A stretch of 64,000 bases of DNA from a virus, in the IMG/VR virus record IMGVR_UViG_3300022751_000016, positions 1 to 64,000 of that record. The stretch is one strand, 5' to 3'. The position numbers and the translations under genes were made by a program. Positions 1-64,000 of this stretch are shown piece after piece. Positions within the stretch are counted from its first letter, which is position 1. Every line of letters starts with the position of its first letter. Below the pieces are notes generated by a model. The model saw nothing but the letters and a program-made list of their open reading frames with translations, did no database searches and was not told where the DNA came from.

Positions 1-375
1 TGTGCGGCGATATTTTTCTAAAGATGTTACTATTAATCTGAATTCATCATCCACACTCGTAACCTCTTTAATGGAAGACCCTAATCTACTATAAATTAAT
101 TCAGGAAGTTTCTTTTTACTTTTCATTAAAGTCTTACATAGTCTGAAATCAATTATAGAACAGTTAACTGAATCTATTTTTTTTAACTCAAAACAAGTTA
201 TTAATGAAGTTAAATTAGTATCTGAATCTATAGTTCTATCCATTAATTTTTGTGCTATGAGGTTTTTAGATATCCCTCTTAACACATTTAAAACATATCT
301 CCTAGATATATGTCCATCTGCTGTTAAATTTCGCAAACTGTTTACTACTCTTGATACTATTTCTAAATTTTTCAT
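1..375 (-). CDS. Partial virion protein gene (N-terminal 125 residues)
   Basis: The open frame begins at the ATG at 375 and runs off the left edge. The visible protein starts MKNLEIVSRVVNSLRNL and is mostly helical and basic. It contains the stretch LMKSKKKLPELIYSRLGSSI. This looks like a conserved small virion (ring or connector type) protein of Bacteroidota podoviruses; that is from memory and not tested. It has its own promoter (380-432) and the ATG lies only four bases from the -7 box, so the mRNA is probably almost leaderless. It is separated from the fibre operon by a terminator at 436-457. Confidence 0.75.
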   Translation of the reverse strand, partial: MKNLEIVSRVVNSLRNLTADGHISRRYVLNVLRGISKNLIAQKLMDRTIDSDTNLTSLITCFELKKIDSVNCSIIDFRLCKTLMKSKKKLPELIYSRLGSSIKEVTSVDDEFRLIVTSLEKYRRT

Positions 376-379
376 TTTA

Positions 380-432
380 CAAAAATACTTAATATTAACT
401 ATATTATAAAATTGGTTATTTTCTGTGTAATT
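380..432 (-). promoter_or_regulatory. Dyad-class promoter for the partial virion gene
   Basis: Read on the minus strand, the -7 box is TATTTTTG (387-380), the -33 box is TTTT (411-408), and the spacing is exactly 20. Two bases further upstream lies AATTAC-N7-ATAACC (432-414). The same dyad sits at the same offset at five other promoters in the window. Confidence 0.75.
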
Positions 433-435
433 AAA

Positions 436-457
436 AAGGGAACATTTCTGCTCCCTT
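436..457 (-). terminator. Intrinsic terminator of the fibre operon
   Basis: On the minus strand the stem AAGGGA / TCCCTT has a ten-base loop and is followed by TTTAATT. It lies 38 bases after the stop of the 432-residue fibre protein and just before the next promoter. Confidence 0.75.
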
Positions 458-494
458 CTTCACCAAAAATAATAGGAAAAACCACTAAACCTAT

Positions 495-1793
495 TTATAA
501 ATCTATTATTAACTCAAAAGGACTACTAAGCATTCCATCATCTTCAACTAAATTTCCATTTGTAGACCTTGTTTTAAATTGTAATGCATTAGCATTTAAT
601 CTAATGATATAAATACTTTTATTTTCAACAGTGGGGGTAATTTTAAAGTTAGCGTTAACTGGGATTGTAAAACTAGTGTTCATATTATAAACTCCTGCGC
701 TTAATCTGGTAAAACTAGAAATTACCCCCCCTGTAGTATTTTTAGATGTTGCGAATGTTGGGTTACTTGAACTATTTTGTGTTATCAATCCTCTTAAAAT
801 CAGAGTATCTGCTGTGATAGAATTACTTACTATATAGGGAGAGGCTATTGTTCCAGAACCTGTTATAGTTGTTCCAGAACCTGCTGTAATCTTTGTTTCG
901 CTACCATCAGCTATTGTGTTAACCGACGATATAGTGAAATTTGGATATGTTCCTGAAATAGTAGTAGCTCCTCCTTGTGTAAGTGTTACCGTTTGGTCTG
1001 GCGCAGTGTTGTTGAATGTTGTCCCTACCAAGGACATTGCCGTTCCTGCTGAGTAAGTTGTGTTAACTGAGTTTATTGTATAAGGAGTTGCTGTTGTTCC
1101 ATTACCTGTAACACTTGTATTACTTCCTGCTGTTATCTTTGTTTCTCCTCCATCAGAGGATACTACATAGGGATTTAAAATAGTTCCCGTTCCTGTAACC
1201 ACTCCATTCAATCCTGCTATAATTTTAGTTTCGCTCCCATCGGGAATTATAGCTTCTGGCACACTTAGATTTATATCATCTACTCCTTGTGTTATTGTAA
1301 CTGAACCATCTGTAGATTTTATTTTTCTTAAGTTAAATTGAGTGTTGTCTCCTACAACTGTAGAATTTTTATACACCTCTGCTCCTGTTCCTGTATTTAA
1401 AGTAGAGTAAGTTTTTTGATTAGCTTCTATGAATGTATCTAAAGCTGTTTCGTTTACTAGAATTGTTACAGTGTCTGTCCCTTGTGTTATATTTATTAAT
1501 CCACTTCCAACTAAAGTTCTTAACTCTTTTTTGCCGAGATTTGATACACCTTTATATATTTGAGAACCTGTTCCGACATTAATTAAGTTGAAGAAGTTAG
1601 TTGTTGACTCAAACCTATCACATATGTAAGCATCAAGCTGTTTTAATACCTCGTTCAAACTCTGCCCTTTTGGAATATTAGAGCAAGGTAAATCCTCAGT
1701 AAAATTTTCTACACATTCTGACTTGATTAAGATAGGGCAAGCACAACTGACTGTCTTACAAGTTCCTTTACATTTATTTTTACAATTACACAT
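495..1793 (-). CDS. Tail-fibre-like protein with Cys-rich N-terminus
   Basis: 432 residues. The first 20 residues carry seven cysteines (MCNCKNKCKGTCKTVSCACP), followed by a segment with PKGQSLNEVLKQLDAYIC that resembles the 115-residue protein at 4321-4668. The body is beta-rich with about four repeats built on GSETKITAGS-TVTGTGT-PYVVS, typical of phage fibre shafts of Bacteroidota. The C-terminal 90 residues look like a globular tip. I infer a receptor-binding or accessory fibre whose N-terminal Cys module is a docking domain. Last gene of the fibre operon. Confidence 0.75.
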   Translation of the reverse strand: MCNCKNKCKGTCKTVSCACPILIKSECVENFTEDLPCSNIPKGQSLNEVLKQLDAYICDRFESTTNFFNLINVGTGSQIYKGVSNLGKKELRTLVGSGLINITQGTDTVTILVNETALDTFIEANQKTYSTLNTGTGAEVYKNSTVVGDNTQFNLRKIKSTDGSVTITQGVDDINLSVPEAIIPDGSETKIIAGLNGVVTGTGTILNPYVVSSDGGETKITAGSNTSVTGNGTTATPYTINSVNTTYSAGTAMSLVGTTFNNTAPDQTVTLTQGGATTISGTYPNFTISSVNTIADGSETKITAGSGTTITGSGTIASPYIVSNSITADTLILRGLITQNSSSNPTFATSKNTTGGVISSFTRLSAGVYNMNTSFTIPVNANFKITPTVENKSIYIIRLNANALQFKTRSTNGNLVEDDGMLSSPFELIIDL

Positions 1794-1802
1794 ATTTTAT
1801 TT

Positions 1803-3086
1803 TTAATTATATACTTCTATTCTTATAGAATTGTTAAATAGTTTATCATCTGAATCTGTAAATGGTACAGTACCGTTATCCTGAGTTTTTACAACAATTA
1901 TATCGTCACTATTTCTGAATATTGAATAACTGCCAGTTGGACTAGATGGTGTTATTGATAAATGAGTTTTATCTACGGGAAAAGCTCCTACTAATGTCCC
2001 CCAATACATGCCTGTAGTAATTCTAGTCCAAACAATATTTCCAATAGAATTTTCTAAAGTATTAACTATTGGATTATCTGTGTCTGTTTGATTTAAGGTT
2101 GCTGAATATACTGTATAAGGTCTTAGTTGGTCTGTTGTTGCTAAAGTGTAACTTCCTGCTAATTTTGTAGGGTTTAAGTTATACACAGCTATTCCTGTAG
2201 CTACCCTATCTGTCATTATAAACTCATTCACCGCTCCAGAACTATTGCCAAATATTGTTACAATTCCCCCTAAATTATTAATTCCCGCAGAAATATTTTG
2301 GTCTAACTGATTTATAACTAATCTAGTTGGAGTTGTTTGTAATACTTGTGTAGAGTCTCCAGACAATAAATTCATTACTTTATTAACAGAAGTATTATTT
2401 ACCCCTAATACACTATCTAGACCTTGAGTACTTCCCCCAACTACTATATCCCCTGTACCAACAATAGACTCACCATTAATTGTTTTGAAGTCAGAGGTTG
2501 TAGCTAAGGTATAATCCTCTCCTTCTTGTTTAGCTGGAAAAAATAAATTTGTATTGGCTATAGGGTCTTTTATTAGAACATTGGTAAGGTTACCACTGCT
2601 TATATCTAGTTTTTCAAAAACTAAACCTTGTGACACATTCAGTTTTATTGTGTGACTAAATTCTTCCGATACTACTGCCATAGCTAAAATAGGTTCTCCA
2701 TTATTATCCTTACTAGCTATTAATCCACCTTGAGATGTAGTTCCATCTATTATAGCCATCCCCCCTTTATCAATAACACCCTGTAAATCCTGAGAACCTC
2801 CTAAAGAATTAATCACGTAAGGTTGTTCTTCTGTACCTATTCCATTGATTTCAACATTTTCTCCTGCTTCTATTTTTGTTGCGGAAATTTCACTGATTTG
2901 TTGGTCTTTAAAGATAAGAGATGAAGTTATAGCTGCATTTATTTCAGTTTGGGTTGAGCCCGCACTTATGTCGAGATATGTAATAGCATTTGGAGTTTGG
3001 ATACAGTCTGTAGAAATATAATTATTTCCACATCCTTCTTCTACTTGCTCTATTGCTGTTCCTGTATAACAATTTTTTATATCCAT
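1803..3086 (-). CDS. Tail-fibre-like protein, paralogue A
   Basis: 427 residues. Residues 1-65 are closely similar to the N-terminus of the next gene upstream: both have YISTxCIQTPNAIxYL and FKDQQISEI. A shaft repeat (AGENVEINGIGTEEQPYVINS) follows, then a different C-terminal half. The shared head plus divergent tail is the usual pattern of fibres that dock at the same site but carry different tips. It abuts 3086-4324 with a one-base overlap, so translation is probably coupled. Confidence 0.75.
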   Translation of the reverse strand: MDIKNCYTGTAIEQVEEGCGNNYISTDCIQTPNAITYLDISAGSTQTEINAAITSSLIFKDQQISEISATKIEAGENVEINGIGTEEQPYVINSLGGSQDLQGVIDKGGMAIIDGTTSQGGLIASKDNNGEPILAMAVVSEEFSHTIKLNVSQGLVFEKLDISSGNLTNVLIKDPIANTNLFFPAKQEGEDYTLATTSDFKTINGESIVGTGDIVVGGSTQGLDSVLGVNNTSVNKVMNLLSGDSTQVLQTTPTRLVINQLDQNISAGINNLGGIVTIFGNSSGAVNEFIMTDRVATGIAVYNLNPTKLAGSYTLATTDQLRPYTVYSATLNQTDTDNPIVNTLENSIGNIVWTRITTGMYWGTLVGAFPVDKTHLSITPSSPTGSYSIFRNSDDIIVVKTQDNGTVPFTDSDDKLFNNSIRIEVYN

Positions 3087-4324
3087 TACGTAATTCTTAT
3101 TTTTACCGTTCCGTTTGTATGGTACATTTGTCCAATTAATATCCCTCCTGTAGCAGCATCTACATCATTATTATAATTTTTACTTATAGTTGGTAAATAT
3201 TCTTTTGTTATAATAGCTTTTCCAGTAGAATCCGAAGTAATTAGAGAATTTGTTTGTTTAGGTATCGTTGTTAACCCAGTATCTAGACTTCTAAAAACAA
3301 TTCCACCTACACCATCTGCTAAGATTACATTGTTAGAGAGGGCTGTATTTAATCCTATTACTCCTCCTATCACTGTATTTCCTGAACCTGTTGTGATTCC
3401 TGTATTTAGTCTAGTATTTGGTACTATTAATGTATTATTAGAACCTGTTGTGATTCCTGTATTAAATGCACTTTGTGTTCCTAATAAAATATTGCCTGTT
3501 CCAGTGCTTAAATTACCTCCCGCTTGAAATCCTAATGCGATGTTGCTACCACCTGTTGTATTTTGCTGCATTGCCGCAAAACCTAGTGCTGTATTTCTAC
3601 TAGCTGTTGTTGAAAAATAAGATGCGCCTGTTCCAATAACTGTATTATCAGTACCTGTCGTTGAAGAAGCTAATACAGATTCTCCTACGGCTACATTATT
3701 AGAACCTGTCGTGTTTTTATTCAGTGAATTTCCTCCAAACGCTGAATTACTAGAACCTGTTGTGTTAGATGCTAAAGATTCAGAACCAAAGGCTGAATTA
3801 TAACTTCCTATTGTATTTAACTTTAATACAAATTTTCCTAATCCTGAATTACTAGTTCCTGTGGTATTTACTTCAAGGGCAGAATCTCCTATAGCAGTAT
3901 TATCTGTAATATTGTTATTTCCTTTACCTACTCTAACATCATTAATTAATTTATCAACTCCTCCTAATTCTTGTAAAGGTGTATTATCAACTATACCTGA
4001 TATACTGGAAGATACAGGTAGAAGTATCGAATTAATAATATATGGTTCTTCTTCTGTACCGACTCCTGTAACTATTACATTTTCACCCGCATTGACAATT
4101 GTCTCACTTCCATTTGGTATGGGAATCTCTGAAATTTGCTGGTCTTTAAACATTAACGCTGTAACTATGGCAGAATTTATTTCAGTTTGGGTTGCTGCTG
4201 CGGGGAGTTCTAAATAACTTATTGCGTTTGGAGTTTGGATGCAATTAGTACTAATGTAACTGCCATCGCATTCATTAGGAATCTGAGCTATACTTGTACC
4301 TTTTGTGCAATTCTTTGAATTCAT
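3086..4324 (-). CDS. Tail-fibre-like protein with YadA-type head repeats, paralogue B
   Basis: 412 residues. The N-terminal 65 residues are paralogous to the neighbouring fibre. From about residue 140 to 330 there are around twelve repeats of roughly 15 residues built on NTTGSNNVAVGESVL, matching the left-handed beta-roll repeats of YadA/trimeric autotransporter heads. This implies a trimeric, adhesin-like fibre. Its ATG overlaps the stop of the 115-residue gene by four bases. A role in surface attachment is inferred. Confidence 0.78.
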   Translation of the reverse strand: MNSKNCTKGTSIAQIPNECDGSYISTNCIQTPNAISYLELPAAATQTEINSAIVTALMFKDQQISEIPIPNGSETIVNAGENVIVTGVGTEEEPYIINSILLPVSSSISGIVDNTPLQELGGVDKLINDVRVGKGNNNITDNTAIGDSALEVNTTGTSNSGLGKFVLKLNTIGSYNSAFGSESLASNTTGSSNSAFGGNSLNKNTTGSNNVAVGESVLASSTTGTDNTVIGTGASYFSTTASRNTALGFAAMQQNTTGGSNIALGFQAGGNLSTGTGNILLGTQSAFNTGITTGSNNTLIVPNTRLNTGITTGSGNTVIGGVIGLNTALSNNVILADGVGGIVFRSLDTGLTTIPKQTNSLITSDSTGKAIITKEYLPTISKNYNNDVDAATGGILIGQMYHTNGTVKIRIT

Positions 4325-4668
4325 TCTGGACAGTTTTGTTCTTGTAAATTTTCTACTTGTTCTTGAAGTGTCTCTATTAAGTCCGCTTGTTCACTTAGTG
4401 TGTTTTGCATTTCACAAATCTTATTGTACATTTGCTCTATTACTGAACTTACTGTTTTTGGTTCTGTAAATGTAATACAAGTGTTTTCTAAATTTTCTAA
4501 GTTTATTTCTTCTTTTATCCCGTCGATTATAGAATATAAATCTTCTATCACTTCTTCCACGTCCAAACAATCATCCTCTGATAACGAAGAGTGTTCCGAT
4601 AGAGTTCCCTCATATTTTGTACATTTAGAGAAAGTTATACTCCCGCAAGTTTGTTTTATTTTTTTCAT
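4321..4668 (-). CDS. Small fibre-associated coiled-coil protein
   Basis: 115 residues, acidic. Cysteines are spaced along the chain (positions 8, 16, 34, 63, 88, 112) and the C-terminal third is a heptad-rich coiled coil (NTLSEQADLIETLQEQVENL). The segment around VSSVIEQMYNKIC resembles the docking module of the 432-residue fibre. It lies between fibre genes with a four-base overlap, so I infer an adaptor or chaperone for fibre attachment. Confidence 0.65.
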   Translation of the reverse strand: MKKIKQTCGSITFSKCTKYEGTLSEHSSLSEDDCLDVEEVIEDLYSIIDGIKEEINLENLENTCITFTEPKTVSSVIEQMYNKICEMQNTLSEQADLIETLQEQVENLQEQNCPE

Positions 4669-4670
4669 AG

Positions 4671-7454
4671 TTATATTATTTCTACTGCTTGAGATATTCT
4701 TGTAATAGATAAAATCTCTAAAGTTAAGTTCGCATCTGTAAATGATGTTACTGCTTGTAAGATATATCCATTTGGACTAGGTATAGAAGCTCCATCTGCA
4801 ATTGTAATAGCATTTAGATTTAATGTCCCCGAAGTTCTACCAGAAGGTAGAGTAAAAGGCATTACATATTGAAATCCACTTATAGGATTACTTAATATAA
4901 CATCTAATGCTCCGTTTGAACCAGAAGCTTTATTACTATAACCTATTTGAACTCTCCATATATGTACTTGACCATTAATAGGGTTTTCAATTAATCTTCC
5001 TGTTGGCGAAGTTCCTCTTCCAGAAGCAAAAAATCCTCCATAATTATTAGGTGTATTTTTAGGATAAGTTGTAGTTGGAGAACTTACTACAGTTGGAGTG
5101 GCTGCATTAATATCTAAAGTTTTTATAGTATCGGCAACAAAATTAATTGTTGATAACCCTGTATAGTTTACTTTTACTTGACCTGCTTCATTTTTTTTAG
5201 AATCAACATACGCCTTATCTACTAAACTCCTGTTGGTATATGTTGCTGATAAATCACTTTGGTAATCTATCTTTATTCCACTCTCCCAACCTGTAGACGT
5301 AGTTTTTATTATATTTCCAGATGTCGCTCCACCGTTAGCTATTAAAGAATTGTCATTTAACTGTACTCTATTTGTATATACGTTCGACGCATTTAAATTT
5401 GGTAAATATAAATGACCTAAACCATTAAAATATGTACCTGTATCGCCTCCGCTGCCATTGTAAATTTGAAAAACTCTATCTGTATCAGATGCAGAACCCC
5501 TCTGTATTGTCACAGCTCCTAATGCTGTAGTTGTGGTTATTTTTGGAGGTGATGAATTATACGCACTTTGTAAGTTTACCGCACTAGATATTGAAGATTC
5601 TACAAAACTTTTAGTAGCAACTCCGTTAGGCGTTGTTGGAGTTGGTGCTTCGGGTGTTCCTGTTAATATTGGCGAAGTTGTTAAAGCAATATTAGGTTTT
5701 GCAATGTCGATTGCTGATGATGTAACTACAATAGATTGAACATTTGCAAGTGATAGTTTTTCTACTTTTCCTAAGTCTGCTCCTGAAACAGTGTTTCTAG
5801 TTAAAAATTCGTATGTCCCTAAACTTTCAGTTGGTGAAGTGCCCAGGGTAAATGTACTTGTGGCTCTTACTGTACCTACAACCTCTAGTGCGTATCCGTT
5901 GTTTACAAGGTCGCTACCAGTACCGTTAGGATTTATCTTAATATTTCCTAAATTTCCGAAAATTTGAAAAGGAGTTCTAGCTCCCTGTCTTAAAAATAAA
6001 GACGTGTTTGTGTTTGATTGAAGAGATACAGAGGCTAAGGAACTAAATGTGCCTGAGATGAATCCTGTATTAGAAGTTAAACTCCCCTGCTTTGTTTCCG
6101 AAACCATGTTATTATGAATAACACTAGAGTCATTTGATTTTAAATCTAATTGTGATTTCACAGCCTGAACTGTTGGGTAAAGAGTATTATTTACTGTTGT
6201 AAAATCAGTTGCTTTGTTGGTTATACTTTCTTTACTATTTAATTGGGTTTGTATAGAACTAGTTGCATCATTATACAATTTTTGTAAATCACTCTGGTAA
6301 TTTTTATCAGTTGTTTCTGTTACAAGTCCTGTATTATAGTCTCCGCTTTGTGCTGTTATGTTGCCTGTTCTTCCAAATACACTAGAAACAGAATCTGTGT
6401 TATCTACTTTATCCCATATAGTTCCGTTACTAATAATCCAATCTCCTGTTTCATAGTCTTTTCCAGAATATGTGTAATTAGATTCTGATATAAAATACCA
6501 GCCTTCATTAGTTATACTGGGTGTTGGTAAAGCTGTTCCTACTAAAGTAGAGTCAGGAGAAGAAGTAATAATTATTCCATTGTACAGTCCTTTCCATTTA
6601 ACATTACCTAATAATGCATCATTCATTTGTAATAAAGGGACTTTACCATTCCCATCTAAGCTAGCAACGCCATTAATTACGCCCTTATCAGTTGTATTTA
6701 TTTTACTGTCTAAATCCGATTGTAAGTTTATTATTTCTGAAATAGGGTGTGTATGCGCCGATGGTGGGAATTCTGAAGGTATATTAATTAAATCTGAATA
6801 TTCTCCTGTAGTTGCAACTGTAGATAAATCACTAGGTTGGACTGCTGAAGCTATTTCTGATTTTTCATTTGGTGATAGTAATCCTGCATTTAAAGCTCCT
6901 GCTAAAGGTATCACAGCATCTGTTCCTGTACTACTATTAACTGTTCCACTAGTTGTAGATGGTGTGTAACTTAAATCCGTCCCGTTTAAATCTCCAATTG
7001 TTAAATATCCAACATCGTTTGTCAATTCTGAAATATTAGCTCCTGATTGTAAAGCAGAATTTATCTGAGATTGAATTGCTGCCGATAATTGTATCTGAAG
7101 TTCTGTATTTGTAGAATTTACTTCCAAACTGTTATTAGGGCTTGTTACAGGATTTACTTGCAACTTTCCATCATTTAAAGATAGGTAAACTTGATTATTT
7201 AATTGGGAGCTTACAAATGTGGATATATCAACTTTTGGGTTGGTTGTTGTTCCTGTTACACCTGTTCCTGTTACTGATAATACACTTCCTGTTGTAGTAT
7301 TGTCTGCTATAGGAACTGGTATGCCATTAAGGTCTGTTACATACAATTTAAAACTCGTAGTATTAGGAGTTAGTACAAAATATACTGAGTTAGGTACTAG
7401 AGCTGTAGATAAGGAAGTTACTCCAAAAAATTGTATGTCTTTTAATTCTGCCAT
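4671..7454 (-). CDS. Large tail-fibre / spike protein
   Basis: 927 residues, rich in Ser, Thr, Asn and Gly. It contains the fibre motif PSAHTHPISEI near residue 230, repeated coiled-coil to beta transitions (LQSDLDSKI, QKLYNDATSSIQTQLNSKE), and a compact C-terminal domain from about residue 790. The HTHP motif and overall build match long phage fibres. This is probably the main receptor-binding fibre. First gene of the fibre block after two small proteins. Confidence 0.8.
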   Translation of the reverse strand: MAELKDIQFFGVTSLSTALVPNSVYFVLTPNTTSFKLYVTDLNGIPVPIADNTTTGSVLSVTGTGVTGTTTNPKVDISTFVSSQLNNQVYLSLNDGKLQVNPVTSPNNSLEVNSTNTELQIQLSAAIQSQINSALQSGANISELTNDVGYLTIGDLNGTDLSYTPSTTSGTVNSSTGTDAVIPLAGALNAGLLSPNEKSEIASAVQPSDLSTVATTGEYSDLINIPSEFPPSAHTHPISEIINLQSDLDSKINTTDKGVINGVASLDGNGKVPLLQMNDALLGNVKWKGLYNGIIITSSPDSTLVGTALPTPSITNEGWYFISESNYTYSGKDYETGDWIISNGTIWDKVDNTDSVSSVFGRTGNITAQSGDYNTGLVTETTDKNYQSDLQKLYNDATSSIQTQLNSKESITNKATDFTTVNNTLYPTVQAVKSQLDLKSNDSSVIHNNMVSETKQGSLTSNTGFISGTFSSLASVSLQSNTNTSLFLRQGARTPFQIFGNLGNIKINPNGTGSDLVNNGYALEVVGTVRATSTFTLGTSPTESLGTYEFLTRNTVSGADLGKVEKLSLANVQSIVVTSSAIDIAKPNIALTTSPILTGTPEAPTPTTPNGVATKSFVESSISSAVNLQSAYNSSPPKITTTTALGAVTIQRGSASDTDRVFQIYNGSGGDTGTYFNGLGHLYLPNLNASNVYTNRVQLNDNSLIANGGATSGNIIKTTSTGWESGIKIDYQSDLSATYTNRSLVDKAYVDSKKNEAGQVKVNYTGLSTINFVADTIKTLDINAATPTVVSSPTTTYPKNTPNNYGGFFASGRGTSPTGRLIENPINGQVHIWRVQIGYSNKASGSNGALDVILSNPISGFQYVMPFTLPSGRTSGTLNLNAITIADGASIPSPNGYILQAVTSFTDANLTLEILSITRISQAVEII

Positions 7455-7474
7455 TTATTTTTATTATTTTTCAA

Positions 7475-7831
7475 TTACCACTCCTTCAAATTCCAACCAC
7501 AATCGCTTATAACTTCACAACACTTATCTTCAAAATGTTCCTCTGCTATTTTCATAACTTCTGAAATAGTTTGTTTTGGTTTTCTTTTTATACCGCAAGA
7601 TTCTTCTAATTTACCCTCTATTTTATCTTGAATAAACTCTATCATTTCACAATCGTCTGTACATAGAAGTCTGTGCATTTTATAATAGAATGACATTTTA
7701 TCTTCATTTACACCTTCTCCAATTTTAAAGTGTTTATCAAAAAAATATGCATCAGACATTTGAAGTAAATTCTTTTCTGCTTTTTCTAAATAAACCTCTC
7801 TATTTAAATATAAAATATTTTGTGCACTCAT
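7475..7831 (-). CDS. Uncharacterised 118-residue protein
   Basis: Not recognised. Mostly helical with a Cys-rich C-terminus (DKCCEVISDCGW) and further cysteines in the middle. It abuts the 180-residue gene upstream with no gap and precedes the large fibre, so it is probably a minor virion or assembly protein. Confidence 0.6.
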   Translation of the reverse strand: MSAQNILYLNREVYLEKAEKNLLQMSDAYFFDKHFKIGEGVNEDKMSFYYKMHRLLCTDDCEMIEFIQDKIEGKLEESCGIKRKPKQTISEVMKIAEEHFEDKCCEVISDCGWNLKEW

Positions 7832-8374
7832 TTAGATACAATTTTTACACTCAGTATACTTATTTAATATTGACCTAACTTCTTGAAAATTCCTTTGCCC
7901 TTTATAAAAATTACCCAGTTTTGAGTGGGATTCTGCCGTTCTTAGTAAAAATTCTATATCGGACATATCTTTTCTGAATTGTTTGTCGTTTTTATCATAC
8001 TCCAGTCCAACCTTAGTGTAAATTTTATCTAATTCAAGTCTAATATTATCTGTCTTTAAATAATATCTCGTTTTTTCAATATCTTCATATCCAGATTTTA
8101 CTGTAAATTGCCATATTCCGTCAGGAAGTGGCTCAAAATTTTGTTCTTCACATACTGACAGACATGACATTGCAAGATTTACACTTTGAAATATATTAAG
8201 TTTGTGTTTTTGAAAAGTGTGAGATATAGGACTTGAGGCTCCTGGAGGTGTAATTTCAATTACAGATGGTAAATTCTCTGCACCTCTCCAATTAGAATTA
8301 TCGCCCACCCAAATATGAGTAGGCTCTCCTGTAGGAATTATTGAAAAATTTATTTTTATATTTCCTATTTCCAT
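7832..8374 (-). CDS. Uncharacterised virion-type protein, 180 residues
   Basis: Residues 1-110 look like a beta-sandwich (PTHIWVGDNSNW, PDGIWQFTVKSGYE). The last 60 residues are helical and contain three cysteines near the end (TECKNCI). Located between the lysis and fibre genes. I judge it a conserved structural accessory protein of Bacteroidota phages, without a known function. Confidence 0.65.
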   Translation of the reverse strand: MEIGNIKINFSIIPTGEPTHIWVGDNSNWRGAENLPSVIEITPPGASSPISHTFQKHKLNIFQSVNLAMSCLSVCEEQNFEPLPDGIWQFTVKSGYEDIEKTRYYLKTDNIRLELDKIYTKVGLEYDKNDKQFRKDMSDIEFLLRTAESHSKLGNFYKGQRNFQEVRSILNKYTECKNCI

Positions 8375-8379
8375 TATAA

Positions 8380-8670
8380 TTAAGCTTTTATAATTCCAGC
8401 TTCTTTTAATTTTGTGATAAGTTCATCTAATTTTGCTTCAATATTATCTAATCTAGTTTCTACAATTGGTATAGCTGAGATTAAGTATGTTCTAACTGCT
8501 GCTTCGTCTGCAAAAGATGCAGGAACTGCTGTTATAGGCGTAGTTGTGCCGAGTGCTAATACATCTTCAGATGGTACTAGAGTACCTGCGTTTAAATCAG
8601 TTAATATACTTTTAAGTTTTTTAAGCTCGTTATAAAAATTGTAATCTTCTATTTTTTCTTGTGTTGTCAT
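8380..8670 (-). CDS. Small helical protein, possibly a head-fibre type
   Basis: 96 residues. A helical N-terminus (EDYNFYNELKKLKSILTDL), an Ala/Thr/Pro-rich middle (TTPITAVPASFADEA) and a C-terminal coiled coil ending in LREAGII-like KLKEAGIIKA. This layout resembles phage head-fibre proteins, but the match is only by appearance. It overlaps the endolysin start by four bases. Confidence 0.55.
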   Translation of the reverse strand: MTTQEKIEDYNFYNELKKLKSILTDLNAGTLVPSEDVLALGTTTPITAVPASFADEAAVRTYLISAIPIVETRLDNIEAKLDELITKLKEAGIIKA

Positions 8671-9290
8671 TTTTTAAATATTTTTTTATATTTTAGTAAT
8701 AGTTCTGCTCTGTGTTTATATCCGTTTGCATCACCAATTGTTTTTGTTAGCTTACCTATATTTATGAGGTCACTAATTGCATCTAAATTATCTCGGTCAG
8801 CATATTTATTTAAATCGTTTTTTTTCCAAAACCATAAACTTGCTAAGAGAGCACTTGCTTCATCTAATAATAAGTCTGGATTGTTTTCAAAATCTATTCC
8901 CGTATCTTTACTTAATTCTCTATAATTACCTCTGAAAGTTATTCCTATGTACCCTCCTGCCCTGTACTTCCAACCATCTCCTGAAACTTCACTGCCATTA
9001 CCTACTCTGTTTGAATACAAGAAGTTTGCAATTTTTTGAGGATTTCCTGTAATTTCTAATACTTTTTTCTTTTCTTCTGGTGATAACCACCCATCTTTAT
9101 TTCTATCAAATCTTGACTTAAACACTTCTATTAATCTTTTAGTTGAGTAATTCATATTTTCTCTAACTAATTTTAGATTGGATTCGTGTTCTAATTGTGT
9201 CCAAAAATGTTGTAATCTTAGTGGAGTATTTATACCATACTTTTTTAAAAGCGTCGGATATTTTTTAGTTAGTGTCTCTGCTGTTGTCAT
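8667..9290 (-). CDS. Endolysin, GH19 chitinase-like fold with an EF-hand loop
   Basis: 207 residues. GH19 hallmarks are seen: LEHES (catalytic Glu about residue 36), MNYSTKRLIEVF, NPQKIANFLYSNRVGNG, and GWKYRAGGYIGITFRGNYREL. GH19 phage enzymes cleave the glycan strands of peptidoglycan. Residues 62-73 (DRNKDGWLSPEE) are inserted between the first helices and fit a calcium-binding EF-hand loop: D at 1 and 5, N at 3, G at 6, L at 8, S at 9, E at 12. There is no signal peptide, so export should need the neighbouring holin-like protein. It overlaps the holin-like gene by four bases. Confidence 0.88.
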   Translation of the reverse strand: MTTAETLTKKYPTLLKKYGINTPLRLQHFWTQLEHESNLKLVRENMNYSTKRLIEVFKSRFDRNKDGWLSPEEKKKVLEITGNPQKIANFLYSNRVGNGSEVSGDGWKYRAGGYIGITFRGNYRELSKDTGIDFENNPDLLLDEASALLASLWFWKKNDLNKYADRDNLDAISDLINIGKLTKTIGDANGYKHRAELLLKYKKIFKK

Positions 9291-9538
9291 TCCTGTTCTT
9301 TTCTATATTCCACAATCTTATTCCAAATATTAGTACCACTCATAACTCCTGTAAGCATGATAAAACTGTTGAATACATTCTCCGCAACAGGATTAATTGT
9401 AATGTTTAAAAAGAAACTTAAAGCTGTTAAAGACACTCCTAATATTATTGACATTAAAAAGGAAACAAGAAAAGTTAGACTTTGTTTAGACCAAGTCCCA
9501 TCTTTGTTTTTTAATGTGTCATTTAAAATCTTGTTCAC
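9287..9538 (-). CDS. Holin-like membrane protein
   Basis: 83 residues with two predicted membrane helices (about 21-43 and 52-68) and a charged C-terminus (KIVEYRKEQE). The N-terminal LKNKDGTWSKQSLT resembles small membrane proteins found next to lysins in Bacteroidota phages. Position directly upstream of the endolysin supports a holin role; this is an inference. Confidence 0.65.
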   Translation of the reverse strand: MNKILNDTLKNKDGTWSKQSLTFLVSFLMSIILGVSLTALSFFLNITINPVAENVFNSFIMLTGVMSGTNIWNKIVEYRKEQE

Positions 9539-9752
9539 TATTTCTATATTTTTTTATTTCTAAATCAATAGAGTCAGCACATTTATTAATTTTCTCTACT
9601 TTTGAGTATAGTGATGTCATCTCTATTAGTTCAGCTGTAGAATGTACTTTTATTCCTTCTATCTCCTTAATTTTTTGCGTACTCTGTATGTCAGAAAAAG
9701 TTAGCGTAGCAGCTAAAACAGAGAATATAGTTCCAGTTATTAAACTTTTCAT
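9519..9752 (-). CDS. Small secreted protein, possible spanin partner
   Basis: 77 residues. Residues 1-20 (MKSLITGTIFSVLAATLTFS) look like a signal peptide or membrane anchor. The rest is a charged helix. No lipobox cysteine is present, so it is not a standard o-spanin lipoprotein. It overlaps the holin-like gene by 20 bases and the coiled-coil membrane protein by four. Confidence 0.55.
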   Translation of the reverse strand: MKSLITGTIFSVLAATLTFSDIQSTQKIKEIEGIKVHSTAELIEMTSLYSKVEKINKCADSIDLEIKKYRNSEQDFK

Positions 9753-10081
9753 TTATTAGTTTTTATAGTTCTAATTTCTTTGTATTGGGTGTTGTATCTT
9801 TCTTCCATTTTTTCAAATTTTTCTCGCCAATAATTATTACTTTCTTCCATAGCTCTAATACGTAACTCTTCACATTCTTTGTTCTGATTCCTAGAAATCT
9901 GCAATAGAGAGTCGTTTGTACGGTTGATATTATAAATTCTAGCATCCAATCTGGTATTTTCATTCTTTAATTCCCATCTACTATAACTTATAATTGACAT
10001 CAAAAGACTAAATAAAAATATTAGTAATTTTTTTTCGGTGAGTGTTGTTAGCCATTGTACGAAGTTTATCCATATTTGCAT
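9749..10081 (-). CDS. Rz-like i-spanin candidate
   Basis: 110 residues. One N-terminal membrane helix (about 20-35) followed by a long coiled coil with many charged residues (RNQNKECEELRIRAMEES), ending in a basic tail. This is the topology of inner-membrane spanins that help disrupt the outer membrane at lysis. Sequence identity to known spanins was not tested. Confidence 0.6.
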   Translation of the reverse strand: MQIWINFVQWLTTLTEKKLLIFLFSLLMSIISYSRWELKNENTRLDARIYNINRTNDSLLQISRNQNKECEELRIRAMEESNNYWREKFEKMEERYNTQYKEIRTIKTNK

Positions 10082-10422
10082 TTAATACCATCTTTTATTT
10101 CATATACAATCATACATATAAAAAGTACTATAATTGCATTTCGATATATTATATAATAGTTGTCAATTTCTACTTTAAAGCTTATTTCAGTGAGGGCATT
10201 TAAAATTACTACTGTAATAAAGGATAATTTAGCATATGCTTTCCATTCTTCAAAATACTCGTTAGCTCCTATCGTTGAAATAAGTAATAACAATGTATCT
10301 ATTTTTTCTATAAAGGGCTTATAAGTTTCATCATACAAGGTATAGTCTACAAAAAAGAAAAGTATCATATAAAATCCTAATAAAGTTATTGGGAATATTT
10401 CTGTGATACTTGTTAATTTCAT
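10066..10422 (-). CDS. Multi-span membrane protein of the lysis region
   Basis: 118 residues with three or four hydrophobic segments (about 8-28, 40-55, 66-80, 90-108). It could be a second holin or an anti-holin. Its ATG overlaps the stop of the 18-residue micro-gene in the sequence TAATG, which suggests coupled translation. Confidence 0.6.
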   Translation of the reverse strand: MKLTSITEIFPITLLGFYMILFFFVDYTLYDETYKPFIEKIDTLLLLISTIGANEYFEEWKAYAKLSFITVVILNALTEISFKVEIDNYYIIYRNAIIVLFICMIVYEIKDGIKCKYG

Positions 10423-10478
10423 TATTTTCTTGGTTTTGGCTTAGGTGCTCCTACTTTAGGTTTTGCTTTATTTTGCAT
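10422..10478 (-). CDS. Micro-gene encoding a Lys/Pro-rich 18-residue peptide
   Basis: Starts at the ATG at 10478 and encodes MQNKAKPKVGAPKPKPRK, then TAA overlapping the next ATG by one base (TAATG). The composition (seven Lys, five Pro) and the tight junction argue for real translation. Function unknown. It lies just after a strong hairpin following the large virion gene. Confidence 0.5.
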   Translation of the reverse strand: MQNKAKPKVGAPKPKPRK

Positions 10479-10491
10479 TGTTTTTATATTA

Positions 10492-10515
10492 GGGGGAGGG
10501 TATTAATTCTCCCCC
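10492..10515. terminator. GC-rich hairpin after the 739-residue virion gene
   Basis: GGGGGAG / CTCCCCC with a ten-base loop. The T-run follows it on the plus strand (GTTTTTATT); on the coding minus strand the following bases are TAATATAAAAA, a poor U-tract. It may act as a partial terminator or mRNA stabiliser for the late transcript, or stop antisense transcription. Confidence 0.6.
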
Positions 10516-10522
10516 GTTTTTA

Positions 10523-12742
10523 TTAAATATTTCCGAAAGCCTGTACTGGTGATAAATTAGCAAGTACTGCCAACTTGTTTATCGCAGCTTCAATTGCTTG
10601 GTGATACCCTACTTCTACGTGCATGTGGTAAGTAATTGCCGTATCCATAGTGCTTGCGAATCCTTGTGCGTATCCATCATCTTTAACAGTTACTGCATAG
10701 TCCACGTATTGTTTTCTATTGTCAAGTACACTCTCTTCTCCTAAAACTGCTTTTGCGAAGTTGTTTCCTGGATGTCTTAAACTTCCATCAAAATAAACTC
10801 TTGCTTCAAACTCTTTCTCTCTTAAGTTTGCTCCTAAGTGGTCGCGGTCTTCTGCCCAAGATAACACTTTCACTGGGAAATTAGGATTGTATTGGTTTGT
10901 AGAAGCATTAACATCTTCAATATAACCTCCTGCTACTTTAATTCTAGTTGAAGTTTCATAGAAAGGGACTTCATCAATCAACCATTCGTCTGGGTCAAGA
11001 ATGAAAGGTTTACCTGTCAAACGAATACCCATTAAGGCATTTTCATTTGGAGTTCCCTCTACTTTAATCCAAGAAATGAAATCAAAATCTTTAGGTGCTT
11101 CTGAAGTAAATTTACCTACAAAGATTGGGTCACATTCTTCACACAAAATATCTGTTACCACTGTTGTTGAGTAAACTCTTTGGCAACCTCCAGCATCAGC
11201 TTCTACTACAAAATCAATTGCTGCTAATGTTCCCGCTAAGTTAGTTGTTGCATTTGCAATACTAATTGCTGGAAATTCTTCAGCTTCACCTGTAAATGTA
11301 AGTACTCCTGTATCTGCTGTAACTACCAAACCTGTAGCTGCTAGAATTGCTGCTGCGTGAGCTGTTACAAAGTTTGTTGCTGTAGTTGTTAAGTTTGTTG
11401 CGAAAGTAGCAAGATAGTCAGTACCTCCAACATTAATGTTCGCAGTACCTGAAGTACCAGTTAGAGTTAATGCTCTTGAAGCTGCTCCTGTAGCTCTTCC
11501 TTCTTCAATTACTAAGTTAGGATAAGATTTTTGCAATTCTTCTAATCTGCTTTCTCCACACTCTGAATCTTTCAATTGTATTGTGTAGCTTTCTACAGAC
11601 GCATAACAAGTTTCTCCATTTACCCATGCAGTTGATGTTGTAGTTCCATTAGAACATACCGCCACTACATCTCCAATCAATGTAAATGTAGCTGTACCTT
11701 TCACTGCTGTTGCTGCTACGAAAGTTGCAATTTGAGCATCTGTTAAGATATCTGTAACTACTAATGTATATAATCCCTTACCGTCAAAATTTCCTTTTCT
11801 TACTACCGTTCCTGTAACAAATCCTTCGATATCATCAACAGTTGTTGTTAAGTCTGCTCCATCATCTTCAATAGTTACAGCATAAACAATACCTGCATCT
11901 AATTCTGTATATCCCGCTCCACAATCTTCGCAACCTTTAATTAAAGATGGTAAGCTAGTTGTATAGTTAGCTAAAGATACAGTTGATGGGTGTAAAATTG
12001 TATAGGTAGAAGTTACTCCCACTCTTTCTGTGATTTCTACTCTATATAAAGGATATTGTGCTTGAACTAAAGCTAGTGCGTTAGAATCTCCTGAATCTGT
12101 TAAAGTTAAAGTTGAAAACACCCAAGCAGTTCCTGATAACGCTGGATTAGAGCTATCCACTATTTTTACATCAATATAATCTAAGATAGATACTCCTGTT
12201 GGAAGTAATTCTGCCTTAATTCTCTCTACAGCAGCTTCAACTACTTGTTGATTAGTTTGTCCTTCTACAACTCCAAAATGTATTTTAAATCTGTATTGGC
12301 AATGTTCTCCTAAAGCTCCGATTGGTTTACCTGATAAGATAATATCAATTGCTGTTGTATCTCCGTCCTCAAAAGCCATTCCTGTTTCAGGATTAATACC
12401 ATCATATCCAATTATGATATCGTCAAATTTCTGTACTGTTGTTTTTGGCGCAGAAACATAAATATCTTTAATCTGATTAGCTTTCCAAGGTAAAGAGCTG
12501 TAAGCTTTACTGTTTTGTGCAGTTCTTGTATTGGCTACTTTATGTTTTCCTAATCTAAATTCATAGATATTTTCTCTTGAGTGTCCTGCGAAATCAGCGA
12601 CTACTTTTGCTCCATTAATTGTTGGATTTTTTACATCTACAATTGCAAATTGACCTTTTGCTAGGTTTTTGCTTCCTCCTGTTGTTAATACGTTTCCGTT
12701 AATAAGGAAAAAGTCTCTGTCAAACGGTTTATGTAAACCCAT
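10523..12742 (-). CDS. Large virion structural protein, 739 residues
   Basis: Starts MGLHKPFDRDFFLINGNVLTTGG. The sequence is beta-rich, Thr/Ala/Val-heavy, with Cys pairs spaced through it (CEDCG near 270, CEECD near 550). A C-terminal segment runs HMHVEVGYHQAIEAAINKLA. I read it as a conserved major virion protein of Bacteroidota podoviruses, probably a tail-tube, collar or head-decoration component; the exact role cannot be told from sequence alone. It is followed by a strong hairpin and preceded by the 221-residue protein. Confidence 0.75.
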   Translation of the reverse strand: MGLHKPFDRDFFLINGNVLTTGGSKNLAKGQFAIVDVKNPTINGAKVVADFAGHSRENIYEFRLGKHKVANTRTAQNSKAYSSLPWKANQIKDIYVSAPKTTVQKFDDIIIGYDGINPETGMAFEDGDTTAIDIILSGKPIGALGEHCQYRFKIHFGVVEGQTNQQVVEAAVERIKAELLPTGVSILDYIDVKIVDSSNPALSGTAWVFSTLTLTDSGDSNALALVQAQYPLYRVEITERVGVTSTYTILHPSTVSLANYTTSLPSLIKGCEDCGAGYTELDAGIVYAVTIEDDGADLTTTVDDIEGFVTGTVVRKGNFDGKGLYTLVVTDILTDAQIATFVAATAVKGTATFTLIGDVVAVCSNGTTTSTAWVNGETCYASVESYTIQLKDSECGESRLEELQKSYPNLVIEEGRATGAASRALTLTGTSGTANINVGGTDYLATFATNLTTTATNFVTAHAAAILAATGLVVTADTGVLTFTGEAEEFPAISIANATTNLAGTLAAIDFVVEADAGGCQRVYSTTVVTDILCEECDPIFVGKFTSEAPKDFDFISWIKVEGTPNENALMGIRLTGKPFILDPDEWLIDEVPFYETSTRIKVAGGYIEDVNASTNQYNPNFPVKVLSWAEDRDHLGANLREKEFEARVYFDGSLRHPGNNFAKAVLGEESVLDNRKQYVDYAVTVKDDGYAQGFASTMDTAITYHMHVEVGYHQAIEAAINKLAVLANLSPVQAFGNI

Positions 12743-12758
12743 AGTTATTCGTTTTTAT

Positions 12759-13424
12759 TTATATTTTAGTTATTGTTCTCTGTTTTTGTTGTTGGAAAAA
12801 TGGGTCTTCATTATTCAATTCAAATTCTCCCGCAGCAGATGATAGTATTCTATCTATTACTTTATCATCAAACTCTAATTTTTTATTTTCGTCAAATTGA
12901 CTTTCTGGGTCTTCTGAATCTATTAATGAAATTTGTTGTGCATATCTGTAGTATGATAATAGAATTTCATCAACTTTAAAATCTTCATAGTAGACTTTTA
13001 TAGAATCTGAATTTATGTTGAATGGTGCTTCTCTCCATAAAAAAGATGGTCTTTGAAACTCATCCATTAAAATCTCGTTCTTATTTTCTTCTTTAAACTC
13101 GTAAAGATAGACTTTTTGATTAACGCAAACTCCTTTAGAACAAGAAGCATAAGTATTTGCAAAATCGAAGTAGTTTTCTGGTAATTTAAAACTATAGTAT
13201 TCTAAGGTTTTTGTGTTAAAAGGGATTCTTTTATTCGGTACTAAAAGTTTTTGTATGTACCGTATATCATCCTCTCCTTTCCTATCTAACATAAACTCTA
13301 CATATTTGTTTTGAGCTTCGTTAAATATTATTACAAACCTACCTCGGTCTGTGGAGAGATTATCATTTACTCCGTTTTTTTCTACTTTTAATAAGTACCT
13401 TTGGTAGGCTTGTTCAACTAACAT
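12759..13424 (-). CDS. Connector/collar-type virion protein, 221 residues
   Basis: Mixed alpha/beta protein starting MLVEQAYQRYLLKVEKNG. It has the pattern YYSFKLPENYFDFANTYAS and the strand-rich DEILLSYYRYAQQISL seen in head-tail connector or ring proteins of crAss-like phages (from memory). Position after the major capsid region and before the large virion protein fits a head-completion or ring role. Confidence 0.6.
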   Translation of the reverse strand: MLVEQAYQRYLLKVEKNGVNDNLSTDRGRFVIIFNEAQNKYVEFMLDRKGEDDIRYIQKLLVPNKRIPFNTKTLEYYSFKLPENYFDFANTYASCSKGVCVNQKVYLYEFKEENKNEILMDEFQRPSFLWREAPFNINSDSIKVYYEDFKVDEILLSYYRYAQQISLIDSEDPESQFDENKKLEFDDKVIDRILSSAAGEFELNNEDPFFQQQKQRTITKI

Positions 13425-13427
13425 TTA

Positions 13428-14387
13428 TTATTGTTTTTCTTTTTCTACTGCCTCTGCAACTTTGATTTTTAAATCTTTGTCTTTAATGACTCTGGCAGTT
13501 GCATCTTTCAAGTTACCTCCTAATACAGTTCCATTCAAATAAAGTTCTCCGTATTCTTCGGTAATTACTCTAGAGCGTCTCAACTGTGTTAATATTGCAA
13601 AAGTTTCAAATTCTTGTTTTCCTTTTGGAGTGTTGCTTTGTTTCTTAGCTTCCAAAAATCTTTTAATATTATTAGAGCCTGATTTCTTATCTTCTAGGAA
13701 CTCCATCACAATTCCTGTAATAGTTTTATCGTCTAGTTTTCTATTTGAAATTACTCCAATGTATTCTAGGATATTGAAAAGCAACTCTTTATTATTATGT
13801 AATAAAGTATAGAAGTTTCCAATTGCTTCTGCTTTTTCGTATTGTTTTTGTTCTTTAAGACTTACAGCAGCTTCTTTATTTACAATGCAATATTTTGCTT
13901 TACTCGCAAACGGTTTGCTTTTATCTTCTGGTCGAACCACATGCATATTTAAAACAGCAATATACAGTTCTAAAGCGTCTTTTTGGTCTTTTGTGTTGAA
14001 AACTTTTCCGTTGTAAATATCTCCGCCGAAATTATCCCAAAATTCATTGTTTGATTGTCGATAGTCTAATATATTTTCTCCCATAATACTTTCATATGGT
14101 TCTACTATATTACTTACAAGAGCTTCAACTTTTGTATTTATATCCTCTCTGTTCATTCCTTCATAACAAGGGGAAGTTGGATAGAATCCTGTGTCCCATA
14201 CTCTTTTATTGTCATCAAAATGACAGGGAGCTGATTCTTTTATACCCTTCATCAAGAGCTTTGATGTTTCATATTTAATAAATCCATCTGGGGCATCTAA
14301 ATCTGGCTTAGGTATTACTTGATACAAAGTATCTGATTTTATTTCAATTCCATTAATCTCTAATGAGAATCCTTTTTCTTTTGACAT
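13428..14387 (-). CDS. Virion-associated protein, 319 residues
   Basis: I start at the ATG at 14387 (MSKEKGFSLEING). A longer frame opens at a TTG at 14417, but that TTG is the last three bases of the -7 box TATATTTG, so it cannot be in the message. The protein is charged, mostly helical in the second half, ending in a coiled coil. Not recognised; position and its own dyad-class promoter support a late structural or assembly role. Confidence 0.7.
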   Translation of the reverse strand: MSKEKGFSLEINGIEIKSDTLYQVIPKPDLDAPDGFIKYETSKLLMKGIKESAPCHFDDNKRVWDTGFYPTSPCYEGMNREDINTKVEALVSNIVEPYESIMGENILDYRQSNNEFWDNFGGDIYNGKVFNTKDQKDALELYIAVLNMHVVRPEDKSKPFASKAKYCIVNKEAAVSLKEQKQYEKAEAIGNFYTLLHNNKELLFNILEYIGVISNRKLDDKTITGIVMEFLEDKKSGSNNIKRFLEAKKQSNTPKGKQEFETFAILTQLRRSRVITEEYGELYLNGTVLGGNLKDATARVIKDKDLKIKVAEAVEKEKQ

Positions 14388-14414
14388 TCTATTGGTTTTT
14401 TGGTTTAACTTCTG

Positions 14415-14467
14415 CAAATATACACCTATAAAAATGTTCTTGCAAATTGATTACTTTTTGTGTAATC
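14415..14467 (-). promoter_or_regulatory. Dyad-class promoter, best copy
   Basis: Minus strand: perfect inverted repeat GATTAC-N7-GTAATC (14467-14449), then AA, TTTG (-33), exactly 20 bases, TATATTTG (-7, 14422-14415). It overlaps the last codon of the homing-nuclease gene, so the nuclease gene ends right at the promoter of the virion gene it precedes. Confidence 0.8.
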
Positions 14468-15989
14468 AAGATTCCATTTTTATTCGTCCGCAATCATATA
14501 TTCTATGTGGCTCTATTTTATCAGGAATCTCTTCGTTTTCTTTATATCTTGTATTACTATAAAAATAATAATATTTAGGTTTTGTCTCTTCTATAATTTT
14601 AAATCCTAATTTTTGATAGTATTTATAATCCAACCATCTTTTATCTTCTTCTACTATTATATTAGCATGATTAGAACTGTAATGATTAAATAACTTGTCT
14701 ACTCTTACTTCAGTATTTAATTTTGAGGATATTGTTTTTATTATGTTGTCTTCGGCAATTAACACTTGAATCAAATCTTCATTATTGTACAAGCCTAACC
14801 TTACACTTCCTTGATAGTTTTCTAGAGAATTACGGTTTAAGAATTCTTCTGTTTGTTCTTCAGTTACTTCTTTTACTTCTAGGTTGTAATCTTCTATAAT
14901 GTGTTTATATATTCCTAAATATCCTAGAATTTTAGATTTTACTACTTCCTCTTTATTTACCCATTCATCTTCAAAAACGTGAACCAAATCGTATCCTTTC
15001 TTATTAGCATTTACTGTTTTATTCAGATGATAGTCATTATCTATAAATTTTTCAGAATGCCAGTATAATCCATCATATTCTATTGCTAATTTCTTACTTT
15101 CAACAACTATATCTAACTCCTGTCTTCCTAATATACTTCTGTTGGATTGTTGTGTTTCAAAATGTTCTGACAAGAAGTTATATAATACGTTTTCTTTTCT
15201 AGAACTATTGTTTATACATTTTGGGCAGCCTTTTCCTGATAAGTGATTGCTTACCCTTTGTTCAAAATCTCCGTGACTTCTGCAAGTTATTGTTATATTA
15301 CTTTTAGCATTTTTATAAATAGATTTAGTGTAATCAAATTTAAAATCATGTACAATATCTGCTTTATTAACGAAATCTTGTTTAGAGTAACTCTTACTTT
15401 CTGCTGTTTTTAACCTTCCACATTCAGGACACCCGTGACCTCTGGTATGGTTTATTGCCGTTTGTTTAAATATCCCATGAATTGGACAACTAATGTTTAC
15501 AAAATCTATCCTATTTTTCCAATTTAAATCAGGATAACTGTAGAAATTATTATGAACCTTGTTGAATTCCTCTACTTGTTTTTCTATTGGAATTCTACTG
15601 TTTATTTTCCCATTTTCTACGCCACACTTTTTACATCCACTTCTAAGATGGTCAGATGCTCTCTGTGAGAATTCACCATGTATAGGGCATTGTATGTATA
15701 TGACATCTGATAATCTAGTTAAAGTTGTATTTGGATAAGAGTAGAAGTTTTCGTGTTTATCTTTCACCAATTCTAAAAAATTCTCCAACCCTATTTGATT
15801 TTTCATCGACATTCTGTCAAAACCACACCTGTTACAGCCTGATTTATAGTGACTGTCTGGAGTTTGTTGAAATACTCCGTGAATTGGGCAAATTATATCT
15901 ACTTTATCTTTTGCTCTGGTATAAACAACTTTACTATAATCATAAAAACTATTATGCTTACTATTTGCCTTCTCGTAATTAAATCCCAT
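14466..15989 (-). CDS. Free-standing homing endonuclease, zinc-repeat plus PDDEXK-type nuclease
   Basis: 507 residues. Residues 1-260 carry four repeats of about 62 residues of the form CPIHGxFxQ-H-GCxxCG, each a small zinc-binding (DUF723-like) DNA-binding module. The C-terminal part has RQELDIVVESKKLAIEYDGLYWHS, a very-short-patch/PDDEXK-like nuclease core (D, E...K, E), then VHVFEDEW, typical of phage homing endonucleases. Inserted between the major capsid gene and the 319-residue virion gene, with its own promoter. It should cut homologous phage lacking the gene and drive its spread. Confidence 0.82.
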   Translation of the reverse strand: MGFNYEKANSKHNSFYDYSKVVYTRAKDKVDIICPIHGVFQQTPDSHYKSGCNRCGFDRMSMKNQIGLENFLELVKDKHENFYSYPNTTLTRLSDVIYIQCPIHGEFSQRASDHLRSGCKKCGVENGKINSRIPIEKQVEEFNKVHNNFYSYPDLNWKNRIDFVNISCPIHGIFKQTAINHTRGHGCPECGRLKTAESKSYSKQDFVNKADIVHDFKFDYTKSIYKNAKSNITITCRSHGDFEQRVSNHLSGKGCPKCINNSSRKENVLYNFLSEHFETQQSNRSILGRQELDIVVESKKLAIEYDGLYWHSEKFIDNDYHLNKTVNANKKGYDLVHVFEDEWVNKEEVVKSKILGYLGIYKHIIEDYNLEVKEVTEEQTEEFLNRNSLENYQGSVRLGLYNNEDLIQVLIAEDNIIKTISSKLNTEVRVDKLFNHYSSNHANIIVEEDKRWLDYKYYQKLGFKIIEETKPKYYYFYSNTRYKENEEIPDKIEPHRIYDCGRIKMES

Positions 15990-16006
15990 ATTTACTTTTT
16001 TGTAAA

Positions 16007-16038
16007 CAAAGATATTAAATTTTATTCATATTACCAAG
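16007..16038 (-). promoter_or_regulatory. Promoter of the homing endonuclease
   Basis: Minus strand: CTTG (16038-16035), 20 bases, TATCTTTG (16014-16007), 18 bases before the ATG at 15989. No dyad. The -33 box falls in the hairpin that follows the major capsid gene. Confidence 0.6.
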
Positions 16039-16057
16039 AGGATTTTACCCCTCTTGG
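16034..16057. terminator. Hairpin after the major capsid gene
   Basis: Perfect CCAAGAGG / CCTCTTGG stem with an eight-base loop, 23 bases past the capsid stop. The T-rich tail lies on the plus-strand side (CTTTTAATTTTT); the coding-strand side has TAATATGAAT. Either a weak late terminator or a 3'-end stabiliser. Confidence 0.65.
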
Positions 16058-16079
16058 CTTTTAATTTTTATTGTTAATA

Positions 16080-17774
16080 TTAGTTATAACCTTTAGCTGC
16101 AATCTCGTCTAATTCAAGCATTACAAAGCGTGATGGGTCTGCAATCCAGACAGCGCTGTTGTTATAGCAAAAATATTCTTGCCCCATTTCTTTAAAACTT
16201 GCTACAATATCTGTTGCTGTTCTACTGTCATATCGGCCTGTTCTTCTACCCCAATAAACATATTCTCCTTCAGGTTTAACCATGTATACATTGGCTCTAG
16301 AATTTCCACCTTCAATAAGTTTTGTACCTTTTGGCATTTGTTTATTATTAGAATACTCTTGGTCTAAAGCATCCCAGATAATTACAGAGTAAGCTGTTTG
16401 GTCGTAACCATTTTCATGCATACCTGACAATCTTCTGTCTGCAAGTCCCATGTGATTCAATGAAGTATCTTCAACGATTTCAACATATCCAATTCCAGGT
16501 AAGAATACATTCGTAAAACGGATAACTTTTAAAGTCAAGTTATACAAATCTCCAGACACTGGATTACTAGGTAATACTCTATCTGCTCCAAGCAAATTAG
16601 ATACCATATTCAATTGTTCTTTTACCTCTGCGTCAAAAATTTGTAGAATGTTATTATATGCTGGAGTACCTGCTTTTAATTTCAATCTTCTTTCAATAAC
16701 TGGTAATGTAGGGTTAGCTCTAAATACGTAGTCAGCCATATCTTTAATATGTTCTTTAGTGATACCGCCTTTTCTACCGTATTTTTTAACAAAACCTCTT
16801 CTTAATTGCGGCCATAAACCTTCGTTGTAACGAGTAGTTCCATTTGCTGATTTAATCACCCCTCCTTTTTGGAACATGTGAGATGCTGCTGTCAATCTGT
16901 CTAATTCACGTAAAGTTAAAAATTCCATTACAGAACCTACTCTACCTGTTTTTTTGATTGGATTTCCTGCTTTATCTGTATCCATCATTACCATCAATTC
17001 TCCGATATTATTACTCTCAGACATAATGTCATCAATATAATCTTGAGTTGCTGCTATACCTCCTGCCAATCTCACAGAATCAGCTTTACCTGTTACGAAA
17101 GATTCAGCTCCTCTAGGACTACCTAGTTGAAATTCGCAAGTCATGTACCCTGTTGATAATGGCATTCTAACTTTTGCAAGTCTTGTTCCAAATTCAGCTA
17201 CACCATGTCCAGTTACAAAATACTGAATACCTTTTGCTAACAATTGTTTTGGATAATATGCGTCTGGGTCTTTTGTATTTAACAAAACTGTATGTTCAAA
17301 TCCATCTGATTTAGCTCTTACAGGTTCTGCTTCTGAAACTACAATTTCTTGTCCTCTATAAGCATCTGCTGTTAGGGTTGTTCCAGGAGCTAGTTCTTCG
17401 TTCAATACAATTTTGAAAGTTGTTTCGTCAATACCCGCGAATTCTTGATGAGACATATCAACCACTGTAATCATTTCGTCTACAGAATCAACTGGTAAAT
17501 CATAAGTGAATCTACCTTCCCATCCATTAACTTCTAAGATACTTTTATTAGCTAATAATTCGTTAGTAATGCTGTACTGATACTTCGTGCGTCCTTGTTG
17601 ACCAAAGAAGGTTTGAAGTTTCATGTGATTTTTTAAAGGGTCTTCTCTATACCATGTATGTAAAGATGCCCAATCTTGGTATCCTCCTCTGTTTTTTAAA
17701 TCCTGCCCTTTCATAAAACCAATTACTTGGTCTCCATTCCTTAGTAAAGGCATATTCGTAGTTTGTACGCTCAT
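16080..17774 (-). CDS. Major capsid protein
   Basis: 564 residues. N-terminal arm with YQDWASLHTWYREDPLKNH, then a long mixed alpha/beta body and a terminal VWIADPSRFVMLELDE. Gene order scaffold then this gene, its size, and the high level of conserved aromatic and glycine positions fit the HK97-fold capsid protein of crAss-like and related podoviruses. Assignment is by position and appearance; no cleaved propeptide is evident because the scaffold is a separate gene. Confidence 0.85.
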   Translation of the reverse strand: MSVQTTNMPLLRNGDQVIGFMKGQDLKNRGGYQDWASLHTWYREDPLKNHMKLQTFFGQQGRTKYQYSITNELLANKSILEVNGWEGRFTYDLPVDSVDEMITVVDMSHQEFAGIDETTFKIVLNEELAPGTTLTADAYRGQEIVVSEAEPVRAKSDGFEHTVLLNTKDPDAYYPKQLLAKGIQYFVTGHGVAEFGTRLAKVRMPLSTGYMTCEFQLGSPRGAESFVTGKADSVRLAGGIAATQDYIDDIMSESNNIGELMVMMDTDKAGNPIKKTGRVGSVMEFLTLRELDRLTAASHMFQKGGVIKSANGTTRYNEGLWPQLRRGFVKKYGRKGGITKEHIKDMADYVFRANPTLPVIERRLKLKAGTPAYNNILQIFDAEVKEQLNMVSNLLGADRVLPSNPVSGDLYNLTLKVIRFTNVFLPGIGYVEIVEDTSLNHMGLADRRLSGMHENGYDQTAYSVIIWDALDQEYSNNKQMPKGTKLIEGGNSRANVYMVKPEGEYVYWGRRTGRYDSRTATDIVASFKEMGQEYFCYNNSAVWIADPSRFVMLELDEIAAKGYN

Positions 17775-17801
17775 TTTGTTATATTAATTTTATGTTTGAA
17801 T

Positions 17802-18866
17802 TTATTTTTTTGGGTAAAAATCTGCCCAGTTATCGTCTGTTTTTTCTACTTTTTCCTGCGCCGTGTTTGTCGCTTTTTTATCTACTGTGCTAATTGTAAT
17901 GAAAGTGTCTAAAGCTGTTTTGTTCTTTACTTTTGCACCTAAAAATTCTTCAAATCCTTTTGGGTCGTTTAGAAATAAATTAAGCTTGCTATAAAATTCT
18001 GGGTCTGCTTTAGCTTTAAAGTATAAACTGTCTGTTTTTGTCAGTCCTTGTTTATCTCTGATTGTTGCCGCGTCAATAAGATTTTTAGAAACTGTATCTT
18101 TTAAGCCAAATTCTTTGTAAGTTTCATTAAGATTTTTTCTGTAGACTTTAGTATCTTCTTCTAATTTCTTAACTTCTTCTTTCTTGGCTTCTAGTTTTGC
18201 ATCAACCATATTAGTGTAAGACTTATTAATCTGTTCTACACATTCTGCTGTTTCTGCATCTAATTTAAAGTCGGATTCCAATTCTTTAATTACATTGGTA
18301 ATAACTTTGTCACTCAGTCCTTGAGCTTTATATTTATGATATACAATATTTCTTTGAATATTAATATCTTCTAAATCTAATCCTTCTAGTGGGTGAACTA
18401 TTTCCGCACTATATTGTAACAGTTCTCTAACATCTCCGCCTAATTTTCTAAGCTCAATTAATTTGATGTCATTTTCGTCTAAATCTTCTGTTGAAATATA
18501 CTTTCCTTTATCTTTCTCAGCTTTTAAGTTTTTCTGTCCTTGTTTTAATTTACTAAAGACATCTTTACTTACATTTTTAAGTTCTGATAAAAGTATTTTT
18601 TCTCCGTCGATTTCTACTTGTCCGTCTTCCCAATCTCCCTCTTCAATAAAGTCTTTAATTAAATCAGAATAAAAATCGTTTCCTACAGGAGTTTCAATTT
18701 TTGTTTCTGGAATTTCTGGTTCTTTAGTTGTTGGTGGAGTTTCTTCGTCTTTCTTTTCTTCAAAAAAGATATCCGTCTCTTGTGGTGTAACTGCTGTTGT
18801 CACTTCACCTGTTGCAAACATATCCTCCAGAGTTGGAGTAATTTGCTCTTGTGTTGTTTCGCTCAT
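17802..18866 (-). CDS. Scaffold-like protein
   Basis: 354 residues, very acidic, Lys/Glu-rich, with an unstructured N-terminus (residues 1-65, Thr/Glu/Pro) and long coiled coils (about 195-260, KLEAKKEEVKKLEEDTKVYR). It lies directly upstream of the major capsid gene. This is the composition and place of capsid scaffolding proteins that are lost from the mature head. Own promoter at 18880-18932. Confidence 0.75.
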   Translation of the reverse strand: MSETTQEQITPTLEDMFATGEVTTAVTPQETDIFFEEKKDEETPPTTKEPEIPETKIETPVGNDFYSDLIKDFIEEGDWEDGQVEIDGEKILLSELKNVSKDVFSKLKQGQKNLKAEKDKGKYISTEDLDENDIKLIELRKLGGDVRELLQYSAEIVHPLEGLDLEDINIQRNIVYHKYKAQGLSDKVITNVIKELESDFKLDAETAECVEQINKSYTNMVDAKLEAKKEEVKKLEEDTKVYRKNLNETYKEFGLKDTVSKNLIDAATIRDKQGLTKTDSLYFKAKADPEFYSKLNLFLNDPKGFEEFLGAKVKNKTALDTFITISTVDKKATNTAQEKVEKTDDNWADFYPKK

Positions 18867-18879
18867 TTTAATTATGGTG

Positions 18880-18932
18880 TAAAAGTAATTGGTTTATTTT
18901 TAATTCTAAAATTGGTTAGTTCTATAATAATT
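18880..18932 (-). promoter_or_regulatory. Dyad-class promoter of the scaffold/capsid operon
   Basis: Minus strand: AATTAT-N7-CTAACC (degenerate dyad), AA, TTTT, 20 bases, TACTTTTA. The spacing is identical to the other dyad promoters; the dyad half-sites are the weakest of the six. Confidence 0.6.
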
Positions 18933-18952
18933 ATTATTTTTTTAAGTAATCA

Positions 18953-18968
18953 TTACTAAATTTAGTAA
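18953..18968. repeat. 16-base perfect palindrome between portal and scaffold genes
   Basis: TTACTAAATTTAGTAA, seven bases after the portal stop. It could form a hairpin in the portal mRNA or be a protein-binding site near the scaffold promoter. Confidence 0.6.
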
Positions 18969-18974
18969 CCATCT

Positions 18975-21791
18975 TTAATTTTTATTGATTATCGAGTTTA
19001 TATGTGTTAATTCCTGACCTCTTTCTTTAATATCTAACTCTCTTGCTCTCATAGCTAACTCCTCAGTTTTTACTCCTAGCTTAGCTCTTTCCTGTTCGTC
19101 TTTGTTATTAATATTTATTTCTTTTAATTGTAAGTCAGCTTGTTTAAATGAATTGTTAATACCGTCTCTAGTTGCTTCTATTACGGCATCTGTTCCTTGT
19201 TGACTGAAAGCTTTCTGATTAACTCTGGATGTTGCATCGATTCTTGCTTCTTCTAACTTAGTCATATTCTTTTCATCTTCAATAGATTTTAAGAATGCAT
19301 TCTGATTAGCTTTTTCTTGCACCTGAACCTGTAATTGTTTATCCAACATATCTGATTCATGTTGTCTGGCATCTAGTGTCTCTTGTGCAATACGTTTCTC
19401 ATTTTCTTGCGCCAAAGCTTTCAATTCTATAATGGTGTCACTAGTGAAGATTTCAAATATGTCGTTTACGCTTTGAGTAATTGTATTATTATTTGCAATA
19501 ACTTGTTTTAAAGTTTCAATAATTTTTCTATCTTTACTTCCTGTAACTGCAACTACTCCTAATTTTCTAAGAGGGAAATTTGGGTCTTCTTTCATAATAT
19601 CTAGAAAGTACGTATCTCCGTCTGAGTTTGTAGCAATTGTTGTATTATCTCTATTATTGCTTTGACACCATTGCGCCACTGCTAAATGTACATCTGAAGC
19701 TTTTGCTTTTGCTTCATTCATCTCATCATAAATAGGTGCTAATTGTGCATATGAAGCTTGAGCTCCTTGTTTAACTCCTTCTGCTGTTGTATAATGATTC
19801 GGTTGTCCTAATAATTGTGGTGTAATTCCTATCTGTTCAAATGCTTCTTGTTTATATGCTCTTGCAAGTTCCATTCTATATTGAACCTGAGTACCATATG
19901 TTAAATCTTGTCTTTGAAATGAATTTATAGGCTGGTTTCCTGCTGTATTTTGTTTAGACATATCTACAGGTAATATTCCTGTATTTACCGCCGTATTCAT
20001 TAAATCTAATAAAGCTTCTTCGTGCGTACCATTATCTTTATATTCGGAGGGTAAGTAATTAATATCCATCAAGAAGAATATTCCAATTTCTCTTTCTAAG
20101 ATATCTGTTATTTGGTTCATACAAATGTTGTGAAGCACTTGATATGGAGCCATCTTAGCAGCTAAAGAGCTGGTAATTAATCCTGCGACAGGTAATTGAA
20201 AATTGTAAAAATCACTGTTGGATTTAATTTGAAAATCTAAAGGTCTGATATCTAAATATAAATCACTCTTCAATCTAGAACCTGTAGCTCTAACTTTAAT
20301 ACCTTTCCATATTTCAGGTACGTATTGATAAACTATTGTGTCTTTATATTTAATTAAGTTATTATTTTGTTTAGCTCTTACAATTTCTTCTAATGAAACA
20401 TTTCTAACTTTTTTTATTTCGTTCTCTGTTATATATCCGTCCATTAAATCGTCTGTAACAATCATTTGAACCAGTACTCCTTGCTCATTTTCATGCGTTA
20501 TAAGACCTATTCTTTTGTAAGACCTCCAATATGCTTCTGTAACTTGTAAAAGGTCTGTTCTTACGTCTATGTCACTTCTTTGTTCGCGAGCATATGAAGT
20601 TGTTAAACTAGTTATTCCTGTATTATATTCTGGCAACCAATCTTTAACAGTGTATTCTTCCCCTTCTTTGTTTTTTAAAGTCCTTTCTCCCAGAGGTACT
20701 CCTAAAGCACCTTCGTATTGTTTTAATAAATCGTGGGTGTAGTAGTTTTGAAATGGGACTATGTGGTCTTCTCCAAAACTTTTCTTAACTATATTTGAAA
20801 TAGAACTTCCTCCGCCTCCATAGTCTTCCTCTTGATTCCAATATCTTGAAACACTTTCTTGTTCATCCGCAGTCATTAGATGACCGTAAAGATTTAAAAC
20901 ATCTGAAGCACTGAAAGCATGTGTTCTACCTACAAATTCTCCGTTTTGTGGATATTTAGCGTCTACGTCTTCTGAAAAGAACACTTCTTCTGGTCTCCAA
21001 CTTTCTACAGTGTAGTGGTCAAATCCTATTCTATAATGTCTAAACCATCTTCCTGTTAAAAGCCTGTCAATGAATTCTTGTCTGTCAAGTCCATCTAAAG
21101 AGAAGCGCATTCTATCTTCATTCAAAGTGTTTTGTGCCCACTCTGTAGCTAATACTTTAAAGTTTTTAGCCATGAATATTTCTATCTCATCAGGTGTCAG
21201 AGCTTTTTTCTGCTGTTCTAATTCTTGTTGATATGCTTGATACTCTTCTTCTGTTTCAAATTCATTTCTGGCAGGGTCTATTCCTTTCATTAAAAGGAGT
21301 TTAGTTAACTCGTTCTGCCAAGTCTCTGTTGCATATTGTTGAAGTCTTTCTGTTTTTTCTCGAATAAATTCGTTTGTAGAATATTCATCCTTAGACTCCA
21401 CTCTATAGACATCCTTGAAATCCAAATAGATTCCTAAAAGTGCATTTACAACTATTCCTATAAAATCATAATGCTTGATATACGTAGGCACTCCTTGGTC
21501 TTCTCTAAGAGTTCTAATTTGTGAATCAAACCAAGGCATTTCCTGAAAATCCCCCATACCTGTTCCAGCATAGGTGAATCTTCCTTGTTGCATTTCATAA
21601 TAATCTATAAAGTGTCGGTTTTTAATCCTCTGCCTTTGTCCAATCATTTCTAAATTGTCCATAACAGCCTTCTTCCAAGCTTTATTCTTACGTTTTGTAG
21701 GAATAGACTGATTAACCCATATACCACTATTTATAGTGTTTGCACCTAGTCCGTTAAAAAACGAAAAACCTATATCATTTCCTTGTTCCAT
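18975..21791 (-). CDS. Portal protein
   Basis: 938 residues. The order TerL-portal-scaffold-capsid, the size, and the layout (an alpha/beta body with residues such as MELARAYKQEAFEQIGITPQ in the stem and crown, then a coiled coil from about 800 rich in Gln, Glu and Lys) fit large podovirus portals. A dodecameric ring for DNA entry and exit at the head vertex is known for the family. The long helical C-terminal barrel is longer than in most portals. Confidence 0.85.
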   Translation of the reverse strand: MEQGNDIGFSFFNGLGANTINSGIWVNQSIPTKRKNKAWKKAVMDNLEMIGQRQRIKNRHFIDYYEMQQGRFTYAGTGMGDFQEMPWFDSQIRTLREDQGVPTYIKHYDFIGIVVNALLGIYLDFKDVYRVESKDEYSTNEFIREKTERLQQYATETWQNELTKLLLMKGIDPARNEFETEEEYQAYQQELEQQKKALTPDEIEIFMAKNFKVLATEWAQNTLNEDRMRFSLDGLDRQEFIDRLLTGRWFRHYRIGFDHYTVESWRPEEVFFSEDVDAKYPQNGEFVGRTHAFSASDVLNLYGHLMTADEQESVSRYWNQEEDYGGGGSSISNIVKKSFGEDHIVPFQNYYTHDLLKQYEGALGVPLGERTLKNKEGEEYTVKDWLPEYNTGITSLTTSYAREQRSDIDVRTDLLQVTEAYWRSYKRIGLITHENEQGVLVQMIVTDDLMDGYITENEIKKVRNVSLEEIVRAKQNNNLIKYKDTIVYQYVPEIWKGIKVRATGSRLKSDLYLDIRPLDFQIKSNSDFYNFQLPVAGLITSSLAAKMAPYQVLHNICMNQITDILEREIGIFFLMDINYLPSEYKDNGTHEEALLDLMNTAVNTGILPVDMSKQNTAGNQPINSFQRQDLTYGTQVQYRMELARAYKQEAFEQIGITPQLLGQPNHYTTAEGVKQGAQASYAQLAPIYDEMNEAKAKASDVHLAVAQWCQSNNRDNTTIATNSDGDTYFLDIMKEDPNFPLRKLGVVAVTGSKDRKIIETLKQVIANNNTITQSVNDIFEIFTSDTIIELKALAQENEKRIAQETLDARQHESDMLDKQLQVQVQEKANQNAFLKSIEDEKNMTKLEEARIDATSRVNQKAFSQQGTDAVIEATRDGINNSFKQADLQLKEININNKDEQERAKLGVKTEELAMRARELDIKERGQELTHINSIINKN

Positions 21792-21810
21792 TTATTAAAT
21801 TTCAATCTTG

Positions 21811-21863
21811 CAAAGTTAAGGATATAATACTCATTGTTAAAATTGGTTATTTTCTGTGTAATT
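21811..21863 (-). promoter_or_regulatory. Dyad-class promoter of the portal gene
   Basis: Minus strand: AATTAC-N7-ATAACC (21863-21845), AA, TTTT, 20 bases, TAACTTTG (21818-21811). The dyad and its flanks are identical over more than 20 bases to those upstream of base 375 and, inverted, upstream of 49664. The ATG is 20 bases further on. Confidence 0.75.
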
Positions 21864-21869
21864 AAGACA

Positions 21870-24485
21870 CTATTTTCTTCTGTAGAATCCTCTTCTTGTG
21901 GATGGGTTGGAGTAGAAGTTTCTGCCAACTTTTGGAGCTTGTTTTACTTCTTCATCGTCTTTTTTTCTAGTCATTCCTTTTGGATAAATATAATTCTTTT
22001 CTAATACGTGTAGTAAACCTACAGCTCCAATATGACCACTTATCCTATCAAAGTTTCCACTATCATTATATCCAATTATTTCTGACAGTAAATGTATATC
22101 ATCTATCGTTTGAACTCTTTTAATAACAACTTTTTCACCTAAATCATTTAGCACTTCTACAGATTCGTCTAAGTAGTTAGCGTACATTGATATTAACTTC
22201 CTTTTACTTTGTTTTGGTGTATAACCCCACTTTCTAGCGTCATTAGTAGTATAGTTTAAAACAGAATTGAAATCAATATGCTTTTCTAAATAAACTTCTT
22301 CTAACCTTAGATTTTCTAAATATGTTTGAAATACTCCTAAATCTTCATTCTCAGGTAATGATATCGCGTTATATGCCTCTAAAAGTAAATGTACTTTTTG
22401 ATTTAATTCTTTATATGTTTTAGGTCTTGCTGCATAAGAAGCTACTAAATATCTACCCATAGGGTCTCCAAATAAAGGGTACTTATATATTCCAACAGTA
22501 CAAACTGAATTTGTTGAGCTTGTAGTTTCCTGTTTATAAAAGTCAATAGATGCAACATACATGTATTTAGGTGGTTTGAAATCAGGAATATCTTCTATAA
22601 TTAAATATGGCGCATCTTGATTATCTCCTGTAAATGGAAATTCTACTAAATCTTTTGTTGAAATTTTGGAAATTATTTTTCCATTGGTATCTTTTATTAA
22701 ATCTCTTCTTCTATCCCATTTTCCAGTTGTAATTAAATATTCTCTATGTTTTACAGCTTCATCATAAACATTACTGAATGGTGATATAGTTGCGCTTAAG
22801 AATACTTCTTCTGGGTCAATAGGGTATTGTACAGTTTCTTGCTGTAGTAGTAGGTTGTCATTTTTGACAGTGTCTCTGTCTTTTTTTAAGACTTCTAAAT
22901 TATGAACCCAATCAGCTTGATGTATTAAAATGGTATCTAGAAATTCAGATTTTATTCCTAAAAACTGCCCAAATGGTCTTACTATTACTTTCAATCCTGT
23001 TTTGTAACTCATTTGGGCAGGGATAAAAGTAGCAAAAGTTCTCCTCTTAAAAGATATAGCTTCTTTTGGTATTTTATTTTCAAAAGTTTCCCAATCCATT
23101 TCTAAAAAATTTAGAGAGCTTGGATTAGCTAAAGCTGCCATTGCATCTCCTGACAATGAAGATTCTCCTCCTGTACCAACACATATAGGAACACACTTCC
23201 ACCTAGTTTTTGTTTCAAAAGAAGGTTTGGCAGCAAGGTAGGATTTCTTCCAGTCAAACTTTCCAATTTCTTCTATTAAATAACAACTTGGAGCTCCCCC
23301 CGCTGTCTTTTGTGTAGATGTAACTTTACCATTTGCTAAGTTTTTCACTAAAAATCTAGAATACTCTACTAAGTTGCTGGAAGATGTTTTTAACCCTAAC
23401 TCTACAGAACCTCCTAACCATTCCTGACTTTGAGTGTAAAGATAAAACGCTTTTGGTACGTACTTCATTGCTGTTTTTATCTTATGCGTTAAATCAATTA
23501 AATCTCCCTCTGAACCAGATGTTATTGTAGAAGAAGAGTTTGGTTTAGTTAGAGCTTTCCAATAACAATATGAAGACATTAAAGTTGATTTACCTAAACG
23601 TCTACTTCCATATAGCATTACTCCTTTATTACCTTCTTTTTCCGCTCGTTTTATATCTTCTACAAATAACCACTCATTATCTCGGAAATCGGGTGTTACA
23701 ATAGGTTCTGAGTTATCTTCCTGTGGTATAGGGGTTTTAAAAAAGTTTAAATGCCAATATAACCAAGGATGTATAAAATATCCATCTACTTCAAAACCTT
23801 TAGTTATTTTCAACCACTCATTCTGCCAAAAAGATATTACAGGTTTTTCCTGTTCCCAATAATGTTTTTTATCATTCCACTCTTTTACTTTACCTTGTTT
23901 ATCTAAATCCTTGTAAAAAGTTTTATCTGTTATTTCTTTAGATAGTTTGAGAGCCTCTGTTGCATCTCTAATATCTGAATTAACAATAGGTAACACTAGA
24001 GCCATTGGTAGAGATGCTATTTGGTCAGAATAGAATCTAAACCTTAAGTCTTCTGATTTTTGATGTATGTTTAACGTATCTAGTTTATCTTGTATTTTTA
24101 TTTTTGCGGTGAATACTTCATCTTGGAATAATATCTCATTATTCTTTAAATCTATTTCTTCCGCGCTATCATCAGATGATTCTACTAATTCATCTAGCTT
24201 ATAATCCAAATATACCTCACACTTGTTTATATGTAAGTTTATTATTTTTAAAGTAGAGTCTATAAACCTTTGTGTTTTCTGTAATTTTCTATCTGCTTCC
24301 GCACCTTTTATAAAAGCAGTTAATCTTGTAACAATAGACAATGTTAAATCATTTTCTTGTTTAAATAATTTTTGCTTTTTTATAGGGTCTTCTTCATTAT
24401 CCCATTTATTACTTTCTATTACAGCTGCATTTCTCTTGAAGTATTCTTTGTGCTGTTTTACGAACTTATCTACAAACTGACTCAT
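21870..24485 (-). CDS. terL: Terminase large subunit
   Basis: 871 residues. ATPase domain: Walker A GSRRLGKS (about 293-300), Walker B CYLIEEIG (about 401-408). C-terminal RNase H-like nuclease begins with YVASIDFY (Asp about 648), with later acidic positions around DDIHLLSEIIGYND. It packages DNA into the prohead through the portal. Longer than typical terminases because of about 270 N-terminal residues. The first four bases overlap the homing-nuclease stop. Confidence 0.93.
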   Translation of the reverse strand: MSQFVDKFVKQHKEYFKRNAAVIESNKWDNEEDPIKKQKLFKQENDLTLSIVTRLTAFIKGAEADRKLQKTQRFIDSTLKIINLHINKCEVYLDYKLDELVESSDDSAEEIDLKNNEILFQDEVFTAKIKIQDKLDTLNIHQKSEDLRFRFYSDQIASLPMALVLPIVNSDIRDATEALKLSKEITDKTFYKDLDKQGKVKEWNDKKHYWEQEKPVISFWQNEWLKITKGFEVDGYFIHPWLYWHLNFFKTPIPQEDNSEPIVTPDFRDNEWLFVEDIKRAEKEGNKGVMLYGSRRLGKSTLMSSYCYWKALTKPNSSSTITSGSEGDLIDLTHKIKTAMKYVPKAFYLYTQSQEWLGGSVELGLKTSSSNLVEYSRFLVKNLANGKVTSTQKTAGGAPSCYLIEEIGKFDWKKSYLAAKPSFETKTRWKCVPICVGTGGESSLSGDAMAALANPSSLNFLEMDWETFENKIPKEAISFKRRTFATFIPAQMSYKTGLKVIVRPFGQFLGIKSEFLDTILIHQADWVHNLEVLKKDRDTVKNDNLLLQQETVQYPIDPEEVFLSATISPFSNVYDEAVKHREYLITTGKWDRRRDLIKDTNGKIISKISTKDLVEFPFTGDNQDAPYLIIEDIPDFKPPKYMYVASIDFYKQETTSSTNSVCTVGIYKYPLFGDPMGRYLVASYAARPKTYKELNQKVHLLLEAYNAISLPENEDLGVFQTYLENLRLEEVYLEKHIDFNSVLNYTTNDARKWGYTPKQSKRKLISMYANYLDESVEVLNDLGEKVVIKRVQTIDDIHLLSEIIGYNDSGNFDRISGHIGAVGLLHVLEKNYIYPKGMTRKKDDEEVKQAPKVGRNFYSNPSTRRGFYRRK

Positions 24486-25651
24486 TTAAGATTTATTATT
24501 TCATTAATAGGTAATGACATTTTATAACATTCTGAATATCCGTTAAATAGTATACCTACTTTGTGTTTGTACTTTTTATATTTTTTATGTAATTTTTCCT
24601 CTAAATCCCATATTGTTGATGCATCGGAGCTGTATAGATATAATTCTTCATAATCATAAGGCATATTATTTTTATTAAATCTTTCAGATAATTCTCTAAA
24701 TGTCTTACCTATTTTGTAAAATGTTTCTTCATCTTTGTTACACTTTATAAGATATAGATGAGTTGTTCTTCCTTTAGCTAAATACACATATCCATCTTTT
24801 GTATGATGATGTTTTCCACTGTATTTGGAATCTTCCATTCTGCACTTAGGGCATGTAAAACCATTTAGATAATTATTTGGTAGGGTTTTAAATTTAGAAT
24901 CATGCTTTTTACATCTTATTTCTAATTCTTTTCTACAACCTTCATATATAGTGTCTGTATAATCATGTAAATCTCCATAAACTTCCACAGATTCTTCAAT
25001 AAATTGTTCAGTCGTTTTCTTTCTTAAAAGGCTATAATTCTCTTCTGCACATTTTGGACATTTCTGTCCGCCTAATCTATTTGTTACGCGTATAGTAAAT
25101 TCATGGTCATGTACAGTACACGTTAAATCTACTTTACCTCTGGAATTAATATCTTTAACTTTAGAGTGGTCTGTTATATCTCCAAACAATTTGACAGATT
25201 CCTCTATAAACAAATCTACATTATTGTATTTAGACTTTAATCTGCATTTAGGACATGCTTGTCCATGTAGTAAATCAAATGGGCGTTTCAAAAATGACCC
25301 GTGTAATTTACATATTAGCTCAACCTCTGTTGTATTGTTTTTATACTCTACTTTAGACGTATCATATAAGTCTCCGTACATCTCTACCAACTCTTCTGAA
25401 AACTTTTCTTTTCCTTTAGAATTTAATTTTGACATTTTATCTTTCTCACAACAATAGGGTACACAACCTTTCTTATGATTCTTTGGAATTATATTAAAAT
25501 ACTTATCATGTTTTTTGCAATATATTTCTACAGGTGTTAAGTTACCAACATAAATCACTCTATCATAACCATAAGCATCTCCATGTTTTTCTTGGAACTG
25601 TTCTATGACTTTTTCTCTAGTTAGTTTATTATGCGCTGTTCTTTTATTCAT
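24482..25651 (-). CDS. Free-standing homing endonuclease, zinc-repeat plus GIY-YIG
   Basis: 389 residues. Four zinc modules (CKKHDKYF, CKLHGSF...CPKC, CTVHDHEF...CPKC, CKKHDSKF...CPKC) related to those of the 507-residue nuclease occupy residues 30-275. The C-terminus (about 290-350) has GYVYLA, YLIKC, FYKIGKTFRELSERF, matching the MUG113/T5orf172 branch of GIY-YIG nucleases. Inserted upstream of terL with a four-base overlap. Confidence 0.82.
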   Translation of the reverse strand: MNKRTAHNKLTREKVIEQFQEKHGDAYGYDRVIYVGNLTPVEIYCKKHDKYFNIIPKNHKKGCVPYCCEKDKMSKLNSKGKEKFSEELVEMYGDLYDTSKVEYKNNTTEVELICKLHGSFLKRPFDLLHGQACPKCRLKSKYNNVDLFIEESVKLFGDITDHSKVKDINSRGKVDLTCTVHDHEFTIRVTNRLGGQKCPKCAEENYSLLRKKTTEQFIEESVEVYGDLHDYTDTIYEGCRKELEIRCKKHDSKFKTLPNNYLNGFTCPKCRMEDSKYSGKHHHTKDGYVYLAKGRTTHLYLIKCNKDEETFYKIGKTFRELSERFNKNNMPYDYEELYLYSSDASTIWDLEEKLHKKYKKYKHKVGILFNGYSECYKMSLPINEIINLK

Positions 25652-25665
25652 ATTTTAAACAATAA

Positions 25666-25688
25666 AACCTCCACACTAGGTAGAGGTT
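25666..25688 (-). terminator. Hairpin before the GIY-YIG gene
   Basis: AACCTC / GAGGTT with an 11-base loop, followed on the minus strand by TTATTGTTT and on the plus strand by GGTTTTT. Probably a partial terminator after the 154-residue gene. Confidence 0.6.
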
Positions 25689-25693
25689 GGTTT

Positions 25694-26158
25694 TTAAAGG
25701 TTTTCTAAATCCTTGATATTTTTAAAGGCTTTCACCACTTCTTGTATTGCTGACGGTGGAATTCTGTCTTTATAGTGCTTTATTAAGTCTGGATTTATTT
25801 CTTTTGCTGTTCCTTTTTCTATGATGAACATTAACTTATTTTTACTGTTTTTTAACTGTTCTAATTCTTTTTCCGCCGATTCTGGAATTTCAATTAAACC
25901 TTTAACTAATTCATAAGCTGTCAAAACTCTTTCTTTTAGATTATTTAAGTCTGTTGCGTAGAGCATTGGAACTGTTTTTGTATCTAGAACAAACTGTGTT
26001 GCTTTTTCTAAGTTGTCTGGAGCGTCAATAATTTCTTTAACTCTTTCTTTAATTGATGCTGTTACTTCTTCATTGTTTTTTTCGAAGAAAGTATTGTATT
26101 CTTTCCATTCCTTAAATAAAATCTCGAATTGAGATAGTAGTGTTTTTTGTATGTCCAT
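25694..26158 (-). CDS. Uncharacterised helical protein, 154 residues
   Basis: Helical and charged throughout, starting MDIQKTLLSQFEILFKEWKEY. Not recognised. It abuts the 82-residue gene with no gap. Position upstream of terL makes a packaging or assembly role possible, including a small terminase subunit, but no motif proves it. Confidence 0.6.
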   Translation of the reverse strand: MDIQKTLLSQFEILFKEWKEYNTFFEKNNEEVTASIKERVKEIIDAPDNLEKATQFVLDTKTVPMLYATDLNNLKERVLTAYELVKGLIEIPESAEKELEQLKNSKNKLMFIIEKGTAKEINPDLIKHYKDRIPPSAIQEVVKAFKNIKDLENL

Positions 26159-26407
26159 TTATTTATTGTTTATCCACTCATTAAATTCTTCTTGTGACGC
26201 TGGCTCTTCTTGTTTTATTTTTGAGCTATTCACTTTTTCTTGCGCGATGTAAATTTCTTCATCTGTTGCTGTCAATAAACTTTTTCCGTTTAATGCTTTA
26301 GGTCTTAGAAATGAATATAGAATTTCTCCCATAGTGCAATCTGGATTGTTTTCAGCCATGCTAAATAGTTCTGTTATTATAGCTGCTTTGTAAGTTGGTT
26401 TTTCCAT
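26159..26407 (-). CDS. Uncharacterised 82-residue protein
   Basis: Begins MEKPTYKAAIITELFSMAE; the central NPDCTMGEILYSFLRPKAL suggests a small helical domain. The C-terminus is acidic. Not recognised. Directly coupled to the 154-residue gene. Confidence 0.55.
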   Translation of the reverse strand: MEKPTYKAAIITELFSMAENNPDCTMGEILYSFLRPKALNGKSLLTATDEEIYIAQEKVNSSKIKQEEPASQEEFNEWINNK

Positions 26408-26414
26408 TTTTATT

Positions 26415-26744
26415 CTATTGTACTACAGTACCTTTTAATATTAATTGTGTATTTTTTTGTTCGCCGTTTTCTTTAAAACTTATTTTTACTGTTTTTGTAA
26501 ACACTCCCAATGATTTTGCGTCATATTTTACAGTTCCTTTGCTGTTGTTTTCATCTACTTTTTCAGTTGCTGTAACTGTACATCCGCAAGTTTTTACTAA
26601 TGTTAAATCTTCTATTTTATTTCCTGTGAATATTAGTTCTGTTGTTGTATCCGTATTTCTTTTTATTGTGCCAAAAAATAATTCCGCTTGACCATTATTA
26701 TTCTTTGATAATTTGGCTTTATCGTTTAAACTTTTTAATTCCAT
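26415..26744 (-). CDS. DUF1573-like Ig-fold protein
   Basis: 109 residues, beta-rich. The segment LTLVKTCGCTVTATEK carries the CGC motif typical of DUF1573 domains, common in Bacteroidota cell-envelope proteins. No signal peptide is present, so in the phage it is more likely a virion Ig-like accessory domain than an exported protein. The C-terminal strand LILKGTVVQ completes the domain. Confidence 0.65.
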   Translation of the reverse strand: MELKSLNDKAKLSKNNNGQAELFFGTIKRNTDTTTELIFTGNKIEDLTLVKTCGCTVTATEKVDENNSKGTVKYDAKSLGVFTKTVKISFKENGEQKNTQLILKGTVVQ

Positions 26745-26745
26745 T

Positions 26746-27042
26746 TTATTCCCATTTTTTTAGCGGGCAATCTTCACCCTCTTCTTTTGTTATTAAACTT
26801 TTCCAATACACATCACAAAGACATATTGTACATTCTCCTAAGTCCTCGCTTTTAGACATTGTAATGAATGAAAATAGATTAGAAAACACTTTATATACTT
26901 TTAATTTTATTGTTGATTTATTTGTGTTTTTTGAATTGTGTGGGCAACTGAAACAAACTTTTCTTCTTCTTAATACCCAAGAGGAATAATCTGTTCTGAA
27001 TCTACTCTTTATTATATTAAGTATTGTTTTGCATATTTTCAT
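26746..27042 (-). CDS. Small Cys-rich protein, possible zinc binding
   Basis: 98 residues, basic N-terminal half. Cysteine pairs VCFSCPHN and CTICLC plus a later Cys suggest one zinc site. Not otherwise recognised. It overlaps the next gene upstream by 26 bases. Confidence 0.55.
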   Translation of the reverse strand: MKICKTILNIIKSRFRTDYSSWVLRRRKVCFSCPHNSKNTNKSTIKLKVYKVFSNLFSFITMSKSEDLGECTICLCDVYWKSLITKEEGEDCPLKKWE

Positions 27043-27403
27043 ATTCTTCTAATTCTAATTGTGAATGTTTTAAATAGGAAAGAAACATACAGTCTTTATT
27101 AAATACATTTGTTATATAATCATATTCTATTGACATTGCCATTTTCTGTACTCTTTCATATCTTCTAATGTGATTGTCAGGTAGTTTTTTTTCTTTTGAA
27201 AATGTTGCCGACTTTCTTGCTCCTTCTAAACTTGTAAATATATATCCTACGTAGGGTAATTCAAATGCAGGGACACTATCTTCTTTAACTTTAATTTCCA
27301 TGTATTCTATTAAGCACCTCAGAAAATCATCCATTTCTTCTGGAGATATTCTTGTTCTGCTTTCACAAGCTTTATTAATTAAATCTTTTCTATACTTTAT
27401 CAT
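27017..27403 (-). CDS. HU/IHF-like DNA-binding candidate
   Basis: 128 residues. The pattern RKDLINKACESRTRISPEEMDDFLRCLIEYMEIKV followed by VPAFELPYVGYIF resembles the two helices and the start of the beta-arm of HU/IHF proteins. crAss-like phages carry IHF-like genes in their structural region. A small terminase subunit is the main alternative. The match is weak and needs a profile search. Confidence 0.5.
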   Translation of the reverse strand: MIKYRKDLINKACESRTRISPEEMDDFLRCLIEYMEIKVKEDSVPAFELPYVGYIFTSLEGARKSATFSKEKKLPDNHIRRYERVQKMAMSIEYDYITNVFNKDCMFLSYLKHSQLELEEYENMQNNT

Positions 27404-27794
27404 CTTTTTCGCAGAATATTGTGTAGAATATTGCTTTCTTATCTTTAGCTAAAAATCTGTTTTTTAATTCCAAAAGTCTTTTATTAACTATTTTCTCTCT
27501 ATAATTTGTGGGATGTTTTTCTAAAAATCCTTTTGTTGTTAGAATGAAGTTTATTTGGTCTAAATGTTTTTCATTCATTTTATTCTCCAGAAGTATTGCC
27601 TTTTTTGTATTTGCATTATACCCAGACTTTAAATATGTTCTTAAAACTACACCTTGTTTATTTGTCAATATTTCTCCAAGTTCTACAATAGAATATATGT
27701 GAATAACTAGATTTAACAGTTCTAAATCATTTGTATATTTGAATTTTGAAAAAAAATGTTTATGAGTTTCAGATGTAAACTTATCTACTGCCAT
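27390..27794 (-). CDS. Helical, possibly winged-helix protein, 134 residues
   Basis: The middle (LTNKQGVVLRTYLKSGYNANTK then INFILTTKGFL) looks like a helix-turn-helix with a following wing. It could be a small terminase subunit or a DNA-binding regulator of the late operon. Overlaps neighbours by 14 and 10 bases. Confidence 0.55.
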   Translation of the reverse strand: MAVDKFTSETHKHFFSKFKYTNDLELLNLVIHIYSIVELGEILTNKQGVVLRTYLKSGYNANTKKAILLENKMNEKHLDQINFILTTKGFLEKHPTNYREKIVNKRLLELKNRFLAKDKKAIFYTIFCEKDDKV

Positions 27795-28093
27795 AATAAT
27801 TCTGTGTGTTTTTTAAAAAGCTCTGTAGCAACTGTAAAACTCATTCCTGAATAGTGGAAATTATACTCTTTAGTTACTGGGTCTACAAATTCTAAATTTT
27901 CTGGTGGTTCTCCATTAAATCTTATGTGTACGGAGTGTGTGTATTTTTGTATGTATGGAACTGTATACACTACATCTTTATAATTATACTCATTATATCT
28001 GAATGGTTCTTCTATTGTTTTCTCCGCGCCTTGGCTTAATAAAAACTCGTCAATGTACCTTATAAATAATTTATGTAGTCTATTAAGTTTCAT
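27785..28093 (-). CDS. First gene of the late operon, unknown
   Basis: 102 residues, mixed alpha/beta (MKLNRLHKLFIRYIDEFL...). Not recognised. The ATG is seven bases from the -7 box, so the message is probably leaderless or nearly so. Confidence 0.6.
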   Translation of the reverse strand: MKLNRLHKLFIRYIDEFLLSQGAEKTIEEPFRYNEYNYKDVVYTVPYIQKYTHSVHIRFNGEPPENLEFVDPVTKEYNFHYSGMSFTVATELFKKHTELLWQ

Positions 28094-28100
28094 ATGGGTA

Positions 28101-28132
28101 CAAATATATGCAATTAAAACTTAACTTCCAAA
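28101..28132 (-). promoter_or_regulatory. Promoter of the leftward late operon
   Basis: Minus strand: TTTG (28132-28129), exactly 20 bases, TATATTTG (28108-28101). It fits the Bacteroidota housekeeping consensus perfectly and is back to back with the rightward promoter at 28160. No dyad. Confidence 0.8.
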
Positions 28133-28159
28133 TTTATTATGTTAAATTTATCTTAATTG

Positions 28160-28191
28160 TTTGTTTTCTATTTTTATTATTCGTATATTTG
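28160..28191 (+). promoter_or_regulatory. First rightward promoter
   Basis: TTTG, 20 bases, TATATTTG; 24 bases before the ATG at 28216. The 27 bases between this and the leftward late promoter are a natural site for control of the divergent switch. Confidence 0.8.
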
Positions 28192-28215
28192 CCTTATTTT
28201 AACTATTCAAATACA

Positions 28216-28473
28216 ATGAACAACAATAGACTCGGCTTTGACGAATTTTCAGAAACTCTTTTGGAACTAACATCTTCACACGTTTTAGACAATTTTTATA
28301 TTGAAACTTATGCAGATTTTTGCAATAGTTTAATATTTGACTTTTGGAAAGAATACTATTATTCAGAGATAGATTTATCTATTCGACATTTTGCTTCTAT
28401 AATGGAAATATTCTTTATTAACTTGTTTCAGCATTCTCCATCTTCTTCACGAGTTACAGAAATTAAGTTATAG
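28216..28473 (+). CDS. Uncharacterised 85-residue protein
   Basis: An upstream in-frame start exists at 28108, but it lies before the promoter, so I use the ATG at 28216 (MNNNRLGFDEFSETLLEL). Acidic, aromatic and helical. Not recognised. As the first gene from the divergent region it may be an early regulator. Confidence 0.6.
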   Translation: MNNNRLGFDEFSETLLELTSSHVLDNFYIETYADFCNSLIFDFWKEYYYSEIDLSIRHFASIMEIFFINLFQHSPSSSRVTEIKL

Positions 28474-28484
28474 GAAAAAATAAT

Positions 28485-28537
28485 GATTACAGAAAAAGTA
28501 ATTAATTTGGTGGATTGAATTTAAAGTTGTATATTTG
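28485..28537 (+). promoter_or_regulatory. Dyad-class promoter leading into non-coding sequence
   Basis: GATTAC-N7-GTAATT (28485-28503), AA, TTTG, exactly 20 bases, TATATTTG (28530-28537). No credible gene follows for 500 bases. Confidence 0.78.
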
Positions 28538-28540
28538 CTT

Positions 28541-28740
28541 TATAATTATTGGAAGTTGCTCCCAAACAACTACTTTAGCGGATGATTATTCCGTATAGGT
28601 GCACGAATGAGAAATCAGAGTATGTTGTCTTCCTTTTACAGTAAATCGTTTTGGACGTTAGATTGGGGTTTCTGAGAACGTTATTCTCTTTGTGAAGCAT
28701 TTAGTCGTTACTTTTAAATTAACTTAAAAAATACATTATG
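28541..28740 (+). ncRNA. Putative structured non-coding RNA
   Basis: About 200 bases after a strong promoter with no real open frame. Small hairpins are visible: AGTTG/CAACT near 28552, and GAGAA/TTCTC with a five-base loop near 28676-28690. No terminator with a clear U-run is seen. It could be a regulatory RNA or a long leader. Only a 14-codon frame begins at 28738. Confidence 0.4.
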
Positions 28741-28868
28741 AGAAATGATATAATTTTTTGCTCAGATTACGATGGAATTTAGAAATATATTAAATAATTT
28801 AAGAGTTTATAACTATACTTAAAACTAATAATTATGGGAGGAGATTCCTAAAAATACCTTAAAATAAA

Positions 28869-28900
28869 TTTGCATATATCGTTTTAATACTTTATCTTTG
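28869..28900 (+). promoter_or_regulatory. Promoter of the winged-helix gene leader
   Basis: TTTG, exactly 20 bases, TATCTTTG. It drives a 140-base leader before the ATG at 29041. Confidence 0.78.
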
Positions 28901-28904
28901 CAAC

Positions 28905-29030
28905 TTAGAATTACATACAGGCGCTTATTTAGTTGTGGAAAGCTATAAAGCATTAAAATATAAAGTTACCGCTTTTAATTTATTAACCCTTCTTTCCACT
29001 TTAGAGGGTTTTTATTTTTTAGGCGGTTTT
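28905..29030 (+). promoter_or_regulatory. Attenuator-like leader
   Basis: Terminator-like hairpin AACCCT / AGGGTT (28985-29010) followed by TTTATTTTTT. Its loop contains CTTTCCAC (28992-28999), complementary to GTGGAAAG at 28935-28942. A third pair ACCGC / GCGGT spans 28968-29027. The two main pairings interlock, so they either exclude each other or form a pseudoknot, which would let the leader control read-through into the next gene. Confidence 0.5.
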
Positions 29031-29040
29031 ACTTTTTATA

Positions 29041-29943
29041 ATGGATTCAAAAATAGCAAGACTTAATTCAAGATTATACTTCGACCTTTTCTCTCGTGAG
29101 GAAGTGGACGGAGATAGGCTTGTTTCTGTTTTTTCTATTTTAAAGACTTCTAGGACATCAGATAAATATTATGCTTATACTTCTAGAAATAATAAATTTA
29201 TTGGTGGATTTTCTCTTTTACGCGCAAAAACAAATCTAACTTTACACACTATTAAAACTTATGTTCCTGTCTTAATTGACATGGGACTTATTACTGTTTT
29301 AGATAATGGTGATGTTTATGTTATGGGTGGAGAAAAAATTAAAACTTTATACAGTTCAAATAAATTAGTTCCTGTCATTATTGGTAAGAACTTACATGAT
29401 ACAGCAGTTAATTCTTTATCTATTCGGGCTCATTCTGCACAATTACAGCAGGAAAGACAAATATTAAAAAAACAAAATCGAAGTGAATTACTAAAGCAAC
29501 TTTCCAATCCTACAAATAATAAACTTTACAAAAAGGCTAAACGTCTCGCGAAAAGATTATCTGGAGAAGAAATTACTATTATCGATGAAGTGATTTTATC
29601 AAATCAAGGTTACGCAGTTTTAAAAAGAGGTGTGGAAAATAATAAATCTATGGGTTGTTATTGGAAACAAAAATTAATTAAAAAAGGTTTAATTGAATCT
29701 AAAAGACGTTTTAAGAAATTAAAAGCAATGTCTTATGGAGAATATTTAACATATATCAGTTTTTATCCTGATAATAAAACAGTTTATAGAAATGGATTCT
29801 TATGTATGGAGGAAATCGCCGAATTAAAGAACATTGATTTAACAGTTAAAAAACCTATAATTAAAGATGAATTAATTAAAAAAGAGGTAAAAGGATTAAA
29901 GCATTTAGAGTTTGACATGATTGCATGGTGGCAGAATAATTAG
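29041..29943 (+). CDS. Two-domain winged-helix DNA-binding protein, replication-initiator candidate
   Basis: 300 residues, basic. First HTH-plus-wing at about 50-100 (LLRAKTNLTLHTIKTYVPVL, then ITVLDNGDVYVMGG). A second HTH-like unit lies at about 180-235. Two winged domains joined by a basic linker recall plasmid and phage replication initiators, but a transcription regulator is equally possible. It is expressed from its own attenuated leader. Confidence 0.6.
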   Translation: MDSKIARLNSRLYFDLFSREEVDGDRLVSVFSILKTSRTSDKYYAYTSRNNKFIGGFSLLRAKTNLTLHTIKTYVPVLIDMGLITVLDNGDVYVMGGEKIKTLYSSNKLVPVIIGKNLHDTAVNSLSIRAHSAQLQQERQILKKQNRSELLKQLSNPTNNKLYKKAKRLAKRLSGEEITIIDEVILSNQGYAVLKRGVENNKSMGCYWKQKLIKKGLIESKRRFKKLKAMSYGEYLTYISFYPDNKTVYRNGFLCMEEIAELKNIDLTVKKPIIKDELIKKEVKGLKHLEFDMIAWWQNN

Positions 29944-29997
29944 TATGTTGCTTTAGATGGTCTAGTGAATTTACAGTATTAAATAAATAATAAAATT

Positions 29998-30738
29998 ATG
30001 AAGTACATGGGAAGTAAGAGTAGAATATCTAAGTCGATAATACCTATCTTATTAGAATATTTAGAAGATGGTATGATATTTATAGATACTTGTGTTGGAG
30101 GAGCTAATATAATAGATAAAATTCCAAAAAATATAAAGTGTTATGGAAACGATAATAATAAATACTTAATAGCTCTATATAACGGAATTAAAACTAGAAA
30201 AGACTACCCCTTAGAAATACCAAAAGATTTATACAGTAGAGCTAGAGATGAGTATAATAATGGAACAAATATAGAATTTGATGACTTTTTAATTGGTTGG
30301 ATAGGATATATGGCTTCAGCTAATGGTAGATTTTTTGAGGGTGGTTATAGTGGCATATCTAATACAAAAGTAGGTACAAGTAGGAATTACGTAGATGAAA
30401 GTATTAGAGGTTTTCTGAAACAAGTTCCAGATTTAAATGAAATAACCTTTACTAATAAAAATATATTAGATATTAAACCAAAAATTAAGTCATTACTGTA
30501 TTGTGATATTCCATATAAAGATACAAAGCAGTATGCAACATCTAAAGACTTTAATTATGAGCTATTCTATCAATGGTGCAGAGACAGAAGTAAAGAGGGA
30601 CATATTGTATTTATATCAGAGTATTCAATGCCAAATGATTTTAAATGTATTTGGCAACAAGAGGTTAAAAGTAGTTTATCAGCAAATGGAGTGTCGGGAG
30701 GAAATAAAGTGTCTATAGAAAAACTTTTTACTTTTTAA
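29998..30738 (+). CDS. D12-class adenine-N6 DNA methyltransferase (Dam-like)
   Basis: 246 residues. Motif X/I region KYMGSKSRI and DTCVGGANI; AdoMet-binding acidic YGNDNN; catalytic motif IV is DIPY (170-173) instead of the usual DPPY. No partner restriction gene is nearby, so protection of phage DNA from host restriction is likely. The Pro to Ile change in the motif is unusual but leaves the Asp and Tyr in place. Confidence 0.82.
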   Translation: MKYMGSKSRISKSIIPILLEYLEDGMIFIDTCVGGANIIDKIPKNIKCYGNDNNKYLIALYNGIKTRKDYPLEIPKDLYSRARDEYNNGTNIEFDDFLIGWIGYMASANGRFFEGGYSGISNTKVGTSRNYVDESIRGFLKQVPDLNEITFTNKNILDIKPKIKSLLYCDIPYKDTKQYATSKDFNYELFYQWCRDRSKEGHIVFISEYSMPNDFKCIWQQEVKSSLSANGVSGGNKVSIEKLFTF

Positions 30739-30739
30739 A

Positions 30740-30771
30740 TTAGGTTATTATATAAATTAATTGTATATTTG
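30740..30771 (+). promoter_or_regulatory. Promoter of the 30.8-33.6 kb small-gene cluster
   Basis: TATATTTG (30764-30771); 20 bases upstream is TTAG, a weak -33. The first gene starts at a GTG 19 bases later. Confidence 0.55.
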
Positions 30772-30789
30772 TACTTTAAACATTAAGAC

Positions 30790-30999
30790 GTGAAACGATA
30801 CTATACATTAGGACTAAACATATTCTACGAAATAGACTCAGAAAACAATATATTCTCATATACATTTAAAGATGGTAATTTAAAAACTAGATTTTCTGTT
30901 TCTGATAATACTCTTCTTTTGGCAGAAGAAGTTAAAGAGTGGCAATATACAAAACAATTAGACAGGAGGATTTTATTCTTCGGTAAAAAATTTAGATAA
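30790..30999 (+). CDS. Uncharacterised 69-residue protein
   Basis: GTG start in AAGACGTG, a sequence also seen just before the start at 38181. Beta-rich N-terminus, basic C-terminus. Not recognised. Ends one base before the next gene. Confidence 0.55.
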   Translation: MKRYYTLGLNIFYEIDSENNIFSYTFKDGNLKTRFSVSDNTLLLAEEVKEWQYTKQLDRRILFFGKKFR

Positions 31000-31000
31000 A

Positions 31001-31477
31001 ATGAAAATAAATTACAAAAAAGACGGAGTAGAATTAGATGGTGATTTTTTATCATTAGTAGAAATTACAGAAAAGTGTAATGAAATAAAGTTAAAAGAAA
31101 ACAAATTAGTTTTACTTAAAATACATTGGGGAGGTAAACATGGAGATGTACTTGAACAAATTATACTTCCTTCTGATAACGCTACACAATTGAAAGATTA
31201 CTTAATAGGAAGAGAAGTTTATTTTGGAGAAATTTGGGGTAAACACTCAGAGGTTTATGGTGAAATGGAAGAAAAAGATTTTGAAATAGTTAAGGACAAA
31301 AGCAAAATTAAAAGTTTTTTGAATAACTTTCCTAGCGGACACGATTACGACCATAGTTTTATTTACACTTTTATTGAAGGCGCGGAAGAAAAGTTAGAGT
31401 ATAGTTCAGATAGTTTAGACGAAGATGATGCTACACAAGAAGAGTTAGATTGGTTACGAACTTTATTGAAATATTAA
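31001..31477 (+). CDS. Uncharacterised acidic protein, 158 residues
   Basis: Mixed alpha/beta, acidic, ending SSDSLDEDDATQEELDWLRT. Not recognised. It follows the 69-residue gene by one base and precedes the next by one base. Confidence 0.6.
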   Translation: MKINYKKDGVELDGDFLSLVEITEKCNEIKLKENKLVLLKIHWGGKHGDVLEQIILPSDNATQLKDYLIGREVYFGEIWGKHSEVYGEMEEKDFEIVKDKSKIKSFLNNFPSGHDYDHSFIYTFIEGAEEKLEYSSDSLDEDDATQEELDWLRTLLKY

Positions 31478-31478
31478 A

Positions 31479-31676
31479 ATGAACTTTTACTACGACCCAA
31501 TACTAGGACTACAGTATGATTATTTAGGTCACTATATTATTATGGATATTGAAGAGCTACCTAAAGATATTGATTTTTCATTATTATTTGAGATAATGTC
31601 AGAACAAGGTATTTCTATTGTAGAATCTCTGCCAAGTTATGAAAACTATTGTAAAATAACAAATTATCAACTATGA
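31479..31676 (+). CDS. Uncharacterised 65-residue protein
   Basis: Aromatic, acidic small protein (MNFYYDPILGLQYDYLGHY). The stop overlaps the next ATG by four bases. Confidence 0.5.
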   Translation: MNFYYDPILGLQYDYLGHYIIMDIEELPKDIDFSLLFEIMSEQGISIVESLPSYENYCKITNYQL

Positions 31677-31945
31677 AGCTAAAACTTACACAAAGAACAG
31701 TAACCGAAAAAGAAACTGACATTGACTTACCAATATACTTTAATTATCAACTTGAAAGTTTAGATGAGGAGTGGGTTATGTGGGATGGAAGTGTAAAAAC
31801 TATTGTTACAAAGCATTGGTTTGGATATACAGTACAAAAGTATGAGTGCACATTTCCTATAGAAGAATACCAACTTAATAGTAGATGCTCAATGGAAAAT
31901 TTTTACATAGAAATGCAAAGTGCTTTAGAGTATTTTAAGAAGTAG
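31673..31945 (+). CDS. Uncharacterised 90-residue protein
   Basis: Beta-rich (KLTQRTVTEKETDIDLPIYF). The opening resembles the first residues of the 106-residue gene at 45295 (KITKTKEIITEEVQIKTGTY), so the two may be distant paralogues. Confidence 0.55.
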   Translation: MKLKLTQRTVTEKETDIDLPIYFNYQLESLDEEWVMWDGSVKTIVTKHWFGYTVQKYECTFPIEEYQLNSRCSMENFYIEMQSALEYFKK

Positions 31946-31992
31946 ATAACATATTAAACAATTCACCGCAAAAACAGTTAAAATATTAGACA

Positions 31993-32148
31993 ATGAAAGA
32001 GAAAATAGAACAATTGATAGCAGAACATAAACTACACAGAGAAGAGGTGTTACAAGAGCTAAATTTAACTTACGGTAAGGATGAAAGATTACTTGAAGAA
32101 TATGCAATGAGAAACTTATTCATCAATCAGTTGGAAGAACTTTTGTAA
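31993..32148 (+). CDS. Small helical protein, 51 residues
   Basis: MKEKIEQLIAEHKLHREEVL... two amphipathic helices rich in Glu and Leu, a coiled-coil hairpin. Fills the gap between two genes on the same strand. Confidence 0.5.
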   Translation: MKEKIEQLIAEHKLHREEVLQELNLTYGKDERLLEEYAMRNLFINQLEELL

Positions 32149-32167
32149 TTTTTTATTTGCTCGAAAA

Positions 32168-32410
32168 ATGAAAGAAATAAGTCTAGAAACAGTTAGAAAA
32201 GCTAATCAAAAGATGATTGATAATGGTAAGATTGAAAAATACGATAAAGTTAAATCTTTAGTTGATATTCAGGAAGAATATATTAAATTTCTAGAACGTG
32301 AAATTGGAAGTGTTTCAAGTATAGCTTCTACACATGGATGGATTTGTAATAAAGAAATTTTTGACGAGGGTTGTAAGTTAAGAGAAAAAATAAAAGAATT
32401 AAACAGATGA
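32168..32410 (+). CDS. Uncharacterised 80-residue helical protein
   Basis: Charged helices throughout (KEISLETVRKANQKMIDNG). Not recognised. Ends in ATGA, overlapping the start of the next small gene. Confidence 0.5.
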   Translation: MKEISLETVRKANQKMIDNGKIEKYDKVKSLVDIQEEYIKFLEREIGSVSSIASTHGWICNKEIFDEGCKLREKIKELNR

Positions 32411-32529
32411 ATACGAATTTATATTATTTAATAGATTCTGATGAGAATTTAACGGATGCAGAAAAGAGAGAAATATATTTTGAAAATCTCCAAATTCTTG
32501 AAGAGTTGAGAGAACTAGATGAAAATTAA
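32407..32529 (+). CDS. Small acidic protein, 40 residues
   Basis: MNTNLYYLIDSDENLTDAEK..., acidic and helical. Overlaps the previous gene by four bases and the next by 11, as expected of a real member of this compact operon. Confidence 0.5.
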   Translation: MNTNLYYLIDSDENLTDAEKREIYFENLQILEELRELDEN

Positions 32530-32893
32530 AGAAGATAAGGTAATTATTAAACAGTTTAAATGCGGTTCTAGTGATTTTTGGGTAAATGACGCTCACTATA
32601 ATTTAAACGCCTCAGAAGAGCTTATTTGGAGTGCTGGTGAATCAGATAAGCCTGAACTTAGAGAAGCACTTCTAAACTTCATTAAAAGAAATAAGAAGAA
32701 ACACTCACCTAGACCGAATAACATCTTCGAAGTCGAGGAAAAGATTTACAGCACAGTAAATTACGGTAAGTTTAAAGGTTTAAGTACACAAATGATAGTT
32801 GCTGAGGATAAACGCTACGCTAAATGGATTTATCAAAATTCTGCTGATAAAAAAGTTAAAGAAGAATTAAAAGAATTGTTAAAAATAAAGTAA
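32519..32893 (+). CDS. DUF3820 / exonuclease-C-terminal-like protein
   Basis: 124 residues. The C-terminal part VNYGKFKGLSTQMIVAEDKR then YAKWIYQN fits the GKxKG...D..YxxW pattern of DUF3820 and related small domains found at the ends of exonucleases. Function unknown; a nucleic-acid role is likely. Confidence 0.55.
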   Translation: MKIKEDKVIIKQFKCGSSDFWVNDAHYNLNASEELIWSAGESDKPELREALLNFIKRNKKKHSPRPNNIFEVEEKIYSTVNYGKFKGLSTQMIVAEDKRYAKWIYQNSADKKVKEELKELLKIK

Positions 32894-32895
32894 TC

Positions 32896-33069
32896 ATGAA
32901 AGAAAATATAAAATTTTACTTAACACAATATAAATTCGGCAGAAAATTATATGGAGGAACTTATTATTTAATTTATAATTGGCTTCCTATGAGTATATTT
33001 TGGTCTGACAGATTGATTACGAGTTGTGGAGGAAGAGCATTAGAAACAGAAGTTTATGAGCAGAAGTAA
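32896..33069 (+). CDS. Uncharacterised 57-residue protein
   Basis: MKENIKFYLTQYKFGRKLYG..., rich in Tyr and Trp. Overlaps the next ATG by 14 bases. Not recognised. Confidence 0.5.
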   Translation: MKENIKFYLTQYKFGRKLYGGTYYLIYNWLPMSIFWSDRLITSCGGRALETEVYEQK

Positions 33070-33427
33070 TCTTCATAAGGATAAGGGTAAATTCAATAAC
33101 GGCTTACTAGAAGAAATACCTACAAAACTACTAAACTTTTTCACAAGACATAATAATGATTGGGGTGAATTTAGAAAAGCTAAGAAAGATTTACAAAATA
33201 AAATCGCGGAAAAAGAAATGAACAAAGAAGTAGAAACAGTTTTAACAGATAAAAAACTAATAGAGCTTTACAATCTAGGCTGGTTGGATTATATGGACGG
33301 TAAACTAGACATAAGCATGGCTTTAGTAAAACCATATTACATAGGAGCTAATCACGCTGAATTAGGAGACTTTCCAGAAGGATTTGATAGTTTTACAGAT
33401 GAGGAAATTTTAAGGATGGTTAAATGA
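33056..33427 (+). CDS. Uncharacterised 123-residue protein
   Basis: Charged helical protein (MSRSNLHKDKGKFNNGLLEE). The C-terminal half has LIELYNLGWLDYMDGKLDIS. Not recognised. Confidence 0.55.
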   Translation: MSRSNLHKDKGKFNNGLLEEIPTKLLNFFTRHNNDWGEFRKAKKDLQNKIAEKEMNKEVETVLTDKKLIELYNLGWLDYMDGKLDISMALVKPYYIGANHAELGDFPEGFDSFTDEEILRMVK

Positions 33428-33615
33428 TAAATTTTAAACTTTTGCCGCAAGAAGAAATTAAAAGAGTAAAATATTTAGAGAAAATAAAATCAAAATACGG
33501 TTCTTACGGATTAATAACTTATTCATTCAAAGATACAGGAATAGGATGTGTAGTTAAAATTAAAAGTTCACATATTAAGAAGTGGAAAGACATTACAGAT
33601 TATGGGAGCTGGTAA
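33424..33615 (+). CDS. Uncharacterised 63-residue protein
   Basis: Small basic protein (MINFKLLPQEEIKRVKYLEK). ATGA overlap with the previous gene. Last gene of this cluster. Confidence 0.5.
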   Translation: MINFKLLPQEEIKRVKYLEKIKSKYGSYGLITYSFKDTGIGCVVKIKSSHIKKWKDITDYGSW

Positions 33616-33624
33616 AAAAATAAA

Positions 33625-33656
33625 TTTGTTAGTTAAATATAAAAGTTGTATCTTTA
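33625..33656 (+). promoter_or_regulatory. Promoter of the recA operon
   Basis: TTTG, exactly 20 bases, TATCTTTA. Only four bases separate the -7 box from the ATG at 33661, so the transcript should be leaderless. Confidence 0.72.
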
Positions 33657-33660
33657 CGGC

Positions 33661-34041
33661 ATGATAAAAAAATATTCTAAAAAAGGGTTAGAGAAACGTA
33701 AATCTGAACGAGAGTGTTTATCAGAATTCTTTAAAAAACATATTGAAATTGCAAAAAATAAGTGCTGCACTAATTGTGGAGAAAAGCTTAAAGGAGATGT
33801 TTCTGAAGTTGCCCACAGGCTACCCAAAAACTTATTTAAATCAGTTATGTGCGATGATAATAACGTAACCTATCTTTGCTCTTGGAAAAGTAGTAACAAC
33901 TGCCACGGATTATATGACGGAAGTAATGAACAACTACAATCTTTGAATATTTTTTCAGTGGAAAAAGAAATAATAAAAGAACTTTTAGAAAAAGTAACAG
34001 AAAAATTTAATTATAAAACAACAGACAGATGGCTTCTATAG
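33661..34041 (+). CDS. HNH/NinG-like zinc nuclease candidate
   Basis: 126 residues from the ATG at 33661; an earlier TTG frame start lies inside the -7 box and is rejected. Contains CCTNCGEKLKGDVSEVAHRL, then NVTYLCSWKSSNNCHGLYD: two Cys pairs around an HR pair and a terminal CH, which suits a treble-clef HNH or NinG-type recombination nuclease. It overlaps recA by 13 bases, supporting a recombination role. Confidence 0.6.
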   Translation: MIKKYSKKGLEKRKSERECLSEFFKKHIEIAKNKCCTNCGEKLKGDVSEVAHRLPKNLFKSVMCDDNNVTYLCSWKSSNNCHGLYDGSNEQLQSLNIFSVEKEIIKELLEKVTEKFNYKTTDRWLL

Positions 34042-35003
34042 AAGATACGCTTAAAAAATTAAATAAAGATAAAAAAGAAGAAGATAAAGTATCCATACTA
34101 GGGGATAATAAGATAGTTAGAACTACTACTTCAACAGGAAGCCCGTATTTAGATTATATAACAGGTGGTGGTTTTATGAATGGCGGGTATAATACAATCG
34201 TTGCTTCTGGTGGTGTAGGTAAAAGCTCAATTTCTTTATTAGCTTGTAAAGATACTATTGAGAGAAGAGGAAAAATAGCAGTTTATTTTGATGGTGAAAG
34301 AACTTTGAATGAAAGTTATTTCGAAAGAATGGGTATCCCCAAAGATAAATTTGTTCACAGAGTAGGGAGAAATTTAGAAAATATGTTGGATGAAGCAGAG
34401 TTATTTGCTCAATCAGAAGATGTTGGTATTATTATTATGGACTCTATTCCTATTTTTACAGCTGCTGCTATTGAAGCCAAGTCAGCAATTGAAAATTCTA
34501 TAGGAAATGCTGCAAAACGATATACGGGACGTATGCCAATTATAGAAGGGTATGCTTCATCAAGGGATATTTGCATTATTGGTCTAACAAGTTATAAATT
34601 AAACCCAGGAGCTATGGGAGACCCTAGAGTGCTTCCTGCCGGTGAGTGGCAGAAAACAATGTCTAATACTACTTTAGATATGACTAAAAAAGAACTAATA
34701 AAAGATAAAGATAAAAATGTAATTGGTCACTCTATTGAAGTCCGCGTTAAAAAATCTAAAAACAGTGCATATGATGGTTCAGAAGCCTATAAAATAAACT
34801 TCTATAATGATGGAGGATTTAATCAAATAGATGAATTTGCAAGAGTATTCATAGAAACAGAAATAGTAAAGCAAGGGGGCGCATGGATTAAGTTTCCTAA
34901 TGTAAACGCAGAAGAAGTAACTATACAAGGAGTAGATAAATTTATTGACCACCTAAAAGCGAACACAGAAGATTTTGAATTTCTTAAACAACAATTAGTA
35001 TGA
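34029..35003 (+). CDS. RecA/UvsX-family recombinase
   Basis: 324 residues. Walker A SGGVGKSS (60-67), Walker B GIIIMDS (133-139), and a beta-hairpin region ending IGLTSYK. N-terminal Lys-rich helix and C-terminal acidic helix. It should form filaments on single-stranded DNA for strand exchange in replication and repair. Shorter than host RecA, in keeping with phage homologues. Confidence 0.88.
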   Translation: MASIEDTLKKLNKDKKEEDKVSILGDNKIVRTTTSTGSPYLDYITGGGFMNGGYNTIVASGGVGKSSISLLACKDTIERRGKIAVYFDGERTLNESYFERMGIPKDKFVHRVGRNLENMLDEAELFAQSEDVGIIIMDSIPIFTAAAIEAKSAIENSIGNAAKRYTGRMPIIEGYASSRDICIIGLTSYKLNPGAMGDPRVLPAGEWQKTMSNTTLDMTKKELIKDKDKNVIGHSIEVRVKKSKNSAYDGSEAYKINFYNDGGFNQIDEFARVFIETEIVKQGGAWIKFPNVNAEEVTIQGVDKFIDHLKANTEDFEFLKQQLV

Positions 35004-35428
35004 GACCATTAGAAGATATACTCACAGAATATGAAGAATTGAGAGGTTCTTTTAGAAACACTACTAAAAGTGGAAGCTTAACAAAGGACAGTCTTATTGA
35101 ATTTCAAGGAAGATTTATAGATTTGAAGGCAGATTTGAAGTATTGGAAAGTAAAATACACTCACGAATGGACTCGTCGCGACGATAAAGCAGCTACAGCG
35201 ATTAAATTTAGGATTGCTGTTGCTATGACAAGAGGGGAATATCCAACTGGAGATGAAGAAGTTAAATTACCTACGATTACAAATGCAGAAAAGTTAGCAA
35301 GTGGTAGTAAAGAATATAGAGAATTTGTTGAACAACGCGGTTTTTATAAAGAGTCTCTGACAAATTTAAGTGATACTAGGGAAGATATCAATAGTTATAT
35401 AAACGAAATTAAGGACAGATTAAAATAA
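35000..35428 (+). CDS. Uncharacterised helical protein next to recA
   Basis: 142 residues, helical, starting MRPLEDILTEYEELRGSFRN and containing KYTHEWTRRDDKAATAIKFR. It overlaps recA by four bases, so a recombination-mediator role is possible but no motif shows it. Confidence 0.6.
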   Translation: MRPLEDILTEYEELRGSFRNTTKSGSLTKDSLIEFQGRFIDLKADLKYWKVKYTHEWTRRDDKAATAIKFRIAVAMTRGEYPTGDEEVKLPTITNAEKLASGSKEYREFVEQRGFYKESLTNLSDTREDINSYINEIKDRLK

Positions 35429-35434
35429 ATAATT

Positions 35435-35680
35435 ATGTGGCAAAAGTGTCCAGTATGTAACGGAACAGGAGAGTGTAATATCATTCATCCACCCTCATGT
35501 AAGACTTGTGATGGAAAAGGTATTATAAGCTCATTGACAGGAAAACCTCCGACAGGTTTAGGAAGCAAAGATTATCAAAATTTGGATGTAGTTGAAAAAT
35601 GTAAACACGAATCTATTGAAGAAATTCAAGGAGGACAGATAGAAAGATGCAGAACTTGCGGTAAAACTTGGGGAGGATAG
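35435..35680 (+). CDS. DnaJ-type zinc-finger protein
   Basis: 81 residues with two CxxCxGxG-like motifs (CPVCNGTGEC and CKTCDGKG), the zinc centre of DnaJ proteins, plus a separate C-terminal Cys pair (CRTCGKTW). No J-domain. Similar small zinc proteins are common in Bacteroidota phages; function unknown. Confidence 0.7.
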   Translation: MWQKCPVCNGTGECNIIHPPSCKTCDGKGIISSLTGKPPTGLGSKDYQNLDVVEKCKHESIEEIQGGQIERCRTCGKTWGG

Positions 35681-35683
35681 TGT

Positions 35684-35815
35684 ATGATAACAGATAAAAT
35701 AGAGATAGAATTCAAAGGTATCTTAGAAGATAAGAATATAAAGATGAATATAGAAAACTCATCCTTCTTTTTGAAAAACTTAATAAGGCATAATGGCAAT
35801 AAAAAAGACAGTTAA
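35684..35815 (+). CDS. Small protein, 43 residues
   Basis: MITDKIEIEFKGILEDKNIK... fills the gap after the zinc protein and overlaps the HNH gene start by 23 bases. Not recognised. Confidence 0.45.
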   Translation: MITDKIEIEFKGILEDKNIKMNIENSSFFLKNLIRHNGNKKDS

Positions 35816-36227
35816 ATCCAGAGTAGAAAAACTAAGAAATCATTTTACGTTAAGTGAAGCAGGATTTTGGAGCTTAATACGCTCTAATTTAAGAAATGCA
35901 AGTAGATGGTGGAAACCTATCGCTGAATGTAAAAAATTATCTAGGCGAGCTTATAAAGGTAAGAATAAATCTCAAAAATGGGAATATAAATGTAGTCATT
36001 GTCAAGAATGGTTTATGGAAAAAGAGATAGCTGTAGACCATAAGATTGAAGCAGGTTCTTTAACTTGTGGAGATGATTTAAAAGGATTTGTAGAAAGATT
36101 GTTCTGTGAAATTGAGGGTTTTCAGGTACTTTGTAATAAAAGAATAGACGGAAAAGAAAGTTGTCATAAGAAAAAGACAGACGAATATATGCAAAGTAAA
36201 AAATCCGCCAAAAAAGATTTAAAATAA
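35793..36227 (+). CDS. HNH-type nuclease
   Basis: 144 residues. Basic N-terminus (1-60), then YKCSHCQEWFMEKEIAVDHK and FQVLCNKRIDGKESCHKKKTD: zinc Cys pairs, the catalytic VDH, and a closing CH. This fits HNH nucleases used by phages for recombination or resolution. It lies between recA and phoH. Confidence 0.75.
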   Translation: MAIKKTVKSRVEKLRNHFTLSEAGFWSLIRSNLRNASRWWKPIAECKKLSRRAYKGKNKSQKWEYKCSHCQEWFMEKEIAVDHKIEAGSLTCGDDLKGFVERLFCEIEGFQVLCNKRIDGKESCHKKKTDEYMQSKKSAKKDLK

Positions 36228-36286
36228 TAGGAATATTCAAAATAAATCCATATCTTTACAATTCAATATACTAAATCAGAATAAAT

Positions 36287-36970
36287 ATGATTAACTCACC
36301 TAAGAAAGAGAACAAGGAAAAAAGAGTATTAAAAACAGAGCCTAAACTTAAGGTAGATTTAAACGAAGAACAAAAAGAGTTTGTAAAATTATTTTATGAA
36401 TTTGATGTTTGTTTTTTACATGGAGATTTTGGTTCTGGTAAATCTTTGGCAGCAGTCCACACAGCATTGTCGGCATTCAGAAAGAAACAGTTTAATAACA
36501 TATGGATTACCAGACCTATGCTAAAAAATTCTCTAGCTGCCCTTCCTGGAACACTTGAAGAAAAAATGTCACCTTATACTTTTCCAATTACACAAAATAT
36601 GGAAGTATGTCAAGGTAAAGAAATGACAGATAAAATGTTAAAAGAAGGTATGGTTAAAATAATGCCTATTGAAGTTGCAAAAGGATGCTCTTTTATTGAC
36701 TCAGTAGTTATAATTGATGAATATGAAGATATGACTTATGCAGATTTTAGAACAATTTTAACTAGATTATCTAAGGGAAGTAAAATGATTTTCTGCGGTT
36801 CAAAAGAGCAAATTGATAAGCAGATAGGTAAAAATAGTTGTATTTATGACACTATGAGACTAGAAAACTCTGGATTAGTAGGCTATAAAACATTAACAGC
36901 AAATCACAGAAATCCTATTTTGACAAATATTATAGATTTTTTAGAAAAAGATTTGCACAACTCAAAATAA
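36287..36970 (+). CDS. PhoH-like ATPase
   Basis: 227 residues. Walker A GDFGSGKS (46-53), Walker B VVIIDEYE (140-147), and a conserved arginine motif near LTANHRNP. PhoH proteins are P-loop ATPases common in phages of aquatic bacteria; the substrate is thought to be RNA. The stop is followed immediately by the next promoter. Confidence 0.85.
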   Translation: MINSPKKENKEKRVLKTEPKLKVDLNEEQKEFVKLFYEFDVCFLHGDFGSGKSLAAVHTALSAFRKKQFNNIWITRPMLKNSLAALPGTLEEKMSPYTFPITQNMEVCQGKEMTDKMLKEGMVKIMPIEVAKGCSFIDSVVIIDEYEDMTYADFRTILTRLSKGSKMIFCGSKEQIDKQIGKNSCIYDTMRLENSGLVGYKTLTANHRNPILTNIIDFLEKDLHNSK

Positions 36971-36983
36971 ATTATTATATTTG
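36952..36983 (+). promoter_or_regulatory. Promoter of a long non-coding leader
   Basis: TTTG (inside the end of the PhoH gene), exactly 20 bases, TATATTTG. Confidence 0.78.
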
Positions 36984-36986
36984 CAT

Positions 36987-37107
36987 AAGAAAGATAGGTA
37001 AAAACACTTTTCGGCTTTTTGGTAATACGTGTGCTGTATTCTGGTAACAGGATTAAACCTTATAACAACGTGTGATGTGGATGAGTGACCACAAATCTTT
37101 CTTTTTT
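36987..37107 (+). ncRNA. Putative small RNA closed by a 9-base-pair stem
   Basis: AAGAAAGAT (36987-36995) pairs with ATCTTTCTT (37095-37103) and is followed by TTTT. It starts four bases after the promoter box and ends in a terminator-like U-run, so a discrete RNA of about 120 bases is plausible. No open frame of note. Confidence 0.55.
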
Positions 37108-37139
37108 AACTTTTTCGCGCAAAAATAACAGTCATTTGA

Positions 37140-37262
37140 ACTTAACACTAGGATAATGACAAGCGATTGGACAAAGTTAAGTGTCACGAATTGCCCTGTA
37201 ACAGCTAAATGTTGCCAGTTAGAGTAGGTCTGAGACTATTATGTGAAGCTCTAACATTTTTT
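37140..37262 (+). ncRNA. Second structured block with terminator-like hairpin
   Basis: Two stems: ACTTAAC / GTTAAGT (37140-37182) and GTTAGAG / CTCTAAC (37218-37255), the latter followed by ATTTTTTAT. Lies between the small RNA and a pseudoknot-like element; no open frame. Confidence 0.45.
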
Positions 37263-37263
37263 A

Positions 37264-37337
37264 TCGGTATCATCCCCTGTGATAGTATCTAAGGGCTAGT
37301 AGGAGTTGCATGTTAATACCGAGTGTGTAATCCTACT
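37264..37337 (+). ncRNA. Pseudoknot-like leader element
   Basis: TCGGTAT (37264-37270) pairs with ATACCGA (37316-37322), and AGTAGGA (37298-37304) pairs with TCCTACT (37331-37337). The stems interleave, as in an H-type pseudoknot. It ends 28 bases before the ATG at 37366, where it could control translation or transcription of that gene. Confidence 0.5.
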
Positions 37338-37365
37338 TATTTTTATAAAATGTAATATCAAATAG

Positions 37366-38148
37366 ATGAAAACACAAGGACAAGGTTTTAACTATAAAGT
37401 AAACGGCGAAAATAAAACTAAAGAAGAGATTGATAATATGGACTTAAGTAATATGAATTGTACAGTTGATGGTTTATCTGTTCTATATTCTTTTCCCGAC
37501 CAAAATTATATTAGGCATTTTGTAGAAATTAAGGAGAAAATAAAACTACAAGAACTAAGAGATTATTTGATAACAGATAATATTATTTGTACAGACCTGA
37601 GCACAATATATGGTATAATGTCCGCAGAAACAGAAGATGAGTTAAAAGATATTCTTAAGAAGTTACCAGAGACAAATACGCGGCTAGAAAAAGAGATAAT
37701 CAGAACAAAAACTGAAGAAATTCTAGATGAAGTTGAAAAATACCAACAAGAAGTTAACGGAGGTATTTTAAAAGGAGAAGAGTTTCCATACGATTTTACA
37801 AATTTAAACTTTAATGTAATTACAAGTAGTAATATAGAAGAAAATGAGACAATAGAATATTTCCAAGGAATAAAAGAAACAGAAGGTAAATTAGACTATT
37901 CAGAAATAAATTTCAGGTTATTAGATTTAATGGCTAAAAGATTTATGGATAACAAGGTTAAATATCCTAAAGGTAACTCTAAAAAAGTATTAGATAAAAA
38001 TGAAATTCTTTGGGCGGCATTCAGACACATTAGAAAGATGATTCAACCTATTGAAAATGACCCAGAAACTTATGAAGACCATCTTTCTGCTGTTTTAACT
38101 AACATGAGTATTATTTTAGACCAATTAGATTTGGATAAGTCAAAATAA
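37366..38148 (+). CDS. DUF5664-like nucleotide hydrolase candidate
   Basis: 260 residues. The C-terminal 90 residues run LMAKRFMDNKVKYPKGNS, FRHIRKMIQPIENDPETYED and HLSAVLTNMSIILDQL, resembling the helical DUF5664 domain (dATP/dGTP diphosphohydrolase type; KY, N, RH, E and H positions). The N-terminal 170 residues are an unrecognised charged region. A role in phage nucleotide metabolism is inferred; the match needs a profile search. Confidence 0.55.
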   Translation: MKTQGQGFNYKVNGENKTKEEIDNMDLSNMNCTVDGLSVLYSFPDQNYIRHFVEIKEKIKLQELRDYLITDNIICTDLSTIYGIMSAETEDELKDILKKLPETNTRLEKEIIRTKTEEILDEVEKYQQEVNGGILKGEEFPYDFTNLNFNVITSSNIEENETIEYFQGIKETEGKLDYSEINFRLLDLMAKRFMDNKVKYPKGNSKKVLDKNEILWAAFRHIRKMIQPIENDPETYEDHLSAVLTNMSIILDQLDLDKSK

Positions 38149-38161
38149 AGTTGTATATTTG
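38130..38161 (+). promoter_or_regulatory. Promoter within the end of the previous gene
   Basis: TTTG, exactly 20 bases, TATATTTG; 19 bases before the ATG at 38181. Confidence 0.75.
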
Positions 38162-38180
38162 TAGAAGATAAATAAGACGT

Positions 38181-38639
38181 ATGAAGAGAATCAGATTGAG
38201 TTTGACAGGAGTTGGGGAGGTTTTAAAAGAATCCGCGGAAAAGAAATTAGAAAAAGAAAGTTCAATTCCTAGATGTGATTCAGGACATACAAGAGAATTC
38301 TACGAAGACTTAAATATTCCAGAAAATAAAATTCCAAAAGAACTTATAGAAAGAGAGAAAAATCAAGATGTAGAGTTAGAAGACGATGATTTTGAAATGG
38401 TAACTTCTGACATTATAGTTTATGAAGACCAAATAAAGTTTATGGTTACAGATGATGAATTTACAACTATATTTTTAAATGACGGACTTAATTTAACAGT
38501 GTTAGAAACATCAGAAGAAATCGATTACTATATTGATTTTATGGAAAGGACATGGTTTGATAAATTAAAAGACTCTATTTCCTTCTTTATTCGCCGAATA
38601 AAAAATAAATTAACAAATAAAAATGGAAAACAAAATTAA
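38181..38639 (+). CDS. Uncharacterised acidic protein, 152 residues
   Basis: Basic N-terminus (MKRIRLSLTGVGEVLKESAE), acidic middle (NQDVELEDDDFEMV), basic C-terminal helix with IRRIKNKL. Not recognised. Overlaps the next gene by 17 bases. Confidence 0.6.
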   Translation: MKRIRLSLTGVGEVLKESAEKKLEKESSIPRCDSGHTREFYEDLNIPENKIPKELIEREKNQDVELEDDDFEMVTSDIIVYEDQIKFMVTDDEFTTIFLNDGLNLTVLETSEEIDYYIDFMERTWFDKLKDSISFFIRRIKNKLTNKNGKQN

Positions 38640-38916
38640 GAGATTTTTAGAATTAAGTAAAGAGTTTACTGTAAAATCACATGAAGTATATGAAGGATTT
38701 GAAGAGACTTACGGAAATATAACAATAAATGGCGGAATTTGTTACACTAGTGTAGGATGTACTACAACAAATGGATATCAGACTCCAACAAAACTAGAAC
38801 AGTTTACAAAATCTCAACAAGAGAAGATTGAAAAAGCGCAAAGATACGAAGAATACTTAAAGTTGCAATCTGATTTATTAGAGTATTACACAGCAAAAGA
38901 AAAATTAAACAATTAA
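38623..38916 (+). CDS. Uncharacterised 97-residue protein
   Basis: Helical ends with a short Gly/Thr-rich centre (NITINGGICYTSVGCTTTNG). Not recognised. It lies directly upstream of the SSB-like gene. Confidence 0.55.
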   Translation: MENKIKRFLELSKEFTVKSHEVYEGFEETYGNITINGGICYTSVGCTTTNGYQTPTKLEQFTKSQQEKIEKAQRYEEYLKLQSDLLEYYTAKEKLNN

Positions 38917-38936
38917 ATATAAACAAGGAAAGCAAA

Positions 38937-39659
38937 ATGGCAACAAAGTATTTACAGATTAACTACCAAGACGGAAATATTTTTCAGTTCTCAAAGACTG
39001 AACAAGAAGGGTATGAACCGCACACAAACACAAAAGGAACAATTTCATACAGAAAGATTTATAATAAAGGTCTTTATGGAACATTAAAAGGAGTGACAAT
39101 TAGAGAAAGTGATTTTGGAAAAGAGATTTCAATTGCAGTTGTAGATAATGTAGGGGACAATGTTTACCTTAATTTACCTCTTTTTGATGCTAAGAAAAAT
39201 TTAGCAAGTTATGCAGAATCATTTATCACAGTACTTCCTCAATTAAAATTAGGAAACCCTTATAGATTTTATGCTTATAATATTAAAGAAGAAGGTCAAA
39301 AATATTCTAAAGTTGGTATTTCAGTAGCTCACGCAGATATTCAAGCAGAAACCGCAGATAAAGAAAATAAAATTACCAAGTTATCTTACACTTATACAAA
39401 AGATGGTAAAGAAGTAAAAGGAGACGTACCAGCAATTTTGTGGGAAGAAGATTATACAGGAGCAAGAACTATGAATGCAACAGCTAAAAATAAATATCTT
39501 TATGATGTTTTGATGGCAAATGTAGGAGAATCAACTCAACAACCAACTGCTAGTGTAGGCGCACCACGACCTAAAACCACTACAAAAACAGCTTCAGAAG
39601 CTTTTGAGCCAGCAACTAATTTAAATCAGAAAGAACCTACGGATTTACCCTTTGCTTAA
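38937..39659 (+). CDS. Single-stranded DNA-binding-like protein
   Basis: 240 residues. Residues 1-150 are beta-rich (KYLQINYQDGNIFQFS, KEISIAVVDNVGDNVYLNLP), consistent with an OB-like fold. The C-terminal 60 residues are a Thr/Pro/Ala-rich linker ending TDLPFA, similar to the SSB tail tip (DxPF) that recruits partner proteins. Gene neighbourhood (recA, HNH, PhoH) supports a replication or recombination role. Fold assignment is an inference. Confidence 0.62.
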   Translation: MATKYLQINYQDGNIFQFSKTEQEGYEPHTNTKGTISYRKIYNKGLYGTLKGVTIRESDFGKEISIAVVDNVGDNVYLNLPLFDAKKNLASYAESFITVLPQLKLGNPYRFYAYNIKEEGQKYSKVGISVAHADIQAETADKENKITKLSYTYTKDGKEVKGDVPAILWEEDYTGARTMNATAKNKYLYDVLMANVGESTQQPTASVGAPRPKTTTKTASEAFEPATNLNQKEPTDLPFA

Positions 39660-39668
39660 GTATTGATT

Positions 39669-40562
39669 ATGAGGAAGTTACAACAGACAAGAATACACAA
39701 TCCACCCGAAGTATTAGGTAATTGTTTTCCTACCGTTATAGCTTGCTTCTTAGATTTAGATTCTCCTGATGATGTTATTCAAATTCAGGAGAAATACCAA
39801 GAAAAGGACTGGAATATTCAGTTATTTAATTGGTTAAAAGAAAGAGGCTGGGTTTGGAAAACTATTTCAGGTCATTTATATGACGATTCTTTTTACACAG
39901 TTACAGGTAAAGTAAGTAGAAATGGAGCAAGTCATATTTGTATTTATAGAAATGGAGAGTTATACCACGACCCAAATCCTTGTAATTCAGGTTTAATAAG
40001 TGAAGATGTTTTTGAAACTTTTACTAAAGAGTCTAAAATTTGCTTTAAATGTAATAAGATGAAGTTGCTTACAGACTATTATAAGCATAAACAAATGGGT
40101 GATGGTTTATTAGGTAAATGCAAATCTTGCACAAAAGAAGATACTAAAGCAAGAACTGCAATCAATACGTCAACACCAGAGGGTTTAGAAAAAGAAAGAG
40201 AGCGTCATAGAGATAAATATCACAGATTAGGTTATAAGGATGTTCATAAACCTACAGCCGAAGTAAGATACGAAAACACTGTGAGGCATAGATTAAAATA
40301 CCCTGAAAAACACAAGGCTAAAAATGCAACACAGACTTTAACTAGAACAGAAGGAAATCATTTACATCATTGGAGTTACAATCAACAGCATTGGAAAGAT
40401 TGTATTGAAATGGACGTTATTAATCACGCTAAATTACATAGGTTTATAGTGTATGATAATGATACATTTTATTACAACGATTTAGATGGAATACCTTTAG
40501 ATACGAAAGAAAAACACGAAAATTACATTAAACAACTAGGAATAGAAATTTATAAACAGTAA
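39669..40562 (+). CDS. Fusion of a papain-like peptidase domain with an HNH homing-nuclease domain
   Basis: 297 residues from the ATG at 39669 (a TTG two codons earlier is the alternative). Residues 1-120 have LGNCFPTVIACFLDL (nucleophile Cys), ASHICIYRNGELYHDPNP (His, then Asp/Asn), matching small papain-like domains seen in phages. From residue 125 CFKCNKMKLLTDYY and GKCKSCTKED form a zinc site, followed by a basic helix and NHLHHWSYNQQHW...NHAKLHRF, an HNH-like nuclease tail. The second part looks like a homing nuclease joined in frame. Confidence 0.68.
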   Translation: MRKLQQTRIHNPPEVLGNCFPTVIACFLDLDSPDDVIQIQEKYQEKDWNIQLFNWLKERGWVWKTISGHLYDDSFYTVTGKVSRNGASHICIYRNGELYHDPNPCNSGLISEDVFETFTKESKICFKCNKMKLLTDYYKHKQMGDGLLGKCKSCTKEDTKARTAINTSTPEGLEKERERHRDKYHRLGYKDVHKPTAEVRYENTVRHRLKYPEKHKAKNATQTLTRTEGNHLHHWSYNQQHWKDCIEMDVINHAKLHRFIVYDNDTFYYNDLDGIPLDTKEKHENYIKQLGIEIYKQ

Positions 40563-40567
40563 AAACA

Positions 40568-40723
40568 ATGTACCAAATAACAGAACAAGGACTTAGAGAA
40601 TTAGAAACTTACATTCAAGAAATTCCATTTAAATATGCAAACACTATACTGAAATTACTAGGAAATAGTGTTAGTAAGTTAGACGAACCCAAAACCAAAA
40701 CAGAAGAAAACCCAAAGAAATAA
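40568..40723 (+). CDS. Small helical protein, 51 residues
   Basis: MYQITEQGLRELETYIQEIP..., helical, with a charged Pro/Lys tail. Sits five bases after the fusion gene and five before the next gene. Confidence 0.5.
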   Translation: MYQITEQGLRELETYIQEIPFKYANTILKLLGNSVSKLDEPKTKTEENPKK

Positions 40724-40728
40724 AGTCC

Positions 40729-41064
40729 ATGACAGAACAAAAAACAAACATAACAGAATACAGCTACCCAACAGAAACTAAAGTGGAAATTTTAGGAAGT
40801 GTATTACTAGCCTTACTAAATCTACTTAACGATGTACACACCAATGAAGGACGGATGGTATTATTAGCAGACTTACCAAATGAAAATGGAGAATTAGTAG
40901 AAGCCTCGCCAATTGAATTTTTTCAACAACAACCTAGAAGAGCTCTTACAGATTTAGGCGCGAGTGCTTTAGATTTAAAACTGTTCTTAGAAGAAGTACA
41001 CTTAAGAAATATTGAAAATAATATAGCTATAAAGAATGAAGAAATCGGGTCATTCAAAATTTAA
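40729..41064 (+). CDS. Uncharacterised 111-residue protein
   Basis: Helical, with VEILGSVLLALLNLLNDVHT and FLEEVHLRNIENN. Not recognised. Overlaps the next gene by 29 bases. Confidence 0.55.
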   Translation: MTEQKTNITEYSYPTETKVEILGSVLLALLNLLNDVHTNEGRMVLLADLPNENGELVEASPIEFFQQQPRRALTDLGASALDLKLFLEEVHLRNIENNIAIKNEEIGSFKI

Positions 41065-41287
41065 TTATCATACTACGTGGGCACAGGAAGTGAAGAATGA
41101 GCTTGGAGCTTCCTATGTCTCGTGGGAAAATAATAAAGGAAAGTACAGTCTAATTATAGGACTAGAAACCACAGACGGCGAAAAAAGAAAACTAAATATT
41201 CCTATTAATGGTACACCAATGGATACAACTCCTGAACATTATATGGAACTTATTAAAAAATTAAAGAATGCAGACAGAGAGATATAG
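41036..41287 (+). CDS. Uncharacterised 83-residue protein
   Basis: Basic N-terminus (MKKSGHSKFNYHTTWAQEVK), beta-rich centre. Not recognised. Confidence 0.5.
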   Translation: MKKSGHSKFNYHTTWAQEVKNELGASYVSWENNKGKYSLIIGLETTDGEKRKLNIPINGTPMDTTPEHYMELIKKLKNADREI

Positions 41288-41288
41288 A

Positions 41289-41447
41289 ATGTTATATGAG
41301 GCTTTATTAGAAGATGGAGATTTATTAACTTTATTTCCAGAGCTAAAAAGAAAAGACAGAGAAAATAATTGGGAGACAGATAAAAATAAATTCATTAAAC
41401 TACAAGAAGAGCAAGAAAAAGCTTTAAATATAAACGTTGAAGACTAA
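41289..41447 (+). CDS. Small acidic protein before the chaperonin gene
   Basis: 52 residues, MLYEALLEDGDLLTLFPELK..., helical. The stop overlaps the chaperonin ATG in TAATG, so the chaperonin is probably translated by coupling to it. Confidence 0.55.
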   Translation: MLYEALLEDGDLLTLFPELKRKDRENNWETDKNKFIKLQEEQEKALNINVED

Positions 41448-42940
41448 TGGGAGTTATTTTAAATAATAAGAAGATTATTGAGGGTGTTAATATTGTTGCT
41501 AACGCTGTTAAATATACTATGGGTGCAGAAGGAGGTCTTGCAATAATTGACAATATGCAACATGTTACAATAAGTAAAGATGGCGTGACGGTGTGCAAAG
41601 AAATACACTTAGAAGATGTAGTTGAAAATATGGGAGCTTCTCTTATGAAAGAGGCAGCTTTAAAAACTCTAAAAGAAGCAGGTGATGGTACTTCAACTAC
41701 TTGTGTATTGGCACAAGCCTTAATAAATAAGGGTAAGCAGCTTATTGAAAGCGGAGTTTCCCATGTTGAAATTAGAGAAGGAATTTTACAAGCTAAAAAT
41801 GATGTAATTGACCGACTAAATTCACATTCTAGGAGAACAAATAAGAAAGATGTTTATAGGGTTGCTAAAGTAGCTGCCAATGGAGACGAAGAAATTGCAA
41901 AACTTATAAAAAAAGCTTATGAATCTATCAGTTTAGACGGAATGATTGAGGTAATTAGCACAGCAAATAAGGAAACTACCTTGGAAGTTAATGAAGGTCT
42001 AAAGATAGATAAAGGTTATTTTTCAGACCACTTTATAACCGACACAGTTAAAAAAACGGCAGTACTTACAAATGTTAAAATTTTAGCTATTGATGGTAGT
42101 ATTCCAGAAGATTTTGTCAAGTTGTTAATGCCTGCAATTAAAGAATGTGAAAAAGATAATAGCAGTTTATTTATTATCTGTGATGAAATACATAATACCG
42201 CAGCAGGCTCTTTAATTAGAAATAAACTAAATAATACTCTAGCTTCATGTGTAATTAAAAATCCACTCTACGGAAAAGGAAAATTAGAATTATTACAAGA
42301 TGTAGAAGCTTATACTGGAGCTAAAATGTTAAAACTAGGAGTTAGCGAAGATTATACATTAGGGACTGCTGAAAGAATTGTTATAAATGAAAACGAGACG
42401 CTTATACAAAAAAATGAATCATCAGAATTTTTAGATGAGTATATAAAGTCTGTTAAATTACAGGAAAATAGTGAAAAAAGACTCTCTAATCTATCATCTA
42501 ATTTAGCTACACTTTTTATAGGTGGGGATAGCCCTTCAGAGATGTCTGAGAAGTATGACAGAGCAGAAGATTCAGTTTTAGCAGTTAAGTCTGCACTTAG
42601 TTCAGGAATTGTTGCAGGAGGAGGAAGTACTTTCGAATATATTTCAAAAGAGTTATCTTCAAATAATGTGGGGTACAGTATACTGTTAGACAGTATTAGA
42701 GCTCCATATAAACAAATTCTTAAAAATGCTGGAATAAAAGCTTCATTTTTTAAAACTATTCCTAAAATAAAAAAATATGGAGAAGTTTACAATGTAAAAA
42801 CTAGAAAAGTAGAAGAAATGGAATTAAATGGTATTCTTGATTCTACAAAGGTATTAAAAACAGCCTTGGAAAGTGCAGTATCAATAGCAATATTAATATT
42901 ATCTACAAAAATATCTATAACAACAGAAAAAAGCAAATGA
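41447..42940 (+). CDS. GroEL-like chaperonin
   Basis: 497 residues, about 50 fewer than bacterial GroEL. ATP-site motifs are kept: VTISKDGVTV (about 40-49) and EAGDGTSTT (77-85), and a late VAGGGS (GroEL has VAGGGV). The GGM-repeat tail is absent. It should form a ring complex that folds phage proteins, probably virion proteins. The stop overlaps the GroES-like gene by four bases. Confidence 0.88.
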   Translation: MGVILNNKKIIEGVNIVANAVKYTMGAEGGLAIIDNMQHVTISKDGVTVCKEIHLEDVVENMGASLMKEAALKTLKEAGDGTSTTCVLAQALINKGKQLIESGVSHVEIREGILQAKNDVIDRLNSHSRRTNKKDVYRVAKVAANGDEEIAKLIKKAYESISLDGMIEVISTANKETTLEVNEGLKIDKGYFSDHFITDTVKKTAVLTNVKILAIDGSIPEDFVKLLMPAIKECEKDNSSLFIICDEIHNTAAGSLIRNKLNNTLASCVIKNPLYGKGKLELLQDVEAYTGAKMLKLGVSEDYTLGTAERIVINENETLIQKNESSEFLDEYIKSVKLQENSEKRLSNLSSNLATLFIGGDSPSEMSEKYDRAEDSVLAVKSALSSGIVAGGGSTFEYISKELSSNNVGYSILLDSIRAPYKQILKNAGIKASFFKTIPKIKKYGEVYNVKTRKVEEMELNGILDSTKVLKTALESAVSIAILILSTKISITTEKSK

Positions 42941-43200
42941 AATTAGAATTTTTAGGAAATGAAATAGTGTTTGAACCTATTGAAAGCGTAAGCAGCGGCT
43001 TTGTTACAGGTGAAGAAAAGTTAAAACAAGGTAAAATACTTTACGTAGGTAAATCATCTAAATTAGGGTATAATGAGGGTGACTCAATAGTTTATGAAGA
43101 TGGACTTATGATTACAAAAAAGAATATTTTAGGGACGGATTACAGTATTATTTCGGAATTAGGTATAACTTGTAGAATTATTGAAGATGAAACAACATAA
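42937..43200 (+). CDS. GroES-like co-chaperonin
   Basis: 87 residues. The pattern VFEPIE, then a mobile-loop-like SSGFVTGEEKLKQGKILYVG, GYNEGDSIVYEDG and DYSIISE follows the cpn10 fold (GK-V-VG, GD-V, roof and DI-like end). It should cap the adjacent chaperonin. Overlaps the GroEL-like gene in ATGA. Confidence 0.8.
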   Translation: MKLEFLGNEIVFEPIESVSSGFVTGEEKLKQGKILYVGKSSKLGYNEGDSIVYEDGLMITKKNILGTDYSIISELGITCRIIEDETT

Positions 43201-43900
43201 AATTTGGATTGCATTAGCTATTTGCGTAATGTTTGTGTATTTTTTAAGAACTTGCTCAAATAATAGCTTGCAAAGAACGGTGGGAAAGAATGAAGTACTA
43301 AAAGAAGCTGTTGAAAAAGTAAAAGACGGTACAGAAGTTAATGAGCTTAAACGGTTGCGAGAAAGAGATTCTATTATTAAGGAAAACTCGGCTAAAGAAA
43401 AGCAAATAAAACAGTTGAGGGATAAGATATCTGAGAGTGATTTTAAAATTGCAGACTTAAAAGTGCAAATAAGCAAAGATAAGCTTAAGATTAAGGATAT
43501 GAATTTATCTAGAATTGCAGATACTCTTAACTCTTTTTATGGTGGAAAAAACGCTATAGCAAATCAATCAGATATTTCAATTAAATCAGTTCTGCCTAAT
43601 CAAATAGTGGAAACTTATGTTGAAAATGAATTTAACAAGAATGTTGTCGCAGAAAAAGATAAACAGATAGTTGTTTTTGACAGTATTGTAGGAGCTAAAG
43701 ATAAGATTATTTACAGTAAAAGTATTCTCTTAGTTTCGGCGGAAAAAAGCGTAGAAGAACATAAAGAAGTGATTAAAGTACAAGAAGAATTTAGTCAAGG
43801 TATTGTAAAAGAAAATAGGAAAATTAAGACTAAGAGTGTTTTCAGTCAAATACTGGCAGTGGGAGTTGGAGCAATTGCAGGATTTTTAATAGCAAAGTAG
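43187..43900 (+). CDS. Membrane-anchored coiled-coil protein with hydrophobic ends
   Basis: 237 residues from the ATG at 43187; a TTG six bases earlier is less likely. N-terminal membrane helix (about 6-20), long coiled coils (about 40-105 and 160-215), and a C-terminal hydrophobic segment ending AVGVGAIAGFLIAK. This resembles spanin-like or envelope-spanning proteins, but it sits in the early/middle region beside the chaperonins. Followed by a terminator. Confidence 0.65.
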   Translation: MKQHKIWIALAICVMFVYFLRTCSNNSLQRTVGKNEVLKEAVEKVKDGTEVNELKRLRERDSIIKENSAKEKQIKQLRDKISESDFKIADLKVQISKDKLKIKDMNLSRIADTLNSFYGGKNAIANQSDISIKSVLPNQIVETYVENEFNKNVVAEKDKQIVVFDSIVGAKDKIIYSKSILLVSAEKSVEEHKEVIKVQEEFSQGIVKENRKIKTKSVFSQILAVGVGAIAGFLIAK

Positions 43901-43923
43901 TATTATAATTATTTATTTTTTAG

Positions 43924-43952
43924 AGGAGGAGATGTAAATTTCCTCCTTTTTT
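43924..43952 (+). terminator. Intrinsic terminator of the chaperonin operon
   Basis: AGGAGGA / TCCTCCT stem with a ten-base loop, followed by TTTTT. Just upstream of the next promoter. Confidence 0.85.
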
Positions 43953-43953
43953 A

Positions 43954-43985
43954 TTTGGTAGTTATTTAAAAAAGAGTTATATTTG
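43954..43985 (+). promoter_or_regulatory. Promoter of the 44-49 kb operon
   Basis: TTTG, exactly 20 bases, TATATTTG; the ATG at 44005 follows 19 bases later. Confidence 0.8.
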
Positions 43986-44004
43986 TAGTGTAAAATAATA
44001 GACT

Positions 44005-44196
44005 ATGTTAGTACGATTAGAAAGTGTCAAAAATTCCGAGCAGGTTTTAGTAATTGACGAAATAGGTAGATTTTTAGGTGAAATTAATGAAGTTGAATTC
44101 TTTTTAGATTGTATATTAGATGATGAGGACATTTTAGAAGAGGATGATTATGTTTATTATAAAGTTGATAAGGAATGTTTAAATAAATTGTTATAA
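44005..44196 (+). CDS. Uncharacterised acidic protein, 63 residues
   Basis: Acidic C-terminal half (ILDDEDILEEDDYVYYKVDK). Not recognised. First gene of the operon; its stop overlaps the next ATG by one base. Confidence 0.55.
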   Translation: MLVRLESVKNSEQVLVIDEIGRFLGEINEVEFFLDCILDDEDILEEDDYVYYKVDKECLNKLL

Positions 44197-44573
44197 TGGA
44201 AAAAGAATTTATACCATATGAAGAGGCATTAGCTTTAAAAGAATTAGGATTTGATGAACCTTGTTTTGGATTTTACTTCCCAAATACTACATTAATTCAA
44301 ATACATACAACAGGTTTTCCTAATGATAAAAAAGATTGTGTTCTAGCACCAACATTTTTTCAAACCTTTAGGTGGTTTAGAGAGAAGTATAGTTTAGATG
44401 GGTGGGTTGTGCCTTATCATTCATTAAAAGGTAAAAAATACTCTTATATAATTGAAGGTTCGGATTTTTACTTAGAGTACGACACTGAAGAATTAGACTT
44501 TGATACTTACGAAGAAGCAGAATTAGAATGTCTTAAAAAATTAATAGAAATCGCCAAAAAAGACGATAATTAA
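44196..44573 (+). CDS. Conserved unknown protein, 125 residues
   Basis: Starts MEKEFIPYEEALALKELGFD with FGFYFPNTT and APTFFQTFRWFREKYSLDG. I recognise this as a small uncharacterised family frequent in Bacteroidota phages and prophages (from memory). Mixed alpha/beta with an acidic C-terminus. No function known. Confidence 0.65.
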   Translation: MEKEFIPYEEALALKELGFDEPCFGFYFPNTTLIQIHTTGFPNDKKDCVLAPTFFQTFRWFREKYSLDGWVVPYHSLKGKKYSYIIEGSDFYLEYDTEELDFDTYEEAELECLKKLIEIAKKDDN

Positions 44574-44609
44574 AAATATCGCGTTAAAAAACGATAGAAT
44601 GAAAAAGTT

Positions 44610-44804
44610 ATGATAAGGTATATTTATAATAAAGAAAAACAAACAGTTGAACTTTTATCAGGAGGTTCTTTTGAAGAATTAGAAGATTTGATTAATAAGT
44701 TTAAAGACTGTTCTTTTATTATTTCGCGCGAAAAAGCTGAGAATAAAGGTGTATTAGTCGGAGGAGTCTATAAAACAGTAATATCAGGGATAGAACATAA
44801 TTAG
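44610..44804 (+). CDS. Uncharacterised 64-residue protein
   Basis: Short alpha/beta protein (MIRYIYNKEKQTVELLSGGS). Not recognised. Confidence 0.5.
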   Translation: MIRYIYNKEKQTVELLSGGSFEELEDLINKFKDCSFIISREKAENKGVLVGGVYKTVISGIEHN

Positions 44805-44810
44805 CGTAGT

Positions 44811-45011
44811 ATGACAACAGAGAGATTTAAAGAACTAGAAGACAGAAATAAAGATAATCCAATGCAATTATGTTTTGAAATCTTTAACGAAGAGAAATCC
44901 AGAATACCATTATCTCAGTTTGAACAGATGTTTACAGCTTGGTTACATTTATTTAAAGGCGGAGATATATATTCAGCAATAGAGTATTTTAAAAATAATA
45001 AAGTGAAATGA
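44811..45011 (+). CDS. Uncharacterised 66-residue helical protein
   Basis: Helical, charged (MTTERFKELEDRNKDNPMQL). Overlaps the next ATG by four bases. Confidence 0.5.
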   Translation: MTTERFKELEDRNKDNPMQLCFEIFNEEKSRIPLSQFEQMFTAWLHLFKGGDIYSAIEYFKNNKVK

Positions 45012-45298
45012 TACAGTACTTAATAGAAGGTGACAAATACATTTTACACTATCAAGAATTGAAAGAGAAGTATATATTGCATATCGCGATGTCAGATGAA
45101 GAGTTTATGAAAAATTTACCATCAGCTCTACATTTAGCGTGTGTTATCTGTTTCTTGAAAGAGATTCCAACATATATTTGTTTGAGTGATAAGGGCGTTA
45201 TACATGAGTTAACACACTTAATTCAACACGGAACGGATGAGTTAATAGTTTTGAAAGATATTAGAAAAGTGTTTAAACAACAATTGAAATTAGCATGA
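45008..45298 (+). CDS. Uncharacterised 96-residue protein
   Basis: Contains SALHLACVICFLKEIPTYIC and GVIHELTHLIQHGTD; the HELTH stretch resembles the HExxH motif of zinc metalloproteases but lacks further family signals. ATGA overlaps at both ends. Confidence 0.5.
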   Translation: MIQYLIEGDKYILHYQELKEKYILHIAMSDEEFMKNLPSALHLACVICFLKEIPTYICLSDKGVIHELTHLIQHGTDELIVLKDIRKVFKQQLKLA

Positions 45299-45615
45299 AA
45301 ATAACAAAAACCAAAGAGATAATTACAGAAGAAGTTCAAATTAAGACAGGAACTTACTACTTCGAAGATGAAAATATAATAGCTTACAAATTTGTACTGC
45401 ATGAGCCAGAAGAAGATTATTCAGAATATGAGTTGGAAACCCTTCAAAGTTATGCTAATTTAAATAGTATTAAAATAAAAGAAGACGGAGCTTGGGATGA
45501 GAATGATTTACCTTATGTATTTAAACAATTTATTTTAGGTATTTCTGGAAAAGAGATTTTAAAAGAAGATTACTATAAGGAAAGACAACAGATATTAGAA
45601 AAGTTATGCAAGTAG
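45295..45615 (+). CDS. Uncharacterised acidic protein, 106 residues
   Basis: Beta-rich start (KITKTKEIITEEVQIKTGTY) similar in build to the 90-residue protein at 31673. Not recognised. Confidence 0.55.
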   Translation: MKITKTKEIITEEVQIKTGTYYFEDENIIAYKFVLHEPEEDYSEYELETLQSYANLNSIKIKEDGAWDENDLPYVFKQFILGISGKEILKEDYYKERQQILEKLCK

Positions 45616-45827
45616 GAGATAAAACAACAATGTATTTTGATTGCTTCGGAGTTACAAGTGAAGAAGATGTAATTGTAAGGAGTGTGGATAGAAATGGAAT
45701 AACTCTTCAAGACCAATATTTCAATGGAGAAGAGAATGAAGAATATTATTTGTTTTCTGTTGACACTGGAAAATGTTTAAACGAACCTAGGGCTGGATTC
45801 GGCGGGAAAAGAAGATTAAAAAAGTGA
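45606..45827 (+). CDS. Uncharacterised 73-residue protein
   Basis: Beta-rich small domain (MQVGDKTTMYFDCFGVTSEE), possibly an SH3-like barrel. Basic tail GFGGKRRLKK. Overlaps the previous gene by ten bases. Confidence 0.5.
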   Translation: MQVGDKTTMYFDCFGVTSEEDVIVRSVDRNGITLQDQYFNGEENEEYYLFSVDTGKCLNEPRAGFGGKRRLKK

Positions 45828-45828
45828 G

Positions 45829-46032
45829 ATGAAAATAACAGAAAGAAGAATAGTGATTCAGAATTGGTATGAAACTGAATTATCTAAAACAGGTTGGGAC
45901 ACTTACGGCTGGATGTTTAAAGATGACTATCAAGGACTTCTTTTAGGTTGGAAAATTGTAGAAATACTTCAATCTGATAAATATGGAAATCTTGTTACAG
46001 GTATCGCCGAAAAAGAAACTAAGATAAAATGA
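45829..46032 (+). CDS. Uncharacterised 67-residue protein
   Basis: Trp- and Tyr-rich (QNWYETELSKTGWDTYGWMF). Not recognised. Overlaps the kinase-like gene by four bases. Confidence 0.5.
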   Translation: MKITERRIVIQNWYETELSKTGWDTYGWMFKDDYQGLLLGWKIVEILQSDKYGNLVTGIAEKETKIK

Positions 46033-46541
46033 AATACGAAAAATTAGTAAGACTAGAAAATAATCTAAACTCAATAGAAGAGGTTTGTACTATATCTCAC
46101 CTACAAGATGTAAACACAGATTTAATTTTATCTTTGTGCGGTAAGAAAATAGGTTCGGGAGTTTATAGAGCAGTCTATGAATACAATTTTGACGATAGTT
46201 ATGTAATTAAAATAGAACCTAATAACACCGAATGCAATATAACTGAATACATGCTTTGGGATGAAATTAGAGGTTTGTGTGGAGATTTGGAATGGGTTAA
46301 AGATTGGTTCGCTCCCGTTTTATGGATGTCCCCAAATGGTAAAATCCTAGTTATGAAAAAGACGGAAGAAAAACCTAATAAGGAAAGACCTAAAGAAATT
46401 CCAGCATTTTTAACAGATTTAAAAAGAGATAATTTCGGTTGGATTGGTAACAAATTTGTTTGTCATGATTATGGATTTATTCATAAGTTTATAAAGTACG
46501 AAAATAAAATGCAAAAAATTAAAAAAGATTGCTGGTGGTAA
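46029..46541 (+). CDS. Compact protein-kinase-like protein
   Basis: 170 residues. Kinase-like signals in the right order: glycine loop KIGSGVYRAVY (40-50), VIK lysine (61), a helix with Glu (72-79), hinge ILVMKK, catalytic loop TDLKRDNFG (129-137, like RDLKPEN), and DYG (147-149, in place of DFG). The chain ends 20 residues later, so almost all of the C-lobe after the activation segment is missing. An active mini-kinase, a pseudokinase, or an unrelated fold with chance matches are all possible. Confidence 0.55.
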   Translation: MKYEKLVRLENNLNSIEEVCTISHLQDVNTDLILSLCGKKIGSGVYRAVYEYNFDDSYVIKIEPNNTECNITEYMLWDEIRGLCGDLEWVKDWFAPVLWMSPNGKILVMKKTEEKPNKERPKEIPAFLTDLKRDNFGWIGNKFVCHDYGFIHKFIKYENKMQKIKKDCWW

Positions 46542-46687
46542 ATAAAGAAGTTGTAAAAAAAGCAGATATTAACTATCCTATGGAAGGAATCAATCACATA
46601 TTTAAGACCAATGAACAAAATAAGACAGGGATTAAAAAGTTTGGTAGGTTTAGATATATTAGTAATAAAGTCGAATCTGCAAAATAA
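46535..46687 (+). CDS. Small basic protein, 50 residues, start uncertain
   Basis: An open frame from a GTG overlapping the kinase-like stop; an ATG at 46580 would give 35 residues. The C-terminal half (KTGIKKFGRFRYISNKVESA) is basic. Low-confidence gene. Confidence 0.35.
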   Translation: MVNKEVVKKADINYPMEGINHIFKTNEQNKTGIKKFGRFRYISNKVESAK

Positions 46688-46736
46688 ACCTGACCACTTT
46701 ATTAAATAAAAGTAACTTTATCATAAAGCAAAAAAT

Positions 46737-47291
46737 ATGGCACTAGAAAGAACAGTTAAAATGAAAAACGTACAAGTTAAAGAAGAAAGTAAAAGACCTA
46801 AAACAGATTTCGAACCACCAAAAGGAGTCCGAAAAGAAGTTGACTATGATAGTAAAGCAGATACTCTTCTACACATTAAAAGAGTAGCACAACTATTAAC
46901 TGAAGCATCGGTTGAATTAATTAGACGTGCAAATATTCACGATAATTCAAAACTTGAGAGCCCTGAAAAAGAATTGTTTGATGAATTTACTCCTAAATTG
47001 AAAGATTGTACATTTGGCTCTGACGAATATAAAGGTTTTTTAAAAGGTTTAAGGGTTGCACTTGTCCATCACTACGAAAATAACAGTCATCATCCAGAAC
47101 ATTATGAAAATGGAGTAAACGGTTTTGACCTATTTGATTTAGTTGAAATGTTTTTTGATTGGAAAGCCGCAACAGAAAGGATGAAAGATGGAGATATTTA
47201 TAAATCAATTGCAATAAATAAAGAACGTTTTGATTTATCTGAACAAGTGGCAGATATTTTCACAAACACATCTAAAAGACTAAACTATTAA
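46737..47291 (+). CDS. DUF5662-like protein (HD-like helical phage protein)
   Basis: 184 residues. The segment NIHDNSKLESPE, VHHYENNSHHPEHYENG and VNGFDLFDLVEMFFDWKAA, with several His and Asp at metal-binding-like positions, matches the DUF5662 family of phage and prophage proteins, which are predicted metal-dependent and helical. Exact activity unknown. Confidence 0.7.
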   Translation: MALERTVKMKNVQVKEESKRPKTDFEPPKGVRKEVDYDSKADTLLHIKRVAQLLTEASVELIRRANIHDNSKLESPEKELFDEFTPKLKDCTFGSDEYKGFLKGLRVALVHHYENNSHHPEHYENGVNGFDLFDLVEMFFDWKAATERMKDGDIYKSIAINKERFDLSEQVADIFTNTSKRLNY

Positions 47292-47293
47292 TT

Positions 47294-47509
47294 ATGTGGA
47301 AAGAAATATTAGCACTTATTTTGGGGTTTGCAACTTTAGGTTTAGTGTTTACTTATGCGGAGAATTCTGCCGCCGAACAAAAGATTAAAAACATAGATAA
47401 ATTATATCGACTAAAAATGGATTTAGAAAATGTAAAGTCAATGCAAGAAACAGATAGTCTGATAAAAGATACTGAACGATTAATTGATTTAATGAATAAT
47501 ATAAAATAA
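47294..47509 (+). CDS. Small membrane protein with coiled coil
   Basis: 71 residues: one N-terminal membrane helix (ILALILGFATLGLVFTY) followed by a charged helix. Two bases after the previous gene. Confidence 0.55.
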   Translation: MWKEILALILGFATLGLVFTYAENSAAEQKIKNIDKLYRLKMDLENVKSMQETDSLIKDTERLIDLMNNIK

Positions 47510-47510
47510 A

Positions 47511-47960
47511 GTGGAGGACATAGACGGAATTCACCATATAAATATCTATTCCAAGGGTAAGACAGAGATAGGTAGATGGTTAAGTAACTTCGCTTATTCT
47601 CCTGTGCAAACTGAGCATGGTTGGTTTGATTCTTTAGAAGGTTATTGGTATTGGCACACTACTTTAAATGACAGGCTTAGAGAAGTTCATGGATTCGCTG
47701 CCAAAAAGCTCGGAAAAGAAAGCGAAAAATTAATAGAAATACTAGATGAGGTATTCAAAGAAAAAATCTGTAGAGCTTTAGATGCTAAATTAAAAACTCG
47801 TTCTAAGTGGGTGTCAGAACAATGTAGCTTACCGTTGAAACATTATTATGAGTATGGAAGTGGGGAGTCCGCCAAAAGAGTTGAAAAACAAGAGTATAAT
47901 TGGATAACAGAGCACATACAAAATAGAGTAAATCAATTAAGAGAATATTATAAATTATGA
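47511..47960 (+). CDS. NADAR-like protein
   Basis: 149 residues from a GTG. NADAR hallmarks: INIYSKG, LSNFAYSPV, then WFDSLEGYWYWHT (family: W.tsEhYFqa), HGFAAKKLG, and an ICRALDAKL helix. NADAR enzymes act on ADP-ribose; some remove ADP-ribose from guanine placed by DarT toxins. A phage copy could counter such defence, which is an inference. Overlaps the next gene by four bases. Confidence 0.68.
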   Translation: MEDIDGIHHINIYSKGKTEIGRWLSNFAYSPVQTEHGWFDSLEGYWYWHTTLNDRLREVHGFAAKKLGKESEKLIEILDEVFKEKICRALDAKLKTRSKWVSEQCSLPLKHYYEYGSGESAKRVEKQEYNWITEHIQNRVNQLREYYKL

Positions 47961-48166
47961 AATATAAATTAAAATATCTAATACCTTTTATTCCTATTAT
48001 TGGATTTGTAGTAGTACTGTGTGGGAACACTAACAGTTGGTTTAACAAAGATGAGTACGGTAATTTTGAATCTATTTTAGATGACCCTTATATATTTCTT
48101 TATAGCGCTTTTTGGCAAGGGGGGACTACAGCCTTAATTATAACAAAATGTTTAGGAATATGGTAG
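47957..48166 (+). CDS. Small membrane protein, 69 residues
   Basis: Two hydrophobic segments (about 8-22 and 45-63). Not recognised. Confidence 0.5.
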   Translation: MKYKLKYLIPFIPIIGFVVVLCGNTNSWFNKDEYGNFESILDDPYIFLYSAFWQGGTTALIITKCLGIW

Positions 48167-48384
48167 AACAAGTTAGAAATAGGAGACAGTTGTTTTTAGG
48201 TAAAAAAGTTTGGCATAAAGATGTCTATAACGGCAAAGAACAACTAGAAGTAGTTGGAATAAGATATAATGAAATAGAATTAAAAGGAGACTATTCTGGA
48301 GTAGGGCTAGATAACAGTTCGTGTTGGCTACCTTTAGATGGAGTCCTTGTAGATTCATTGGAAAATAAAGGTGCGGATTTATGA
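48148..48384 (+). CDS. Uncharacterised 78-residue protein
   Basis: I use the ATG at 48148 (MFRNMVEQVRNRRQLFLGKK); a TTG at 48112 would overlap the membrane protein by 55 bases. Beta-rich C-terminal part. Not recognised. Confidence 0.5.
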   Translation: MFRNMVEQVRNRRQLFLGKKVWHKDVYNGKEQLEVVGIRYNEIELKGDYSGVGLDNSSCWLPLDGVLVDSLENKGADL

Positions 48385-48728
48385 CAGAAAATCAAAAACA
48401 ATTAAAAATAGCTTTTGTTAAATCCAATTACGGCGAGACAAAAGGATATAAAGTAATGGAAACGTGGAGTGGCTCTGGAGAGTATAAAGATGAAAATAAT
48501 CTAATAGATAACGTAGAGTTTGAAGCTGAATTACATTACTGCGGATTTTCAAGAGGAAGAAGTAGTTTAAACATAGCTTTGGCAGACCATAGAAAAAGAA
48601 TTATCTACTATTCAGGAATGAGTTTATTAGACGAAGCTTTAAAAGGCGGAATTGTTCAGGGAGATAAAATTACAGGAACATTCTGTTTTAAGAAACAGGG
48701 AACATCAATATTATTACAACAGATATGA
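48381..48728 (+). CDS. Uncharacterised 115-residue protein
   Basis: Beta-rich with Gly turns (KVMETWSGSGEYKDENNLID, CGFSRGRSSLNIALADHR). Not recognised. ATGA overlaps both neighbours. Confidence 0.55.
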   Translation: MTENQKQLKIAFVKSNYGETKGYKVMETWSGSGEYKDENNLIDNVEFEAELHYCGFSRGRSSLNIALADHRKRIIYYSGMSLLDEALKGGIVQGDKITGTFCFKKQGTSILLQQI

Positions 48729-48928
48729 GCATATTAAGTGGGTCAGGAATTAAAGAAAAAGAAACAGTAGGTCAAGAGTTCATTGAATGGGCTGAAAAAT
48801 ATTGGTTATTAGATAAGTTGGTAAAAATAGAAACACCTGATGAATTTGCAGGAGAAAAATGCGATTACGATTATATGCGTAATATTTTCATTGAAAAGAT
48901 AAACAAGATTATTAAAGATAGGTTATAA
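48725..48928 (+). CDS. Uncharacterised 67-residue protein with in-frame downstream extension
   Basis: MSILSGSGIKEKETVGQEFI... acidic, helical. After the TAA at 48926-48928 the same frame stays open for 26 more sense codons (NRYDSGRFSRDDEYIIEEVK... to TAA at 49007) with a charged, coding-like composition. This suggests a recent nonsense mutation or read-through. Confidence 0.55.
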   Translation: MSILSGSGIKEKETVGQEFIEWAEKYWLLDKLVKIETPDEFAGEKCDYDYMRNIFIEKINKIIKDRL

Positions 48929-49025
48929 AATAGATATGACAGTGGAAGATTCAGCAGGGATGACGAATACATAATTGAAGAAGTAAAATCGCGGGTAAAA
49001 AATAATTAAACAAAAATAGAAAAAA

Positions 49026-49298
49026 ATGACATTAGAACAAATCAAAAACAGACAAGAGAGAATTAATGACCAATTATTTGGATTATTAAAAAACACGGAA
49101 AGTGTAGTTTTAACAATTATAGGAGATATCCCTTCAGAAGAGCAAGATTTAAAGTCAGAAACACCCTCAGGACTACTACAAGAAATAAGCGCGTATCAAA
49201 ATAGGACAGAATATTTAATAGAGCAGATTAATCGTTATAATGAGCTTTTAACAAGCCGCACTTATACTCCAGTGGAAGCTGTTTGTCAAGCGAGATAA
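49026..49298 (+). CDS. Uncharacterised helical protein, 90 residues
   Basis: Coiled-coil helices (LEQIKNRQERINDQLFGLLK; QNRTEYLIEQINRYNELL) with a short linker. Resembles small head- or replication-associated coiled-coil proteins in phages; function unknown. Confidence 0.55.
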   Translation: MTLEQIKNRQERINDQLFGLLKNTESVVLTIIGDIPSEEQDLKSETPSGLLQEISAYQNRTEYLIEQINRYNELLTSRTYTPVEAVCQAR

Positions 49299-49354
49299 TA
49301 AAGACACTTCCCTTCAGCCTTAAAAAAGTTGGAGGGATTTAAATAATAAAAACT

Positions 49355-49507
49355 ATGAAAATAAAATACCCAACATTAACTGAGATTAAATATGAAGATT
49401 TATCACAAGAACAGTTGATAGGGTTAAATAATTTATTAAAAATACAGCCGACTACTTCAAAAAGTACAATTATATACATTCCTAAAAATAGGTATTTAAT
49501 ATATTAG
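49355..49507 (+). CDS. Small protein, 50 residues
   Basis: MKIKYPTLTEIKYEDLSQEQ... Not recognised. The next 150 bases to the promoter at 49664 hold no gene. Confidence 0.5.
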   Translation: MKIKYPTLTEIKYEDLSQEQLIGLNNLLKIQPTTSKSTIIYIPKNRYLIY

Positions 49508-49642
49508 ACGTTTTAAGGCAATATTTTTATATAAGTTATAACATTATACCAGAAAACTACAAACGTTTCTTAAAATGCCTAAAAAATAGTAAATTTTAAA
49601 TCATTGAATATATTTATAAACATAATTCGGCGGGAAAAGAAA

Positions 49643-49695
49643 AGTTACACAGAAAATAACCAATTTGCACATAAAACATATAATCACTATATTTA
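49643..49695 (+). promoter_or_regulatory. Dyad-class promoter of the 365-residue homing-nuclease gene
   Basis: AGTTAC-N7-ATAACC (49643-49661), AA, TTTG, exactly 20 bases, TATATTTA (49688-49695). The segment TTACACAGAAAATAACCAAT is identical to the (inverted) copies upstream of 375 and of the portal gene. Confidence 0.75.
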
Positions 49696-49710
49696 CACTG
49701 TAGATTGAAA

Positions 49711-49810
49711 GTACGAACTCAGCCTACATAGAAAGCATTTAAAAAATAATTTGGAGAAAGTCTCTACATCTACTGTTCGTACCAGTGGTTGTTTAGACTT
49801 TTTCTGTTTT
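49711..49810 (+). promoter_or_regulatory. Structured leader of the homing-nuclease gene
   Basis: GTACGAAC (49711-49718) pairs perfectly with GTTCGTAC (49775-49782). AGAAAGTCT (49755-49763) can pair with AGACTTTTTCT (49795-49805), which is followed by GTTTT. The two pairings interleave, so the leader may act as an attenuator. Confidence 0.5.
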
Positions 49811-49823
49811 ATATAAAATTATT

Positions 49824-50921
49824 ATGGCACAAATATTAAAAATTCAGGATTTAATAGGTACAACTTACAATAGATTTACTATATTAGAAGAAGGTGCAAG
49901 GCATGTTGAGCCTAACGGTAAAAGACAAAGAGTTATGATATGCGAGTGCTCTTGTGGAACTATTAAAAACATAATGTTAAAAGAGTTAAGAAAAGGCACT
50001 ACTAAATCTTGTGGCTGCCTAGCCGAAGAAATTAAAATAAATATTCAAGAAGGGGATATATTTACTCATTGGACAGTTTTAAATGAAACGGAAGGTTACT
50101 TTAGCAAAAATGGAGAGAAATCAGATAGAGCCTTTAACTGCATTTGTGTTTGTGGTAAAAAGAAGAGTGTAAATAGAAACTCTTTAACTACAGGTCAATC
50201 TAAAAGTTGTGGCTGCCAAGGAAGAGTTAAAAAAGAGAAAGAAGTAAAAATAAAAGCAATACCTGAAAATACAGATTTAGAGATATGGAAAGAGTCCTTT
50301 ACATTTCCAGATTATTATATAAGTAATTTAGGTAAAGCTTACTCCTATAAATCACAAGTTTATCTTAAAGACGCTGAATCGTTTAAAATACAAGATACTG
50401 ATGTATCAAAAATAAAAGAGCTATATAGAACTTTCTATGGTGCATATAATGAAAAATATACCAGTTTGTTTTATGAAGGAGAACCTTGCGCGGAAAACAT
50501 AAGAACAAGAGAGGCAAATACAGAAAGAGCTATTAAGCTAAAAGGGGTTTACAGCAGTATGTATAGTAGATGTTATAGAGTGGAAAATAAATCATACCCA
50601 ACTTACGGAGCTAAAGGAGTAAAAATTGAAGAGTCATTCGACACATTTAATAAATTTTTTGATTGGGCTATAAACAACGGGTATAAGGAAGGATTGGAAA
50701 TAGACAGGATAGAATCAGATAAAGGATATTGTTCTTCTAATTGTAGATTTATTACTAAAGAGGAAAATAATCTTAGAGGTAAGTTTATAAATTTGACCTT
50801 AGCTGATGTAAAATGGATTAGGTCTGATGAATTTACTTATGAGAAGGCACTTGATAAATTTACTTGTTCTAGAAAGGTGATATCGAATATTAGAAATTAT
50901 ATAACTTTTAAAGATATTTGA
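49824..50921 (+). CDS. HNH/AP2-type homing endonuclease
   Basis: 365 residues. Two N-terminal zinc-like repeats (CECSCGTIKN...KSCGC; CICVCGKKKS...KSCGC). The C-terminal part has YSSMYSRCYRVENKSYPTYG, GLEIDRIESDKGYCSSNCRF and ITKEENN, the typical signature of phage HNH homing endonucleases (YGGRG, DRIDxxGxYxxxNCRW, EQxxN). Driven by a dyad-class promoter, which is unexpected for a selfish gene. Confidence 0.8.
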   Translation: MAQILKIQDLIGTTYNRFTILEEGARHVEPNGKRQRVMICECSCGTIKNIMLKELRKGTTKSCGCLAEEIKINIQEGDIFTHWTVLNETEGYFSKNGEKSDRAFNCICVCGKKKSVNRNSLTTGQSKSCGCQGRVKKEKEVKIKAIPENTDLEIWKESFTFPDYYISNLGKAYSYKSQVYLKDAESFKIQDTDVSKIKELYRTFYGAYNEKYTSLFYEGEPCAENIRTREANTERAIKLKGVYSSMYSRCYRVENKSYPTYGAKGVKIEESFDTFNKFFDWAINNGYKEGLEIDRIESDKGYCSSNCRFITKEENNLRGKFINLTLADVKWIRSDEFTYEKALDKFTCSRKVISNIRNYITFKDI

Positions 50922-51383
50922 AAATGTTATGAACGTCCTCGGGTGTGAGATGTCCATATATCAAGCCCCTATCAAAGTTACCCCTCTTTTTGTCCCATAC
51001 CCGCCTATTGTTTCAATCTTCTAAAATCTATTCTTAGAGGGCTTGAAAATGTTTTTCACTTTTGAGTTTTATTTTAGTTCTTTGTATAGTTGCTTATGTT
51101 GTTATCTAAGTATTTTTAACCGTTTCTTTTCTCTTTTAATTTCTTTTTGCGGGCGAATTGTGTAGAGTATTTAAATATATTCTCTATATAATATGATTGC
51201 GTGCGCACGTGATACATAAAAAATAATTAATATCCTATTTTTATTTTAATTATTTTGGTTATACATTTGTAAGGTCGAAAGAGGATAACAATCCAATAGA
51301 CAAACAAAGTTCTTATACACTTTCTTTTTTAATATGCAAGTAAAATTTAATTTATTTTTGCATTGAAGTAAAAAAGTTTATAG
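50922..51383 (+). other. Non-coding stretch with inverted repeats and a 10-base palindrome
   Basis: No gene. TCAAGCCC (50961-50968) and GGGCTTGA (51039-51046) are perfect complements. CGTGCGCACG at 51200-51209 is a perfect GC-rich palindrome in very AT-rich DNA. A weak promoter (TTTT, 20 bases, TACATTTG at 51262-51269) leads into GAAAG...CTTTC followed by TTTTTT near 51276-51335, a possible small RNA of about 60 bases. Confidence 0.45.
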
Positions 51384-51596
51384 TATCTTTACACTATCGG
51401 AAACGAAGCAAGTTAATTGACATATTGAATAATAGTTTAATCCAGCCTAATAAAGGATTATAGCTTTTAACGCAGCTATTACAGCAAAGTCCCATTTAGT
51501 AATGGTTTGGTGCAACTCCATAAATACTAAATCCCTTGCAAATTTATGTTTGTAGCATCGAAGCAACAAGGGAACTAATTTAAAAACTTATTTATT
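51384..51596 (+). ncRNA. Structured leader or small RNA
   Basis: After a -7-like box TATCTTTA (51384-51391) come four hairpins in a row: AATCC/GGATT (51439-51459), ATAGCT/AGCTAT (51460-51479), TTTAGTA/TACTAAA (51495-51531), CCCTTG/CAAGGG (51533-51572). It ends 25 bases before the ATG at 51597. Such regular folding suggests a functional leader. Confidence 0.5.
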
Positions 51597-51788
51597 ATGT
51601 TAAACATACATTTAAAAATCGAGGCTAAAATAACTTGTTTTATCACATTGGCACAATTATCCGAGTTAACAAATAAAAAACAATCTGAAACATTAAAAAG
51701 TTTATATGTTACATTTAGCAAAGATTGTTTTCTATTACCTTATAAAGTACAAAAGCTATCTAAACGAGCAAGACGAAATTTAATTTAA
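51597..51788 (+). CDS. Uncharacterised 63-residue basic protein
   Basis: Basic and helical (TLAQLSELTNKKQSETLKSL, QKLSKRARRNL); the middle could be a helix-turn-helix. Preceded by the structured leader. Confidence 0.5.
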   Translation: MLNIHLKIEAKITCFITLAQLSELTNKKQSETLKSLYVTFSKDCFLLPYKVQKLSKRARRNLI

Positions 51789-51799
51789 AAATATATCTT

Positions 51800-51946
51800 A
51801 TGAAACTACCTAAACAAATAAGGCTTAACTATTGGTGGATTAATAGAAAGCCTATTTTATTACTTTCTTTTGGCTTTTTAGTCTTCTTTTTGGCGGCAAA
51901 TGTGTTACTTAATCTTATTGAATATCTTACTAATCTTTTAAATTAA
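51800..51946 (+). CDS. Small membrane protein, 48 residues
   Basis: Basic N-terminus (MKLPKQIRLNYWWINRKP), then one hydrophobic helix LLLSFGFLVFFLAANVLLNL. Not recognised. Confidence 0.5.
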   Translation: MKLPKQIRLNYWWINRKPILLLSFGFLVFFLAANVLLNLIEYLTNLLN

Positions 51947-51952
51947 CTTATT

Positions 51953-52192
51953 ATGAAAGCGCAAATAAAACTAATAAACAATAGTGGTTGTAGTCCTATC
52001 GAAGTATTTAATTCTGTAAAGGACTTAAAGACTTATTTAAACGAGTGCCTTTATTATGCCACTGAATTATATTTAAATATTGAATGTAATTACACGGATA
52101 ATTGGGAATATTCTAAAATTACAGACTTAAGAAGCTTATTAAGTGAAGCTAAATTTTATGATAGTGTTTTATGTGTTAATGTAGAATATTAG
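51953..52192 (+). CDS. Uncharacterised 79-residue protein
   Basis: Mixed alpha/beta (MKAQIKLINNSGCSPIEVFN). Not recognised. All starts in this stretch share the sequence TTATTATG or TTATG. Confidence 0.5.
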   Translation: MKAQIKLINNSGCSPIEVFNSVKDLKTYLNECLYYATELYLNIECNYTDNWEYSKITDLRSLLSEAKFYDSVLCVNVEY

Positions 52193-52219
52193 TAACAACC
52201 TTATAAAAACTAAATTATT

Positions 52220-52558
52220 ATGAACTATCTACAAATGTTATCCGATAAAATAAATTCTTATAAAAGTTATAACCAAGCGGTAAAAACTAGAGTTTTAAAG
52301 CAATTAGAGAATAGAACGGAATTGACTGAACAGCAGTATAAAACTGTTATTAAAAACGTTCCTAAAGTAATGAAAGCAAATAAATTGTTTCTTACTAAGT
52401 ACAATAACGAGTATAAAAAGGTTTTAGGCGTTTCAGTTCATAGATATGCACCTGAATTAAACACTTTACAATACATTAGTGGAACAATTATAAAAGTTCC
52501 ACAACAAACAACGGTCGAGGACGCAATAAAATATTTAATTAATAACGGTAAAATTTAA
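52220..52558 (+). CDS. Uncharacterised helical protein, 112 residues
   Basis: Basic and helical N-terminal 70 residues; C-terminal HRYAPELNTLQYISGTIIKV. Not recognised; may bind nucleic acid. Confidence 0.55.
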   Translation: MNYLQMLSDKINSYKSYNQAVKTRVLKQLENRTELTEQQYKTVIKNVPKVMKANKLFLTKYNNEYKKVLGVSVHRYAPELNTLQYISGTIIKVPQQTTVEDAIKYLINNGKI

Positions 52559-52563
52559 ACAAT

Positions 52564-53094
52564 ATGAAAACAATTGATACAACAACATTAACAAGTTTAG
52601 AACGTTCCATTTATGGAACTAACTTAATAAATAAATTAACAATTCAAAACCTTAGAAAAGTTTTACCACAATTAGAAACGTATAAAGGTAAAAAGATATG
52701 TTTGGCAAGTGGTAAGGCTGCAAAAAATTTCACAATAGAATTACTTAGTTACTCAGATAAGGAAGCAGGACAACATTTAAGAACGTTTATTAAATTTGAA
52801 CAATTTGCAAGGACTGAAAAGATAATCTTGTTTCAAGATGTTACGGTAAAAGATAAAAATTATCAGGGTGGCGGTTATGGTGTATCTTATTATCAAAATG
52901 AAATTGATTTAGGTTATTTAATTAACGGTGTACTAACTGAAATTACAACTATGTACGATATAGAACTTTCTTATAAGTTAGGAGTTGAATTTTGCGCAAA
53001 AAAAGTAAAAGAAACGAAAGACAAAATAGAACAGTTAAAAAATGAAGTTTCAAAGTTAGAACATTCTATATATCAATTTAAAGGCAGTTATTAA
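52564..53094 (+). CDS. Uncharacterised protein with C-terminal coiled coil, 176 residues
   Basis: Central GGGYGVSYYQNEIDLGYLIN and a C-terminal coiled coil (KKVKETKDKIEQLKNEVSKL). Not recognised. The stop is followed by TTTGGCGGGATAAAA, one copy of the recurrent post-stop motif. Confidence 0.55.
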   Translation: MKTIDTTTLTSLERSIYGTNLINKLTIQNLRKVLPQLETYKGKKICLASGKAAKNFTIELLSYSDKEAGQHLRTFIKFEQFARTEKIILFQDVTVKDKNYQGGGYGVSYYQNEIDLGYLINGVLTEITTMYDIELSYKLGVEFCAKKVKETKDKIEQLKNEVSKLEHSIYQFKGSY

Positions 53095-53149
53095 ATTGCA
53101 TATTGCAATATACGATTTGGCGGGATAAAAAACTATAAAAGAAAAGTTT

Positions 53150-53311
53150 ATGAAAACAGATTTAAACGGTTTACAACTAACTGTACTAAAACAGTATAGA
53201 CAACAATCAACTAATTTTAACGAGTCTTTAAATAGATATTATGACTTGTTTAAAGTTCAGTATTCAAATGGAAAAATAGGGTTACTTTGTCAAACAGAAA
53301 TAAATTATTAA
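53150..53311 (+). CDS. Small protein, 53 residues
   Basis: MKTDLNGLQLTVLKQYRQQS... helical. Ends four bases before the next ATG. Confidence 0.5.
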   Translation: MKTDLNGLQLTVLKQYRQQSTNFNESLNRYYDLFKVQYSNGKIGLLCQTEINY

Positions 53312-53314
53312 ATT

Positions 53315-53593
53315 ATGAGAACTTTATATAATTATTCGAATTACGGTAATGATTTAAAATTAACTTATTCTGATGCTCAAAGCGTTGCATTATCGGGAGA
53401 TATGGAAAACAACGTTATTGAATTAATGGAAAAGAAATACGTTAAAAGACAATTAGATTTAATAAACCCCAAACAACTTGCAAAGGAATTAAATGACTAT
53501 GGAGCTTGGGACGATGACGAACTAAAAAACCACAAAGAAAACTTAAAAAGGTGGGTTTGGTTGTCGGGTTGTGATATTGTAGAAAATAAATAA
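53315..53593 (+). CDS. Uncharacterised 92-residue protein
   Basis: Contains LTYSDAQSVALSGDMENNVI and LIDPKQLAKELNDYGAWDDD-like sequence at its centre (INPKQLAKELNDYGAWDDDE). Acidic; resembles small proteins of Bacteroidota mobile elements. Function unknown. Confidence 0.55.
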   Translation: MRTLYNYSNYGNDLKLTYSDAQSVALSGDMENNVIELMEKKYVKRQLDLINPKQLAKELNDYGAWDDDELKNHKENLKRWVWLSGCDIVENK

Positions 53594-53603
53594 CAGTAAA
53601 GCC

Positions 53604-53741
53604 ATGTTTAAGAGAATAGTAATGTATCAGGGCGAAGACTTTAATTATTTTGAAGCGGTTTTTGCGTGGGGTTCAATCTTTGCTTTTACTATGGAGCAAT
53701 TAATAATAGAACTACAAGAAAATAGAATAAGTTTAAATTAA
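53604..53741 (+). CDS. Small protein, 45 residues
   Basis: MFKRIVMYQGEDFNYFEAVF... aromatic, acidic. Just upstream of the tRNA-like element. Confidence 0.45.
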   Translation: MFKRIVMYQGEDFNYFEAVFAWGSIFAFTMEQLIIELQENRISLN

Positions 53742-53749
53742 TAATTAAT

Positions 53750-53816
53750 GCCCTCGTTTGAGATAACAACCTTTAAAATAATACGAGGTTAAAAGGTTCA
53801 ATTCCTTTTGGGGGCG
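53750..53816 (+). tRNA. tRNA-like element, non-canonical
   Basis: Acceptor GCCCTCG (53750-53756) pairs with TGGGGGC (53809-53815). A canonical T-arm AAAGG-TTCAATT-CCTTT (53792-53808) directly abuts it. A short D-arm-like TTG/CAA (53758-53769) is present. The anticodon-arm position has stem AACCT/AGGTT but a 13-base loop, and no CCA. It may be a degenerate tRNA, a tRNA mimic or a tRNA remnant. Confidence 0.4.
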
Positions 53817-53836
53817 CAAACAATAAATAAAAAGTT

Positions 53837-54034
53837 ATGGTACTAAGTAACGAGAATATAACAATAGGTACACTTACAGTCTTAAAACATTTAGGTATTA
53901 CAACCTATGAACAGTTAAAAGAGTTTAAGCCACCAAAGATAAACGAAATTATTTATTATAATCCTTTGGCGAGGGTTGAAAGAAGATATACAAAAAGAGT
54001 AGATAACGAAATAAAGGAACTTTTAAATTTATAA
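53837..54034 (+). CDS. Uncharacterised 65-residue protein
   Basis: Helical hairpin-like: ITIGTLTVLKHLGITTYEQL resembles the helix-hairpin-helix of RNA polymerase alpha C-terminal domains (LxxLGI-T--eL). It might contact DNA or RNA polymerase; speculative. Confidence 0.5.
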   Translation: MVLSNENITIGTLTVLKHLGITTYEQLKEFKPPKINEIIYYNPLARVERRYTKRVDNEIKELLNL

Positions 54035-54038
54035 TATT

Positions 54039-54275
54039 ATGGAAGTATTTAATGTATTGGTTAAAGGGGTTGAGGTTAAAGATATAAACGATTGTAAAGC
54101 CTTTTTAAGTGAAGATAGTGCCACTAAATGGATAGAAAAAGTTTGTAAGTTCCAAAAATGGACTATTAAAAGCCGTTTGGGTTGGAATGATGATAATACT
54201 TTGGATGATAGACGAGTTGAGGATATGAAAGGAAATAGTTATTATTTTGTAATATATCGGCAGATTTTAGAATAA
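54039..54275 (+). CDS. Uncharacterised 78-residue protein
   Basis: Mixed alpha/beta (MEVFNVLVKGVEVKDINDCK). Stop followed at once by TTTCGCCGAAAAAAG, a copy of the post-stop motif. Confidence 0.5.
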   Translation: MEVFNVLVKGVEVKDINDCKAFLSEDSATKWIEKVCKFQKWTIKSRLGWNDDNTLDDRRVEDMKGNSYYFVIYRQILE

Positions 54276-54395
54276 TTTCGCCGAAAAAAGAGTATCAATA
54301 AGAAAAAATAAGTTAATAAACAAATAAAATATAAAGAAATTTAATTATATCTTTACAGTATCAAACAACAAGCGAAAGCGCAAAACTTTATCATT

Positions 54396-54821
54396 ATGAA
54401 ACTATCAGATTTAAGAACAGTAAAAGAATTAGCAGACAATTTAAACATAGACTTTAAAGAGTTAGCCGAAGGATTTATTTATAATAGTTCAGATTTTGAA
54501 ATTGATAATTATCGTTTTATATCTTCTAATGATATAGACGAGATACAACAAAATGAACTTAAAAACGACTTATATATCTTAGGTTGTTTTAATGCAGATT
54601 TTTTAGCAGACTATACAGACCTATCTTATAAAGCTATTAAAGCCTTACAAAAAGCCGAAGCATACGAGGAACTGGGGGAAATTATTGTTGATGATATTGA
54701 AGCAATTCAAGAAGGGTATAAGGGTGCGGACGGTTACGGACATCATTTTAATCATTATGATGGCAACGAGTGGGAATTTACTGTTGATGGTATAGATTAC
54801 TACTATTTTAGAACTAACTAA
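54396..54821 (+). CDS. Conserved unknown protein, 141 residues
   Basis: Acidic. Pattern YILGCFNADFLADYTDLSYK then GYKGADGYGHHFNHYDGNEW and a terminal YYYFRTN. I recall similar proteins (DGYGHHF-HYDG) in Bacteroidota plasmids, conjugative elements and phages, some annotated near antirestriction genes. Function unknown. Stop followed by TTTCGGCAAAAAAG. Confidence 0.6.
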   Translation: MKLSDLRTVKELADNLNIDFKELAEGFIYNSSDFEIDNYRFISSNDIDEIQQNELKNDLYILGCFNADFLADYTDLSYKAIKALQKAEAYEELGEIIVDDIEAIQEGYKGADGYGHHFNHYDGNEWEFTVDGIDYYYFRTN

Positions 54822-54861
54822 TTTCGGCAAAAAAGTATTAAAACTATAAAGCGACAAGCGC

Positions 54862-55140
54862 ATGGGAACATTAACAGTTTATAGAGAATGGAACAGTTCT
54901 TACAATCAAACAACGATTTTAAGAGACGAAAACAACAAGGTAAAGGCTATCATAACCAGCAGCATAAAACAGCCTAAAATGAACCAAAAGATAGTAGTAA
55001 TCAACCGTAAAGAGTTTCTATTGAATTGGGAACTTGTGGCGGGAAAACAAATAAAACAGAAAGAAAATGAACACAGCAAAAGAAGTGATAGCGCAAAACA
55101 ACAAGATTATAGCAAAGTTTATGGGTGCAAAAGAAGGTAA
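54862..55140 (+). CDS. Uncharacterised 92-residue protein
   Basis: Beta-rich first 65 residues (MGTLTVYREWNSSYNQTTIL). The last 25 codons overlap the next gene in another frame by 74 bases, longer than any other overlap here, so the C-terminus may be a recent extension. Confidence 0.5.
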   Translation: MGTLTVYREWNSSYNQTTILRDENNKVKAIITSSIKQPKMNQKIVVINRKEFLLNWELVAGKQIKQKENEHSKRSDSAKQQDYSKVYGCKRR

Positions 55141-55474
55141 GGGAGTAGGTAAAAGAAAAGCCTTAACAGGTGTACCAATTCCTTTATATCTCGATGAGAA
55201 AATATTAACTGATAAAAGCACTTGTTTTATTGACGAACTAAGGTATCATTCTGATTGGAATTGGTTAATGGAAGTAGTAGAGAAGATAGAGAGTCTAAAC
55301 ACGTCTTTTAGTATAGATGGTAATAAATGCTACTGCATAAACGATAGCTTCTGTAATGCTCAAAAAGAACCTACAAAAATAGAATCAGTTTATAAAGTGT
55401 GCATAGCCTTTATTAATTGGTACAACGAACCCCAACTAAAAATCGGCAAAAGAAAATTTAACAAAGATAACTAA
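55067..55474 (+). CDS. Uncharacterised 135-residue protein
   Basis: Starts MNTAKEVIAQNNKIIAKFMG; central LRYHSDWNWLMEVVEKIESL and INWYNEPQ. I recall similar small proteins in Bacteroidota mobile elements. Function unknown. Confidence 0.58.
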   Translation: MNTAKEVIAQNNKIIAKFMGAKEGKGVGKRKALTGVPIPLYLDEKILTDKSTCFIDELRYHSDWNWLMEVVEKIESLNTSFSIDGNKCYCINDSFCNAQKEPTKIESVYKVCIAFINWYNEPQLKIGKRKFNKDN

Positions 55475-55496
55475 CAACAGATAAAAAGAAACAGTT

Positions 55497-55811
55497 ATGA
55501 TACAAGTAAATAAAAATAAAGGTTTTCATCTAAAATTTAATAATGGATTAACAATATCTGTACAAATAGGTAACAGTAACTATTGTAATAACAGAAATAA
55601 CTACGATGTTGACGAAATGAAACAACCTATTACGACCTGCTTAAATGCTGAAATAGCTATATGGGACGAAAGTAACAAATGGTTTACGTTTGAAGGCGAC
55701 CAAGTAAAAGGGTGGGTTGAAGCCGATGAGGTAGGGATATGGATTGACAAGGTAAGACGAGCAAAAAATATTAAATCTATAAAGAGAATTAAAAGAAATT
55801 TGGTAGAATAG
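55497..55811 (+). CDS. Conserved unknown protein, 104 residues
   Basis: Beta-rich: GFHLKFNNGLTISVQIGNSN, NAEIAIWDESNKWFTFEGDQ and VKGWVEADEVGIWIDKV. Resembles an uncharacterised family recurrent in Bacteroidota mobile elements (from memory). A strong promoter follows at 55799. Confidence 0.6.
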   Translation: MIQVNKNKGFHLKFNNGLTISVQIGNSNYCNNRNNYDVDEMKQPITTCLNAEIAIWDESNKWFTFEGDQVKGWVEADEVGIWIDKVRRAKNIKSIKRIKRNLVE

Positions 55812-55830
55812 AATAAAAGAACTATATTTG
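55799..55830 (+). promoter_or_regulatory. Promoter before the HTH gene
   Basis: TTTG (overlapping the end of the previous gene), exactly 20 bases, TATATTTG. The ATG at 55869 is 38 bases on. Confidence 0.78.
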
Positions 55831-55868
55831 CCCTCAATTCAATGTTTAACGAAATAAAAGCCTTCTAA

Positions 55869-56099
55869 ATGGGATTTATAGCAAAGAAAATAGATACAAA
55901 TAACATCTATTACAGCAAAGGAGCTAACAAAATAGCTGATTTAATAGGTTGTCACTACTCAACTATAACAAAACACTTTCAAAATAGCAGTTCAGATAAG
56001 GTTATTAAGGGGTATATAGTGAGTAAAACAATAGATTTAACCAATAAAGATAGAGGAAGTAGCACAAAATCAATATTTAACGCTATAAATAGCTTCTAA
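55869..56099 (+). CDS. Small helix-turn-helix protein
   Basis: 76 residues. KGANKIADLIGCHYSTITKH is an HTH-like segment (NUMOD/MerR-like pattern AxLIGCxxSTIxKH). Basic C-terminus. Could be a small regulator; it has its own promoter. Stop followed by TTCGCGCAAAAAGAAA. Confidence 0.58.
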   Translation: MGFIAKKIDTNNIYYSKGANKIADLIGCHYSTITKHFQNSSSDKVIKGYIVSKTIDLTNKDRGSSTKSIFNAINSF

Positions 56100-56134
56100 T
56101 TCGCGCAAAAAGAAATTAAAAACAGTAAAATACT

Positions 56135-56293
56135 ATGGAAAATAACCTAAAACATAACGATATAGTAGATATATCAATAATAATATGTGATAAACTAATA
56201 GACTTAGGATTAATAGATATTGAAGACGATGATACACAAGATGAAATCACATATATACTAGCGGAATCATTAAAGGTAAAACTAGAATACTAA
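56135..56293 (+). CDS. Small acidic protein, 52 residues
   Basis: MENNLKHNDIVDISIIICDK... acidic, helical. The 225 bases after it to the next gene have no gene and no clear signal apart from the pair CCCA / TGGG. Confidence 0.48.
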   Translation: MENNLKHNDIVDISIIICDKLIDLGLIDIEDDDTQDEITYILAESLKVKLEY

Positions 56294-56518
56294 ACAAACC
56301 CAATGAGAATGGGACTTCATTAGACTAAAAATATAATTAGCCTACACTAAACTAATTTTTAGACAAGCCTAAAAAGGTGAGGACAACCCACCCCAAACAA
56401 ATTCCACTAACAAAAAACAATTAAAAACACCCCAATATAAGCAAAAATTACCTTATCACTTGACTATGGTAGTGTTGAATATGGTTATTTTGTATGGTTG
56501 GGCTTAAAAGAAAACGTT

Positions 56519-56851
56519 ATGAAAACTAAAGAAGAAATATTAAAAGATAGGTATGAGATAAACGGGTTTGTATTTAGCGCAGAAACGCCAAAAGAAACAG
56601 CCAATAAACTTATCGAGCTTATTAGTTCAAAAGAAAGAGTTATTTTAGATTATGGAAATATTGAGACTAAAGTATCTTGGAATGAAATTTATGATATAAC
56701 TGGTTATGTTAGTTATTCTAAAGGATTTTATGATTTAAAGTATCCTATATTGGTTTATAATAAACGTTCTTATGGTGGAGGTAGTATATTAACACATTGT
56801 ATTTTGTCTATTAAGAGTAGTAGAGGTAAGAGAGTTTTATTTAGTGTTTAA
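56519..56851 (+). CDS. Uncharacterised 110-residue protein
   Basis: ATG at 56519 chosen over a TTG at 56498. Contains GFVFSAETPKETANKLIELI and a Gly-rich YGGGSILTHCILSIK. Not recognised. Stop followed by CTTTTCGCGGCGAA, an inverted copy of the post-stop motif. Confidence 0.52.
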   Translation: MKTKEEILKDRYEINGFVFSAETPKETANKLIELISSKERVILDYGNIETKVSWNEIYDITGYVSYSKGFYDLKYPILVYNKRSYGGGSILTHCILSIKSSRGKRVLFSV

Positions 56852-56959
56852 CCGTTTTTTCTATTTCTTTTCGCGGCGAATCTATTAAACAATAATAAAA
56901 CCCACTACAATTAAATTTAAGAGTATTAATAAGGCTTTTAAGCCATTAAAAATAAAATT

Positions 56960-57199
56960 ATGACAACTATATCCATTCCAAAAGAAAAAATGCTTGAATT
57001 GATTAAAAACGATACTTGTGGTTTTTATGATTATACTAATTATAATAGCCTCGACATAGATATTGTTTTTGACAGCACTACAACATTAAAAGAGTATGAT
57101 GGGGCAAGCAGATTAAACTTAACTTTTAAAGACTTATCTTCTTTACTGTTTGATAGAGTTGTTAAGGTTAGTGATGAGTTATTAATCACTGTTTCTTAA
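56960..57199 (+). CDS. Uncharacterised 79-residue protein
   Basis: Mixed alpha/beta, acidic (ISIPKEKMLELIKNDTCGFY). Stop followed by TCTTTTTCCCGCCGA. Confidence 0.5.
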   Translation: MTTISIPKEKMLELIKNDTCGFYDYTNYNSLDIDIVFDSTTTLKEYDGASRLNLTFKDLSSLLFDRVVKVSDELLITVS

Positions 57200-57286
57200 T
57201 TCTTTTTCCCGCCGACCTTTATTACATTAACAAATAACCAACACAATCAAATTTAAGCTTAGTTTTAACCCTTTTAAACAACTACT

Positions 57287-57571
57287 ATGATAACAAATAT
57301 ATCTAAGGTTCAAAATGAACTTAACGCCCTTAAAGAGCAAGTAATTGGCATATACAAACATTCTACTATTGGGGTGTTTGAATTAGTACTAAGTATTGAC
57401 AAGCAAACAGAAACTATTGAAACTTGTTTTATTAGCCAATTTGGAGCAATACAAAGAGGTTTTTCAATTCCTTATCAACAAGGTAAGTTATTTTTATTCC
57501 CCGATAATCGTAATATGAATGATATGTTAAACAGTCCTTTTGAATGGGATGCTTTTATGAAACAGTTTTAA
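57287..57571 (+). CDS. Uncharacterised 94-residue protein
   Basis: Mixed alpha/beta: MITNISKVQNELNALKEQVI, then CFISQFGAIQRGFSIPYQQG. Stop followed by CTCTTTTTTCGCGG. Confidence 0.5.
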   Translation: MITNISKVQNELNALKEQVIGIYKHSTIGVFELVLSIDKQTETIETCFISQFGAIQRGFSIPYQQGKLFLFPDNRNMNDMLNSPFEWDAFMKQF

Positions 57572-57627
57572 TCTGTTTTTAACTCTTTTTTCGCGGATTT
57601 AATAAATAACAAACAAAAATAATAGTC

Positions 57628-57855
57628 ATGGAAGTATCAAAGAAAAAATCATTTAAAATACAGTTATTTAAAGGTTGCCCATTATATGGTATTCTTAAAT
57701 TTGATAAAGAGACTAAAAGTTACTTAAAGTATTATGATGAGAAAGGAGAAATAACAGTTGATTTAGATAACTATAATAGTTTAATTATCAATTCTATTAT
57801 TAAACAAGCAGAGATTATTTGTCAAATGAAATATGGTATATTATGGAGCTATTAA
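57628..57855 (+). CDS. Uncharacterised 75-residue protein
   Basis: Basic N-terminus (MEVSKKKSFKIQLFKGCPLY). Not recognised. Overlaps the next gene by 13 bases if the ATG at 57843 is used. Confidence 0.48.
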   Translation: MEVSKKKSFKIQLFKGCPLYGILKFDKETKSYLKYYDEKGEITVDLDNYNSLIINSIIKQAEIICQMKYGILWSY

Positions 57856-58043
57856 GAGATTTTTTATTATGGTTGTTCTTATTTATGTATTTTCATTTAG
57901 TCAGGTTTTTTGAATTACGTGAAAACACAAATGTGATAAATTTGAAAGACTACTTTAAGTATGGCGGTGGGATTGTGTATATGATTATTACAACTCAAAT
58001 TATAATACTTCTATGTTTTTGGGTTTTAAAGTTCTTTTCTTAA
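57843..58043 (+). CDS. Two-span membrane protein, 66 residues
   Basis: Two membrane helices (about 4-19 and 43-63). ATG at 57843 chosen over a TTG at 57819. Stop followed by CTCTTTTTCGCCCGAA. Confidence 0.52.
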   Translation: MELLRDFLLWLFLFMYFHLVRFFELRENTNVINLKDYFKYGGGIVYMIITTQIIILLCFWVLKFFS

Positions 58044-58084
58044 TCTCTTTTTCGCCCGAAATATTAACAATAAAATTAAAAAAT

Positions 58085-58297
58085 ATGGATTATTTTATTA
58101 CAGCTTGCATTGCATTTCTTATTGGACTATTTTTAAATACACGATTATTTAAAACTAAAAAACCTTTAAAAACATACGACCTAAAGAAAAAATATAAATT
58201 TGCTAAGAAGTTTGATTATTTTGTAATTAAAGAATATAATAACAAATTTGAGTTAGTATATTATAATAAACCTTACAGCGAAGATTTTGCAGAATAA
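58085..58297 (+). CDS. Small membrane-anchored protein, 70 residues
   Basis: One N-terminal hydrophobic segment (ITACIAFLIGLFL) and a basic cytoplasmic part. ATG at 58085 chosen; an earlier start at 58013 would overlap the previous gene. Confidence 0.52.
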   Translation: MDYFITACIAFLIGLFLNTRLFKTKKPLKTYDLKKKYKFAKKFDYFVIKEYNNKFELVYYNKPYSEDFAE

Positions 58298-58308
58298 ATA
58301 CAAATGAT

Positions 58309-58455
58309 ATGGAACACTTATTAAATGCTTTACACGCTCTTACGTTGCTAGAAATGGAGAGAGATTTAACAAATGAAGAGACAAGATTTTATCTCTATTG
58401 TTACAATACATTAACTGAAAATAATATTAACATTCCTTTTGGAGTAGAAGTTTAA
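58309..58455 (+). CDS. Small protein, 48 residues
   Basis: MEHLLNALHALTLLEMERDL... helical, acidic. Five bases before the next gene. Confidence 0.48.
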   Translation: MEHLLNALHALTLLEMERDLTNEETRFYLYCYNTLTENNINIPFGVEV

Positions 58456-58460
58456 CTGTT

Positions 58461-58715
58461 ATGGAAATAATCACAAGTAAATTAGGCGAACAAGGTATTT
58501 TTGTATCAGGAAATAAGTATAACTATATAGAATGGGCTGAGTACAAAGGAAAAACCTTTAGGGTGGGTACAAAAGTAGATTGGTGTGACCCCGATGATAA
58601 CAATAGACGATATAGAGGTAAAATAAGGTGGCTTATCTTACTTGGTAATGGTAATGTAGAAATAGATTTTAATGATAAATTAGGTAGGGTTAGTTTAAAA
58701 GATTTAGACTTATGA
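58461..58715 (+). CDS. Uncharacterised 84-residue protein
   Basis: Beta-rich, with FRVGTKVDWCDPDDNNRRYR and VEIDFNDKLGRVSLKDLDL; may be a small SH3-like barrel. Overlaps the next ATG by four bases. Confidence 0.5.
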   Translation: MEIITSKLGEQGIFVSGNKYNYIEWAEYKGKTFRVGTKVDWCDPDDNNRRYRGKIRWLILLGNGNVEIDFNDKLGRVSLKDLDL

Positions 58716-59011
58716 AAATTAATCACGTCATGAAAAAACTACACTACAGAATAGAAATAAGAGATTGTAACGGCAAACCTTATAAAACAGATAAAGGAAG
58801 TAAAATACTAAGTTTTGATTTTACAGGTGAGGAAGAGGATGAAACTATTATTCATTTAATTTGTCAAAGAACTTTTGAAGATTATAAAGCAGTTTGTAAA
58901 GAGAATAGTCAGATTAATATAGAAGTTACTTATTTTAATGATATTAGTAAAACTTTCTGTTGTTTATATTCTTTTTACGGCGGCGAAAATAAATTTATAA
59001 AACACGATTAA
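58712..59011 (+). CDS. Uncharacterised 99-residue protein
   Basis: Alpha/beta (RIEIRDCNGKPYKTDKGSKI). Not recognised. A second ATG (58730) would give 93 residues. Confidence 0.5.
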   Translation: MKINHVMKKLHYRIEIRDCNGKPYKTDKGSKILSFDFTGEEEDETIIHLICQRTFEDYKAVCKENSQINIEVTYFNDISKTFCCLYSFYGGENKFIKHD

Positions 59012-59013
59012 TT

Positions 59014-59358
59014 ATGAAAACACTAATAAATTGCACGAAAATACAAAGTAGTAAAAACTTTGAAAATAAAGTATTGAAACTCTTTCCTAAAGACAGCTTA
59101 GACATTTATTTAGACCAAGTTTCAATGGAGAGAAATAGAGGCTTAGGTGGAGCTTATTTAAATAAGGTAGTATTTGTTATTAATGGAGAGTTTCTAACGC
59201 TTAAAATGGCTCACAATGACTCTCAGGGGTGGGATGAGTATGGAGACTGGGAAGAATACGATAGAAAATATCAAAGTTGGGCTAAATCTACTGTTTTATC
59301 TCTTTTAGCCGAAAATAAAGAAACTATTAACGACTTCTTTTTTGAAGCTAGTATTTAA
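59014..59358 (+). CDS. Uncharacterised 114-residue protein
   Basis: Contains MERNRGLGGAYLNKVVFVIN and SQGWDEYGDWEEYDRKYQSW. Acidic. Not recognised. Confidence 0.5.
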   Translation: MKTLINCTKIQSSKNFENKVLKLFPKDSLDIYLDQVSMERNRGLGGAYLNKVVFVINGEFLTLKMAHNDSQGWDEYGDWEEYDRKYQSWAKSTVLSLLAENKETINDFFFEASI

Positions 59359-59361
59359 ACT

Positions 59362-59694
59362 ATGATAAATTTGAACATAACAATAGGAGGCAATCTTTGC
59401 ATAGAGCTGAACAAAGGCGCGAAAGAAGAATTAAAAGAACTGATAGAAAATGGTAGAGACGAAAGAGATTTATTAACAACTCTATTGGATGATAGCGGTT
59501 ACATCGGCAATGACTGGTATTCACTTTATGATGTTGGTTTAACAGAGGCTCCAATAGTTGCTTATGGAAGTTGGAGTGAAGATGATGGAGAAAGTATGGA
59601 TTACGAGCAGATGTGGATTTATAATGATTATAATATTTCTTCTTATGCCGAAATCCTATTGAAAAAAGGAAAAGTAATATTTAAAAAGGTCTAA
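59362..59694 (+). CDS. Uncharacterised acidic protein, 110 residues
   Basis: Acidic: GKDEL-like stretch GAKEELKELIENGRDERDLL and a C-terminal beta region. Not recognised. Three bases after the previous gene. Confidence 0.5.
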   Translation: MINLNITIGGNLCIELNKGAKEELKELIENGRDERDLLTTLLDDSGYIGNDWYSLYDVGLTEAPIVAYGSWSEDDGESMDYEQMWIYNDYNISSYAEILLKKGKVIFKKV

Positions 59695-59696
59695 TT

Positions 59697-59831
59697 ATGA
59701 GTTATTTAATGGGATTACCTACAAAAAGACAAGCTGAAATTATACATATATTTCTAGGTGGAAGAAATGTAGAAAAAGATAGATTAACTAGAGATAAGAA
59801 TAGAAAAAAGCGTAAAAGTAAATGCAAATAA
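59697..59831 (+). CDS. Small very basic protein, 44 residues
   Basis: MSYLMGLPTKRQAEIIHIFL... then DKNRKKRKSKCK. The strongly basic tail suggests nucleic-acid binding. Overlaps the next gene by ten bases. Confidence 0.48.
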   Translation: MSYLMGLPTKRQAEIIHIFLGGRNVEKDRLTRDKNRKKRKSKCK

Positions 59832-60121
59832 TTACAGATTTCGGGCGAAAAAATATAAAGCCAAAGAAGACCTTTTACTACAGAGAAGAAAGATTTGCAA
59901 TATGCGAAGTACCAACTAAATTAAATGATATGACTTCACCAACAGTATTAAGAAGATTAGTTCATTTTAGTAGTGGTAAGGTTATTCCAATTCAGTTTCT
60001 AAGTGAAAAGACAGCTTTAAATTGTGTTCAAACGGCAGAAAAAAGATTAGATAAGATATTTAAGACAGTTGGTGAAGAGTATTTTTACAGTGAATTAAGT
60101 AAACAAGAAAAATTAAATTAA
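59822..60121 (+). CDS. Uncharacterised 99-residue protein
   Basis: Beta-rich start (KPKKTFYYREERFAICEVPT), then a helical C-terminus. Not recognised. Confidence 0.5.
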   Translation: MQIITDFGRKNIKPKKTFYYREERFAICEVPTKLNDMTSPTVLRRLVHFSSGKVIPIQFLSEKTALNCVQTAEKRLDKIFKTVGEEYFYSELSKQEKLN

Positions 60122-60126
60122 TAATT

Positions 60127-60324
60127 ATGATAAGATATAAAATAACACAGATTTTCAGTATGTTCCTAGTATTAACAATATTTTGTACTATGATAGTAGG
60201 CATAGCTTGGGTATTTGATAGTGCGCCTAATAACTTATACACTGTTTGGGAATTTTTAGGGAGTTGCTTAGCAGTTTCTTTTCTTTTTCACCTTTTATTC
60301 GGCGCGAAAATAACTTTTAAATAG
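60127..60324 (+). CDS. Two-span membrane protein, 65 residues
   Basis: Two hydrophobic helices (about 9-27 and 42-58). Not recognised. Confidence 0.5.
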   Translation: MIRYKITQIFSMFLVLTIFCTMIVGIAWVFDSAPNNLYTVWEFLGSCLAVSFLFHLLFGAKITFK

Positions 60325-60331
60325 TGTAATT

Positions 60332-60742
60332 ATGCCAACAAAACAAGAAACAATAGACAGTATCACACCTACAAGCCAATATTTAGGTAAGTACGTAAGA
60401 GAATTAATTACAGGTATATCGAGTGCAGAAACTAAAATGTGTCCTGAATACTTTAAGAAGGGCGATGTCATACTTTTGAAGTGTAGAGTCAAACCTAGGC
60501 CAGGAGTGATAATTAAAGTGACAGCAACTTTCGTGATTTGTATTCCATTAACAAGTACAGAAAACGAACATTGTATGTCAGAGTCAAAGAGTAGATTTTT
60601 CAGAACAGGCTGCTTTTGTAATTCTTATGAAATAGTTCCATTAGAAATGGCACAACAACACTTTCTAGGAGTTTATGACTCACCTAAATTATTAAATAAC
60701 GCAATTAAAGAACTAAGACAATTTATTAGTAAACATATTTAG
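60332..60742 (+). CDS. PemK/MazF-like protein
   Basis: 136 residues. From residue 42: FKKGDVILLKCRVKPRPGVI, VTATFVICIPLTST and EIVPLEMA follow the MazF/PemK barrel pattern (GDv..., RPxVV, v.ipltst). MazF toxins are ribonucleases. No antitoxin is seen beside it, so it may be a diverged regulator or a nuclease used against the host. Moderate similarity only. Confidence 0.5.
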   Translation: MPTKQETIDSITPTSQYLGKYVRELITGISSAETKMCPEYFKKGDVILLKCRVKPRPGVIIKVTATFVICIPLTSTENEHCMSESKSRFFRTGCFCNSYEIVPLEMAQQHFLGVYDSPKLLNNAIKELRQFISKHI

Positions 60743-60745
60743 ATT

Positions 60746-60976
60746 ATGATAGATTTAAACATTTGCAAGAAAGGTGATATTTTAATATCAAAACACGGAG
60801 AAAAGTTAACTTACGTAAGAAAATTAAATCCTGAAATTGATTATTATGACCATGAAGTTTCATATAATAGTGAGCTGTTAGGAAATGGAACACGAACTAA
60901 TGATGGATTTGTAATGAGAAATGAAAAGTCAAGATTAGAGAGTGACCACGACATAGTAGAAATAATTCATATTTAA
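60746..60976 (+). CDS. Uncharacterised 76-residue protein
   Basis: Beta-rich N-terminus (LNICKKGDILISKHGEKLTY). The GDILISKHG opening echoes the barrel start of the preceding PemK-like gene. Not recognised. Confidence 0.5.
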   Translation: MIDLNICKKGDILISKHGEKLTYVRKLNPEIDYYDHEVSYNSELLGNGTRTNDGFVMRNEKSRLESDHDIVEIIHI

Positions 60977-61170
60977 TGAACAATAAACAACTAAAATGCA
61001 CAATTAATTTTCATCTAAAAATACTGCTAACATACCAACAAAGTTATAAAAAGACAGATGATATTTATATAGAAGCTTACAACTATTTAAAACAACATGA
61101 GCTTAACGACTCACAAAAAGAAATATTATATGAAAGATATATTGAAGATAGCAAGACAAGAGTATCCTAA
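60976..61170 (+). CDS. Uncharacterised 64-residue helical protein
   Basis: MNNKQLKCTINFHLKILLTY... helical. Shares one base with the previous stop. Confidence 0.48.
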   Translation: MNNKQLKCTINFHLKILLTYQQSYKKTDDIYIEAYNYLKQHELNDSQKEILYERYIEDSKTRVS

Positions 61171-61318
61171 AGGAACATTATTTTATTCGGCTACAGGCAA
61201 CTTAAAGTCCCCACTTAGAGTAAGTTCTTTACAGATTAGCGAAGTTTACAAAGGAACCATAATTAACACTGAGGGAGGAATTATCTATGATAATGGAACT
61301 TACGCAAAGAAAGTATAA
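61130..61318 (+). CDS. Uncharacterised 62-residue protein
   Basis: ATG at 61130 chosen (MKDILKIARQEYPKGTLFYS); an ATG at 61097 would overlap the previous gene by 74 bases. Beta-rich C-terminal half. Confidence 0.48.
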   Translation: MKDILKIARQEYPKGTLFYSATGNLKSPLRVSSLQISEVYKGTIINTEGGIIYDNGTYAKKV

Positions 61319-61319
61319 C

Positions 61320-61391
61320 ATGGGAGGAGTAATATTACATTTGGCTATTGTAGCTGTTATGGGTTGGTTATTATATAACACTGAAACTTAG
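61320..61391 (+). CDS. Single-span membrane peptide, 23 residues
   Basis: MGGVILHLAIVAVMGWLLYN... a lone hydrophobic helix in a gap of exactly gene size. Plausible small membrane protein. Confidence 0.4.
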   Translation: MGGVILHLAIVAVMGWLLYNTET

Positions 61392-61396
61392 AAACT

Positions 61397-61540
61397 ATGG
61401 GAAATCCGAAACTTTACGGGCAATATCAAGGAGATAGACATTTTATAGAAGTTACTCCAGAGAACGAAGATAAAATATTTTTAAAAACTAAAAATAAGAT
61501 GTCACATTTGACACCCAAAAAGAAAAAACGTAAAAAATGA
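61397..61540 (+). CDS. Small basic-tailed protein, 47 residues
   Basis: Starts MGNPKLYGQYQGDRHFIEVT; the tail is PKKKKRKK, strongly basic. Overlaps the next ATG by four bases. Confidence 0.48.
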   Translation: MGNPKLYGQYQGDRHFIEVTPENEDKIFLKTKNKMSHLTPKKKKRKK

Positions 61541-61800
61541 AAACAAGAGATAGAGCTTTAACTTGGTATAACAGCATGGGCAGAACAAAAAGAGAAGAGC
61601 TGTCTATAGATTATTACGGTTCTACATTACTAGATGATGTTGAGATAATAGAGATGTATTTTGAAGAAGTACCACATAAAAATTTAGAAGAAACAGTTGC
61701 TTTTCTTAAACTTTTTGCCGAGAAATTTGTAGCTAATACAGACACAGCTTATAAGGATAGAGAAATTAGAGAGTGGATTAATGAAAATTTAATTAGTTAA
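61537..61800 (+). CDS. Uncharacterised acidic helical protein, 87 residues
   Basis: RALTWYNSMGRTKREELSID then NLEETVAFLKLFAEKFV. Helical, acidic. Not recognised. Confidence 0.52.
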   Translation: MKTRDRALTWYNSMGRTKREELSIDYYGSTLLDDVEIIEMYFEEVPHKNLEETVAFLKLFAEKFVANTDTAYKDREIREWINENLIS

Positions 61801-61802
61801 TT

Positions 61803-62516
61803 ATGGAACAGTTTAAAAGAGCAAAGGTAATAATGTTACCAACAGAATCCTTTATACCAGGATCATTAATACAGCACTCAGATAATAAAAAATTACAATT
61901 AATTACAAATTCTAATTTTGATGAAGAAGATGCTAAACATTTAATTACAACTAAATGGAATACAGCTTTCAATATTTATATTATTTCAGATGATAAAATA
62001 AAAGAAGGTGATTATTTTATTAATGATGATGTTATTTTAAAATGTACTGGATTTAATCAACATTATATATTATCAGAAGATAAGTATGGATTAACATATT
62101 CACCAGCAGATTCTAATAAAATTATGGCTACAACAGATACTTCATTAGGATATTGGAAAGAAATAATGACTAAGGCAGGAGGAGATGAAGATACATTCTT
62201 CTCTTTACCTCAGCCTTCTCAACAATTCATTACTAAATATATTGAAGAATATAATAAAGGTAATATAATTACTGATGTGTTAGTTGAGTATGATATTACT
62301 TGGGTAGCTAATCATAATAATGGTTATCACTCTAAATCTTTAAAAATTAATCCTAAAGATAATACTATTAACATTAAATTAGAAGAAAAACATACTTACA
62401 CTAAAGAACAGCTAATCAAAGCTATGATTTGGGCGGAAAATAATGGAAAACATTATGTAGGTACAGATAAAGAAGGACAATTAGAACAGTTTAATGAGTA
62501 CATAAATAAACTTTAA
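61803..62516 (+). CDS. Conserved unknown protein, 237 residues
   Basis: Central KIMATTDTSLGYWKEI and FFSLPQPSQQFITKYIEEYN, then a beta stretch DVLVEYDITW. I recall this type (ATTD-SLG ... LPQ-P--F--Y) as common in Bacteroidota phages without known function. Codon use here is even more AT-rich than in its neighbours. Confidence 0.6.
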   Translation: MEQFKRAKVIMLPTESFIPGSLIQHSDNKKLQLITNSNFDEEDAKHLITTKWNTAFNIYIISDDKIKEGDYFINDDVILKCTGFNQHYILSEDKYGLTYSPADSNKIMATTDTSLGYWKEIMTKAGGDEDTFFSLPQPSQQFITKYIEEYNKGNIITDVLVEYDITWVANHNNGYHSKSLKINPKDNTINIKLEEKHTYTKEQLIKAMIWAENNGKHYVGTDKEGQLEQFNEYINKL

Positions 62517-62518
62517 CT

Positions 62519-62800
62519 ATGGAAGGTTTTGTAGTTTTGTTTATCTTAGCAATGTTTTTCTTAGGTCTTTTTCTCCCGCAAAATTCAATCACTGATGAGG
62601 AAGTCGCCGCAAACAAAAAAGAATTAGATAAGCTAGAAAATACTTTAAAAAGTGTTGATAATCTATATAAAGAGTGGGATATTTTAACTGAAAAAAGAAA
62701 AATAGCTTTAAAAGAATATAAAGGTGATTGGAGCGATTATAACAATATCAATGAAGAAATAGATTCGATAAAACTTAGAATAAAATGGTTACTAAAATAA
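62519..62800 (+). CDS. Membrane-anchored coiled-coil protein, 93 residues
   Basis: N-terminal membrane helix (FVVLFILAMFFLGLFLP), then a coiled coil (KKELDKLENTLKSVDNLYKE). Overlaps the next gene by 16 bases. Confidence 0.52.
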   Translation: MEGFVVLFILAMFFLGLFLPQNSITDEEVAANKKELDKLENTLKSVDNLYKEWDILTEKRKIALKEYKGDWSDYNNINEEIDSIKLRIKWLLK

Positions 62801-63108
62801 AACTGATGAATGAAATACTAAAACACATAGGACAACCTAGATATGCTATAATAGATGCAGGATTATTTGGAGTTAGAATAGTTTCAGGAATAGTAGTAGG
62901 ATTTAGATTTACAGAAGAAGAACCTATTTATGAAATTGCTTTTGGAAGAGATAAGTGGTGGTCTAGTATAATTACAGACAACACTGATGATATTATTTCA
63001 CATTTGAAATTAGGTAGCTTAGAAAGAATTAAAGAATCTCATAAGCTTTCTATTAAGTATGAAAGTAATGAGGATTATATTAACTATTTGGCGGGAAATA
63101 AAAAATAA
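62785..63108 (+). CDS. Uncharacterised 107-residue protein
   Basis: Beta-rich centre (FGVRIVSGIVVGFRFTEEEP). An ATG at 62806 is an alternative start. Not recognised. Confidence 0.5.
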   Translation: MVTKIKLMNEILKHIGQPRYAIIDAGLFGVRIVSGIVVGFRFTEEEPIYEIAFGRDKWWSSIITDNTDDIISHLKLGSLERIKESHKLSIKYESNEDYINYLAGNKK

Positions 63109-63113
63109 AAGTT

Positions 63114-63389
63114 ATGAAAATATTAGAATTAGACGGATATAAATATTCAAGAAAAGAGTTTGAAGGTTACAAGTTTAGAAGTATTTTTAAATTTAGAGTT
63201 AATAATGATTGGAGAGATGACAGTAATTTAAATATATACACAGATAATCCAAACAGAGAAAAAGTTACTAGAGTGATAACTTCAAAAGCAACAGATAAAG
63301 TCATTGAAGTTCTTTTAGAACATTGGACTACAAAAGAACAAGATGATTTAATTGCTCAGTTTATTGAAGAAACATTAAAAGATATTTAA
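63114..63389 (+). CDS. Uncharacterised 91-residue protein
   Basis: Mixed alpha/beta (MKILELDGYKYSRKEFEGYK). Not recognised. Confidence 0.5.
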   Translation: MKILELDGYKYSRKEFEGYKFRSIFKFRVNNDWRDDSNLNIYTDNPNREKVTRVITSKATDKVIEVLLEHWTTKEQDDLIAQFIEETLKDI

Positions 63390-63391
63390 TT

Positions 63392-63649
63392 ATGAAAAAC
63401 ACAGATGAAATAATATTTGGAGCAATAATTGTAATTATATTAATATTGATTTATGCTTACTGTGAATATCTTGAACGTAAATATGATTTATTAGAAGAAA
63501 AATGCGAAGATGGAAAAACTCATGACTGGAAATTTGAAAATAATAGTACTGGTAATACAGGCGATTTAGGCTTTGGAATTAAAGGTTTTTGGAATATTGA
63601 CACATATTATTGCACCCACTGTTATAAACGAAAAAGAATTGAAAAATAA
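63392..63649 (+). CDS. Membrane-anchored protein with Cys pairs, 85 residues
   Basis: N-terminal membrane helix (IIFGAIIVIILILIYAYCEY) and a C-terminal YYCTHCYKRKR that may bind zinc with an upstream CEDGKTH. Confidence 0.52.
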   Translation: MKNTDEIIFGAIIVIILILIYAYCEYLERKYDLLEEKCEDGKTHDWKFENNSTGNTGDLGFGIKGFWNIDTYYCTHCYKRKRIEK

Positions 63650-63655
63650 ATAATC

Positions 63656-63895
63656 ATGCTAAAACTCCTAAAAATAAACAAAAACTTAGAAGCTCAAGTA
63701 ATTGATTTAGAGTTTTCTGATAATCAAAGTGCTACACTTTATAAGTTTGGCAAGGACTGGATTTCAAATACTAGTGAATTAATTACTAAAGAATCTTTAA
63801 GACCTATTAAAGAACAGTTGGTTAAATATGGAGTGGAGGCTGACTTAGATGAATTTATTAATCAGTCTTTTATCGCGTATTTTGAGGATGTCTAA
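63656..63895 (+). CDS. Uncharacterised 79-residue protein
   Basis: Mixed alpha/beta (LKLLKINKNLEAQVIDLEFS). Not recognised. It is followed by a short GC-richer stretch containing CTCG / CGAG (63913-63927) and then the last, partial gene. Confidence 0.5.
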   Translation: MLKLLKINKNLEAQVIDLEFSDNQSATLYKFGKDWISNTSELITKESLRPIKEQLVKYGVEADLDEFINQSFIAYFEDV

Positions 63896-63966
63896 CGGTC
63901 TTCGGCTTGCTCGTCGTTGTGGCGAGTGAGAAACAATATTAACAAATAATCAAAAAACTTTAAATT

Positions 63967-64000
63967 ATGCCTAAAAATTCAAACACAGACTCGAAGCCAC
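63967..64000 (+). CDS. Start of a further gene, partial
   Basis: ATG at 63967 reading MPKNSNTDSKP to the window edge. Nothing can be said about function. Confidence 0.35.
   Translation, partial: MPKNSNTDSKP

Follow-up and report, generated by a model that had tools for sequence, protein, structure and literature searches.

Six short stretches scattered over 64,000 bases of viral DNA were predicted from their letters to be promoters of one class, each marked by a dyad just upstream of its -33 box. This raises the question of what these promoters have in common, which genes they serve and what reads their mark. The stretch analysed (the window) spans bases 1-64000 of a virus record that is 142,450 bases long, the remaining 78 kb of which form loci L009-L012. 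Judging from its sequence, the virus is a crAss-like phage of the epsilon/Lightbulbvirus-like group: the identity of its portal is 37% with those of phi17:2 and phi4:1 from Cellulophaga and 35% with that of csAssE-Sib, and the gene order terminase, portal, scaffold-position gene, capsid is that of crAss-like relatives. The minus strand encodes the virion genes (1-28093 and about 104691-142447), and the plus strand those for replication and metabolism. The last 100 bases of the contig recur at 30-129.

Geometry and genomic distribution of the promoter class

The consensus of the class is RNTTAC-N7-RTAAYY-AA, then TTT[GT] (-33 box), N20 and TAnnTTT[AG] (-7 box). All six 53-base stretches lie at the positions and on the strands originally assigned to them (Table 1), and five match the consensus exactly. 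The sixth, 18880-18932 (AATTATTATAGAACTAACC), conforms in its right half only: it has lost the left half as well as the R of the right half, and shares with the class only TAACC-AATTTT-N20-TACTTTTA. Symmetry between half-sites is approximate, with 3-6 of 6 positions in agreement, and is exact only at 14449-14467(-), which is indeed the perfect palindrome GATTAC-N7-GTAATC that had been predicted. "Dyad" is a fair label for the class; its halves fall short of exact inverted repetition, so that the binding factor may or may not be a dimer, and this counts against the proposal.

When numbered after Flavobacterium johnsoniae promoters (-33 box at -36..-33, -7 box at -12..-5; PMC6847099), the dyad occupies -57..-39, with its centre at about -48, wholly upstream of the -33 box, and in this phage a single turn of the helix separates its two half-sites. 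The core boxes are those of the primary sigma factor of Bacteroidota (-33 TTTG, -7 TAnnTTTG; PMC6847099); the -33 box reads TTTG in about half of the sites and the weaker TTTT in about half, and three sites have a -7 box ending in TTTA.

As had been noticed, the copies at 412, 21843 and 49643 share 22 bases, TTACACAGAAAATAACCAATTT. This identity, together with the presence of homing-endonuclease-like genes behind some copies, could mean that the copies are recent duplications of a single mobile cassette without regulatory meaning. However, identity stops at the -33 box, beyond which the spacer is unrelated in sequence between sites yet constant in length, and orthologous promoters retain the element at about 40% protein identity (see below). 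On this evidence of spacer and orthology, the cassette explanation is largely refuted and we give it almost no credence.

We searched the whole 142 kb genome for the dyad followed by AA, without any promoter requirement. Ten strand matches were obtained at eight distinct places (two are reverse readings of near-palindromes), against an expected mean of 0.47 and a maximum of 3 in 60 first-order Markov sequences. An exact promoter stands directly behind the AA, at the fixed offset, in seven of the eight places, and the dyad with promoter, matched seven times here, never occurred in the 60 simulated genomes. This whole-genome search, which had been suggested together with the original prediction, added three places, all beyond the window. 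An exact promoter stands at the same offset at 74859(+) and 132533(-), and 103533(+) has the same promoter except for a flawed -7 box, TATATTGC. A tenth site, weak and degenerate, is present at 129115(-) (TCAC-N7-ATAACC). Element promoters in this genome number 10 at spacer 20, and 0-3 at any other spacing.

Six of the ten sites are located before or within late virion operons. The four on the plus strand are not before virion genes, which counts against a late-virion reading. As had originally been noticed, the dyad is absent from other strong promoters (28869, 36952, 38130, 43954, 55799 and more). It is also missing from the late-strand promoters 111890 and 112165, and this counts against the regulon reading.

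Table 1. Putative late-class promoters, their associated genes and the candidate regulator
Position	Strand	Feature	Remarks
380-432	-	late-class promoter	dyad 414-432, AA 412-413, -33 TTTT 408-411, N20, -7 TATTTTTG 380-387; target gene at 375(-) runs over the contig end
13428-14387	-	conserved product of the post-capsid gene	target of 14415-14467
14415-14467	-	late-class promoter, perfect palindrome	before 13428-14387
17802-18866	-	scaffold-position protein	target of 18880-18932; then capsid gene 16080-17774
18880-18932	-	degenerate member, left half AATTAT	before 17802-18866; right half, -33, N20 and -7 kept
18975-21791	-	portal protein	target of 21811-21863
21811-21863	-	late-class promoter	before the portal gene
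27390-27794	-	conserved protein, predicted winged helix	present in eight relatives; near the early/late boundary
28485-28537	+	late-class promoter, divergent early/late junction	followed by about 500 bases without a gene
49643-49695	+	late-class promoter	before homing-endonuclease-like gene
49824-50921	+	homing-endonuclease-like protein	weak NUMOD4 match; target of 49643
74859	+	site	the next 850 bases are free of reading frames of at least 50 residues
103533	+	site	before a short frame resembling an HNH zinc remnant
132533	-	site	inside transglycosylase-like frame 132055-133119

Conservation and lineage-specific lettering in related phages

A search with a single capsid protein found no relatives; an alignment of three capsids brought 25 loci, and promoter-pattern searches added further relatives. 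We examined eight related genomes or large contigs and the 54.7 kb contig G014, the pattern of the element in relatives being TAAYNNATTTK-N20-TAnnTTT[GA]. Each of G005-G008 contains 10-12 element promoters, and G009 and G015 contain 5-6 each. With a spacer of 20, G005-G008 have 43 and G009/G015 have 11, whereas every other spacing yields 0-3.

The element was found before the orthologues of gene 1/142031, of the portal, scaffold-position and post-capsid genes and of the genes for the large proteins 112180, 118349 and 125284. The relatives that have it at orthologous late genes show about 38-41% protein identity to this phage. The claim that the targets include the portal, the scaffold-position gene and other virion genes holds beyond this phage. 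An orthologous element is present for 380-432(-) before the same gene in G005, G007, G008, G009 and G015, for 14415-14467(-) and 18880-18932(-) in G005-G008, and for 21811-21863(-) in G006-G008, while G011 has a lineage-specific element at all four. Element promoters are also located at the same early/late junction in G005-G008, and in the present phage (G000), G009 and G015 the element lies at codon 195-196 of the transglycosylase-like frame, where the surrounding residues differ.

It was originally thought that the full dyad is the conserved mark. In fact, the left half changes or fades, whereas the right half with the -33 box (TAAYNNATTTK) shows the widest conservation. All 10 left halves in G009/G015 read TWAA, positioned exactly where TTAC stands here. 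Most sites of G005-G008 have no left half, a minority retaining it (7 of 46, plus 12 of 46 one base further). Many of these sites form orthologous pairs, which means that the counts are not independent. An unrooted tree places G000 and G009/G015 apart from G005-G008, G013 and G011 with full support, so that the two-box form falls on one side of the split. The tree was used for this split only, because one of its six alignment blocks took the neighbouring giant protein.

No TAAYNNATTTK-type element was detected in G011. This genome has an unrelated element, TTTTATYnnC-TTT[GA]-N19-TAnnTTTG, five times, in four cases before the orthologues of the portal, scaffold-position, post-capsid and "1" genes, and none of the other genomes examined has this type of element at spacer 19. 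A phage factor evolving in step with its sites would be expected to produce such a swap at orthologous positions. In phi4:1 (G013) the element may be TTWAGG, at two sites only.

The 20-base spacer, which had been put forward as a trait of the class, is present throughout it but is not special to it. Indeed, a second promoter class on the plus strand of G005-G008, AAAAAAAG-TTTGGTAGATTAAAA...-TAnnTTTG, also has N20, indicating that the fixed spacer belongs to the strong promoters of these phages and not to the late class. The mark of the class is the upstream element.

A scan for the full dyad with its promoter gave five matches, one of which looks related (L098/G014, before an HNH-type gene). 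We also scanned 2.9 million viral contigs for the exact TTACANARAAARTAAYYAATTT; the four matches have no -7 box at the right place and were taken as chance.

Candidate readers of the element

The lettering of these promoters suggests that a phage protein reads the upstream tag and switches the late genes on. We propose, with a probability of about 0.7, that they are the late-class promoters of a crAss-like Bacteroidota phage, served by the host polymerase and by a phage factor that acts at the upstream element and activates them late. Since the core boxes are those of the host primary sigma factor, the host RNA polymerase would be the enzyme that transcribes from them. A phage-encoded, sequence-specific factor would bind at -57..-39, just upstream of the -33 box, and would recruit or stabilise the polymerase late in infection, turning on the virion genes; the late programme would also take in those homing-endonuclease-like genes and untranslated regions that have the element. 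We infer the late timing from gene function and from the literature on crAss-like phages.

Phages often borrow host regulators and the core promoter is of host type, so that a host protein, CRP-like or a nucleoid protein, could be what binds the element. Two host-regulon scans of bacterial genome contigs gave 0 matches in one and 3 in the other. As the three matches are scattered (Chitinophaga, Clostridium, Acinetobacter) in 257 Gb, a collection in which each of 84,980 species is represented by a single genome, no host regulon is seen. Moreover, the lettering differs between phage lineages at the same genes, and we consider a host regulator very improbable. Both observations argue for a phage factor, and the original idea of a phage regulon gains from the extension of the class to the whole genome and to orthologous genes of relatives, with no matching host regulon.

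The position of the element upstream of the -33 box favours an activator over a repressor. An imperfect palindrome beside a near-consensus host promoter could nevertheless be the operator of a phage repressor that silences the late genes until it is removed, and half of the sites do have the full TTTG -33 box. However, repressors seldom block from so far upstream, the part nearest the -33 box is the most conserved, and the weaker TTTT in the other half of the sites is expected of activator-dependent promoters. We therefore regard a repressor as improbable.

Three small proteins had been proposed as regulators, and none was retained: 28216 has no domain match, 29041 only a weak match to DUF6945 and 55869 a sub-threshold HTH_38 match. 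The best candidate for the factor reading the element is probably the 27390-27794 protein, which AlphaFold2 predicts to be a winged helix (pLDDT 82.5, order H-H-H-H-E-E-H). Its best Foldseek matches are weak (E ~0.04) and comprise MarR proteins and the T4 MotA activation domain, and its predicted contact helix differs between lineages. It could alternatively be a packaging protein, and the presence of a homologue in G013, where there are only two possible elements, counts against its role. A PDB sequence search with the family gave nothing, the csAssE-Sib "DNA-binding protein" did not match as a homologue, and there was no helix-turn-helix family among the Pfam matches listed for 42 conserved small proteins. 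Tentatively, each lineage might have its own tag, read by this one winged-helix family, with DNA-contact helix and tag changing together. Were this possibility true, it would explain how late genes are switched on in a phage group for which the searched literature describes no late control, and would offer a natural series for how an activator and its regulon shift specificity.

T4 middle promoters depend on a MotA box and on the appropriation of sigma by AsiA. Like them, the promoters described here have a phage-specific box near -30/-35 of a host promoter, and the candidate is a predicted winged helix whose resemblance to the MotA activation domain is weak and was seen in fold, not in sequence. 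In contrast, the MotA box at -30 replaces the -35 box, whereas here a -33 box (TTTG/TTTT) still follows the element. A MotA/AsiA-like appropriation could still be envisaged, the right half and the -33 box forming one extended -33 box for a phage or phage-altered sigma and the left half being accessory. The two parts are indeed contiguous and form one conserved block in four genomes mostly devoid of the left half, and the weak fold similarity of the candidate to the MotA activation domain would fit. But the -7 box is still of full host consensus, and Pfam revealed no sigma-like protein among the conserved proteins scanned, making an extended -33 box unlikely in our opinion.

An activator acting with the host polymerase also has to be compared with other phage strategies. 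In promoters of T7-type single-subunit polymerases, conservation forms a single unbroken block that extends across the transcription start, with no host boxes; here, on the contrary, the spacer is unconserved and a host -7 box is present. Late transcription in N4 uses the host polymerase and the N4 single-strand binding protein, and its activation is not known to depend on any conserved upstream sequence, unlike the proposed activation in the phage studied here. PMC10136315 compares crAss-like transcription with that of N4. In this paper and in PMC8375218, the late virion genes of phi14:2 and crAss001, which belong to the same wider group as this phage, are thought to be transcribed by the host polymerase. 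Another parallel is phage Mu, whose late promoters and protein C (PMC4461284) likewise form a late regulon of the host polymerase with an activator site adjoining the -35 box. A conserved site abutting the -33 box of several late promoters is found here too; the sequence and the host sigma factor differ, and the activator is here a candidate only.

No late-gene promoter element was found in the searched literature on crAss-like phages, including the searched passages of PMC10136315 and PMC8375218. A lineage-specific upstream tag at late promoters is undescribed for these phages in that literature, its kind, the activator-dependent phage late promoter, being known. There, an injected virion polymerase accounts for the early phase, and the late phase is simply assigned to the host polymerase; here, five large proteins gave no Pfam match when a giant late protein with a virion RNA polymerase was looked for. 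A defined element with lineage-specific lettering, standing at the late promoters of orthologous genes, makes the late switch directly testable in cultured relatives and could serve as a signature by which late genes are predicted from the sequence of uncultured crAss-like phages.

Regions behind the plus-strand sites

A non-coding RNA had been assumed behind the 28485 promoter. A stable RNA is not supported there, the fold z-score of the region being +0.9 and Rfam giving no match; nor did Rfam recognise anything in the window, L009/L010 or the early/late junction. Behind the 49643 promoter, the homing-endonuclease-like gene has a homologue that also follows an element in G007, and other HNH-like genes are located behind elements in G014 and G015. 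Between this promoter and its gene, a stable leader hairpin is predicted at 49700-49823 (z -3.5).

HNH endonuclease genes in the late region

The late genes of the window are interrupted by two inserted HNH endonuclease genes (see table). The promoter at 14415 lies downstream of the one that follows the capsid gene, and it is retained for the next gene. Behind the dyad at 103533, we observed a short frame, MCQTKVCTKCGIDKSTSEF... (L010:19706-19831, in the remainder of the same phage genome; genome 103706-103831). It resembles the zinc-binding N-terminal part of HNH endonucleases and is apparently a remnant. The leader of the homing-endonuclease-like gene (window 49700-49823) has a fold far more stable than that of its shuffles (z -3.5). 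In the related phages G014 and G015, a similar distance of 150-160 bases separates a late-class (element) promoter from an HNH-type gene.

Giant proteins and a frame-free stretch

Two giant late-region proteins are candidates for a virion RNA polymerase or ejected cargo; a Pfam scan of the 2212-residue protein gave no match. Downstream of a dyad promoter, about 850 bases (L009:10912-11766; genome 74912-75766) contain no reading frame of at least 50 residues, and they include a terminator-like hairpin near genome 75035. An Rfam search of this stretch gave no meaningful match.

The early/late junction of relatives

At this junction, a structured RNA about 300 bases long is conserved in four related phages (G005-G008); 18 of its 65 predicted pairs show changes on both sides, among four sequences only. 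An Rfam search of L048 and L055 found no match. Element promoters also stand there in back-to-back pairs, and one central TTAAC..GTTAA palindrome is common to both.

Coordinates of the features
Feature	Location	Remark
HNH endonuclease gene	window 14466-15989	after capsid gene
HNH endonuclease gene	window 24482-25651	immediately upstream of terminase gene
Giant protein	L012:10053-16691	2212 residues
Giant protein	L011:8180-14308	2042 residues
Junction structured RNA	L048:9550-9860; L055:12850-13150; L071:17295-17620; L091:13540-13850	predicted fold
Paired element promoters	G005 29444/29469; G007 32737/32762; G006 13424/13449; G008 77181/77206	with palindrome

Follow-up and report, generated by a model that had tools for sequence, protein, structure and literature searches.

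The 64,000-nucleotide stretch of viral DNA analysed here (the window) contains a PhoH-like ATPase gene (36287..36970; PF02562, E 1.9e-37) and, downstream of it, a gene with a dATP/dGTP diphosphohydrolase N-terminal domain (37366..38148; PF18909, E 7.2e-10), whose PF18909 membership agrees with the "putative nucleotide hydrolase" of an earlier note on this DNA. Between these genes, and like them on the + strand, positions 36987-37343 hold three separate structured RNA modules, A, B and C, which lie 3' of a Bacteroidota-type promoter recognized by its sequence pattern (TTG-N20-TATATTTG, 36953..36983, +). The earlier note had described a promoter with no gene directly 3' of it and a series of stems at 36984-37365, and both descriptions hold in the sequence, down to the positions of the stems. 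Transcription is predicted to begin at about 36987-36990, probably with the first bases of P1, the closing stem of module A. The 31-bp promoter arrangement occurs at eight sites in the window (14445 and 28131 on the - strand; 28161, 28507, 36953, 38131, 43955 and 55800 on the + strand), and TATATTTG is also found 5' of the RNA in the viral contigs L004, L017 and L023. The site at 28507 is followed by about 500 bases with hairpins and without a plausible gene (28507-29040, longest ORF 43 aa), for which BLAST returned only weak matches, among Prevotella Lak phages and in an uncultured phage. Elsewhere in the window (41447-43200) lies a phage chaperonin: a GroEL gene (PHROG 5725, E 1e-103) and, after it, a gene for an 87-aa protein, which is GroES-like by eye and has no PHROG match.

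Module A (36987..37107, +) is represented by twelve phage copies and corresponds to the 9-bp closed element of about 120 bases, ending in a U-run, that the earlier note had singled out. Its closing stem, P1, pairs AAGAAAGAT (36987-36995) with ATCTTTCTT (37095-37103), and the 3' strand runs directly into the U-tract, which extends to 37107. Inside P1, the helix Pa (CGGC, 37012-37015, with GCTG, 37033-37036) interleaves with P2 (ATACGT, 37025-37030, with ACGTGT, 37068-37073), and module A is therefore predicted to fold into a P1-closed pseudoknot. A third helix, P3, forms a hairpin with a GNRA loop (ATTCTG-GTAA-CAGGAT, 37038-37053). The candidate hairpin P4 (GTGG...CCAC, 37077-37092) is invariant, so that covariation speaks neither for nor against it; its loop AGTG (37084-37087) could pair with an equally invariant CACT (37005-37008). 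RNAalifold recovers P2 and P3 independently and chooses this CACU/AGUG pairing in place of P4.

The copies of module A, brought to twelve by pattern scans of viral contigs, comprise the window, L004, L006, L008-L012, L017, L018, L023 and the Cellulophaga phage Calle_1, which a distant BLAST search matched to window positions 37000-37103 at 83.5% identity in a region with no annotated gene. In their alignment, both sides change in 13 of 29 pairs, against a shuffle mean of 6.7 and with none of 500 shuffles reaching this number, and sliding one partner lowers the proportion of paired cells from 82.7% to 33-53%. Both sides change in five of the six pairs of P3 and in three of the six of P2, where 98.6% of cells are paired, whereas Pa shows a GC-to-CG flip in L023 and one-sided changes in other copies. 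Because P1 is misregistered in the twelve-copy alignment, it was tested separately with its register held almost constant (5' linker 4-6, 3' linker 1-2); it forms 6-12 bp in every copy, and none of 10,000 permutations among nine representatives pairs as well. P1, P3 and Pa/P2 covary across the twelve copies. The closing stem varies freely around an unpaired core that is almost invariant. L006, L009, L010, L012 and L018 are close relatives, which reduces the independent lineages to about seven. Each record has one clear copy, scoring 91-126 bits with the model R1 that was built from these same copies, and the last viral scan yielded no further one. A second copy at 104.5 kb of the window's own genome was dismissed as a chance match, as were the pattern hits in L015, L016, L019-L022, L024, L025, L046 and L047. 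Within the L006 group, module A is part of a larger element that has its own outer stem, AAGATACC/GGTATCTT (AAATACC/GGTATTT in L018); the flanks of A in this group show no significant resemblance to module B, and in L010 module A is located 3' of a ribonucleotide reductase gene. L004 has about 200 structured-looking, Rfam-negative bases between promoter and module A (3227-3430) that are unlike A, B and C by eye.

Module B (37131..37254, +) was found in the Tenacibaculum phage pT24 by BLAST with 37100-37365, and the same element is present in L011. The stems that the earlier note placed at 37140-37262 are there, but the region is more intricate than was claimed: two hairpins, S1 (37131-37136/37155-37160) and S3 (37163-37168/37189-37194), are joined through their loops by a kissing-loop pairing, S2 (37141-37146/37176-37181), and are followed by two more hairpins, S4 (37198-37203/37210-37215) and S5 (37219-37224/37249-37254). 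All five helices fit the three phages. What had been taken for a terminator-like hairpin (~37219-37254) is the closing stem S5 of this separate RNA, and in other phages a tRNA gene follows it. Among the three sequences, both sides change in 16 of 30 pairs in an automatic alignment (0/500 shuffles), in which pT24 is misregistered at S1; by eye, its S1 reads TAAATC/GATTTA. A whole-record search with the B model gives a single module B in the record of the window's phage, in G006 and in pT24, the sequences from which that model was built.

Module C (37264..37343, +) is an H-type pseudoknot present in four phages, in all of which it ends in a stem and a U-run. The interleaved 7-bp stems of the earlier note, S1 (TCGGTAT/ATACCGA, 37264-37270/37316-37322) and S2 (AGTAGGA/TCCTACT, 37298-37304/37331-37337), are borne out, the second being rebuilt with different letters from phage to phage: its 5' strands read AGTAGGA, AGCAGGA, AAGAGAG and AAGCTGT, each with its own matching partner. 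When S2 strands are swapped between phages, pairing is poor wherever G012 is involved (2-4 of 7) and less distinct between the window and L017. In L017, module C lies directly 3' of module A, and in L013, which is closely related to the phage of the window, it stands alone between the PhoH and hydrolase genes. A model built from the window, L017 and L013 gave a weak match in G012 (22.3 bits, E 0.03), scoring no better than a match at 108.7 kb in the genome to which the window belongs; the G012 copy was accepted because it lies directly before tRNA-Asn and because its S2 is AAGCTGT/ACAGCTT with a U-run.

The evidence from the single sequence is modest, and the comparative evidence is much stronger; the case rests on the homologues. 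Fold z-scores of the three parts are -0.78, -1.09 and -1.06. Shuffling the 382-nt stretch produces a 9-bp stem that closes 90-140 nt in 91 of 1000 cases, and a 7/7-bp pseudoknot of some kind, spanning no more than 90 nt, turns up in 53 of 500; the 91-nt pseudoknot stretch taken alone gives 2 of 3000, a flattering figure since this stretch was picked after the pseudoknot had been seen. The comparative counts, too, are made on the sequences from which the structures were drawn, which shuffles, slides and permutations offset only partly, and the scan patterns were adjusted as new copies turned up; three RNA models (R1-R3) were built. The comparison is limited to approximately seven independent lineages for A, three sequences for B and four for C. 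The earlier note had proposed covariance analysis and an Rfam search as checks: the pairings are preserved with compensatory changes among the homologues of A, B and C, and Rfam 15, at gathering and relaxed thresholds, returned nothing over the modules in the window. Its "phage ncRNA" is well supported by independent homologues and covariation. On these comparisons, A, B and C are very likely RNA genes; they are in no RNA database.

The modules are likely phage-specific within the sets searched. Plasmids gave no match. In 84,980 species genomes, a search that tests only exact keepers of one motif, with stricter filters in the larger-set search, yielded 18 pattern matches, in which inspection of the printed sequence showed the rest of module A to be absent, so that they are not host copies; a single match among 299 genomes of one family lies in the dxs coding sequence and is not module A. 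The new viral records are for the most part metagenomic; where hosts of related phages are known, they are flavobacteria.

Outside the window, tRNA genes closely enclose relatives of A and B in Calle_1, pT24 and one metagenomic phage. In Calle_1, module A lies between tRNA-Arg(TCT) (3916-3986) and a weak tRNA match (4109-4178; 23.0 bits, cut-off 29). In L011, module B is found between tRNA-Val and tRNA-Arg(TCT), and module A directly after this same tRNA-Arg. The tRNA order Gly-Met-Asp-Thr-Val-Arg around module A is common to Calle_1 and L011; the arrays therefore look homologous, and the position of A in them counts as one event, not two. Module A also follows tRNA-Met in L008 and precedes a tRNA in L006, the L023 module adjoins a tRNA gene, module B lies directly before an annotated tRNA in pT24, and module C stands just before a tRNA in two phages, including G012. 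The tRNA array of pT24 (L044) has a long spacer at 2260-2700 with T-arm-like stretches and no tRNA call, which could contain more unusual RNAs. In the 142-kb record of the window's own phage, ARAGORN detects no tRNA. The modules move independently of each other, L013 having kept only C between the same genes.

Among known systems, the stable RNAs C and D of T4 (also named species 1 and 2; 139 and 119 nt) are closest in kind to the modules. Their roles are unknown (PMC3014915, PMC9697503). They lie directly beside tRNA-Arg at the end of a phage tRNA cluster, much as module A follows tRNA-Arg(TCT) in Calle_1 and L011; a location in a phage tRNA cluster is shared by A in those two phages and by B in L011 and pT24, but not by the modules of the window's phage. 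No homology to them was detected, RNA D included: R1 gives 0 bits on the T4 rnaC/rnaD strand with filters off, and the B model R2 has no match on rnaC/rnaD. GOLLD and ROOL, RNAs of phages and prophages whose function is unknown, commonly occur close to tRNA islands and contain pseudoknots (PMC12286853). They are far larger than the modules (659 nt for the ROOL whose structure was solved, >800 nt for many GOLLD), and their Rfam models have no match in the modules. The window likewise contains no match to YrlA; in pT24, a weak one (20.2 bits, cut-off 69) overlaps both the annotated tRNA and the initial ~57 nt of the B-model match. Such Y RNA-like RNAs are tRNA-associated small RNAs, some of which occur in phages. 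The arrangement ...GGUAA...UGGUAACAG...UAAAC... in module A recalls part of the RNase P RNA specificity domain, but such an identity is not supported, with no Rfam RNase P match even at E up to 5 and the hallmark P4 sequences not seen.

The earlier note had further suggested riboswitch-like control of the hydrolase gene, and the modules could more generally be a cis-acting leader, riboswitch or attenuator, of this gene in which module C decides between terminator and read-through. The order PhoH - RNA - PF18909 gene in the window, L004, L013 and L023 favours this, and L017 can be added since the gene 3' of its RNA, although it has no Pfam match, resembles that of L023 (40% over 77 aa); the terminal stem and U-run of module C in all four phages would agree with it as well. 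For the window, L004, L017 and L023, an RNA placed 5' of a hydrolase-like gene would also fit a cis role there. However, the gene type directly downstream is not the same in all instances: A and B reside in tRNA arrays without the hydrolase gene, and for either of them this free-standing position in a tRNA slot speaks against a riboswitch, leaving the earlier suggestion unsupported for them. Module C is less clear, but control by it is disfavoured: in G012 it precedes tRNA-Asn at ~9.5 kb from that phage's hydrolase gene, L004 has the gene and no detected C, and in L017 a tRNA-like sequence separates the two. A cis-acting leader is accordingly an unlikely account.

Still less likely is that module A is a small self-cleaving ribozyme helping to cut phage tRNA-array transcripts; its compact pseudoknot, the almost invariant unpaired core within a freely varying closing stem and its placement between tRNAs suggest one, but it matches no self-cleaving ribozyme family in Rfam, bears no sign of a cleavage site and also occurs where no tRNA is near (window, L004). 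Much the same low probability attaches to the modules acting as decoys or as mimics of tRNA, by which tRNA-cleaving defences of the host would be blunted, for although tRNA-island location and phage-specific distribution would suit this, no tRNA-like fold was detected and no tRNA call falls over them in the window. It is also rather improbable, though a little less so, that A, B and C represent new RNA families with no relation to one another, drawn from a hidden, exchangeable set of small pseudoknotted RNAs kept in tRNA slots by flavobacterial phages, at least one of them catalytic or anti-defence. That chance hairpins in an AT-rich gap are involved, as unremarkable fold energies might suggest, has almost no probability left, being already refuted by covariation in the homologues of A, B and C.

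The best explanation as a whole, held with reasonable though not high confidence, is a small cassette in which tailed phages carry three interchangeable genes for structured RNAs. With very slightly less assurance, the modules may be placed among trans-acting RNAs of the tRNA-island class. As A and B sit in tRNA slots in other phages, the processing enzymes of tRNA arrays probably set them free, and they would act in trans as stable RNAs. The likeliest broad role, in translation or tRNA upkeep during infection, for instance through contact with the ribosome or with a host enzyme directed at tRNA, is a tentative suggestion, doubtful as yet; that the window's phage keeps these RNAs without an ARAGORN-detectable tRNA hints at a task other than assisting adjacent tRNAs. 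Phage RNAs beside tRNA genes, such as T4 RNA C and D, GOLLD and ROOL, are still without a known role, and to these are added three new families that come with searchable models. A and B are present in isolated phages, Calle_1 of Cellulophaga and pT24 of Tenacibaculum, in which deletion and RNA sequencing are feasible.
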